A DNA stretch of 35,276 bases from Magnetospirillum fulvum MGU-K5. GTDB taxonomy: Bacteria > Pseudomonadota > Alphaproteobacteria > Rhodospirillales > Magnetospirillaceae. Location: positions 1-35,276 of the forward strand of contig NZ_AQPH01000034.1 of the NCBI RefSeq assembly GCF_000442515.1. The letters run 5' to 3'. Position 1 is the stretch's first letter. Every line of letters starts with the position of its first letter. Of the stretch, positions 1 to 35,276 are shown one piece after another. A program made the position numbers and the translations under genes. The notes beneath the pieces are model-generated. The model did not search any database, was not told the origin of the DNA, and saw nothing but the letters and a program-made list of their open reading frames with translations.

Positions 1-744
1 GCCGATCATCACCGCTTGGGTATCGAGCGAAGCTGTGTGGCTCAGGCTGCCGCCAGGGTTATTGGTCGACAGGGTCTCGGAGGACGACTTCACTTTCCCA
101 AATTGAGTATAGAGATATTCGCCACGAAGCGCCCAGTTCTCGTCTAACGCGTACTCACCACCAAGTCCGACACTCCATCCGGTCGTGATCTTGGTCTCTG
201 AACCCTGGGAAAACCCGTTGAAGGCATTGTCGGTAAGCAGGGTGTCCAGCTTCAACTGTGTCACGGCAAGACCGCCGGTGACATAGCCGAGCCAATTATC
301 CTCTGCCCAGCCTAGCCGGGGACGCAGTGTCGCCATCCAATCGGCCGTGACCGATTGCTTGAGGACGAACCGCGCCGTGGGGCGCGATTCAAAATTTTCA
401 CTGACCGTGCGTTCATCGTTAAGAGCAAGGGTATTGGCGCTTGCCTCGACCCCGATCAGGATGTTTCCGAACTGGGTGTTGTAACCGCCCACCAAGCCGC
501 CCGCAGGACGCCACTGGACCAGATCGTTATTGCCGGCACGGTCCATTTGCCTGGTATCGGTCGCATCAAAATATTTAGCGACACCGACACCCGTCTTCAC
601 TTGCGCCTTGCTGTTCGTCCCGCCCAAAAGACCACCGACATAGAATCCCGACCAGTCGGCGGCCGTCGGCGATTGCGCCAACGCGGCTCCGCTGCCTAAC
701 CCCCAGATGAGAGTGGAATAAAGAGCAACCACATGCGCCCGCAT
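1..744 (-). CDS. Outer-membrane beta-barrel protein, opacity/Omp25-like (C-terminus beyond window)
   Basis: Read on the minus strand from the ATG at 744, the first 248 codons are open and run off the window start. Residues 1-23 form a signal peptide ending ALA-Q. The mature start contains DWSGFYVGGLLGG, the classical first strand of opacity/OmpA-like eight-stranded porins of alphaproteobacteria. Further alternating aromatic/glycine strands follow (GGLVGGYNTQFGNILIGVEA, LRPRLGWA, YVTGGLAVTQ, GWSVGLGGEYAL, WALRGEYLYTQFG). An AAGG-like ribosome site lies about 8 bases before the ATG. It is inferred to sit in the outer membrane with a structural or porin-like role; ligand and function cannot be told. 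It lies outside the island and belongs to the chromosomal flank. Confidence 0.85.
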   Translation of the reverse strand, partial: MRAHVVALYSTLIWGLGSGAALAQSPTAADWSGFYVGGLLGGTNSKAQVKTGVGVAKYFDATDTRQMDRAGNNDLVQWRPAGGLVGGYNTQFGNILIGVEASANTLALNDERTVSENFESRPTARFVLKQSVTADWMATLRPRLGWAEDNWLGYVTGGLAVTQLKLDTLLTDNAFNGFSQGSETKITTGWSVGLGGEYALDENWALRGEYLYTQFGKVKSSSETLSTNNPGGSLSHTASLDTQAVMIG

Positions 745-1040
745 CGACCGTACCTTTCAAGAAAACGCCCGACAGCCAACCCACCATGGCGAAACCGCAT
801 CGCTCTGGTGCCTTGGGATACTATGCTGTCGCTAAGATGCTTCGTCAATTAAGCGATATGATTGTCGCCGCTAGGTGCAGCTACTTCAACGCCCCACCTC
901 AAACCCGTACAATCAACAGCTGGCGGCGAAATCGCTCTCCGGCGTCCCAATCGGTCAACAACGTTGACACAGGAATGGCGTGGAGCGCCTGTATTTCACA
1001 GCGCCCATAGGAAATCAGAGATGTGATTTCTAAAGGGAAA
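745..1040. other. Gene-free chromosomal flank left of the island
   Basis: No convincing gene is seen. The open frames here lack ribosome sites and plausible composition. The segment should hold the promoter of the beta-barrel gene (reading left). Next to the island junction is an inverted repeat GAAATCA (1011-1017) / TGATTTC (1024-1030). Before island insertion it would have lain directly downstream of the tRNA-Ser 3' end, so it may be the old tRNA terminator, although no T-run follows. Confidence 0.5.
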
Positions 1041-1057
1041 TGGCGGAGGGAGAGGGA
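1041..1057. repeat. Left attachment site (17-bp direct repeat of tRNA-Ser 3' end)
   Basis: TGGCGGAGGGAGAGGGA is identical to the last 17 bases of the tRNA-Ser gene at 15807-15823 (read on the plus strand) and to the copy at 7607-7623. Exact repetition of a tRNA 3' end at the borders of integrase-bearing DNA is the standard mark of tRNA-targeted site-specific integration. This copy is the outer left border of the island. Confidence 0.9.
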
Positions 1058-1102
1058 GCCTCGTGATCAAGGCTGAAACCCCAGCATTACCGCCATTTCC
1101 AG

Positions 1103-1145
1103 CTCGCTGCTCGTGGGCGAACTGTAGCAGGCCACTGTAACAGTG
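1103..1145. promoter_or_regulatory. Element A left-end motif block (probable integrase or regulator binding)
   Basis: CTCGCTGCTC at 1103-1112 is followed by a half-site ACTGTAGCAG and by a perfect palindrome CACTGT-A-ACAGTG at 1133-1145. The same pair, inverted, occurs at the other end just upstream of the integrase start (GAGCAGCGAG 7540-7549; CACTGTAACAGTC 7522-7534). Matching motifs at both ends suggest arm-type integrase or excisionase sites, or a shared repressor operator. It also lies upstream of the gene starting at 1227 and may control it. Confidence 0.5.
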
Positions 1146-1226
1146 TCCATGGCTCTTGCTTATATCCTCTTGGATGGCTGCTTGAGCGATGGTAAACCGG
1201 AGGTGGTGTTTGAGGGGGGCGGAGAC

Positions 1227-2132
1227 ATGAGCGAACGATTCCAGATGCCGAAGCTTTCTGCAAGGAACCCACTGGGAATTATCGCCCTCTTCATCTCATT
1301 GATCTATGCCATGAGCGTCTCGCTCTTGGGCGTCTCCGTTGGAAGCCTTGCTTTCTACAACCAGACCATCCTTGTTGTCTTCGTCGCGCTCTTCCCATTC
1401 GTGGTTCTTTGGGTGTTCTCGTGGCTGGTTGCGAAGCATCACAAAAAACTTTACGGCCCTGGCGATTATCGCTCGGACGAGGGCTTCCTGAACGCGGCGG
1501 ATTCTTCGCCGGCCAGGACGCTTGGGGAGCGTTTAAGTGCCGACATTGATGCGGACGAAAAGGGCAAGGTAACGGATGGCCCGCCATCTGAAACACCGCC
1601 CCCCCATCAGCCTGAATCGACCCTGGCAAGCTCTTTGGACAGGATCTCGCCGCGTGGAACGATTGACGCGCCCTTCGCACGGCGTGAGGATCTGATGGCC
1701 AGGGCCTACATTGCGGAGGGCCTCGTATTCCAGGATTTACAGAATGAGTTCGGTGGTTCAGTCCGGCGAGAAGTTGTGTTCCCCGTAAAAGGTTCCCGTC
1801 CTCTACGGGCGGACGGTGTAATCCATGCAGCCGGCGAAATGATTGTCGTCGAAGTGAAAATGACGCGTTTCGTGGGGAATCTCGTTAGACGACTCCGGGA
1901 GGCGACGAATCAAGTAGAATCCTATCGTCGCGCCATCCAGGAAAGTGGCGTCGTTGGTGCCCGGTTCATAATTGCATTGGTCTTGGATGGGGATGGCATT
2001 TCGGAGGCCGCGCGGCGAATGGTCCAGCGGTATCACGACGGGGTCGGGGGAGACTTGCAGGTGCGCCTATTCTCTTATCAGGCTCTTTTACAGAAGTACG
2101 GCTTTCCGACCGATGAATCCGGCGCGGCGTAG
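1227..2132 (+). CDS. Two-TM protein with C-terminal PD-(D/E)xK-like nuclease motif (defence cargo candidate)
   Basis: 301 aa from the ATG at 1227, which has a GGGGGGCGGAG ribosome site. The same frame is open further upstream, but no start there is as well placed. Two hydrophobic helices lie at about residues 16-40 and 47-70. A low-complexity acidic/proline linker runs to about residue 150. The C-terminal half has a restriction-endonuclease-like core: REVVFP, then RADGVIH with Asp196, then the strand MIVVEVK with Glu209 and Lys211, and a following helix rich in Arg. D-x(n)-E-x-K is the PD-(D/E)xK signature. I infer a membrane-anchored nuclease, an architecture seen in some anti-phage effectors. 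Family membership was not checked. It sits at the far end of element A and converges on the finger-protein gene with a 5-base gap. Confidence 0.7.
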   Translation: MSERFQMPKLSARNPLGIIALFISLIYAMSVSLLGVSVGSLAFYNQTILVVFVALFPFVVLWVFSWLVAKHHKKLYGPGDYRSDEGFLNAADSSPARTLGERLSADIDADEKGKVTDGPPSETPPPHQPESTLASSLDRISPRGTIDAPFARREDLMARAYIAEGLVFQDLQNEFGGSVRREVVFPVKGSRPLRADGVIHAAGEMIVVEVKMTRFVGNLVRRLREATNQVESYRRAIQESGVVGARFIIALVLDGDGISEAARRMVQRYHDGVGGDLQVRLFSYQALLQKYGFPTDESGAA

Positions 2133-2137
2133 GCTCC

Positions 2138-2857
2138 TTAACGATTTTTCAAGTGATGCTCGACCAAGAGCTCCGCTGCACCTTCTAAATCCTCTCCGAC
2201 GTATCGCAGCACACGGCCTCGGCTGCGCGGATACCAGTGCCTTTCCTCGACCACCATCACGGCAGGTCCCGATGTTGCGGGCCGTTCTCGCTCCCATCGC
2301 CTGTGAGTGCCGCTCGCCATGCGGTGAACCAGCTTGGCGGCCTGGACCCGCTTGAACTCGGCGGTGCGGACGGGCTGTGGATCGGCGGCGATGATCATTT
2401 CCACCGCCAGCCATGCAGCGACCACCCGGCGGGGATCGACCTCGGCCTTGCGCAGCCGCGCCCAATGCTTCCAGGCCCGCTCGCGCGGATCGAGGCCGCG
2501 CAGCCGGAACGCCTCGACGTGGGCGCCCGCCTGCTGGTAGAGGGCCTCGACCCTCTGCACGGCGTTTTTGACCCAGTGCAGGTCCGGGTTCGCCTCCAGC
2601 CACTCCAGGGCGGCCCGGCGGTATGGGGTCAGTTCAGCGGCGGTGTATGACCGCTTGAAGGCGCTGCCGTGGCGCTGAAGGTGCTCGGCGTGGGAGCGGC
2701 AGAACCGGGTGTCCAGTCCGTCCGAGGTTCCCGCCCTGGCAGGCTTGCCGCAGCCGATCACCCGGCAGTAGGCATACATATGGTTCGGTTCAGCCGCCCG
2801 TTCGGCGACCTCGCGCTTGCGGCGCCTCCGCCGTTCCCAATCGACCGCCAACTTCAC
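2138..2857 (-). CDS. Cys/His zinc-finger-like protein of the element backbone (A copy)
   Basis: 239 aa from a GTG at 2857 with an AAGCGGGG ribosome-like stretch; an ATG at 2779 is an alternative start, shortening it by 26 residues. Near the N-terminus is CRVIGCGKPARAG, then RFCRSHAEHLQRHG, a CxxxxC...CxxH array ending in RHG. The same pattern (C-x3-GC-x2-PAR ... C-x2-H ... RRHG) opens the protein at 13112 in element B, so the two are distant homologues at equivalent positions. The rest is helical, basic and unrecognised. Such short C/H clusters occur in phage HNH-like and DNA-binding proteins, but no catalytic HNH is visible. It follows the ParB-like gene by 111 bases on the same strand. A DNA-binding or regulatory role is inferred. 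Confidence 0.65.
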   Translation of the reverse strand: MKLAVDWERRRRRKREVAERAAEPNHMYAYCRVIGCGKPARAGTSDGLDTRFCRSHAEHLQRHGSAFKRSYTAAELTPYRRAALEWLEANPDLHWVKNAVQRVEALYQQAGAHVEAFRLRGLDPRERAWKHWARLRKAEVDPRRVVAAWLAVEMIIAADPQPVRTAEFKRVQAAKLVHRMASGTHRRWERERPATSGPAVMVVEERHWYPRSRGRVLRYVGEDLEGAAELLVEHHLKNR

Positions 2858-2871
2858 CCCCGCTTAACAGA

Positions 2872-2970
2872 CGGAAAATCGTTTCACTACAGGCACTTGG
2901 ATGCGGCACTTGCGCCCATGAAGCGTTAAAAGTTAACAGAATGCGGAAATCGCTGCTTTCACAGTCACTT
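2872..2970. repeat. Imperfect direct repeats between ParB-like and finger genes
   Basis: Two related stretches, CGGAAAATCGTTTCACTACAGGCACTT (2872-2898, quoted as CGGAAAATCGTTTCAC plus CACTT) and 2944-2970 (CGGAAATCG...TTTCACAG.CACTT), lie 72 bases apart around an AT-rich patch. They could be operator or ParB-like binding repeats upstream of the finger gene. The match is imperfect, so confidence is low. Confidence 0.3.
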
Positions 2971-3700
2971 AGAACGGGCTCGGGTTGCCCTCGGGATCAC
3001 CGCCACGTTTGACCGCTTCGGCCAGCACCTCCGTGGCGGCCTGGGCGATTTCGTTCAAGGCCTGGGTGCTGGTGACCTTGCCGGCGTTCAGCAAGCGCAG
3101 GGACTGATACAGGGCGCTGATGGCGGCCTGCTGCTCGACCTGGGCGGCGGACAAGGGATCGATGGGACGGCTGCCGCCGCCTTCGGGACGCTCGCCCTTC
3201 TTGGCCTTGTTGCCGAGCAGGCCGGGAAAGTCCTCGTTGGCCCACTTCCAAATGGTCACATGGCTGACGACGTTGTTCATCATGTCGGCGATGGTGCGGC
3301 TGTCCAGGCCCTCCAGCACACCGGACTTCGCCAGCATGCGGAACGAGCGTCGGTACTCGGCAGTCTTCAGCGCCTTGCCATTGGTGGTGTTGGCGAGGGC
3401 TGCGGCCTGCATCGCTTCGCCCATGGTGCCCACGGTGACCGAGGCGGCGATGGTCCGGGTCAGCGCCTTCTTGTGATCGGCCACCGCCTCGGCAGCGGCG
3501 ACACGGTGGAACCCGTCCACCAGGAACAGCCTGCCATCCACCTCGTAGACCTGGACCGGCGGGAACTTGGACCCGGCCCTCATGCTGCGGGCGTACTGCT
3601 CGACGGTCTTGGGATCGACCTCGGTGCGGACCTGGAGGGTTTCTTGGTCGCGGATGATGTCCACGATGTCGAGCTGCTTCACGCTGGCGTTCGCCGTCAT
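2969..3700 (-). CDS. ParB-like nuclease/CTPase-fold protein (element A)
   Basis: 243 aa from the ATG at 3700 with an AGGA ribosome site. An upstream in-frame start at 3748 would overlap the recombinase and is less likely. Residues 1-90 match a ParB/Spo0J N-terminal fold: a basic start, LQVRTEVDPKTVEQYARSM, FPPVQVYEVDGRLFLVDGFHRVAAAEAV. The GFHR box corresponds to the GEHR/GxxR motif of ParB proteins. A helical middle with an HTH-like stretch (SRTIADMMNNVVSHVTIWKW) follows, and then a Gln/Ala-rich tail. In mobile elements such stand-alone ParB-like proteins act in partition, silencing or regulation. No ParA gene is nearby, so classical partition is unlikely. It is paired with the finger gene downstream and the serine recombinase upstream, as in element B. 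Confidence 0.8.
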   Translation of the reverse strand: MTANASVKQLDIVDIIRDQETLQVRTEVDPKTVEQYARSMRAGSKFPPVQVYEVDGRLFLVDGFHRVAAAEAVADHKKALTRTIAASVTVGTMGEAMQAAALANTTNGKALKTAEYRRSFRMLAKSGVLEGLDSRTIADMMNNVVSHVTIWKWANEDFPGLLGNKAKKGERPEGGGSRPIDPLSAAQVEQQAAISALYQSLRLLNAGKVTSTQALNEIAQAATEVLAEAVKRGGDPEGNPSPF

Positions 3701-3744
3701 CCCTGATCCTTCTGGTGCGATTAAACGAAAATGACCACCCCGCA

Positions 3745-4329
3745 TCACGGGGCGCTGACGATGCCGTGAACGGCCCCGACCGACAAGCCCACACGCTCGG
3801 CAATCTTGCGGATGCTCAAGCCCTCGGCCTTGGCCTCCAGCACCGCTTGCCGGGTCGGTTGGGCAACGCCAGGGCGGCCCAGTATCTTGCCCTGTGACCG
3901 GGCACGGGCCAGCCCGGCCTTGACCCGCTCCTGGATCATTGACCGCTCGAACTCGGCGAACACGCCCAGCATCTGAAACATGGCCTTGCCGGCTGGTGTG
4001 GTGGTGTCGATGCCCTGCTGGTGCAGGAACAGGTCAACTCCCAGGACGTGGACCTCGGACAGGAAGGCGACCAAATCCTGGAGGCTGCGGCCCAGCCGAT
4101 CCACCGACCACGCCATGACCACATCGAACTTGCGGCGGGTGGCGTCCTTGGTCAGCCGGTCGAAGGCGGGGCGCTTGTCGCGGCCCTTGGCCCCGGAGAT
4201 ACCGGCGTCCTCGTAGACCTCGACCACCTCCCAGCCCGACCGCTCGGCCACGGCCACCAGTTCCAGGCGTTGGTTCTCGGTGGTCTGTCCGTCCGTCGAG
4301 ACCCGCAGGTAGATCGCGGCCCTACGCAT
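3745..4329 (-). CDS. Serine recombinase, resolvase/invertase type (element A)
   Basis: 194 aa from the ATG at 4329; a TTG at 4359 in the same frame is possible. The ATG was chosen because it overlaps the stop of the preceding small gene (ATGCGTAG), suggesting translational coupling. The catalytic domain shows AIYLRVSTDGQ with nucleophile Ser11, then EDAGISGAKGRDKRPAFDRL, VMAWSVDRLGRS and FAEFERSMIQERVKAGLARAR. The tail GRPGVAQPTRQAVLEAKAEG plus SIRKIAERVGLSVGAVHGI is a Hin/Tn3-type helix-turn-helix. Length fits resolvases and DNA invertases. Likely roles are multimer resolution or a local inversion switch. A 26-base palindrome at 4602-4627 upstream is a possible site. Element B has a counterpart in the same position. 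Confidence 0.9.
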   Translation of the reverse strand: MRRAAIYLRVSTDGQTTENQRLELVAVAERSGWEVVEVYEDAGISGAKGRDKRPAFDRLTKDATRRKFDVVMAWSVDRLGRSLQDLVAFLSEVHVLGVDLFLHQQGIDTTTPAGKAMFQMLGVFAEFERSMIQERVKAGLARARSQGKILGRPGVAQPTRQAVLEAKAEGLSIRKIAERVGLSVGAVHGIVSAP

Positions 4330-4552
4330 CTGGCTGATCTTCTGCGTGACGTCGGACAAGATCAGCCATGGTTTCGAGCTGATCTGCTAGTGCATGCTGA
4401 TCATCGAAGGCTTCAAGCAGAAGCCAGACGGTGTCCCGTACGGCGATCTTCATGACCGCTTCACGGACATATGGATCCACATTCAGCCCCGCGAGATGGG
4501 CTACGAAATCCCGGCAACACTGGTGGACTACCTGATCTAACGCCGTCTGCAT
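4322..4552 (-). CDS. Small protein of unknown function upstream of the serine recombinase
   Basis: 76 aa. The ATG at 4552 has a clear AGAGG ribosome site 7 bases upstream, and the stop overlaps the start of the recombinase by 8 bases, so the two form a coupled pair. The sequence is helical and acidic at the end (MQTALDQVVHQCCRDF ... LADQLETMADLVRRH) with no motif I recognise. It could be a small regulator of the recombinase. Confidence 0.55.
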   Translation of the reverse strand: MQTALDQVVHQCCRDFVAHLAGLNVDPYVREAVMKIAVRDTVWLLLEAFDDQHALADQLETMADLVRRHAEDQPDA

Positions 4553-4601
4553 TGCTACCTCTTGCTATGGCTGTCTATCCATAAGTTCCTACGGCACGAG
4601 C

Positions 4602-4627
4602 GTTCATAAATCAACTGGTTTGTGAAC
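4602..4627. promoter_or_regulatory. 26-bp imperfect palindrome in the divergent intergenic region 4553-4864
   Basis: The half GTTCATAAATCA faces TGGTTTGTGAAC, so 20 of 26 positions are self-complementary. It lies between the small gene/recombinase pair (minus) and the AbiJ-like gene (plus), where an operator or a recombinase crossover site is expected. The rest of the 312-base gap, 4628-4864, shows no convincing gene. Confidence 0.45.
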
Positions 4628-4864
4628 GGCGGCGGCGAGGTGTTAGAACCCGCATAAAGGCTCGGTCCGCATCAGCCGTTTTCCTGGGGGTTTTCTGAAC
4701 GTCGCTTGGCGGGAGAGGAAAGCTATGAGACGCCTTGCTGGAGCTTGGTCCAGTGAGACAGCGGTAAGCCACTCGTCGACTTCCATTGGTAGAAGAACTT
4801 GGATTGGCACTGCCGTCGCCGTATGCTGTGCTCGCCGTTCGTATGGCCCTATAGGTAGGACGCG

Positions 4865-5701
4865 ATGCCAGACACTTTGCCCATCGGCCAGCGCTTCAGT
4901 CACGTCTATTTGCGGCGCGGAGTTCCGGCATCTGATAGTGACCGAATGCGCCGCCGCATCGCATCGTTCTTCAATGAATTTGGGTTCTTCAAGACCAGTG
5001 CAGGGCGGAACCTGGAATTGGAGTTGGGCGTTGCCGTTCCAATGGGCTACGAACACCACAACGTCCAAGCCTTTTTACTCAAGTGTGAACTCCGAGATTT
5101 CTTGGATGCCATCACCATCATCTGGCGAAGTGTTCGGATTAGCCATGGGCTAGCGAGAGATGAAGCGGCATGGGTAAAAGTTGTTCGCCGGGTCTTCCAG
5201 GAAGAGAACGCTGGATACCGTGTCGATGACCAGGGCGGCGTTCATTTCGCAGTTGATGGCGAGTTTGACCACAACGTGGCTTCAAGCCTAGCGGCGCTCG
5301 GATCGTCCCGCTACAACGGTGTCCAGGCAGCATTCCAAGCAGCACAGCAGGCATTAGACGAGACGCCACCCAACGGTAAGAACGCAATGCGTTCGGCCTT
5401 CGAAGCGGTCGAAATCCTGTTCCGCCTTATCTTCCCCAAGGCCCCTCGATTGGGATCTGCCGAAATCAGGGCTCATCTTGAGCCGCATGTGCAGGCGCAT
5501 CTCTCGGAGGACAAGACTGCCGCAAGGGCCACCGTCAAGCTGCTCGCCAGCTTCAGCGACTGGGTGGATGGGGTGCACTTCTATCGGCATGGGCAGGGTG
5601 AAGAGGAGCCAACCCAGCCCCCGCTTTCCCTTGCGGTCCTGACCGTCAGCACTGCCGCCTCGTACCTGCGATGGCTGGCAGAGTTCGATGCTGCCCAGTA
5701 G
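4865..5701 (+). CDS. AbiJ-like abortive-infection protein with putative C-terminal HEPN-like domain (defence cargo)
   Basis: 278 aa from the ATG at 4865 after a TAGGA ribosome site. The N-terminal 90 residues (FSHVYLRRGVPASDSDRMRRRI... then a helical segment) resemble the AbiJ N-terminal type of domain. The C-terminal half has the pattern NAMRSAFEAVEILFRLIFP ... LLASFSDWVDGVHFYRHG ... LAVLTVSTAASYLRWL, close to the helical C-terminal domain of AbiJ-type proteins, where a G-x-RHG element precedes a long terminal helix. HEPN-fold RNases cleave tRNA or mRNA during phage infection; the RHG here may be part of such a site. This is motif-level inference only. It occupies the slot between integrase and recombinase on the opposite strand, the same slot taken by a different gene in element B. 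It converges with the integrase. Confidence 0.6.
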   Translation: MPDTLPIGQRFSHVYLRRGVPASDSDRMRRRIASFFNEFGFFKTSAGRNLELELGVAVPMGYEHHNVQAFLLKCELRDFLDAITIIWRSVRISHGLARDEAAWVKVVRRVFQEENAGYRVDDQGGVHFAVDGEFDHNVASSLAALGSSRYNGVQAAFQAAQQALDETPPNGKNAMRSAFEAVEILFRLIFPKAPRLGSAEIRAHLEPHVQAHLSEDKTAARATVKLLASFSDWVDGVHFYRHGQGEEEPTQPPLSLAVLTVSTAASYLRWLAEFDAAQ

Positions 5702-5734
5702 CGCCATGGCGCCCCCTCCCACCGGGGGAGAATG

Positions 5735-7516
5735 TCACTCTGCCGCTTGATCGGATGCCCGCTCACATTTTTGCCCCGGAACATCCGGGCGAAGGTGCCC
5801 CAGGTCCAAGCCCTCGTACCGCAGCCGGGCCATCGCCTCGGCCAGCTTTTTGAGGAAAAAACCCCGGCCATAGCGGCCTGACATGCCCTCTTCGCCGTGG
5901 CCTTGCAGGGCGTCCATGATCTCCTTGGAGATGTCCGAGTTGCGGCAGGCGTCCTCGAAGCTATGACGGAAGCTGTGGAAGGCGTTCTTGCGGTGCTTCA
6001 CCTTCACCGCCTCCAGGAATCGCCGGAAGTGCTTGGAGTATGGTGACGAGTAATAGCCGTCCGCGCCCATCTTCATCTCGGGGAACAGCCGCTGTTCACC
6101 CTGGCGCTTGCGTAGGGCGACATGATCCAGCAGGCCCAGTTGGATCAGGACGGGATGGACCGGCGTGTTGCGCTTGCTGTGGGGAGTTTTAAGGCGCTTG
6201 TCCTCGCCATCGTCGTTGATGTCGAAGAACAGGACGCCGTGTTCCGTTCGCACTTCCTCGACCCGAAGCTGGATGATCTCGCCCGACCGCGCCCCGGTGA
6301 ACAGGCCGATCAGGGGCACCCAGAACATGCCGGTATCTCGAGGGATCAACGAGCCCGGCGAGGTCCATTCCCGGACGGACTTGCAGCCCGTGTAGACCGG
6401 GGCACGGAAGATGGCCTTCAGTTCGTCCAGGGTGAACGGGTCGCGTTCCTCACGGACGTTGCGCCCCTTCATCTTCACCTTGAGGCCCTTGAACGGGTTG
6501 GGCGGGCACTCATCATAGTGATCCGCCGCCCAGGTCCACAGCGATCCGACGTAGCCCAGCAGCTTGTTCAGGTTCTTTTCTGACATCGGGGCCATCGCCA
6601 GTTCCTGCGCCTTGGCGGACGCTTCGGCGATGGTCAGGCCCTTGAGGTCATCGAACTTGTTCCAGTTGGCCGGCAGATGCATCAAGATCGCCTTGAACGC
6701 TCGCGCCTCGGCCTTGCCGTACTCGGTCCACGGCCTGTCCCCGGTGACGGCGATGAAGTGCCCCATCCATACCCGGTGCTCATGCTCGGTCTTGGGAACC
6801 CAGGATGTGCGGGCTTTCTCGGCGATCCACTCCTTGACCAGATGCGACAAGGGCGGGGTGGTAGACACACTGGATCTAACTTCCAGCGGTGCTTTCACTG
6901 TGCTGGGCGGTGGCGTCACAGCCGGTGCCGCCGGGGTCTCCACCGGCTCGCCCTCATTCCTGGCTCTCTTGGCCTTGTAGGCGCGGATGGCGGCGGCCTG
7001 GAGTTCCCGCGCCAGTTTGCGACGGCACGGGGCATCCTCGGCCAGCCGCAGGGCCACGTTGTCCCAGGACAGGACCTCGTCCACCTCGTCTTCGTAGAAG
7101 CTGCTCACTTCGCCACGGGCGAACTGGTGGCGGGTGCCGGTGTCGAAGGCGTCGATGTCCTCAACGTATTCCTCGAACGAGCGGCCCTCGAACGCCTCGT
7201 TGCGGACTTCGTCGTCCTCGTCCAGCAGGGCGGCGTAGTAGACCTCGCCGATGCGCTTGACCTGCTCGTCCGTCAGCGTGTCCAGGGGCGGCTGGGCCTG
7301 TAGCGCCATGCGGCGGCGGTGGTCATCGAACAGACGGTCTACCCGTGCCGCTTCGATGCGGACCAGCTTCAGGGCGTCCCGATGATCCTTGGTGCGGAGG
7401 GAGAAGGTTTCCTCGGTCTTGGGGTACGTGTCCGCGATGTCCACGGGCACGGCGGCCCGGTGCCAGTAAACGGCGCCACGACGATAAAGACGGGGATGTC
7501 CGGGCATCTTCTCCAT
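5735..7516 (-). CDS. Tyrosine recombinase/integrase of element A
   Basis: 593 aa from the ATG at 7516 (GTGGGAG ribosome site). The frame is open upstream through the att site, but those codons are not protein-like. The start, MPGHPRLYRRGAVYWHRAAVP, is the DUF6538-type N-terminal domain common in proteobacterial integrases. A core-binding SAM-like domain lies at about residues 215-340. The catalytic residues are visible: Arg410 (TGARSGEI), Lys443, His514 and Arg517 (HSFRH), His540 (GHG) and Tyr549 (SGRYGRGF). All are intact, so activity is plausible. The gene starts 91 bases from the att repeat at 7607. It should catalyse integration into, and excision from, the tRNA-Ser 3' end. Its long Glu-rich N-terminal region makes it larger than usual phage integrases. 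Confidence 0.95.
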   Translation of the reverse strand: MEKMPGHPRLYRRGAVYWHRAAVPVDIADTYPKTEETFSLRTKDHRDALKLVRIEAARVDRLFDDHRRRMALQAQPPLDTLTDEQVKRIGEVYYAALLDEDDEVRNEAFEGRSFEEYVEDIDAFDTGTRHQFARGEVSSFYEDEVDEVLSWDNVALRLAEDAPCRRKLARELQAAAIRAYKAKRARNEGEPVETPAAPAVTPPPSTVKAPLEVRSSVSTTPPLSHLVKEWIAEKARTSWVPKTEHEHRVWMGHFIAVTGDRPWTEYGKAEARAFKAILMHLPANWNKFDDLKGLTIAEASAKAQELAMAPMSEKNLNKLLGYVGSLWTWAADHYDECPPNPFKGLKVKMKGRNVREERDPFTLDELKAIFRAPVYTGCKSVREWTSPGSLIPRDTGMFWVPLIGLFTGARSGEIIQLRVEEVRTEHGVLFFDINDDGEDKRLKTPHSKRNTPVHPVLIQLGLLDHVALRKRQGEQRLFPEMKMGADGYYSSPYSKHFRRFLEAVKVKHRKNAFHSFRHSFEDACRNSDISKEIMDALQGHGEEGMSGRYGRGFFLKKLAEAMARLRYEGLDLGHLRPDVPGQKCERASDQAAE

Positions 7517-7521
7517 GCTCC

Positions 7522-7549
7522 CACTGTAACAGTCGGCTGGAGCAGCGAG
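7522..7549. promoter_or_regulatory. Element A right-end motif block upstream of its integrase
   Basis: CACTGTAACAGTC (7522-7534) and GAGCAGCGAG (7540-7549) repeat, in inverted orientation, the motif block at 1103-1145. Position immediately before the integrase start suggests either autoregulation or arm-type binding sites at both element ends. Confidence 0.5.
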
Positions 7550-7606
7550 AAGATTTTCTGATTGGTTCCCAAGGACTTGCTGAAACGCCAAGGCCCTAGG
7601 GAAAAG

Positions 7607-7623
7607 TGGCGGAGGGAGAGGGA
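7607..7623. repeat. Internal attachment site at the A/B junction
   Basis: Exact copy of the 17-bp tRNA-Ser 3' end, TGGCGGAGGGAGAGGGA. It separates the two elements and lies in the 204-base gap between the two head-to-head integrase genes. Identity ends immediately after the 17 bases, which delimits the shared core. Confidence 0.9.
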
Positions 7624-7687
7624 CGATCCGACGACATGATCCGTAAGCCGCAGAAGCCTTGATTTCCAACGTGTTCCGCCATCATAT

Positions 7688-7704
7688 GTGTGGGGGAAAC
7701 GTGT
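7688..7704 (+). repeat. Element B end repeat, left copy
   Basis: GTGTGGGGGAAACGTGT is identical to 15723-15739 and followed in both copies by GGGGA (one extra T here). It lies just before the integrase start. Repetition near both att sites suggests arm-type integrase binding sites. Confidence 0.6.
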
Positions 7705-7720
7705 TGGGGAGGCTTTCACC

Positions 7721-9019
7721 ATGTACTTGGAGAAGAGACGGCGGCGGTGGTATGCCATCCACGAAATTCCCGAGGATGTCCGGGAGGCGATAGGGCGCGG
7801 CAAGCAGTTCTTCAAAGGGCTTGAGACGGAAGACAAGTTCATCGCAAAGCGCCGCGCCGCCCTACTTGAAGTCGAATGGCTGTCGCTGATCGAGCAGGCC
7901 CGCCGGGGCACCCGAGATCACGTCGAACGGGATGCCGCCTACTGGCGCAAGGTCTTGAAAGAGACCCCCGAGGAGTTTCGGGAAATGACCCTCGATTACA
8001 TTGGTGATGAGACCCAAGCCCGCGTTGAACGTGCGATGGAGAGGGCGGGGTTCACCGACTATCACCAAGACGGATGGCAGGACTTGCCTGAGGTCGAGGC
8101 GGCATATCGTTTCAACGCCATCGCCACTGGTAGGTTGGTGAAGTTCGATGAACACCTTGACGAGTGGCTTGCCACCCTGTCCAACGAGGCGAAAACCAAG
8201 GACATGAAGAAGTCCACCGTCCTCAAGTTCGTGGAGGAGTTCGCCTACGTTCAGGATGTGAAGGCCAAGGACGTGCAGCGGTGGGTCAACCGCCTTGTCG
8301 CCGACGAAGGCAAGAAGGCGAAGACCATCCAGCGCATTCTGTCCGAGCTACGGGGCTACTGGTCCTATCTCATTTCCATTGAGGTCATCTCACGCGACCA
8401 TCTGCCCTTCGAGAAGCTGACCCTTCCCCAAGAGGGCAAGCGGACAGCGGGGTCCGAGAGTTGGGTTCCCTTCACCCCTGCCGACGTGGTCGCCCTGCTG
8501 CGGGCCGCCGAGGCCAAGGGGGACACCCAGCTTGCCGACCTGATCCGGCTGGGGATGTGGACAGGTGGCCGGATCGAAAGCCTGTGTGCCCTGCGGGTTG
8601 AGGAGGTCCGGGAAGACAGCTTCGACATCCTGCACGACAAGTCACAGGCGGGGCGGCGGACGGTGCCCATTCATTCCAAGCTGAAGACCACCATGGACCG
8701 GCTGATCCGGGATGCCGGGAAGGATGGCTTCCTCCTGCCAGGGCTGAGCATGAACAAGTACGGGGATCGGTCGGACGCCATTGGCAAGCGGTTCGGGCGG
8801 CTGAAGACCGACCTGAAGTTCGGCCCCCAGCACGTCTTCCATTCGATCCGCAAGACCGTTGCCACCCTGCTGGAGAACGCCGGGGTGCCCGAGAACGTCG
8901 CCGCCGACATCATCGGCCACGACAAGCCGACCATGACCTATGGGCTGTACTCGGGCGGGGCGAGCTTGGAGGTAAAGCGGGAGGCGTTGGAGAGGATCGA
9001 CTACCCGGGATACGGGTAG
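7721..9019 (+). CDS. Tyrosine recombinase/integrase of element B
   Basis: 432 aa from the ATG at 7721, preceded by GGGAGG at a good distance; an in-frame GTG at 7688 falls inside the end repeat and is rejected. The N-terminus MYLEKRRRRWYAIHEIPEDVREAIG is the short DUF6538-like type. A core-binding domain is at about residues 150-250. The catalytic set is complete: Arg284 (TGGRIESL), Lys307, His374 and Arg377 (HSIRK), His400 (IIGHDK) and Tyr410 (YGLYSGG). It is only distantly similar to the element A integrase (432 against 593 aa) yet apparently uses the same tRNA core site. It starts head-to-head with that gene, with the att site between them. Confidence 0.95.
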   Translation: MYLEKRRRRWYAIHEIPEDVREAIGRGKQFFKGLETEDKFIAKRRAALLEVEWLSLIEQARRGTRDHVERDAAYWRKVLKETPEEFREMTLDYIGDETQARVERAMERAGFTDYHQDGWQDLPEVEAAYRFNAIATGRLVKFDEHLDEWLATLSNEAKTKDMKKSTVLKFVEEFAYVQDVKAKDVQRWVNRLVADEGKKAKTIQRILSELRGYWSYLISIEVISRDHLPFEKLTLPQEGKRTAGSESWVPFTPADVVALLRAAEAKGDTQLADLIRLGMWTGGRIESLCALRVEEVREDSFDILHDKSQAGRRTVPIHSKLKTTMDRLIRDAGKDGFLLPGLSMNKYGDRSDAIGKRFGRLKTDLKFGPQHVFHSIRKTVATLLENAGVPENVAADIIGHDKPTMTYGLYSGGASLEVKREALERIDYPGYG

Positions 9020-9081
9020 GTTGAGATTTTCTTCAAATAATGGCAATTGGCGGCTGCTGTGCAAAATCAACGTCTATACCC

Positions 9082-9441
9082 TCACCTGTACCTTTCATTC
9101 GTGTCGAAAGGCAACTTGGGAACATCAAAGCAGGAGATATCCTCAATCTCAAACCTCTTAATCAATTTATGAACAAGAGCGTCAAGTGCGATGTAATCAG
9201 CGTCATTCCCCTCTGTCCTGGTAAATTCAATCCGACGATTGAGGAGCTTTGACCATTCATAGACAAGCTCTGGATTTCTTTTTCTAATGGCACACTCGAA
9301 ACCAAGCGTAAGATAGGTAACTTCGCCATATGCCTCATTCAGAGGTATCGCTGTTGACGCTACAGAAGGAACGGAGACCAGTGAGACAAGTAGCGCAACA
9401 AAGAAGTGCCGCATAGGAAGCTTTTTTGATTGATGACACAT
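9082..9441 (-). CDS. Small exported protein of unknown function
   Basis: 119 aa from the ATG at 9441 (GAG upstream at moderate distance); an internal ATG at 9414 (MRHFFVALLVSLVS) is an equally possible start. The N-terminal region has a typical signal peptide, HFFVALLVSLVSVPSVAS followed by TAIPL. The mature part (about 90 aa) is mixed charged with two Cys (FECAIR, ISCFDV) that may form a disulfide in the periplasm. No family is recognised. Base composition is lower in GC than its neighbours, suggesting separate acquisition. It fills cargo slot 1 of element B, on the opposite strand to the backbone. Confidence 0.6.
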   Translation of the reverse strand: MCHQSKKLPMRHFFVALLVSLVSVPSVASTAIPLNEAYGEVTYLTLGFECAIRKRNPELVYEWSKLLNRRIEFTRTEGNDADYIALDALVHKLIKRFEIEDISCFDVPKLPFDTNERYR

Positions 9442-9698
9442 AAAACATTTCTCGCAAAAATCTGAGCGAGCATCAAGCCCCCAGCTAACACGCGGTTCCC
9501 CCCATGCCGGGGCCTCGCTGCCCCTACAGTTGCCAACTGGGAAGATTGATGGAATGGGGGGGTGCCCAGCTACCCCCAGCCGTTCTCGTTCCTGTCGGCG
9601 CCCTGGTGGCCCTGGCTGGCTGTCCTTCCCAGGGACCAGAGCCGGGCAAGGGGCCTCGTGGTGTCGTGGCAGAGATGGCCCCCAACAGCCCCGGCTTG

Positions 9699-9728
9699 TG
9701 CATTCCTTACGCCGTGCATTCTGCATAG
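9699..9728. repeat. 30-bp repeat, copy 1
   Basis: It begins TGCATTCCTTACGCC and ends GTGCATTCTGCATAG. It matches 13071-13100 with 3 mismatches in 30. On the minus strand it contains two GAATGyA boxes 16 bases apart. Candidate binding site for an element-encoded regulator or the ParB-like protein, or a repeated promoter. Confidence 0.6.
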
Positions 9729-9931
9729 AAGGGGCGACGGGAGACGGGAATTCCGTCGCCATTCGCTACGGTATTCGTCGCGACACGGGCCTTCCTCCCG
9801 CTCGCTGTGGGGCTGTTCGTCGCGTCCAAGCCCGGCCAGCCGGCATGAAGGGGCTGAGGGCGAGCAGCCGTCCGGGAGGTCGATAGCCTCCGGTGGCCCC
9901 TGGGGGAGCGACCAGCCGGGAGCGGTGAAAT

Positions 9932-9951
9932 GGAAACCACGGTTTCCTTTT
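9932..9951 (+). terminator. Terminator-like hairpin followed by TTTT
   Basis: GGAAAC-CACG-GTTTCC (9932-9947) is followed by TTTT (9948-9951). The stem is short (6 bp) but the layout is that of an intrinsic terminator for rightward transcription. No gene ends just upstream, so it may end a non-coding transcript. Confidence 0.4.
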
Positions 9952-10064
9952 GCCTCTCGGTTCCTGGTGGTGTCGCTCGATCCCGTACCGCCTTGACACC
10001 ACCCCGCCAGCCCCATTACATAAACACTCAACGAACGTTGACAGCTTGCGTAACGAGGCAAGCC

Positions 10065-10748
10065 ATGACCGCCTATGTCGAGTACTACCGGGTGTCCACC
10101 GACAAGCAGGGCCGTTCCGGGTTGGGGCTGGAGGGGCAGAAGGAGGCGGTTCGCCGCTTCCTGCGGGATGGGGACACCACCATTCAGCCGCCCTTCGTCG
10201 AGGTTGAAAGCGGCAAGAAGACCGATCAGGACCGCCCCCAGCTTCGCGCCGCCCTGGAGGTCTGCCGCAAGACCGGAGCCACCTTGCTCATTGCCAAGCT
10301 GGACCGGCTGGCCCGCGATGTCGCCTTCATCGCCGCCCTGATGAAGTCCGATGTCCGCTTCGTCGCCTGTGACATGCCCGATGCCGATCCCTTCCGCCTC
10401 CACATCGAAGCTGCCATCGCAGAGGAGGAGGCCCGGAAGATCAGCCAGCGGACCAAGGCAGCCCTCGCCGCAGCCAAGGCGCGGGGCGTCAAGCTGGGGG
10501 GCTATCGGGGCTACGACCTGACCCAGGAACAGCGGGCGGCAGGGGCCGAGAGATCAGCCGCCAGCCGGGCCGCTGAAGCCAGCAAGCGGGCTTCTGCCCT
10601 GTCGCCGATCATCGACGCCATCCGGGCCGAGGGGGTCACCAGCGCCAGCGGCATTGCCCGTGCCCTGAATGATCGAGGCATCCCGACCAGCCGGGGCGGG
10701 AAGTGGCAGGCGGTGCAGGTTCAGCGGTTCCTGGCCCTGGTGGGGTGA
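10065..10748 (+). CDS. Serine recombinase, resolvase type (element B)
   Basis: 227 aa from the ATG at 10065 with GAGG 8-11 bases upstream. The frame is open much further upstream but without a ribosome site. The catalytic domain has [19 protein letters not shown] with Ser11, then [16 protein letters not shown] and [22 protein letters not shown] with [19 protein letters not shown]. The C-terminal part ([30 protein letters not shown]) is a short recombinase-type DNA-binding domain. It is too short to be a large serine integrase; multimer resolution or DNA inversion is more likely. It holds the same place relative to integrase and ParB-like gene as the element A recombinase, but is a different subtype. 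Confidence 0.9.
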
Positions 10749-10946
10749 TACCGGCCGCCCTTTGATCTGATCCATCCTCTGTCGCCAGGGCTGCCGCCCC
10801 GGTCCCCGCTTGGGGCGAGGCCCCAAACCCCCTTCTTTTTTCAAAAAAGGGAGAGGTCTGGAGGCGCCAGCCTCCGGGCGGGTTCGGGCGGCAGCCCGAC
10901 GCGGACCACGGTAAGGAGCCGGGTCATTTCAAAGGGCGGCCGGTAT
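10748..10946. repeat. 18-bp perfect inverted repeats flanking a 163-bp structured segment
   Basis: ATACCGGCCGCCCTTTGA (10748-10765) and its exact reverse complement (10929-10946) enclose GC-rich hairpins and a terminator. No target duplication is obvious next to them. It could be a small non-autonomous insertion (MITE-like), a REP-like element, or a large bidirectional terminator. A second palindrome, GGTATGA-GGCG-TCATACC, overlaps the right arm (10942-10959). Confidence 0.6.
10810..10841 (+). terminator. Intrinsic terminator after the serine recombinase
   Basis: Stem TTGGGGC-GAG-GCCCCAA (10810-10826) is followed by ACCCCCTTC and a T6 run ending at 10841; TTTTTTCAAAAAA then allows a second, overlapping hairpin. 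It lies 62 bases after the recombinase stop. Confidence 0.65.
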
Positions 10947-11162
10947 GAGGCGTCATACCACCCACCAGCCCACCCGGCCCGATGCGTCGCCTATCGTAGG
11001 CATCATGAGGGCGCCGAGGTGCGGCGCTATACCAAACATTATGGGCGCAGCGTTGCATATGTCTTGCGTATTGGTTTTTGCAACAGCGGGGGTGTGGTTT
11101 CGCAACATCCCTCCGCTAAGTCCAAGCTTCATAAAAGAACACACTAGATTTTCTGTCTATAA

Positions 11163-11245
11163 ATGCAGTCACTCTAAAGTGAAGCCGGATTGACTGCATA
11201 AGCAGAGGTCGGCATTCTCCCGCCAGTCAACACGATGTGCGGGAG
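11163..11245 (+). promoter_or_regulatory. Leader with nested hairpins; second hairpin masks the ribosome site of the 11256 gene
   Basis: ATGCAGTCA (11163-11171) pairs with TGACTGCAT (11191-11199) and encloses TCACT/AGTGA. Next, CTCCCGC (11217-11223) pairs with GCGGGAG (11239-11245), whose GGGAG is the only ribosome-site candidate for the ATG at 11256. The rest of the gap from 10947 shows no gene. A translational switch or an operator is possible. Confidence 0.45.
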
Positions 11246-11255
11246 TTTAGATCAA

Positions 11256-11513
11256 ATGCTTTTCAGGATTTGCCTGTTCGCCGTCGAGTATGAGGTGGAG
11301 GTCTCGCGGACTGGTGTCTTTGCCAGACTTGGAGACTTTCTCTCGTTCGACCTGACCTTCCGCCTTCCCGACAATATCCGTCCTGCATGGTTTCTTCGCC
11401 AGGAAGGCCCCCTCTCTGAAGGGAATGCCCTGGTGATCCGTGCCGGGCGCACCCAGGCCGTGTTCGAGCTTGGCCGCTGGCTGGTGCCCGGCCTGAAGCG
11501 TTCGCTCGCCTGA
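11256..11513 (+). CDS. Small protein of unknown function
   Basis: 85 aa from the ATG at 11256 (GGGAG 11 bases upstream); an ATG at 11235 in the same frame lacks a ribosome site. The sequence begins MLFRICLFAVEYEVEVSRTG and is rich in beta-type hydrophobic and aromatic residues (FLSFDLTFRLP, AWFLRQEGP), ending with a basic tail. No motif is recognised. It precedes the 11576 gene by 62 bases and the ParB-like gene further on, so it is probably part of the B backbone operon or an accessory insert. Confidence 0.5.
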   Translation: MLFRICLFAVEYEVEVSRTGVFARLGDFLSFDLTFRLPDNIRPAWFLRQEGPLSEGNALVIRAGRTQAVFELGRWLVPGLKRSLA

Positions 11514-11575
11514 ACCTGACGTGGGCGGATAGCCCGCTCACACCACCACAAACATACCCATCAAAGGAAACCGAC

Positions 11576-11965
11576 ATGAGCAACCACACCGATCTTCCTG
11601 CCGCCGCTTTCATCAACATTCCGACCGTCACCAAGGCGCATGAGGCTTTCGAAGTCGCCTATATTCTTGAAGCATATGGAAAGGTTTCTGCCGCCATCCG
11701 GCATCTTTCCGTCAGCTTGCACGTAGACGATGAAGATGAAAGACGGGAGCATATTCTGATGGATTTGCTTCTGAACCTGTCGTTCATCACTGATGATGAA
11801 GAGCATATGAACAGCCTGCTGTCTCTGATCCCCACCATGATTACGAATGCCACCAGTGACAACGCAACGGCGGCGCTCGACTGCATTCGGGATCGTGTCT
11901 TCGATCTGATGGTAGCCTCCGAGAGGCTGCAAGCCGCTTTCCAGGTTCCGCCCGTCAAAGCCTGA
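11576..11965 (+). CDS. Helical protein of unknown function
   Basis: 129 aa from the ATG at 11576, with a clear AAAGGA ribosome site 9 bases upstream. It is acidic and predicted helical throughout (THEAFEVAYILEAYGKVSAAI-type segments, DDEDERREHILMDLLLNLSFI). No known domain is recognised. It is co-directional with the recombinase and ParB-like genes of element B and has no counterpart in element A. Confidence 0.6.
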   Translation: MSNHTDLPAAAFINIPTVTKAHEAFEVAYILEAYGKVSAAIRHLSVSLHVDDEDERREHILMDLLLNLSFITDDEEHMNSLLSLIPTMITNATSDNATAALDCIRDRVFDLMVASERLQAAFQVPPVKA

Positions 11966-12076
11966 TCCCGACCAGCCGTACCCGCCACCCACGCTACGGT
12001 TCGCCCTGGCGGGGGCCTCTCCCAGAACCCTTCCTGACAGACCCGGAATGGGCGGGAACCGGGAGGATTTCACACA

Positions 12077-12148
12077 ATGAATATGTTGTTTGTGTCTGTC
12101 CCTCGGAGGACGGGTACGGCATTCGGCAGCACCTCAACACCACCCTAA
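12077..12148 (+). CDS. Possible 23-aa leader peptide upstream of the ParB-like gene
   Basis: A short frame, MNMLFVSVPRRTGTAFGSTS ending PP, has a strong GGGAGGA site 9 bases before its ATG, better than many genes nearby. It ends 46 bases before the ParB-like start. It could be a translated leader or chance. Confidence 0.25.
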   Translation: MNMLFVSVPRRTGTAFGSTSTPP

Positions 12149-12194
12149 GCGGGGCCTTAGCGCCCCCACATTCCACGTCAAAGGAACCCAGAAC

Positions 12195-13034
12195 ATGAAC
12201 ATCATGAACGACGAGCAGATGCCACCCGAAGGAGAGGCCATTGCCTCCTTCGAGCCGGTCAGCCTGCTTGCGGACCTCAAAGCCCGCACCACCACCACCC
12301 CGCCCCCGGATGGGCTTCCCGATCACCTCCCGCTGTCGGCTATCAGCCTCATGCCCGACCTGTTCCAGCCTCGGGGGATGGCAGAGAACCACATCAGCGA
12401 GTTGACCAGGGTGGTGAAGTCGGGGCGTGTTCTCGACCCCGTGACCGTGGTTCAGGTCGGGGCGGATACCATCCTGATCGACGGGCACCACCGCTTCGAG
12501 GCGTACCGGCTGGCGGGGCTCGTCACCCTGGTTCCGGTCCAGTACTTCGCCGGTACCGTGGATGAAGCCGTTCTGGAAGCTGGCAAGGCCAACAGCCGCG
12601 CCAAGCTCTCGATGTCGGTGCAGGAACGCATGGACTACGCATGGCGGCTTGTCCGCATGGGGTGTTTCTCCAAGGCGAAGATCGCTGACGCGGCCGTGGT
12701 CTCCGATGGGCAGGTTGCCGAGATGCGCCGGGTGATGAAGGTGCTTGGCGATGAAGCCTTCGACTGTGATGTCTGGCTGGAGGCAAGGAAATTGGCGGAC
12801 GGTAAGGCGGGCATGATGCCCACCGATGAGGAGATCGAGCAGCGCCTTGAGCTTCAAGCCGCCATCTATGCTGATCGGATGGCCAAGGTGTTCAGTACCA
12901 AGTTGGCCACTAATCCCGCCCTCGCTGCCAGGGCTTTCGATATGTACTTCGGCAGGAAGCTGCCTGATCTGGCTGAGCACCTGAGGGAATACCTGCCCGA
13001 TGTCGAGGGCGAGGATGCCGATGACGATTACTGA
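12195..13034 (+). CDS. ParB-like protein (element B)
   Basis: 279 aa from the ATG at 12195 with AAGGAA upstream. The N-terminal part after a Pro/Thr-rich linker contains LSAISLMPDLFQPRGMAENHISELTRVVKSG, DPVTVVQVGADTILIDGHHRFEAYRLAG and IPVQYF-like strands. This is the ParB N-terminal fold with a GHHR box. A helical region with an HTH-like segment (MGCFSKAKIADAAVVSDGQVAEMRRVM) follows, and an acidic tail ends EDADDDY. It has no ParA partner in the window. It precedes the finger-protein gene, as in element A, so the pair seems functionally tied. The 30-bp repeat in the following gap (13071-13100) is a candidate binding site. Sequence similarity to the A copy is limited to the ParB fold. Confidence 0.8.
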   Translation: MNIMNDEQMPPEGEAIASFEPVSLLADLKARTTTTPPPDGLPDHLPLSAISLMPDLFQPRGMAENHISELTRVVKSGRVLDPVTVVQVGADTILIDGHHRFEAYRLAGLVTLVPVQYFAGTVDEAVLEAGKANSRAKLSMSVQERMDYAWRLVRMGCFSKAKIADAAVVSDGQVAEMRRVMKVLGDEAFDCDVWLEARKLADGKAGMMPTDEEIEQRLELQAAIYADRMAKVFSTKLATNPALAARAFDMYFGRKLPDLAEHLREYLPDVEGEDADDDY

Positions 13035-13070
13035 GCAGCCCCCTCGAAGGCTGCCATCGGGGGCACCTCA

Positions 13071-13100
13071 TGCATTCCTTAGGCGGTACATTCTGCATAG
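13071..13100. repeat. 30-bp repeat, copy 2
   Basis: Matches 9699-9728 at 27 of 30 positions. It lies between the ParB-like stop and the finger-protein start, 11 bases before the latter, so it could carry a promoter or an operator for that gene. Confidence 0.6.
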
Positions 13101-13111
13101 GCGGGCCGATC

Positions 13112-13804
13112 ATGGCTGACCTCTTCAACCACGGGGGCCGGTCTTGCTCTGTGCCCGGCTGCACCGCCCCGGCCAGGAACGATCATTCCCACCTCTGCGA
13201 GGCTCACCGCCAGCGACAGCGCCGACATGGGCACGTCCGACAGCGGGGGATCACCAAGGCCCTGTTGCGCCCCTACGTCGCCAGGGTGCGGGGGATCATC
13301 GACAAGGACACCACCGGCCAGCTTGCCGCCGCTCTGCACCAGCTTCACGCCCTGCTGGGGGATCGTGCCCGCCAGTCGGTCGCCGACGCCCTCAGCGGCA
13401 GGCCGGGCAGCAAGTGGGAGAGGATCGCCGGGCAGGAGGTGGCGAAGGTGGTCGAGGCCACCAACGCCCTTGATTGCGCCGCCCTGGTCGCCGGGCTGTT
13501 CCTGCTGCGGGACGAGGAACCGGGGCAGTTCGTCAGCGAGGACGGCTTCCGGTTCCAGCTTGCCCGGCTGTTCCGCGCCCAGACGGACCTCGCCTTTGGC
13601 AGCTACTGGGATCAGGAGGCGGGCAAGACCAAGACGGTCTATCGCGACCTGTCCCCCCGTGCCACCGCCGCCCTTGCCCGGTGGGTGGTCGATGCCTACG
13701 CCCGCTTCGTCGGCCATGTCGTCGCCTGGGATCGGCAGGAACGCACCCGACAGGCCGAAGCCCTGGAAGCCCTCGACGCAGCCTTCGCGGCGATGAAGCC
13801 GTGA
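13112..13804 (+). CDS. Cys/His zinc-finger-like protein of the element backbone (B copy)
   Basis: 230 aa from the ATG at 13112; the ribosome site is weak (GGCGGG). The N-terminus CSVPGCTAPARNDHSHLCEAHRQRQRRHG is a C-x4-C...C-x2-H cluster like that of the protein at 2138-2857, with the same GC-x2-PAR and RRHG marks. The rest is helical and Ala/Arg/Gln rich, with no catalytic motif recognised. Homology of the two finger proteins, each directly after a ParB-like gene, is the clearest sign that the elements share a backbone. DNA binding is inferred. Confidence 0.7.
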   Translation: MADLFNHGGRSCSVPGCTAPARNDHSHLCEAHRQRQRRHGHVRQRGITKALLRPYVARVRGIIDKDTTGQLAAALHQLHALLGDRARQSVADALSGRPGSKWERIAGQEVAKVVEATNALDCAALVAGLFLLRDEEPGQFVSEDGFRFQLARLFRAQTDLAFGSYWDQEAGKTKTVYRDLSPRATAALARWVVDAYARFVGHVVAWDRQERTRQAEALEALDAAFAAMKP

Positions 13805-13839
13805 CCCCCCATCCCATCCATCGAGAACAAAGACACGAC

Positions 13840-14310
13840 ATGAACGACATCATCACCACCCACCCCACCGGACTTCCCGACGTGATCGAGGAGGGAGGAG
13901 AGGTCCGGGTTCTCGACCTGACCCTTGCCGAGAAGCTGGGGTTCGAGCGGCCCCGGAAGGTACGAGACCTTATCAAGCGCCACCGGGACGCCCTCGAAGG
14001 GATCGGGAGTTTGCCCCATCGTGGGGCGAACCCTGGGCCGAAGGGTGGTCGCCCCGGAACGGCTTTCTATCTGAACGAGGCCCAAGCCCACTTCATCACC
14101 GCCAAGGCAGGCACCAAGCTCGCCGACATCGAGCTTGCCCGTGTCGCCCAGGTCTTCACCGAATACCGCCGGGGGAACCTGATCGCCAAGGATGCTGAGA
14201 CCCAGGCCACCCTTGACGAGATCGAGGCGAAGAGACAGCGGGCACATGCCTTCTACCTGGAGGAACGGGAGGCCCGCGATACGGCCCTTCGCTTCCTCCG
14301 TCGTCGCTGA
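13840..14310 (+). CDS. Antirepressor/BRO-like regulatory protein
   Basis: 156 aa from the ATG at 13840, 35 bases after the finger gene. The central part VRVLDLTLAEKLGFERPRKVRDLIKRH, then GPKGGRPGTAFYLNEAQAHFITAKAGT and VAQVFTEYRRG, resembles the N-terminal DNA-binding domain of phage antirepressor and BRO/KilA-associated proteins (LGF-x-RPR-x-IR-x-LI; YYLNE-x-QA). The C-terminal part is a charged helix. Such proteins relieve repression of prophage genes, which suits control of induction of the element or response to a helper phage. No equivalent gene is seen in element A. Confidence 0.7.
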   Translation: MNDIITTHPTGLPDVIEEGGEVRVLDLTLAEKLGFERPRKVRDLIKRHRDALEGIGSLPHRGANPGPKGGRPGTAFYLNEAQAHFITAKAGTKLADIELARVAQVFTEYRRGNLIAKDAETQATLDEIEAKRQRAHAFYLEEREARDTALRFLRRR

Positions 14311-14326
14311 TGCCATGACCATGTTG

Positions 14327-14355
14327 CCCCCGCTGGATCGCGCCTCTAGCGGGGG
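14327..14355. terminator. Hairpin between the antirepressor-like and TIR genes
   Basis: CCCCCGCT (14327-14334) pairs perfectly with AGCGGGGG (14348-14355), 17 bases after the antirepressor stop. No T-run follows, so it may be a weak or Rho-aided terminator. Confidence 0.4.
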
Positions 14356-14388
14356 CTGAGGTGGGACGGATAGGCAGGGCGTGCAGAG

Positions 14389-14402
14389 TGGCGGAGAAGA
14401 GA
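14389..14402. repeat. Degenerate attachment-site-like sequence
   Basis: TGGCGGAGAAGAGA resembles the start of the 17-bp att core (TGGCGGAGGGAGAG). It is followed by TTGATCAGGC, similar to GTGATCAAGGC downstream of the att copy at 1041. It may be the scar of an older insertion, setting off 14389-15806 with the TIR gene as a separate segment. Confidence 0.4.
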
Positions 14403-14481
14403 ATTTCTTGATCAGGCTTTCACATTTGGCAGCGCACTTTTCTGCATACTGAAGGCCCAGCAGAATAAAAATGCCACCAGA

Positions 14482-15624
14482 TCAGAAGGGTATCAAATCC
14501 TCATCAGTCTCAAATAACTGTGAGATCTTGCGACCCTCTACCCTGAATTTCTTGCCCGTGGCTCGTTCGAGAAAGTGCCGCAATCTTTCGTACTTGCTGG
14601 TGAGATATACAGCATTATGAAGCTGATCATTGCCTCGGAAACCCTCGATGATTTGCCGGAGTTCATCATCCGAGAGGCGGCCCACAACACCCGCCATACG
14701 GTCGAACCTATTCTTCGCCTCGGTGAAATCGGGGGCTGCTACAAAGGCCGTTAAGAGCGCCCCCTGAAGCCGCTCCCTGTTTCCAAGCCTTTCCGCAAGG
14801 ACCTTGTAGACTTCCGCAGCAGTGTAATCGGGGTCACTGAGACGCCCCTTCACGGCCTGGACATCGCCGATAAACCCCTTGGGGTCTTCGGTTGCCATTT
14901 TCAGCGAAATGACGGGCACGTTCCGCCCAAGGGCGTAGCCAACCTCCTGGTTGGTCCAGATGCTGTCGTGAAAGCCTTCGGTTAGGAATGCGACCATCAC
15001 CTCCATCGTCTCCAACCCTTTCAATATCTCACTCCGCCAAGTGGTCATGGGCTGGATGGTATCGTGGGCTACGAACGAGGAAATGCCGTAGTTGGCCAAA
15101 GCCTCCCCCAGCGTCTTGGCCTCCGCCTTGTGGATGTCCCTGTGGCTGATGAAGAGCCGGATTTGGCCGGGTTGCCAGATCGCGAGAGAGTTTGGGTCAA
15201 TGTTCGGACGCCCCCCGAGCGGCACAGCCTGACGGGCCTCAGGGTCTGTCTCATCATCCCCCTCAATCGTAACGGCTCTGAAGTGCTCGTTTGGATAGGA
15301 TTGCGAGCACGCGTTCAGGTCCTCGCACAATTTCTCGCATAGTGTTTGTTGCTCTCGCACCCTGATCTTTCCTAGGACCCGCTCGGGTAGGAATATCCTT
15401 ACATCGTGCCCGTAGGTCCCACCGTTCCAGTTGTCGTAATCGGTTCCTGGAACCACGAGGATGCGGCTGAAATCGATGATTTCAACCAACAGCGAATTTC
15501 CCTCCTCATCATACTCGGTGCGAAGTCGGCGAAGAAAGGCATGGGTCTTCGGAGGGAGGGCGAAGGTGGTCAAGTTGGCACCTAGAGTTAGTGGCACTCG
15601 AGATGTTACAGCCAACTCGCGCAT
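14482..15624 (-). CDS. TIR-domain protein with unrecognised N-terminal domain (defence cargo)
   Basis: 380 aa from the ATG at 15624 (a TTG two codons upstream is also possible; no clear ribosome site). Residues 155-255 form a TIR domain: IRLFISHRDIHKAEAKTLGEALANYG, then SFVAHDTIQPMTTWRSEILKGLE, VMVAFLTEGFHDSIWTNQEVGYAL and VPVISLKMATEDPKGFIG. Glu227 in the TNQEVGYAL helix fits the catalytic Glu of NADase TIR domains. Residues 20-135 (KTHAFLRRLRTEYDEEGNSL, VRIFLPERVLGKIRVREQQT) are an extra domain I do not recognise. The C-terminal 120 residues are helical. Bacterial TIR proteins deplete NAD or make cyclic ADP-ribose signals on phage infection. The GC content looks lower than in the flanks. 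It occupies cargo slot 2 of element B, next to the tRNA. Confidence 0.85.
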   Translation of the reverse strand: MRELAVTSRVPLTLGANLTTFALPPKTHAFLRRLRTEYDEEGNSLLVEIIDFSRILVVPGTDYDNWNGGTYGHDVRIFLPERVLGKIRVREQQTLCEKLCEDLNACSQSYPNEHFRAVTIEGDDETDPEARQAVPLGGRPNIDPNSLAIWQPGQIRLFISHRDIHKAEAKTLGEALANYGISSFVAHDTIQPMTTWRSEILKGLETMEVMVAFLTEGFHDSIWTNQEVGYALGRNVPVISLKMATEDPKGFIGDVQAVKGRLSDPDYTAAEVYKVLAERLGNRERLQGALLTAFVAAPDFTEAKNRFDRMAGVVGRLSDDELRQIIEGFRGNDQLHNAVYLTSKYERLRHFLERATGKKFRVEGRKISQLFETDEDLIPF

Positions 15625-15722
15625 ACGCAAAGACGGCCACTCAAGACCGCAACAGCTATCTGGCCTTCTCGATTGAATGGGGCGTCATCAGGACGCCGTA
15701 ATCATGGCTGACGAGAAAAGTC

Positions 15723-15739
15723 GTGTGGGGGAAACGTGT
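15723..15739 (+). repeat. Element B end repeat, right copy
   Basis: GTGTGGGGGAAACGTGT, identical to 7688-7704 and in the same orientation, 84 bases before the tRNA att core. The remaining bases from 15625 to 15806 show no gene; they probably hold the promoter of the TIR gene (reading left) and integrase binding sites. Confidence 0.6.
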
Positions 15740-15806
15740 GGGGATCGGCTGAATGAGCTTCGGCTAACGGCTTGAAATCGTTGATATTTCTAGGCTGTAG
15801 AGAAGC

Positions 15807-15823
15807 TGGCGGAGGGAGAGGGA
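15807..15823. repeat. Right attachment site inside the tRNA-Ser 3' end
   Basis: TGGCGGAGGGAGAGGGA forms the CCA end, acceptor strand and part of the T arm of the intact tRNA-Ser. It is the reference copy for the repeats at 1041 and 7607, and the last one on the chromosome side. Confidence 0.9.
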
Positions 15824-15899
15824 TTCGAACCCTCGATACGGCTCAACACCGTATACACACTTTCCAGGCGTGCGCCTTCAACCGCTCGGCCACCCCTCC
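15807..15899 (-). tRNA. tRNA-Ser (anticodon GGA)
   Basis: Read on the minus strand from 15899, the sequence begins GGAGGGGTGGCCGAGCGGTT and has the anticodon loop CTGGAAA (GGA, reads UCC/UCU). A long class II variable arm (GTGTATACGGTGTTGAGCCGTATC region) follows, then the T loop TTCGAAT, and a genomically encoded CCA end. The acceptor stem pairs fully apart from a terminal G-U. It is intact because the inserted DNA restored its 3' end. This gene is the integration target of the island. Confidence 0.97.
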
Positions 15900-16006
15900 T
15901 AATGTCGCGGCGGGGGCAAGCCCCTCGGGACGCGGCGAGGGGGGAAGCTACACGAGGGGACGGGGCGACGCAACCCCCTTAACGCAGGTCGTGAAACAAG
16001 TCGCGC

Positions 16007-16252
16007 TTAAGGGCGTTTCGGCTCTTTCAGCAGCGTCTCGGCCAGATGATCGAGGCGGGCCGGATCGAGTTCGGACAGGCGCATATTCATGATCGCGTCG
16101 AGCTCGCCGGGGGCAACCCCCTTCTTCGCTGCGGTCATCGGATCGAGGCCGCGCAGCAGACGGGTCAGGCTGTTGACCTTGGTGATCCGGCGCGCCGCCG
16201 CCAGCGCATCGTAAAGACCAGGACCGCCTTCGGCCCACTCGTCGCTGTTCAT
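16007..16252 (-). CDS. Small conserved-looking protein of unknown function
   Basis: 81 aa from the ATG at 16252, directly after AAGGGGGCGGAG. Helical and charged (GLYDALAAARRITKVNSLTR, LDHLAETLLKEPKRP), with no domain recognised. It lies just upstream of the tRNA-Ser on the same strand and divergent from the phosphoesterase gene. The alternative frame 15948-16238 has poor protein character and is rejected. Confidence 0.6.
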   Translation of the reverse strand: MNSDEWAEGGPGLYDALAAARRITKVNSLTRLLRGLDPMTAAKKGVAPGELDAIMNMRLSELDPARLDHLAETLLKEPKRP

Positions 16253-16392
16253 CTCCGCCCCCTTTGGCTTGCGACGGTCAGAATAACGGGTGGCGCAGGC
16301 GAAGTCTCGGAGGAAGTGCCCCCCTTCCGTTGCGCCCCTCTTCGCGTCACACTGGCCTCCGGTTTCGGAAAACGAACGGAGCGGCCGTGACG

Positions 16393-17907
16393 ATGCGTGC
16401 GAAAGTGGGACTGGTTCTGGCCTGTCTGCTGTGGAGTTGGAGTGCGGCGGCGGAACAGGTGCGGCTGACCTTTCTCCACGTCAACGACATCTATGAATAC
16501 CATCCGTCCAACGGCATCGGCGGCTTGGCCGAACTCTCGACCCTGCTAAAGGTGCGCAGCGCCCAATCGCCCAACCCGATGTTCACCTTCGGTGGCGATC
16601 TGATCTCGCCCTCGCTCGCCTCGAATCTGACCAAGGGCGCGCATCTGATCGCCCTGTTCAATATCCTGGCCCCGGTCGCGGCGGTACCTGGCAACCACGA
16701 ATTCGATTTCGGCCCCGCCGTCTTTGCCGAACGAATCGGCGAATCCCGCTTTCCCTGGATCGGCTCGAACGTCTTGGGAGCCGATGGGACCCCGTTCGGC
16801 GGGATGGTGGACAGCATGATCGTCGAAAAAGGTGGGGTCAAGGTCGGCTTTCTCGGCATCCTGACCGCCCGCACCGGCGCATTATCGCTGTCGGACGGCG
16901 TTACCTTCGCCGACGAAACCGAAACCGCACGGACCACCGCCCGCGCGCTGCGGGCCAAGGGGGCCGAGATCGTGGTGGCGTTGACCCACCTTGATTTCGA
17001 GCAGGACCGCGCCCTGGCCCAGGCGGTACACGAGATCGACCTGATCCTCGGAGGGCACGATCACGATCCGATCGCGATCAAGGAAAGTGGGGCGCTGGTG
17101 CTGAAGGCCGGTCAGGACGCGGAATGGCTGGGCGAGGTCGAGATGATGGTCGACCGCCCCGATCCCGGTCAGAACGGAAAGACCAAGGTTACCCCGCTGG
17201 GCTGGCGCTTTGAGTCAGTGCGCGACGTTCCGCCCGATCCGGCGCTGTCTTCTGTGATCGTCGCGACCGATGCGTTGTTGAGCGAGGCACTCGACCAGCC
17301 TCTGGCGGTGCTGGAGCAACCGCTCGACAGCCGGACCGGGATCGTGCGCGGCGGCGAAGCGGCGATCGGCGACCTGTTTGCCGACGCGCTGCGGGCTCAT
17401 TTCAGCGCCGATGCCGCCCTGCTCAATGGCGGCGGGCTGCGCGGCAACCGGCTCTATCCGGCCGGGGCCCATCTCAGCAAACGCGACATTCTGACCGAGA
17501 TGCCGTTCGGGAATGCGGTGATGCTGCTCGAACTGAGCGGGGCGCAGCTTCGCGCGGCGCTTGAGTACGGTCTGACCGGGCTCGACACCAAGGCCGGGCG
17601 GTTCCCCCAGGTCTCGGGGCTTTCTGTCAGCTATGACCCGAGCCGACCCGCCGGGCAGCGGATCGTCGCGGTCACAATCGGCGGTGCGCCGCTTCAGGAC
17701 GACAAACTCTATCGCCTTGCCACTTCGGACTATCTCGGTCATGGCGGCGACGGTTATGCCGGATTGAAGCAGGCCAGAGTGATCGTTGATTCAAGCGGCG
17801 GCCCCTTGCTAGCCAACGTGGTAGGCGATTATCTCGCCCGCACCCCTCATGTCGCGCCCCGGATCGAGGGGAGGATGAGGGCGGTGCGCCGAGGGGATGG
17901 ACTTTAA
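16393..17907 (+). CDS. Exported 5'-nucleotidase-family metallophosphoesterase
   Basis: 504 aa from the ATG at 16393, chosen because it begins a clean signal peptide (MRAKVGLVLACLLWSWSAAA) and has GGAG upstream; the frame is open 43 codons further. The N-terminal calcineurin-like domain shows LHVNDIYE (29-33), GGDLISPS (67-74), GNHEFDFG (100-107) and GGHDHD, the di-metal ligands. The C-terminal 5'-nucleotidase substrate-binding domain shows IGDLFADALR, LLNGGGLRGNR and TSDYLGHGGDGY. It should hydrolyse nucleotides or related phosphate esters in the periplasm, as UshA/CpdB-type enzymes do; the exact substrate is unknown. It ends 28 bases before dapF and may be co-transcribed. Confidence 0.9.
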   Translation: MRAKVGLVLACLLWSWSAAAEQVRLTFLHVNDIYEYHPSNGIGGLAELSTLLKVRSAQSPNPMFTFGGDLISPSLASNLTKGAHLIALFNILAPVAAVPGNHEFDFGPAVFAERIGESRFPWIGSNVLGADGTPFGGMVDSMIVEKGGVKVGFLGILTARTGALSLSDGVTFADETETARTTARALRAKGAEIVVALTHLDFEQDRALAQAVHEIDLILGGHDHDPIAIKESGALVLKAGQDAEWLGEVEMMVDRPDPGQNGKTKVTPLGWRFESVRDVPPDPALSSVIVATDALLSEALDQPLAVLEQPLDSRTGIVRGGEAAIGDLFADALRAHFSADAALLNGGGLRGNRLYPAGAHLSKRDILTEMPFGNAVMLLELSGAQLRAALEYGLTGLDTKAGRFPQVSGLSVSYDPSRPAGQRIVAVTIGGAPLQDDKLYRLATSDYLGHGGDGYAGLKQARVIVDSSGGPLLANVVGDYLARTPHVAPRIEGRMRAVRRGDGL

Positions 17908-17935
17908 CCGCTTCGGCCACATATAACCGGACATC

Positions 17936-18799
17936 ATGTCAGACATCGCCGCCCTGCCCTTCCGCAAGATGCACGGCCTCGGGAACGATTTTGTCGTTCT
18001 TGACGGCCGGGCAGATCCTCGCGCCCTTGCCCTCGATCCGTCCCGGATTCGCGCCATCGCCGACCGCCGCGCCGGGATTGGCTGCGACCAATTGATCGTG
18101 GTTGCCCCCCCCACCGACCGCTCCGCCGATGTCCGGATGCTGATCTTCAACGCCGACGGGTCCGAGGTCGCCGCCTGCGGCAACGCCACCCGCTGCGTTG
18201 CCTGGCTGGCGATGGCCGAAAGCGACCAAAACAGCGTCGTGATCGAGACCCGCGCCGGTCTGCTTGACGCCGAATCCCGTGGCCCGTCCCAGGTCGCGGT
18301 CGATATGGGACCGGCCCGGCTCGACTGGCGCGAAATCCCGCTTGCCCAGGCAGAGAACACCCTTCACCTCGGCATCAGCGCTGGGCCGCTCTCCGATCCG
18401 GTCGCGGTCAGCATGGGTAACCCCCACGCCGTGTTCTTTGTCGAGGATGCCGAGGCGGTCGATCTGGCCCAGTTCGGTCCGGGGCTGGAACACCATCCGA
18501 TTTTCCCCGAGCGGGCCAATATCGAGGTGGCGACGATTCTCCCCCCCAGCACGGACGCAAACGGCCGGATTCGGATGCGGGTGTGGGAACGCGGCGCCGG
18601 AATCACCCCCGCCTGCGGCACTGGCGCTTGCGCCACCCTGGTCGCGGCAGCGCGGCGCGGCCTGACCCCGCGTCGGGCTGAATTGATCCTGGATGGCGGC
18701 TCGCTCGAAATCGAGTGGCTGCCCGACGACCATGTTCTGATGACCGGCCCGGTAGCCAGCAGCTTCACCGGCCTTCTGGACGCCTCCCTGCTTTCATGA
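17936..18799 (+). CDS. dapF: Diaminopimelate epimerase
   Basis: 287 aa. It converts LL- to meso-diaminopimelate for lysine and peptidoglycan synthesis in the cytoplasm. Visible motifs are FRKMHGLGNDFVVLD at the start, NADGSEVAACGNATRCVAW with the first catalytic Cys (Cys81), and ITPACGTGACATLVAA with the second (Cys227). Length matches the family. The stop TGA overlaps the mtaB ATG (ATGA), so the genes are translationally coupled. The order dapF-mtaB-ftsY is typical of alphaproteobacteria. Confidence 0.97.
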   Translation: MSDIAALPFRKMHGLGNDFVVLDGRADPRALALDPSRIRAIADRRAGIGCDQLIVVAPPTDRSADVRMLIFNADGSEVAACGNATRCVAWLAMAESDQNSVVIETRAGLLDAESRGPSQVAVDMGPARLDWREIPLAQAENTLHLGISAGPLSDPVAVSMGNPHAVFFVEDAEAVDLAQFGPGLEHHPIFPERANIEVATILPPSTDANGRIRMRVWERGAGITPACGTGACATLVAAARRGLTPRRAELILDGGSLEIEWLPDDHVLMTGPVASSFTGLLDASLLS

Positions 18800-20052
18800 G
18801 CGCCAAGCCCCCCACCATTCTCACCTTCGGCTGTCGGCTGAACGCCTATGAATCCGAAGTGATGCGAGAGCACGCCCGCGCCATCGACAGCGGGGTCGAG
18901 ACGATCATCATCAACACCTGCGCCGTCACCGCCGAGGCAGAGCGCCAGGCCCGGCAGGCGATCCGCAAGGCCCGGCGCGAGAACCCCGAGGCGCGGATCG
19001 TCGTGACCGGCTGCGCCGCCCAGGCTCACCCCGAGCTTTATGGCGAGATGGCCGAGATCGACCAGATTCTGGGCAATGCCGAGAAGCTAAAGCCGGAAAT
19101 CTTCGCCGAGCCGCCATCCGAGCGGATCGTCGTCGGCGATATCATGAAGCTGCGCGAGGTCGCCTCGCATCTGGTATCGGGCTTCGAGGGACGGGCGCGG
19201 GCCTTTGTCGAGGTCCAGCAGGGCTGCGACCATCGCTGTACCTTCTGCATCATCCCGTTCGGACGCGGCCCCAACCGCTCGGTTCCGGTCGAGCGGGTGA
19301 TCGCCCAGGCGCGCGAGTTGGTCGCTGCCGGAACCCCCGAACTGGTGCTGACCGGGGTTGATGTCACCGCCTATGGCGCCGATTTGCCCGGACGTCCGCC
19401 GCTGGGCACGCTGGTGCGGCAATTGCTGGCGGCAGTGCCCGATTTGCCCCGGCTGCGGCTGTCCTCGCTCGACCCGGTCGAGGTCGATGACGATCTGATC
19501 GAGGCATTCGCCCACGAACCCCGCCTGCTGCCCCATGCCCATCTGTCGGTCCAGGCGGGCGACGACACCGTTTTGAAGCGGATGGCGAGGCGGCACCGCC
19601 GCGCCGATATCATCGCCCTGGCGGCGCGGCTGCGCGCGGTTCGCCCCGACATCGTGCTGGGCGCCGACCTGATCGCGGGCTTCCCCGGCGAGGATGAGGC
19701 GATGGCGGCAGGCTCGCTGTCGCTGATCGACGAAATCGGGCTGACCCATCTCCATGTCTTCCCCTTCTCGCCCCGCCCCGGCACCCCGGCGGCAACGATG
19801 AAGCGGGTGGCCGGGCCGGTGGTCAAGGCCCGCGCCGCCGCCTTGCGTCAAAAGGGTGAGGCGGCGATGGACGCGCTGTTGCGCTCGCGGGTCGGGGCCG
19901 AAGCCACAATCGTGATCGAACGCGACGGCAAAGGACATTGCGAGTATTATCTGCCGGTTCGCGTGGGGGGGACGACCGCCGCACCGGGAGCCGTCCTGCG
20001 GACACGAATCATCGGAGTGGAAGGCGGCGTTCTCGACGCCGAGGAAGTGTGA
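18796..20052 (+). CDS. mtaB: tRNA t6A37 methylthiotransferase MtaB
   Basis: 418 aa from the ATG at 18796, coupled to dapF. It adds a methylthio group to t6A at position 37 of ANN-decoding tRNAs. The UPF0004 domain has TFGCRLNAYESE (Cys13), NTCAVTAEAERQARQ (Cys42) and VTGCAAQ (Cys73), which bind the auxiliary cluster. The radical SAM domain has QQGCDHRCTFCIIPFGRG with CxxxCxxC (Cys144, 148, 151). A C-terminal TRAM-like part follows. The CRLN and QARQAIRK signatures favour MtaB over MiaB or RimO. The ftsY ATG overlaps its stop by one base. Confidence 0.95.
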   Translation: MSAKPPTILTFGCRLNAYESEVMREHARAIDSGVETIIINTCAVTAEAERQARQAIRKARRENPEARIVVTGCAAQAHPELYGEMAEIDQILGNAEKLKPEIFAEPPSERIVVGDIMKLREVASHLVSGFEGRARAFVEVQQGCDHRCTFCIIPFGRGPNRSVPVERVIAQARELVAAGTPELVLTGVDVTAYGADLPGRPPLGTLVRQLLAAVPDLPRLRLSSLDPVEVDDDLIEAFAHEPRLLPHAHLSVQAGDDTVLKRMARRHRRADIIALAARLRAVRPDIVLGADLIAGFPGEDEAMAAGSLSLIDEIGLTHLHVFPFSPRPGTPAATMKRVAGPVVKARAAALRQKGEAAMDALLRSRVGAEATIVIERDGKGHCEYYLPVRVGGTTAAPGAVLRTRIIGVEGGVLDAEEV

Positions 20053-21716
20053 TGAGCAAGAGGATTACCGACATCCACCCGGCGGGGGGCCGGTGGAGTG
20101 GATTTGTGGCCGCCCTGCTGCTGTCGCTGCCGGGAGCCGCGCTGGCCCAGGAAGCCGCGACGACGGCCGCCGCGCCGGGTCGTCTGGCCCAGCTTTGGAC
20201 CGATCTGGCCTCGCTGGCCGAGCCGGGCCGGATTGACCCGCTGTCGCTGGGTCTGGGCGTGGTTCTGGCGTTGCTGGCGATGGTGCTCCAGGTGGTTGCG
20301 ACCCGGCGGATGCTGGGCCGGGCTCTGTCCGAGCTGACCCGCCTGGGCGACAGCACCGAACGCCTGTTGAAGGGCGTTTTGGCCGAACCCGACGGCATCC
20401 ACGCCTGGATCGGCGATCGCGAGGTCCGCTCGCGCGGCCTGACCGCCCTGCTTGACCTGTCCGATGACGCCCTGCCCGGCTTTGCCGCCGTGCTGGCCCG
20501 GTTGACCCCGCAGGATTCGGCCCGTCTCGATCTGGCGGTGCGCCGGTTGCGTGGCGAAGGCCAACCGTTCGAGATGGATCTGGCCCTGCGCGACGGCGGA
20601 CGTCGCATCCGGGTCGCCGGTCTCTGCCCCAGCCGCAGCGAAGCCCGCGTCCCGGTCGCTCTGCTGCTGCTGAACGATCTGACCCCGGACCTGACCGCCC
20701 ACACCGCGCCGACCTCAACGGCGGCGGCGGCGGACGTGCTTCGTCCCGAACTTCTCGACGAATTGCTGGCGGCACCAACCCAGCCCGCCCCGGCTGAAGC
20801 CGATGGCTGGTTTGGCCGGATGAAGGCCGGTCTGGCCAAATCCTCCTCCCGCCTGACCCAGGGCCTGGGCGACCTGTTCACCAAGCGCAAGCTTGACGAC
20901 GAGGCGCTGGAAGACCTCGAAGACCTGCTGATCACCGCCGATCTGGGCGTCAATACCGCCGCCAAGGTCACCGGCCTGCTGTCGAAGACCCGGTTGGGTC
21001 AAGACATCACCGCCGACGAGATCAAGACCATCCTGGCCGACGAGATCACCCGCATCCTTGAGCCGGTGGCCAAGCCGCTGGAGATCGACCCGGCGCGCAA
21101 GCCGCATGTCGTGCTGGTGGTCGGCGTCAATGGCGCGGGCAAGACCACCACGATTGGCAAGCTGGCGATGCAGCACAAGCAAGCGGGCCGTACCGTGACG
21201 CTGGCTGCCGGAGATACCTTCCGCGCCGCCGCCGTCGAGCAATTGAAGGTGTGGGGCGAGCGGACCGGCTGCCCGGTGATCGCCCGCGATACCGGGGCCG
21301 ATCCCGCCGCCCTGGCCTTCGACGCGGTGACCCAGTCGCGCCAGCAGGGCGATGACCTGCTGTTCATCGACACCGCCGGACGCCTTCAGAACAAGACCGA
21401 CCTGATGGCCGAATTGGGCAAGGTGGTCCGCTCGATCAAGAAAGTCGACGAGACCGCGCCGCATTCGGTGCTGCTGGTACTGGATTCGACCGTCGGCCAG
21501 AACGCCCATTCCCAGGTCGAGACCTTTGGCGAGATGGTCAACGTCACCGGACTGGTTTTGACCAAGCTGGACGGCACCGCCCGCGGCGGCGTCCTGGTCG
21601 CCCTGGCCGAGAAATTCGGTCTGCCGGTCCACGCCATCGGCGTCGGCGAACAGGCCGCCGATCTGCGGCCGTTCGAGGCCCGCGCCTTTGCCAACTCGCT
21701 GGTCGGACTGGACTGA
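20052..21716 (+). CDS. ftsY: Signal recognition particle receptor FtsY with unusual signal/TM/PAS-like N-terminal extension
   Basis: 554 aa from the ATG at 20052. Residues 252-554 are a complete FtsY NG domain: GWFGRMKAGLAKSS (amphipathic start helix), the N domain LDDEALEDLEDLLITADLGV, P-loop GVNGAGKTTTIGKLA (358-372), DTFRAAAVEQL, DTAGRLQNK, LTKLDGTARGG and GVGEQAADLRPF. Before it lie a signal-peptide-like stretch (residues 17-32, ending ALAQ), a membrane helix (64-84) and a domain at about 103-212 (GIHAWIGDREVRSRGLTAL, RRLRGEGQPFEMDLALRDGG, RVPVALLLLNDL) that resembles a PAS fold. An FtsY normally has an acidic A domain here. FtsY docks SRP-ribosome complexes at the membrane; the extension may anchor or sense. 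The frame is continuous, with no sign of a junction error. Confidence 0.93.
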   Translation: MSKRITDIHPAGGRWSGFVAALLLSLPGAALAQEAATTAAAPGRLAQLWTDLASLAEPGRIDPLSLGLGVVLALLAMVLQVVATRRMLGRALSELTRLGDSTERLLKGVLAEPDGIHAWIGDREVRSRGLTALLDLSDDALPGFAAVLARLTPQDSARLDLAVRRLRGEGQPFEMDLALRDGGRRIRVAGLCPSRSEARVPVALLLLNDLTPDLTAHTAPTSTAAAADVLRPELLDELLAAPTQPAPAEADGWFGRMKAGLAKSSSRLTQGLGDLFTKRKLDDEALEDLEDLLITADLGVNTAAKVTGLLSKTRLGQDITADEIKTILADEITRILEPVAKPLEIDPARKPHVVLVVGVNGAGKTTTIGKLAMQHKQAGRTVTLAAGDTFRAAAVEQLKVWGERTGCPVIARDTGADPAALAFDAVTQSRQQGDDLLFIDTAGRLQNKTDLMAELGKVVRSIKKVDETAPHSVLLVLDSTVGQNAHSQVETFGEMVNVTGLVLTKLDGTARGGVLVALAEKFGLPVHAIGVGEQAADLRPFEARAFANSLVGLD

Positions 21717-21758
21717 GCCGACCAGCGGCCGCCGGTTTGATCCTGCGGCCGCGACTTT

Positions 21759-21790
21759 CGGACCGCCCCGACGCTTGACGGGGCGGTCCG
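21759..21790 (+). terminator. Strong hairpin after ftsY
   Basis: CGGACCGCCCCG and CGGGGCGGTCCG form a perfect 12-bp stem with an 8-base loop, 43 bases after the ftsY stop and before ettA. The T-run is poor (GCTTGTCT), but this is the likely end of the dapF-mtaB-ftsY operon. Confidence 0.7.
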
Positions 21791-21848
21791 GCTTGTCTAC
21801 TGACTGTTTCCCAAACCCGATGTCCCTGTCCTCGACCGGAGAGCGCCG

Positions 21849-23528
21849 ATGGCCGCCTATCAGTACGTCTATGTAATGAAGAACCTGACCAAGGCCTATC
21901 CGGGCGGCAAGGAGATCATGAAGGGGCTTTACCTGAGCTTCCTGCCCGGCGCCAAGATCGGCGTGCTGGGTGCGAACGGCGCGGGTAAATCGACCCTGCT
22001 GAAGATCATGGCCGGGATCGACAAGGATTATGGCGGCGAAGCCTGGGCCGCCGAAGGGGTCAAGATCGGCTATCTGCCCCAGGAGCCGCAGCTCGATCCG
22101 ACCAAGGACGTGATGGGCAACGTGATGGAAGCCGTCGCGGAAACCAAGGCGCTGCTCGATCGCTTCGACGAGGTGTCGGCCCGCTTCGCCGAGGAACTGA
22201 CCGACGACGAGATGAACGCCCTGATCGCCGAACAGGGCGAGCTTCAGGAAAAGATCGACCATCTCAACGCCTGGGACCTTCAGCGCACGATCGAGATCGC
22301 GATGGACGCGCTGCGCTGCCCGCCGGGCGATGCCGATGTCACCACCCTGTCGGGCGGTGAGCGCCGCCGCGTCGCGCTGTGCCGCCTGCTGATGTCGCAT
22401 CCCGACATGCTGCTGCTCGACGAACCGACCAACCATTTGGACGCCGAATCGGTGGCGTGGTTGGAACGTTACCTTGAGGATTATTCCGGAACCGTGGTGA
22501 TCGTCACCCACGATCGTTACTTCCTCGACAACGTCACCGGCTGGATTCTCGAACTCGAACGCGGCCACGGCATTCCCTACGAGGGCAATTACACCGGCTG
22601 GCTCGAGCAGAAGGAAAAGCGGCTCCAGCAGGAAGAGCGCGAGGAAAGCGCCCGCCAGCGCTCGATCCGCGACGAATTGGAATGGGTCCGCGCCAGCCCG
22701 AAGGCCCGCCAGACCAAGAGCAAGGCCCGTATCACCGCCTTCGAGGATCTCGTCGCCAAGTCGCAGGAAAAGGCCACCGGCGCGGCGCAGATCTCGATTC
22801 CCCCTGGCCCGCGTCTGGGCGGCAAGGTGATCGAGGTCGAGGGCGTCTCGAAGGGCTTCGGCGACCGGCTGCTCTATGAAAACCTGTCGTTCCGTCTGCC
22901 GCCGGGCGGCATCGTCGGCGTCATCGGCCCCAACGGTGCCGGTAAGACCACCCTGTTTCGGATGATCACCGGCCAGGAAAAGCCCGATGTCGGCACCTTC
23001 ACCGTCGGCGATACCGTGGTGCTGGGCTATGTCGATCAGAGCCGCGATTCGCTTGATCCAGAAAAGACGGTGTTCGAGGAAATTTCGGACGGTCAGGAAG
23101 AAATCGACGTCGGGCGGCGCAAGATCAACGCCCGCGCCTATGCCGGTCTGTTCAATTTCAGAGGCCCCGACCAGCAGAAAAAGGTCGGCGTTCTGTCGGG
23201 CGGTGAGCGCAACCGCGTTCACCTTGCCAAGATGCTGTCGCGTCCGGCCAACGTCATCCTGCTCGACGAACCGACCAACGATCTCGACGTTGAAACCTTG
23301 TCGGCTCTCGAAGACGCCTTGGCCGAATTCCCCGGCTGCGCGGTGGTGATCAGCCACGATCGCTGGTTCCTCGACCGTATCGCCACCCACATCCTGGCCT
23401 TTGAAGGCGATTCACAGGTCGTCTTCTTCGAAGGCAATTACCAGGATTACGAGGCCGACCGCCATCGCCGTCTCGGCACCGAGGCGGATCAGCCGCACCG
23501 GCTGAAGTACAAGCCGCTGACCCGCTAG
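21849..23528 (+). CDS. ettA: ABC-F protein EttA, energy-dependent translational throttle
   Basis: 559 aa from the ATG at 21849 with GGAGAG upstream. Two ABC ATPase domains are visible: Walker [10 protein letters not shown] (41-49) and GPNGAGKTT, two LSGGE signatures ([26 protein letters not shown]), Walker [12 protein letters not shown] and [11 protein letters not shown]. The P-site interaction linker lies between them ([38 protein letters not shown]). There are no membrane segments. Length and the start [20 protein letters not shown] fit EttA closely. It binds the ribosomal E site and gates the first elongation steps according to ATP/ADP ratio. Confidence 0.97.
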
Positions 23529-23556
23529 CCCCCCGACGAGAGGAAGACGGACCGCG

Positions 23557-24801
23557 ATGAACGCCGTCTTCCTCGTTCTCGTCGTTGCCTCGTTCGCCGC
23601 CGCCGCCTGGGCCGAGATAACCGGACCGGGCGGGGCGATGGAGGCGCTGTCGGCCGCGATCGTCGATCAGGCGGCGGCCTCGGTCCCGCTCGCTTTCGGG
23701 CTGATCGGGATCATGGCGTTGTTTCTCGGCCTGATGAAGGTGGCCGAGGCGGCGGGCCTGCTCGAGGCGGTCGCCCGCCTGCTCCGTCCCCTGTTGACCC
23801 GCCTGTTCCCGGAAATTCCCGCCGATCATCCGGCGATGGGGGCGATGGTGATGAACATCGCCGCCAATCTGCTCGGGCTTGGCAATGCCGCGACGCCGTT
23901 CGGAATCCGGGCGATGGAGCATTTGGAGCGGCTCAATCCCCATCCCGGCACCGCCAGCAACGCCCAGGTGCTGTTCCTCGCCATCAACACTGCCGGGCTT
24001 ACCCTGCTGCCAACCAAAGTAATCGCTCTGCGCGCTTCGACCGGCGCGACCGATCCGGCGGCGGTGGTCGGGCCGACTCTGGCCGCGACCCTGGTCGCTG
24101 TTGTCGTCGCCGTGCTGGCCGCACGCGGGCTGCAACGCCTCTCACCGTCCCCGATTCCGCTGCCGCCGTTGCCCCGACGCGCGGCCGACCAAACCCGGCC
24201 ATGGCCGACCATGATTGCCGTCGCATTCCTGTTGGCGCTGGTGCCGCTGCTGCTGAGTCACGGCAAGGTGATCGGGCCGTGGCTGCTGCCCGGACTCGTC
24301 GCCGGAATCCTGCTTTATGGCGCCGTGAAGCGGGTCGCGATCTATGAAACCTTCGTTGCCGGAGCCCGCGCCGGATTCGGCGTCGCGGTCAAGATCATCC
24401 CCTATCTGGTGGCGATCCTGATGGCGGTCGGAATGATCCGCGCCTCGGGCGTGCTGGCCGCGATTCTGGAGCCGCTGGGCCGCCTCACCGCACCGCTCGG
24501 CCTGCCCGCCGAGGCGTTGACGATGGCAGCGATGCGGACTTTGTCGGGATCGGGTTCCTATGGCCTGCTTGCCGCCCAGATGAAAGACCCGGCGATCGGT
24601 CCCGATGGATATCTGGGGATTTTGCTTGGCACCTTGTATGGCTCGACCGAAACCACATTTTATGTGTTGGCGGTCTATTTCGGTGCCGTCGGCATCCGGC
24701 GGATTCGCCATGCTTTGATCGTCGGTCTTCTGGCGGATTTTTCCGCATTGGTTGCCGCCGTTCTCGTCTGCAAATGGATCTCCACGCCCGTGACGCAATA
24801 A
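23557..24801 (+). CDS. Fused SpmA-SpmB-type nucleoside-recognition membrane protein
   Basis: 414 aa with many hydrophobic helices and GAGAGGAAG before the ATG. The N-terminal half matches spore-maturation protein A (FGLIGIMALFLGLMKVAEAAGL, MNIAANLLGLGNAATPFGIRAM, NTAGLTLLPT). The C-terminal half matches SpmB (AGARAGFGVAVKIIPYLVAIL, GSGSYGLLAAQ, GTLYGSTETTFYVLAVYFGAVGI). Both are Gate/nucleoside-recognition domains of inner-membrane proteins. The fused form occurs in many non-sporulating Gram-negatives; the substrate is unknown. It follows ettA by 28 bases and is probably co-transcribed. Confidence 0.9.
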   Translation: MNAVFLVLVVASFAAAAWAEITGPGGAMEALSAAIVDQAAASVPLAFGLIGIMALFLGLMKVAEAAGLLEAVARLLRPLLTRLFPEIPADHPAMGAMVMNIAANLLGLGNAATPFGIRAMEHLERLNPHPGTASNAQVLFLAINTAGLTLLPTKVIALRASTGATDPAAVVGPTLAATLVAVVVAVLAARGLQRLSPSPIPLPPLPRRAADQTRPWPTMIAVAFLLALVPLLLSHGKVIGPWLLPGLVAGILLYGAVKRVAIYETFVAGARAGFGVAVKIIPYLVAILMAVGMIRASGVLAAILEPLGRLTAPLGLPAEALTMAAMRTLSGSGSYGLLAAQMKDPAIGPDGYLGILLGTLYGSTETTFYVLAVYFGAVGIRRIRHALIVGLLADFSALVAAVLVCKWISTPVTQ

Positions 24802-24953
24802 ATATCCAACGATTTTCAATCAAGGACCTCGACACCTATCTCCAGATATACCGTCTGCGCCTCTTGCTTCGATTTTCTGTTCTTTCTCGGGTCACAACGG
24901 GATAAACATCGCGACCATAAAAGTGCCGTTATTAACCAGCCAGGGGAGCCGAA

Positions 24954-26636
24954 ATGTCTCTAACTATCCGGGGAAAACTGATTATTCTCGGCATGGTAAT
25001 GAGTTTCGCCCTGGCCGGAATCGCTGGGGGCTGGTGGATCGCCTTCAATACCCTCAAGGTCAACGGACCGATCTATGACCGTGTCGTACTGGCCAAGGAT
25101 CTGGTGGCCGATATCCTGCCGCCGCCGGAATACATCATCGAATCCTATCTGACCACCGCCACCGCGCTGGACGCCCCTGTCGCCGATCTCCCCCGGATAC
25201 GGGAAAGCTTCCGCCTTCTCCATCGCGATTACGACGACCGCCACGCCGTGTGGGCAGCCGCTGGTCTGGAGGGCAAGATCGCCGACGATCTGCTGAAACG
25301 CTCCTATCTTCCGGCGCAACGTTTCTTTGCCGAAGCGGAAAGCCGCTTCTTCCCGGCGCTGGAGCGGGGCGACCGCGAGTCCGCCCTGGCGACCTTTCGC
25401 GATCTGACCACGCAGTACCGCGAGCATCGCGCCGCGATCGACGATGTCGTCACCGCCGCCAACGCGATGAGCAAGGCGACCGAGACCGAAGCCGCCGCCA
25501 CTGAATCCTCGGTCAAGCTGGCGGTGATCGCCGCCACCGCGACCTTGTCGGCGCTGGCCCTGGCGATCCTTGCCCTGGTCGGGCGGTCGATCAGTGGTCA
25601 GATCGCCGCGACGATCGAAACGATGAACCGGCTCTCGAACGGCGACACAGCAACCAAGGTGCCCGGCCTCGATCGCACCGACGAGATGGGAGCGATCGCC
25701 CGCGCCCTTGAGGTCTTCAAGACCAATCTGATCGCCAATGCCCGGATGGAGGCCGAAGCCAAGGAAACCACCCGCCTCCAGAGCGCGCGGCGCACCGAGG
25801 AGATGCATGCGATGGCCGCCGCGTTCGAGGCCACCGTCAATGCCAAGGTCACGGAGGTGAGCCAAGCGTCCGACAGCATCTTCGCCATCGCTGAGAAGAT
25901 GGTCAACCGCTCGGAACATAGCGGCGGTGCCTCGCTGGCGGTGGGCGAAGCGGCCAAGGTCACCAATGAACGCGCCGCCCTTGCCGCTGAGGCGACCCGT
26001 CAGCTCGCCCTTGCCGTCAACGAGATCGCGGTTCAGGTCGCGCATTCGAATGAAATCTCGGCCCAGGCGGTCGTCAGCGTCGATTCCACCGCGCAACGGA
26101 TGACCGGGCTGGCCCAATCGGTCCAGTCGATTGGCGAGGTGGTCAAGCTGATCAGCGATATCGCCGCCCAAACCAATCTGCTCGCCCTGAACGCCACGAT
26201 CGAGGCGGCCCGCGCTGGTGAGGCGGGCAAGGGCTTTGCTGTCGTCGCGGGCGAGGTCAAGCATCTCGCCAACCAGACCGCCAAAGCGACCGAAGACATT
26301 TCGCGTCAGGTCGCGGAAATCCAGGCGTCGACTGTCGACATGGGCCACAGTATCGAAGGGGTGGTGGGCATCATCCGCACCCTGGACGAAGTATCGGCGG
26401 CGATCGCCAGCGCGGTTCAGCAACAGGAAGCCTCGACCCGCGAAATCTCGGGCAATATCGACGAGGTCGCCCGTCAGGCGTCAACCGTGTCCAAAAGTGT
26501 CGGCACGCTGTCGAAATCCTCGGCGATGTCGTGTGCCGGAACCGTCCGGGTGATCTGGAGCGCCGACAGTCTGACCGAAGCGGTCCATCACCTGACCAGC
26601 GAGGCCGAAACCTTCCTCGCCAGCGTCCGCGCCTGA
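24954..26636 (+). CDS. Methyl-accepting chemotaxis protein
   Basis: 560 aa; the ATG has GGGGAG 7 bases upstream. Membrane helix 1 at about residues 12-32, a periplasmic sensing region at about 33-185 rich in helices (four-helix-bundle type), helix 2 at about 188-210, then HAMP (ISGQIAATIETMNRLSNGD, DEMGAIARALEVFK) and the signalling domain. The conserved hairpin tip is AAQTNLLALNATIEAARAGEAGKGFAVVAGEVK. No C-terminal CheR pentapeptide is seen. It reports a ligand or energy signal to CheA/CheW. The tail CAGTVRVIWSADSLTEAV resembles that of other Rhodospirillales receptors. The 150-base gap before it shows no gene. Confidence 0.95.
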   Translation: MSLTIRGKLIILGMVMSFALAGIAGGWWIAFNTLKVNGPIYDRVVLAKDLVADILPPPEYIIESYLTTATALDAPVADLPRIRESFRLLHRDYDDRHAVWAAAGLEGKIADDLLKRSYLPAQRFFAEAESRFFPALERGDRESALATFRDLTTQYREHRAAIDDVVTAANAMSKATETEAAATESSVKLAVIAATATLSALALAILALVGRSISGQIAATIETMNRLSNGDTATKVPGLDRTDEMGAIARALEVFKTNLIANARMEAEAKETTRLQSARRTEEMHAMAAAFEATVNAKVTEVSQASDSIFAIAEKMVNRSEHSGGASLAVGEAAKVTNERAALAAEATRQLALAVNEIAVQVAHSNEISAQAVVSVDSTAQRMTGLAQSVQSIGEVVKLISDIAAQTNLLALNATIEAARAGEAGKGFAVVAGEVKHLANQTAKATEDISRQVAEIQASTVDMGHSIEGVVGIIRTLDEVSAAIASAVQQQEASTREISGNIDEVARQASTVSKSVGTLSKSSAMSCAGTVRVIWSADSLTEAVHHLTSEAETFLASVRA

Positions 26637-26664
26637 GCGGACTTGCGAACGTGGCCGTAGCGAT

Positions 26665-26681
26665 GTGGGGCATCGCCCCAC
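26665..26681. terminator. Hairpin downstream of the chemoreceptor gene
   Basis: GTGGGGC-ATC-GCCCCAC, 28 bases after the stop, can end chemoreceptor transcription; there is no T-run directly after it. Confidence 0.4.
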
Positions 26682-26752
26682 GCCCCGACCGGGGCTATCC
26701 GCCCCGGACCCCTATTCTCTTTTATATCAATTATTTAAAAACATGGAGGGGT

Positions 26753-26801
26753 CGGGAGGCCATAGCCTCCCGATAGGGGGATCGGGGGCATAAAGCCCCC
26801 G
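26753..26801. terminator. Double hairpin between convergent chemoreceptor and gatB
   Basis: CGGGAGGC-CATA-GCCTCCCG (26753-26772) and CGGGGGC-ATAAA-GCCCCCG (26783-26801) lie between convergent genes. On the minus strand an A/T-rich stretch with T5 follows at 26736-26742. They probably act as terminators for gatB and possibly for both strands. A third small hairpin, TAAGGC/GCCTTA, overlaps the gatB stop. Confidence 0.5.
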
Positions 26802-26834
26802 AAAGACGTCAGCCCCCTGTTAAGGCTTCACGCC

Positions 26835-28292
26835 TTAGCCCTGCACCTTCTTGGCCAGCAATTCGTTGACCAGGGCCGGGTTGGCCTTGCCCTGGGTCGC
26901 CTTCATCACCTGACCGACGAACCAGCCCAGCAATGTGGTCTTGCCGTCCCGGACCTGCTGAACCTTGTCCGGATTGGCGGCCAGCACGGCATCGATGGCG
27001 GCTTCGATCGCGCCGGTATCGGTGACCTGCTTCAGCCCACGCTCTTCGACCAGCACCGCCGGAGCCTTGCCGGTTTCGACCATCAGGGCGAAAACGTCCT
27101 TGGCCAGACGGCCCGACAGGGTACCGTCGGTGATCAGGTCGATCATCGCCCCCAGATTGGCGGCAGTGACCGGCGGTTCCTCGATCGTCTTGCCGCTGGC
27201 GTTGAGAGCGGCGAAGAAGTCGCCCATCACCCAGTTACAGGCGAGCTTGGGATCGCGGCCCTTGGCGACCGTCTCGAAGAACTCGGCCGAGGTCTTTTCC
27301 GCGACCAGCACCCCGGCGTCATAGGCGTTGAGGCCGTATTCGGCCATGAAGCGGGCCTTTTTCTCGTCAGGCAGTTCGGGCAGCCCCGCCTTGATCCCAT
27401 CGACGAACGCCTGCTCGATCACCAACGGCAGCAGGTCGGGATCGGGGAAATAGCGGTAATCGTGGGCATGTTCCTTCGACCGCATCGAGCGGGTTTCGCC
27501 CCGGCCGGAATCGAACAAGCGGGTTTCCTGACGAATCTCGCCGCCGGATTCATAGACCTCGACGTGACGGCGCGCCTCATACTCGATCGCCTGCTGGACG
27601 AAGCGGATCGAGTTGACGTTCTTGATCTCGCAGCGGGTGCGCAATTCGGTCGAACCGACCGGACGGACGCTGACATTGGCGTCGCAACGCATGCTGCCTT
27701 CCTGCATGTTGCCGTCGCAGGTGCCGAGATAGCGCAGGATCGAGCGCAGCTTGGTCAGATACAGACCCGCCTCTTCCGGCGAGCGCAGATCGGGCTTCGA
27801 CACGATCTCCATCAGCGCGACGCCCGAACGGTTGAGGTCGATGAACGACTTGGTCGGGTGCATGTCGTGGATCGACTTGCCCGCGTCCTGCTCCAGATGC
27901 AGTCGTTCGATCCCAACGGTGCGGGTCGAGCCGTCAGCCAGATCGAGGATCAGCTCGCCCTCGCCAACAATCGGCTTGTCATACTGGCTGATCTGATAGC
28001 CCTGGGGCAGATCGGCGTAGAAGTAGTTCTTGCGGGCGAACACGCTGGTCAGGTTGATCTTCGCCTTCAGCCCCAGCCCGGTGCGGACCGCCTGCTCGAC
28101 GCAGACTTCGTTGATCACCGGCAACATGCCGGGGAAGCCGGCATCGACGAAGCTGACCTGCGAATTCGGTTCGGCACCAAAAGTGGTGGCGGCACCGGAA
28201 AACAGTTTGGCGTTCGAAATCACCTGGGCATGGACTTCAAGCCCGATGACGATCTCCCACGCGCCGGTTTCACCTTCAATCAGGTAAGCCAT
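26835..28292 (-). CDS. gatB: Aspartyl/glutamyl-tRNA amidotransferase subunit B
   Basis: 485 aa from the ATG at 28292, whose TGATG overlaps the gatA stop; the frame upstream of this is not protein-like. GatB holds the kinase-like site that activates Glu-tRNA(Gln) or Asp-tRNA(Asn). Motifs are [90 protein letters not shown] and, at the end, the YqeY-like tRNA-binding domain ([19 protein letters not shown]). Last gene of the gatC-gatA-gatB operon. Confidence 0.97.
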
Positions 28293-29764
28293 CACACGCC
28301 CTCCGGCGACAGGTCGAATCCGGCGGCGGATTCCATCACGCCAGCGACCTTGAACACGGTTTCCTCGTCGAACGGACGACCGATCAGTTGCAGCCCCAGC
28401 GGCAGCCCGTCGGACGACAGACCCGCGGGAAGCGACAGGCCCGGCAGCCCTGCCAGCGAGGTCGGGATGGTGAACACGTCGTTCAGCCACATCGTCACCG
28501 GATCGTCGGTATTTTCGTTAAGACCAAAGGCCGGGCTGGGCGCGGTCGGGGTCAGGATCACATCGACGGTCTCGAACGCCTTGCGGAAATCCTCAGCGAT
28601 CAGCCGACGGACCTTCTGCGCCTTGGCGTAATAGGCATCGTAATACCCGGCCGAGAGCACATAGGTTCCGATCAGGATGCGGCGGCGCACCTCGGGACCG
28701 AAGCCGGCAGCACGGGACTTCGCATACATCTCGTCCAGGCTCTTGCCCGGCACGCGCTGGCCGAAGCGCAGTCCGTCATAACGGGCCAGATTCGACGACG
28801 CCTCCGCCGGGGCGACGATGTAATAGGTCGGCAGAGCGTATTTGGTGTGGGGCAGGTTGATCTCGACCGGCTCGGCCCCGGCGTCCTTCAGCCAGGCGAT
28901 GCCCTTTTCCCACACATCGGAGATTTCGGCGGACAGACCGTCGGGACGGTATTCGCGCGGAATGCCGACCTTCAGCCCACGAATGTCGCCGGTCAGCGCC
29001 GCTTCGAAATCCGGCACCTTCAGATTGACCGAGGTGGAATCCTTGGGATCGAACCCGGCCATCGCGCCCAGCATGATCGCGCAATCACGAACGGTGCGGG
29101 CCATCGGCCCGGCCTGATCGAGCGAGCTGGCGAAGGCGACGATGCCGTAACGGGAACAGCGGCCATAGGTCGGCTTGATCCCGGTGATGCCGCAGAACGC
29201 GGCGGGCTGGCGGATCGACCCGCCGGTATCGGTGCCGGTCGCGCCCAGCACCATCCGCGCCGCGACGGCGGCGGCGGAGCCACCCGACGAACCGCCGGGG
29301 ACCAGCTTGGCGGCGGGATCGGAACGACGGGTCCATGGATTGATCGCCGGACCGAACGCGCTGGTCTTGTTCGACGAGCCCATCGCGAATTCGTCGAGAT
29401 TGAGCTTGCCGAGCGAAATCGCCCCGGCCTTCTTCAGATTACCGGAAACGGTCGATTCATAGGGCGGCACGAAGCCGTCGAGAATCTTGCTGGCGGCGGT
29501 GGTGCGAACACCCTCGGTGCAGAACAGATCCTTGACGCCGATCGGCAGTCCGTCCATCGCCCCGGCGGTGCCCTGGCGGCGGCGGGCGTCAGACGCCTCG
29601 GCCTCGGCCAGCGCCCGCTCGGGCGTTTCGGTGATGAAGGCGTTCAGGTGACGCTTGGCTTCGACCTGAGCGATATGGGCACGGGTCAACTCGACGGCGC
29701 TGGTCTCGCCCTTGACCAGACGGTCGCGTGCCTCGGCCAGGGTCAGATGGGTAAGCTCGCTCAT
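28292..29764 (-). CDS. gatA: Aspartyl/glutamyl-tRNA amidotransferase subunit A
   Basis: 490 aa. The amidase-signature subunit releases ammonia from glutamine for GatB. The Ser-cisSer-Lys triad is visible: LPIGVKDLF (Lys78), [16 protein letters not shown] (Ser159) and [17 protein letters not shown] (Ser183). The start ATG overlaps the gatC stop by four bases (ATGA), and its own stop overlaps gatB, so translation of all three is coupled. Confidence 0.97.
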
Positions 29765-30048
29765 TCCACCACCTTCGGAACGGTGAAAAAGCCCTCGGCG
29801 GCTTCGGGGGCATTGGCCAGAATCTGTTCGGCGATGTCGCCATCGGTGACCAGATCGGCGCGCATCGGCAAACCGAGATCGGCAACCGAGCTCATCGGCT
29901 CGATTCCGTCGGTATTCACTTCCGACAATTGCTCGACGAAATTCAAGATATTGGAAAGCTCACCGGCGAGAGGAGCAAGCTCCTCCTCGCCAAGCTCGAT
30001 ACGAGCCAGGGTGGCGATGGCACGGACGGCGGATATGTCCAGGGACAT
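29761..30048 (-). CDS. gatC: Aspartyl/glutamyl-tRNA amidotransferase subunit C
   Basis: 95 aa from the ATG at 30048. A small belt protein that holds GatA and GatB together. It shows the typical [20 protein letters not shown], then [22 protein letters not shown] and the C-terminal proline/phenylalanine tail [11 protein letters not shown]. First gene of the operon. Confidence 0.96.
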
Positions 30049-30088
30049 GGGCCTTGACGACTCCGGAATGGCGGGCGGAGCCGGGACG

Positions 30089-30883
30089 TTAGCACCCGCT
30101 CCCGGCGGGCGCAACCGGGCAGCCAGCCAAAAGTGTCAGGAACGACCCGATCCGGCCACGCGGAGCGGCACCAAAGGCGCGGCGAAAGGCCAGATCGTCG
30201 CGGGGCGACAGATTTTCCAGCGGATCGAACCAGGCATGGAAGATCAGGGCAAATTCGCGCTCGCCGAACGTAATCGGCTCGGCGGCGGCATCGTGCTCGA
30301 TCGTGTAGAACGCGTTCGAAGCAACGCTGACCGTATTCTGGCGGTGGTGCATCAGCTTGATGAACCAGTCCTTGCGGACATCGAACCGTTTGAACAAATC
30401 GGCGATGCGTAACAGAACCTGCCACTCGACCAGCCGCACCTCGGGATCGTTGAAAAACGCCTCCCAACTGAACGAGGTGCCCAACTCGTCACGCAGCATC
30501 GCCAGAATGTCGCGACAGCGGTCGGCGTTGGCCTGGGCTTCCTCCCCCAGCACCATGTGCAGAAACGAGAACAGGTTGCCGATCAGCGCCCGGTCCAGTT
30601 CACCCGCCTCGAACAAGGGATCAAGCGGATGGATCACCAGACGGCCAAAAGCGTTGGTGCGACGCTGATTAAGGTCGTCGTCAGCAACGATCTGGGCGAT
30701 CTCGGCATAAGAGCGGCGATAGAAATCGTCAAACGCCGCCGAGTCCTTGAGTCCGCTGACGATCTCCACCAACAATCCAGGCGACAACGGATGTCCGGCG
30801 GACGCCTGTTCCGCCGCGACGACCAAGGCGTCGAGAACGTCGTTGGTGACTTTGCGCAGATAGGCCGGGCCTTGCTCCCCCAT
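30089..30883 (-). CDS. Protein of unknown function upstream of gatCAB
   Basis: 264 aa from the ATG at 30883, with AGGAG 9 bases upstream. No domain is recognised. The sequence is helical and acidic, with GEQGPAYLRKVTNDVLDALVV at the start and WQVLLRIADLFKRFDVRKDWFIKLMHH near the middle. Base composition and codon use are like the core genes, so it is probably a lineage-conserved gene. It lies 40 bases upstream of gatC on the same strand and may be co-transcribed, and is divergent from the RNase T2 gene with a 97-base gap that must hold both promoters. Confidence 0.75.
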   Translation of the reverse strand: MGEQGPAYLRKVTNDVLDALVVAAEQASAGHPLSPGLLVEIVSGLKDSAAFDDFYRRSYAEIAQIVADDDLNQRRTNAFGRLVIHPLDPLFEAGELDRALIGNLFSFLHMVLGEEAQANADRCRDILAMLRDELGTSFSWEAFFNDPEVRLVEWQVLLRIADLFKRFDVRKDWFIKLMHHRQNTVSVASNAFYTIEHDAAAEPITFGEREFALIFHAWFDPLENLSPRDDLAFRRAFGAAPRGRIGSFLTLLAGCPVAPAGSGC

Positions 30884-30980
30884 TGGGGTTTTCTCCTCGC
30901 CAGACGGATGCAGTATAAAGTCCCGCTCGATCGATTTCCACCCGCCAAGCTTTCCACGAAGGACAGCCGGAGGAACAGTA

Positions 30981-31676
30981 ATGAAACGGATTATCCTCTT
31001 CGTCCTGGGTCTGGCCGCTCTGTTCGGGCCGATGCCAGACGCCCGGGCGGAGTCGTGCGGCCCGGTCCGGGGCAGCACCGGACAATTCGATTATTATCTG
31101 CTCAGCCTGTCCTGGTCACCCGCCTTCTGCGCCACTCCGGCCGGAGCGAAGGCTGTTGACCAATGCGGTGCCACGGCCCCCGCCCGTGGCTTCGTTGTCC
31201 ACGGATTGTGGCCGCAATATCTTCCGGGCTCGGGGACGGCGGGGCAAAGCGGGGCGCTGTGGCCGCAATGTTGCGGCGGAGCCGAACCCTTCCGCCCTGA
31301 CGCGGTGCCACCGCAACTGGACGGGCTGATGATCGGCACCGATTTGCGCCGTCACGAATGGGCCAAGCACGGGGTTTGCGCCACGCCCCGGACGCGGGAT
31401 TATTTTGCCGCGATCCTTCAGGCAGTCCAGAAAGTCGGCACCGCCGCCGATCTGCGCCCGACCACAGCGGAGAAAATTCGGGTCAGCGATCTGAAGCGGT
31501 ACTTCCCGGTACCGCCTCAGGCGATCTTTCCCACCTGCAAGGGTAAAACCTTAAGCGAGGTGCGGGTCTGCCTCGACCGCTCCTTGTCGCCGATCCCGTG
31601 CCCGGATTCGGCCAGTCGTTCGGACAATTGCCCGGGCACGGTCATTCTGCCGGTCGGGTCGGCGGCGCAACCCTGA
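30981..31676 (+). CDS. Exported ribonuclease T2
   Basis: 231 aa with a strong GGAGGAACAGTA site. The signal peptide is MKRIILFVLGLAALFGPMPDARA. The two family motifs are present: CAS I FVVHGLWPQ (His74) and CAS II RRHEWAKHGVC (His125, Glu126, His130), so the catalytic residues are intact. Eight or more Cys suggest disulfides in the periplasm. It cuts single-stranded RNA through 2',3'-cyclic phosphate intermediates, probably to scavenge nutrients. Confidence 0.95.
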   Translation: MKRIILFVLGLAALFGPMPDARAESCGPVRGSTGQFDYYLLSLSWSPAFCATPAGAKAVDQCGATAPARGFVVHGLWPQYLPGSGTAGQSGALWPQCCGGAEPFRPDAVPPQLDGLMIGTDLRRHEWAKHGVCATPRTRDYFAAILQAVQKVGTAADLRPTTAEKIRVSDLKRYFPVPPQAIFPTCKGKTLSEVRVCLDRSLSPIPCPDSASRSDNCPGTVILPVGSAAQP

Positions 31677-31767
31677 CGCCCCAAGGAAGCAGTAGCGCGG
31701 CGCCCCTGCGGCGGAGTAAACGCTTCCAGCACCGCACGACGTCGCAGAAGTCAGGACCCCCCATCCG

Positions 31768-32607
31768 ATGATGTCCCCGCCCCCGCCAGCCGACACGGCG
31801 TCCCTTCCCATCGGCATTTTCGATTCCGGTGTCGGCGGGCTGACCGTCGCGGCGGCGATCCGCCAGCGGATGCCGGGCGAACGGCTGCTGTATATCGGCG
31901 ACCTTGCCCGCCAGCCCTATGGCACCAAATCGCCGCAGACGGTGGTGCGCTATGCCCTGAAGGCAGCCGATTTCCTGGTCCGGCGCGGGATCAAGGCGCT
32001 GGTCGTCGCCTGCAACACCGCCTCGGCGGTGGCGCTGGAACCGATCGCGGCGCGCTTTCCCGGTTTGCCGGTGATCGGCGTCGTCGAAGCCGGAGCCGCC
32101 GGGGCCGCCCTGGCCTCGACCCATGGCCGGATCGTCGTTGCCGCCACCGAGGGCACCTGCCGCTCCGGTGCCTATGAACGGGCCATTGCCCGGCGGCGCC
32201 AGGGCGCGCATGTCATCTGCACCCCCTGCCCGCTGTTCGTCGCCCTGGCCGAAGAAGGTCTGACCGACGGCCCGATTGTCGACTCGGTTGCCCGTCATTA
32301 TCTCGGCCCCCTGCTCGACCCTGCCGCCCAGACCGATTGTCTGGTGCTGGGGTGCACCCATTTCCCTTTGCTCGCCCCGGCTTTGGGGCGGCTGGCCGGG
32401 CCGAATGTGCGGCTGGTCGATTGTGCCGAGGCAACCGCCGGATTGCTGGAAGAGGCGCTGTCGTCCGGGCTGGCCGCACCGTTGGGATCATCGGGTGGGT
32501 TGACCCTGATCGCCACCGACGCTCCCGACCGCTTTGCCCGGATTGCCTCCGTCCTGTTTCCGGCGATGGGAGGAATTCCGCCGGTTGAACTGGCCGATCT
32601 GTTCTGA
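31768..32607 (+). CDS. murI: Glutamate racemase
   Basis: 279 aa (or 278 from the second ATG); the ribosome site is weak. It makes D-glutamate for peptidoglycan. Motifs are IGIFDSGVGGLTV, LYIGDLARQPYGTKS, VACNTASAVAL with catalytic Cys82, and CLVLGCTHFPLL with catalytic Cys196. Length is as usual. It is preceded by 91 bases after the RNase gene and followed by a signalling operon. Confidence 0.95.
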   Translation: MMSPPPPADTASLPIGIFDSGVGGLTVAAAIRQRMPGERLLYIGDLARQPYGTKSPQTVVRYALKAADFLVRRGIKALVVACNTASAVALEPIAARFPGLPVIGVVEAGAAGAALASTHGRIVVAATEGTCRSGAYERAIARRRQGAHVICTPCPLFVALAEEGLTDGPIVDSVARHYLGPLLDPAAQTDCLVLGCTHFPLLAPALGRLAGPNVRLVDCAEATAGLLEEALSSGLAAPLGSSGGLTLIATDAPDRFARIASVLFPAMGGIPPVELADLF

Positions 32608-32626
32608 CGAAATACGGTTCAGAACA
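32600..32626 (+). terminator. Hairpin overlapping the murI stop
   Basis: TGTTCTGA (32600-32607) pairs exactly with TCAGAACA (32619-32626). No T-run follows, so termination would be partial. The following 110 bases before the SiaB-like gene may hold its promoter. Confidence 0.4.
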
Positions 32627-32737
32627 GGGGTAAAATCGACGAACGCCTTGAGCGTTCTCACCGCGAATGCTACCAATATCCAACCGATCGGGACCACCAT
32701 CGCCCCGGTTCAGCGCAGCCTTCGAGCGAGAATCGTC

Positions 32738-33289
32738 ATGCTTGCGAAATATTACCGAGCATTCAAAGAGGATCTCGACCAGCGCGGCATCATCTTTTCG
32801 TTCTCGGGCTATCTGTCCGAAGGAATATTATATTCGCTGGGCGAAGCTCTGCGTCAAAAAATGACGCTGGAAGAAACCGATATCGGGACAGTCAAAAAAG
32901 TCTTTTCGGTCTTCATCGAGCAATCCCAGAACATCATCCGCTATTCCGCCGAGAAACTGGCCAGCGATAGCGGGGGACCGATCGAGCTCTCCTCGGGGAT
33001 GGTGACGATCGGCAGCGAGAACAACCGCTTTTTCATCGTCTGCGGCAATGTTGTCCTCGCCAATGACGAACCCCGGCTGCGCGAACGGTTGGAGCGATTG
33101 CAGGGGATGGATAAGGATCAGATCAAGGCCTACTACAAAGAACAATTGCGCGAGGCCCCCGAGGAGGCCAGCCGTGGTGCCACCATCGGACTGATCGAGA
33201 TTGCCCGCCGCGCTTCCGACCCAATCGAGTTCGATTTCGAACGCATCGACCCGGACTCGTTCTTTTTTTGCATGAAGGTATCGATCTGA
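32738..33289 (+). CDS. SiaB-family protein kinase (DUF6272-like)
   Basis: 183 aa from the ATG at 32738 (GAG upstream); the frame is open further back, into murI, and is rejected there. The sequence matches the SiaB pattern: GIIFSFSGYLSEGILYSLGEALRQK, VKKVFSVFIEQSQNIIRYSAEK, SGMVTIGSENNRFFIVCGNVV, YYKEQLRE and GATIGLIEIARRASDPIEFDFE with FFFCMKVSI. In Pseudomonas, SiaB phosphorylates SiaC and so regulates a diguanylate cyclase. The SiaC-like gene follows one base later, which supports the call. Confidence 0.85.
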   Translation: MLAKYYRAFKEDLDQRGIIFSFSGYLSEGILYSLGEALRQKMTLEETDIGTVKKVFSVFIEQSQNIIRYSAEKLASDSGGPIELSSGMVTIGSENNRFFIVCGNVVLANDEPRLRERLERLQGMDKDQIKAYYKEQLREAPEEASRGATIGLIEIARRASDPIEFDFERIDPDSFFFCMKVSI

Positions 33290-33290
33290 G

Positions 33291-33689
33291 ATGGTTTCAG
33301 AGTCCCTCAAGATCGCCGGGACCGAGCGTTCCCCCGAAATCGAATTCGATTTCGAGCGTGGGTTTCTTCGCTTTCGCGGCGAATCTTATCCCGAGGATGC
33401 TTCGGCGGTGTTTGGGCCGGTGTTCGTCGCGCTCGACCGCTTCCTCGCCGAAGCCGGTGGACGCGAAATTCAGGCCGAATTCGATCTGGCATACTTCAAC
33501 AGTTCCAGCGCCAAGGCGCTGATGAACATCTTCCTGCGCCTGGACAGCGCCGCCGCCGCCGGAACGCCGGTTTCAGTCCGCTGGCTGCACGCTCCCGACG
33601 ACGACACCATGCGCGAATTCGGCGAGGATTTCGGTGAAGATCTCGACCATGTCGTCTTCACCCTGGTTGCCGCCGATCCGGCGGGCTGA
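33291..33689 (+). CDS. SiaC-family regulatory phosphoprotein (DUF1987)
   Basis: 132 aa. Motifs are LKIAGTERSPEIEFDFERG, LRFRGESYPEDASAVFGPVF, LAYFNSSSAKALMNIFLRL and PVSVRWLHAPDDDTMREFGEDF. The family resembles anti-sigma factor antagonists. The phosphorylation motif, usually containing Thr (NTSS) as I recall it, reads NSSS here (Ser71-73), so Ser would be the acceptor. It should be modified by the upstream kinase and bind a partner such as a diguanylate cyclase outside this window. Confidence 0.85.
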   Translation: MVSESLKIAGTERSPEIEFDFERGFLRFRGESYPEDASAVFGPVFVALDRFLAEAGGREIQAEFDLAYFNSSSAKALMNIFLRLDSAAAAGTPVSVRWLHAPDDDTMREFGEDFGEDLDHVVFTLVAADPAG

Positions 33690-33692
33690 CCG

Positions 33693-34706
33693 ATGTCGTT
33701 CGATCTGTTCGACACGGAGAAAAAGGTTCTCGAACAGTCGAAAATCCTGCGCGAACGCCTCAATGACGCCCCGGAAGAGGTGCGTCAGGGAATCGATGTC
33801 TTGATCGAGGCGTTCGGTCGCAGCATCCGTGAACAAAGTCGGCTGGTGAAGGTCAGCGACCGTCTTCAGGCCCAGCTTTCCACTTTGAACCACGAACTGA
33901 CCCGCCGCCGCGCCGAAGCGGAACAGGCGCTGTCCGACCTTCAGACCGCTCAGGAATCGCTGGTCCAGGCGGAAAAACTGGCCTCGCTCGGTGCCCTGGT
34001 CGGCGGCGTCGCCCACGAGATCAACACTCCCGTCGGCATCGCGCTTAGCTGTGCCTCGCATCTGGCTGATGCCACCGCCCAGATGCGCCACCTGTACGAA
34101 GCCGATGATATCGATGCCGACGAATTCGACCGTTATATGGAAACGGCAACCGACAGTTCCGGCCTGATCTTGTCGAACTGCCGCCGCGCCGCGGCGCTGA
34201 TCGGCAGCTTCAAACAGGTAGCGGTTGACCGCACCTCGGCCGAGCGGCGGCGCTTCGAATTGGGGGCGACCTTAAACGAGACGATGGCCAGCCTGGGGCC
34301 GAACCTGCGTCAGGCCGGGCACGAGGTGACGATCGATTGCCCCCCCGGGCTGATGATGGACAGCCATCCCGGCGCCTTGTCCCAGGTGCTGGGTAATCTG
34401 GTGATGAACAGTCTGATTCACGGCTTCGATCCGGGTCAATCGGGACGGATCAGCTTGACCGTCGATCAACCCCAACCCGATCAGGTCCGGATCGTCTATG
34501 CCGATTCCGGCAAAGGCATCCCGGAACAGAACCGAGGCCGCATCTTCGACCCGTTCTTTACCACCCGGCGCGGCAGCGGCGGCAGCGGGCTTGGCCTGCA
34601 TATCGTCTATAATCTGGTGACCGGACCGCTGGCCGGAACCATCGTGCTCGATTCCTCGCTGCCCGGGACCGCTTTTGTTCTGTCCATCCCGGCCTCCGTC
34701 CCTTGA
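33693..34706 (+). CDS. Soluble histidine kinase
   Basis: 337 aa without membrane segments. Residues 45-100 form a coiled coil. The H-box is LGALVGGVAHEINTPVG with His108. The ATPase domain has NLVMNSLIHGF (N-box), DSGKGIPE (G1) and FFTTRRGSGGSGLGLHIVYNL (F/G2). The gene follows SiaC by 3 bases. Cytoplasmic input is probably through the N-terminal helices or through the SiaB/SiaC pair; the receiver protein downstream is the likely partner. Confidence 0.92.
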   Translation: MSFDLFDTEKKVLEQSKILRERLNDAPEEVRQGIDVLIEAFGRSIREQSRLVKVSDRLQAQLSTLNHELTRRRAEAEQALSDLQTAQESLVQAEKLASLGALVGGVAHEINTPVGIALSCASHLADATAQMRHLYEADDIDADEFDRYMETATDSSGLILSNCRRAAALIGSFKQVAVDRTSAERRRFELGATLNETMASLGPNLRQAGHEVTIDCPPGLMMDSHPGALSQVLGNLVMNSLIHGFDPGQSGRISLTVDQPQPDQVRIVYADSGKGIPEQNRGRIFDPFFTTRRGSGGSGLGLHIVYNLVTGPLAGTIVLDSSLPGTAFVLSIPASVP

Positions 34707-34740
34707 GTCGGGCCGAGCCTCTTCCGGAGTTGCTTGTGCG

Positions 34741-35276
34741 ATGACGCAACCGCCCCCTCCCGACAGCGACGACAATGGCAAGGGCAAGCGTCTGCAACTG
34801 CGTCGCTCGTCCGCTGCGTCTGCGGATTCGGAAAGCACTCTGCCGCCATGGCCGGTGCTGGTGGTTGATGACGACGTAGACATCCACACGATGACCCGGG
34901 TGCTGCTGCGCGATTTCACGTTCCGCGACCGCGCGTTCCAGGTCATCAGCGCCTATTCCGCTGCCGAGGCGCGCGAGATTCTGCTGCACCAGCCCGATAT
35001 CCCGGTGATGCTGCTCGATGTGGTGATGGAGACCCCGAATGCCGGTCTCGACCTGGTTCGCCACGTCCGCGAGACCTTGCACAACCAGCGGATCGCGATC
35101 GTCTTGCGCACCGGCCAGCCGGGCGAGGCCCCCGAACGCGACGTGATGCTGGCCTATGACATCAACGATTACCGCAACAAAACCGACCTGACCGCACAAC
35201 GTCTGTTCACCGCCCTGGTCGGCGGGCTGCGCTCATGGATCAACCTGTCGGCGATCGAGTCCTTGAACCATGCGCT
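34741..35276 (+). CDS. DUF3369-type response regulator (C-terminus beyond window)
   Basis: The first 178 codons lie in the window. After a polar leader, residues 37-160 form a receiver: LVVDDDVDIHTMTRVLL (acidic pair), phospho-acceptor in VMLLDVVMETP (Asp93), IVLRTGQPGEAPERDVMLAYDINDYRNKTDL (conserved Thr and Lys147). The GQPGEAPE and INDYRNKT signatures plus RSWINLSAIESLN point to DUF3369 regulators. These usually carry a GGDEF or HD-GYP output after the region cut off here. It is probably phosphorylated by the kinase 34 bases upstream. Confidence 0.88.
   Translation, partial: MTQPPPPDSDDNGKGKRLQLRRSSAASADSESTLPPWPVLVVDDDVDIHTMTRVLLRDFTFRDRAFQVISAYSAAEAREILLHQPDIPVMLLDVVMETPNAGLDLVRHVRETLHNQRIAIVLRTGQPGEAPERDVMLAYDINDYRNKTDLTAQRLFTALVGGLRSWINLSAIESLNHA

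Follow-up and report, generated by a model that had tools for sequence, protein, structure and literature searches.

A recurrent family of small integrative elements marked by a Cys/His-finger protein and a resolvase, with two probable members in tandem at a tRNA-Ser gene of Magnetospirillum fulvum

Does the DNA inserted at a tRNA-Ser gene of Magnetospirillum fulvum MGU-K5 form one island or two separate elements, and does it have relatives elsewhere? The question was addressed in a 35,276-nt stretch of contig NZ_AQPH01000034.1 (the window, to whose positions all coordinates refer). The sequence TGGCGGAGGGAGAGGGA occurs there exactly at 1041-1057, 7607-7623 and 15807-15823, always in one orientation, and a search of the other strand of the window returned 0 copies. 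The third copy is the 3' end of the integration target, a tRNA-Ser (GGA) gene found by ARAGORN on the reverse strand (15807-15899); tmRNA was absent from the window. Three copies of a 17-mer within 35 kb are not due to chance. As the sequence-only reading had claimed, these exact 17-bp copies of the tRNA 3' end delimit two elements: A, of 6,566 bp, whose distal end is the copy at 1041-1057 (forward strand), and B, of 8,200 bp. The copy at 7607-7623 (forward strand) separates them, with an integrase starting about 90-100 bp off on each side. We consider it probable (roughly 0.7) that A and B are distinct mini integrative elements that belong to a single family and are arrayed in tandem at the same tRNA-Ser att site.

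Read from its integrase, element A carries a tyrosine integrase (5735-7516, reverse strand; PF20172 E 6e-16, PF00589 E 2e-6), an AbiJ-like cargo protein (4865-5701, forward; PADLOC PDC-S32 E 1.5e-6, and PF18863 E 0.001, which is below cut-off), a small ORF with no Pfam or PHROG match (4322-4552, reverse), a small serine recombinase or resolvase (3745-4329, reverse; PF00239 E 4e-47), an A-type ParB-like protein (2969-3700, reverse; phrog_1033 E 9e-17, no Pfam match), a Cys/His-finger protein with no Pfam match (2138-2857, reverse) and a second cargo gene (1149-2132, forward). Two transmembrane stretches and a nuclease-like C-terminus were recognised by eye, not by profile, in the product of the last gene, which matched phrog_26238 (E 3e-7), a family without assigned function, and nothing in Pfam, PADLOC or NCBIfam.

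Element B starts with a tyrosine integrase (7721-9019, forward; PF00589 E 2e-12, PF20172 E 9e-9) that is 72% identical to the integrase of a relative, L012. It is followed by a short exported cargo protein (9082-9414, reverse), with a signal-like N-terminus seen by eye and no Pfam, PHROG or PADLOC match, a small serine recombinase (10065-10748, forward; PF00239 E 2e-25), an ORF with a weak homologue in L041 (11256-11513, forward; 30% over 73 aa), an ORF without Pfam or PHROG match (11576-11965, forward), a predicted ParB/KorB-like DNA-binding protein of B type (12195-13034, forward; PF02195 E 2e-4, below cut-off) and a finger protein (13112-13804, forward; the start may also be 13070 or 13151), which has weak sub-threshold matches to PF19698 (E 0.0095) and to phrog_4160 (E 0.003, function unassigned). 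An element-associated ORF (13840-14310, forward) has relatives in L017 (56%), L042 (65%) and L089 (58%), and a TIR-domain cargo protein (14482-15573, reverse; PF13676 E 2.5e-12) closes the element. The TIR protein also matched ThsB (E 3e-5) and, below cut-off, Thoeris ThcB4 (E 1e-10); a PDB sequence search with it returned no match. The mirror-image gene order described in the sequence-only reading is thus confirmed, with the addition of four small ORFs that it omitted, one in A (4322-4552) and three in B (11256-11513, 11576-11965 and 13840-14310).

The backbone genes of A and B can be paired because they share families: PF00239 for the resolvases, phrog_1033 for the ParB-like proteins, and PF20172 with PF00589 for the integrases. 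The integrases are 26% identical over 270 aa (E 6e-13), the finger proteins 38% over 55 aa (E 1e-5), with most of the similarity in the N-terminal finger, and the ParB-like proteins 27% over 73 aa (E 2e-4), while the resolvases reach E 0.09; the search set behind these E-values comprised just 16 proteins, and one pair in it that is evidently spurious scored 0.002. The core proteins are therefore distant homologues and no recent duplication is involved, in agreement with the earlier view of a conserved architecture. That view also held that structural, packaging and transfer genes are missing, and this stood among the scanned genes of A and B, not each of which was run against each library: terminase, portal, capsid, alpA, primase and ParA ATPase had no Pfam or PHROG match, and relaxase and mating-pair genes no Pfam or NCBIfam match.

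The finger protein, which has no significant match to a named family or fold, served as the hallmark in a search for relatives. Its recurrence at 29 loci bears out the proposal that such small elements exist elsewhere. At these loci, chosen by the finger alone, a resolvase was found in 23, a tyrosine integrase in 22 (short or split in L060 and L061) and a ParB-like gene in 11; the profiles were partly built from the same 29 loci, gene calls came from our own script, and the finger matches are circular since the loci were picked by them, while integrase and resolvase played no part in the selection. One further locus has a large serine recombinase, six lack the resolvase, and seven have none of the four middle genes; some incomplete loci are fragments or contig ends. 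The set omits one Phyllobacterium finger match. Finger and resolvase are thus the steadier pair of the four-gene backbone originally proposed, and ParB is only one among several genes that alternate in the middle position.

At 13 of the 29 loci the finger is not obviously cut and exact repeats of 16 bp or more flank the element, and A and B likewise hold finger gene, resolvase and integrase between direct repeats. The repeat in L042 is at least 40 bp, the maximum of the script. These 13 members occupy several tRNAs, guaA and one other gene end, so that tRNA-Ser, previously put forward as the site, is one of many; the repeats lie 4.4-14.5 kb apart, a wider span than the suggested 6-9 kb. Profiles of comM and radC run continuous across insertions. 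The same 17-bp site is used by L090 (7,637 bp, with a B-type integrase at 53%) and by L091, a 1,512-bp remnant. The integrase adjoins the tRNA in A and L013 and lies at the far end in B, L012, L090 and L091. An empty site with both flanks was not observed. At control loci picked by tRNA-Ser, 6 of 17 had resolvase-profile matches, one of them the family member L090; a serine recombinase is therefore not rare near this hot spot. Outside the order the finger family is rare, occurring in at least 2 of 385 class genomes and at least 4 of 398 phylum genomes (both counts including the M. fulvum genome), and the A finger has homologues at 76% identity in genome G175 and 74% in G091, all figures for the part of the candidates that was scored.

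Two comparisons show that backbone genes have been exchanged as cassettes with sharp ends. The finger genes of L022 and L014 are 95.6% identical over 722 bp between random flanks, one standing beside a B-type and the other beside an A-type ParB gene, and L013 is a mosaic, with an A-type integrase (74%) and resolvase (88% to that of A) but a ParB 55% like that of B. Cargo varies as well. In a partial scan, covering the window and chosen proteins of nine further loci, recognised defence-type cargo was present at 7 of the 29 loci; HsdM-like genes (L047, L062) and a CoiA-like nuclease (L044) were not counted as defence, and L015 has a methylase without recognised partner. The idea of defence genes swapped at two fixed slots survives as to the swapping, but cargo sits in more than two places, with restriction genes between resolvase and finger in L014 and L045.

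The predicted model of the B-type ParB protein (pLDDT 76) matches the folds of ParB, Noc and KorB (best E 2e-6), and with a ParB N-terminal fold and a helix-turn-helix it falls within the ParB/KorB superfamily, though below the Pfam cut-off. Just 3' of the B-type ParB genes a conserved TGCA-rich DNA motif is present at 7 of 7 loci, two of them read by eye (the degenerate motifs of L022 and L044). A pattern search returned 7 matches against 0 in 40 first-order Markov shuffles of 490 kb, the pattern being drawn from the loci themselves and two of the matches overlapping in L013. In element B one copy lies upstream of the resolvase (9700-9727, forward) and a second, the candidate binding site, 37 bp 3' of the ParB stop (13072-13099, forward). 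The flanks of the A-type ParB genes contain no copy, only other short palindromes.

The most likely interpretation is a new family of helper-dependent integrative elements. The integrase would insert and excise the element, and the mirror image of A and B may have arisen because two integrase types dock elements in opposite orientation. The resolvase would keep excised circles as monomers; the ParB/KorB-like protein may load at the TGCA motif and regulate the operon or stabilise the circle without needing its own ParA; and the finger protein is a putative DNA-binding regulator of the backbone. Since the element is without transfer genes, its transfer would require a helper. If there is one, it is more likely to be a phage than a conjugative element: the former is somewhat better than an even bet, the latter unlikely but credible. 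Host-protecting cargo, predicted to act against phages in several members, would aid persistence. A further suggestion, tentative and rather doubtful, is that of a distinct mini-element class in which a possibly new-fold finger, a resolvase and a ParB/KorB clamp that loads, without ParA, at an adjacent site of its own form a portable maintenance-and-regulation module, which is swapped as cassettes between elements and combined with differing integrases and defence cargo.

A narrower form of this interpretation, for which the odds fall a little short of even, is that the elements are phage satellites, excised after helper infection and packaged in helper particles. Their size and missing transfer genes resemble minimal satellites, L024 has a KilA-N domain and L013 a Cro/C1-type HTH, and in viral contig L092 a resolvase-finger-ParB-integrase block adjoins primase, terminase, portal and head genes (no tail gene among nine proteins scanned); however, that junction may be two tandem elements, primase and AlpA had no match in the scanned genes of A and B, and the finger occurs at 1 locus in viral contigs and in 0 of 50,697 phage records. 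Carriage by a conjugative plasmid or ICE as relaxase-less mobilizable elements (iOriT) would suit the plasmid-style resolvase and KorB/ParB-like genes, and SGI1 reportedly takes over the parABS system of its helper plasmid (PMC10954446), but this reading is improbable given that no relaxase was matched among the scanned genes and that the B-type ParB is found in 0 of 72,556 plasmid records; the finger is found in 3 of the same records.

Decay from larger prophages or ICEs would explain the fragments that do exist (L016, L064, L065, L091), yet A and B keep open reading frames and att pairs, members are small at unrelated sites and in unrelated hosts, and cassette swaps are recent, which makes it very unlikely; L092 is the sole, unclear candidate seen for these genes lying inside one phage or ICE. 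The most improbable reading is a single composite island whose middle att copy is internal. Because the three copies are identical the outer pair could move the whole, but L012, L013 and L090 are single elements, with B-like or A-like integrases oriented as in the window.

Known systems, as far as the consulted parts of the sources describe them, share some features with A and B and differ in others. PICMI (phage-inducible chromosomal minimalist islands), with a prototype beside fis in Vibrio and a search model of int, alpA and primase, are like A and B very small, equipped with an integrase, helper-dependent (presumably so for A and B) and free of capsid-remodelling genes (PMC10803314). Their tyrosine integrase has its counterpart in both elements (PF00589), but A and B have no alpA or primase match among scanned genes and carry resolvase, ParB-like and finger genes instead (PMC10803314). 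The I55-type islands moved by a jumbo phage share the tyrosine integrase, direct repeats and defence genes without transfer genes (here the TIR protein of B and, below the Pfam cut-off, the AbiJ-like protein of A); they differ in integrating next to tmRNA, not tRNA-Ser, have a core of alpA, RadC and YqaJ and measure under 20 to over 70 kb, and the main text consulted contains ParB, resolvase and zinc finger 0 times (PMC12595487). SGI1-type elements are likewise integrative, linked to partition functions and helper-dependent, as A and B may be, but where SGI1 reportedly takes over its helper's parABS our family has its own ParB-like gene with an adjacent motif (PMC10954446). Hitcher genetic elements, defined by their need for a helper (presumably shared by A and B), are a concept and not a gene family; the consulted main text, which states that the transfer mode of many islands is unknown, contains resolvase and ParB 0 times (PMC11389934). 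Plasmid KorB and chromosomal ParB/Noc resemble the predicted fold of the B-type protein, but A and B have no ParA match among scanned genes, and the B motif lies just 3' of the ParB gene.

Defence systems are carried by many small islands that lack transfer genes, and for most of these no route of movement is known. The finger-resolvase family can be searched for by its hallmark and has precisely defined ends, and one strain carries two examples in tandem. With a candidate pair of protein and DNA site (ParB and the TGCA motif) as well, excision, stability and helper dependence are directly testable. It also displays gene-sized, sharp-ended cassette swaps in the backbone itself.

A leader hairpin upstream of the finger genes in relatives has little covariation, both partners having changed in 1 of its 11 pairs; a weak partial match to it is present in element B at 12090-12119 (forward strand; 20.8 bits, E 0.054).

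Positions 1041-15823 are divided into two adjacent elements, A of 6,566 bp and B of 8,200 bp, by three identical 17-bp repeats of the 3' end of tRNA-Ser(GGA), and the integrases of both are directed away from the middle copy. The gene order proposed in the sequence-only reading (integrase, opposite-strand gene, small serine recombinase, ParB-like protein, Cys/His-finger protein and, at the far end, another opposite-strand gene) was found in both elements; the list of genes accompanying it was incomplete, lacking three ORFs of B (11256-11513, 11576-11965 and 13840-14310) and one of A (4322-4552). Protein comparison showed the core proteins of A and B to be homologous yet distant, and because they are related but so far apart, the common gene order is old. 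For A and the related L013 the integrase adjoins the tRNA; for B and the comparison loci L012, L090 and L091 it is located at the far end. Two integrase types docking in opposite orientations at one site would explain the mirror layout with no need for an inversion.

This element family is best recognised by its finger protein, which gave no match above the cut-off in Pfam and none in NCBIfam. At order level 7 of 150 genomes had it, at family level 8 of 55, at class level 2 of 385 and at phylum level 4 of 398; with the A-form as query, 11 of 248 genomes of the order were positive (the own genome is included in each count). It was also present in one viral contig, in named contigs of Pelomonas (Betaproteobacteria), Roseospirillum, Magnetospirillum and Paramagnetospirillum, and in Microvirga, Neorhizobium and Phyllobacterium, there on large plasmids; a third finger gene of the own genome lies near glnA. 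In L018 (about 10000-10760), a finger-like frame contains an in-frame TGA.

Recurrence of the backbone outside this genome, which the sequence-only reading had anticipated, was examined by profiling 29 finger loci (A, B, L011-L018, L022, L024, L092, L041-L047, L059-L065, L123 and L124), and finger-bearing loci with resolvase (the small serine recombinase, PF00239) and integrase are indeed present in other genomes. Profile scans detected the resolvase at 23/29 loci and a tyrosine integrase at 22/29 (L060 and L061 have it in short or split form); in L044 a large serine recombinase takes the place of the tyrosine integrase. The six loci free of resolvase are L016, L064 and L065 (finger cut or partial), L043 (a 4.2-kb contig), L060 and L061. 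The middle gene is ParB-like at 11 loci, a 430-aa protein at five, helicase-like at four, DUF3102-like alone at two, and none of these at seven. Among 17 control tRNA-Ser loci, taken from the 16 other genomes of the genus with one genome used twice, resolvase-profile matches were obtained at six and integrase matches at two. These include L090, which is a relative in its own right: it uses the 17-bp site of the window and carries an integrase of B type, a resolvase and a ParB of A type. The profile scan gave no finger match in it.

The flanking repeats show that the elements are integrated. A, B and eleven other loci with a finger that is not evidently truncated are bounded by perfect repeats 16 bp or longer, the target and the span being: L012 (tRNA-Ser GCT, 5,969 bp), L014 (tRNA Phe, 11,852 bp), L024 (tRNA Ala, 9,374 bp), L041 (guaA, 9,700 bp), L042 (tRNA Gly, 7,804 bp), L045 (9,246 bp), L046 (tRNA Gly, 9,882 bp), L059 (tRNA Ser CGA, 13,546 bp), L062 (tRNA Thr, repeat mid-tRNA, 4,429 bp), L063 (tRNA Phe, 7,057 bp) and L124 (tRNA Leu, 14,540 bp). 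Such repeats also flank finger fragments in L064 (2,282 bp) and L065 (7,034 bp). Weaker repeats were seen in L060 (14 bp) and L015 (13 bp, at glnA), and imperfect ones in L013 and L011 (71-75% over about 130 bp in the latter). L044 is inserted within comM, where the Mg-chelatase profile covers 1-27 and resumes at 27-206, and L017 within radC (RadC profile 1-75, resuming at 69-120).

Comparison between loci shows that backbone genes are exchanged as cassettes with sharp ends. L022 and L014 have in common a finger gene with a short leader (17-20 of 20 bases identical per bin over L022 1944-2663, and 3-9 of 20 beyond it), one copy adjoining the B-type ParB gene (ParB-B) and the other the A-type (ParB-A). 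L012 and L013, from the same genome, are 87% identical over 1,605 bp comprising finger, ParB and the start of the TGCA-rich motif described below, and differ in their integrases and resolvases. L013 combines an A-type integrase (74%) and an A-type resolvase (88%) with a ParB 55% identical to that of B and a B-clade finger.

The TGCA-rich motif was found 3' of the ParB-B stop codon in the window, L012, L013, L015 and L092, and a weaker form was read by eye 3' of the gene in L022 and L044. Its pattern matched seven times in 490 kb (L013 has two overlapping matches) and not once in 40 shuffles. B has two copies, one 3' of ParB (13072-13099) and one ahead of the resolvase (9700-9727); in the relatives the motif is located solely 3' of ParB. 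The structure model of ParB-B (pLDDT 76) resembles ParB, Noc and KorB structures. We take the motif to be a candidate binding site of this protein. A leader hairpin ahead of the finger gene is common to the seven loci from which its model was built, and directly precedes the finger start codon in L022 (1928-2002), L012 (9781-9855), L044 (10134-10217) and others. An independent match came from L044, outside the model set (E 6e-7); B gave a weak one (E 0.054), and the other sources searched yielded none better than E 0.25.

Elements A and B would undergo excision, partition and regulation and make use of a helper; if there is a helper, it is likelier to be a phage than a conjugative element. The one hint of a phage link is provided by the viral contig L092 (551-17115), where a resolvase-finger-ParB-integrase block directly adjoins primase, terminase, portal and head genes; no tail gene was present among the nine proteins scanned, and the junction may represent two tandem elements. 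Small islands with an integrase and defence genes and without transfer genes are, as a general idea, in print (PMC12595487, PMC10803314 and PMC11389934). A family with a finger-resolvase-ParB backbone was not recognised in the literature listings searched.

Recognised defence-type cargo was detected at 7 of the 29 loci, the cargo having been scanned in part: a TIR gene (PF13676) in B, an AbiJ-like gene below cut-off in A, a cytosine methylase in L015 and a type IIG enzyme in L045. Type I restriction genes are present in L014, in L011 alongside a GmrSD-like gene, and in L059 alongside PIN and Abi_C-like genes that are weak. The two fixed cargo slots suggested from A and B were not borne out, since cargo sits on either side of the resolvase, in the interval to the integrase or in that to the finger, or else beyond the finger, and more than two places are thus used across loci. 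The third family element of the own genome, on contig C17 after glnA (L011 about 6829-20677, comprising L011 and L097), carries type I restriction genes together with the GmrSD-like gene.
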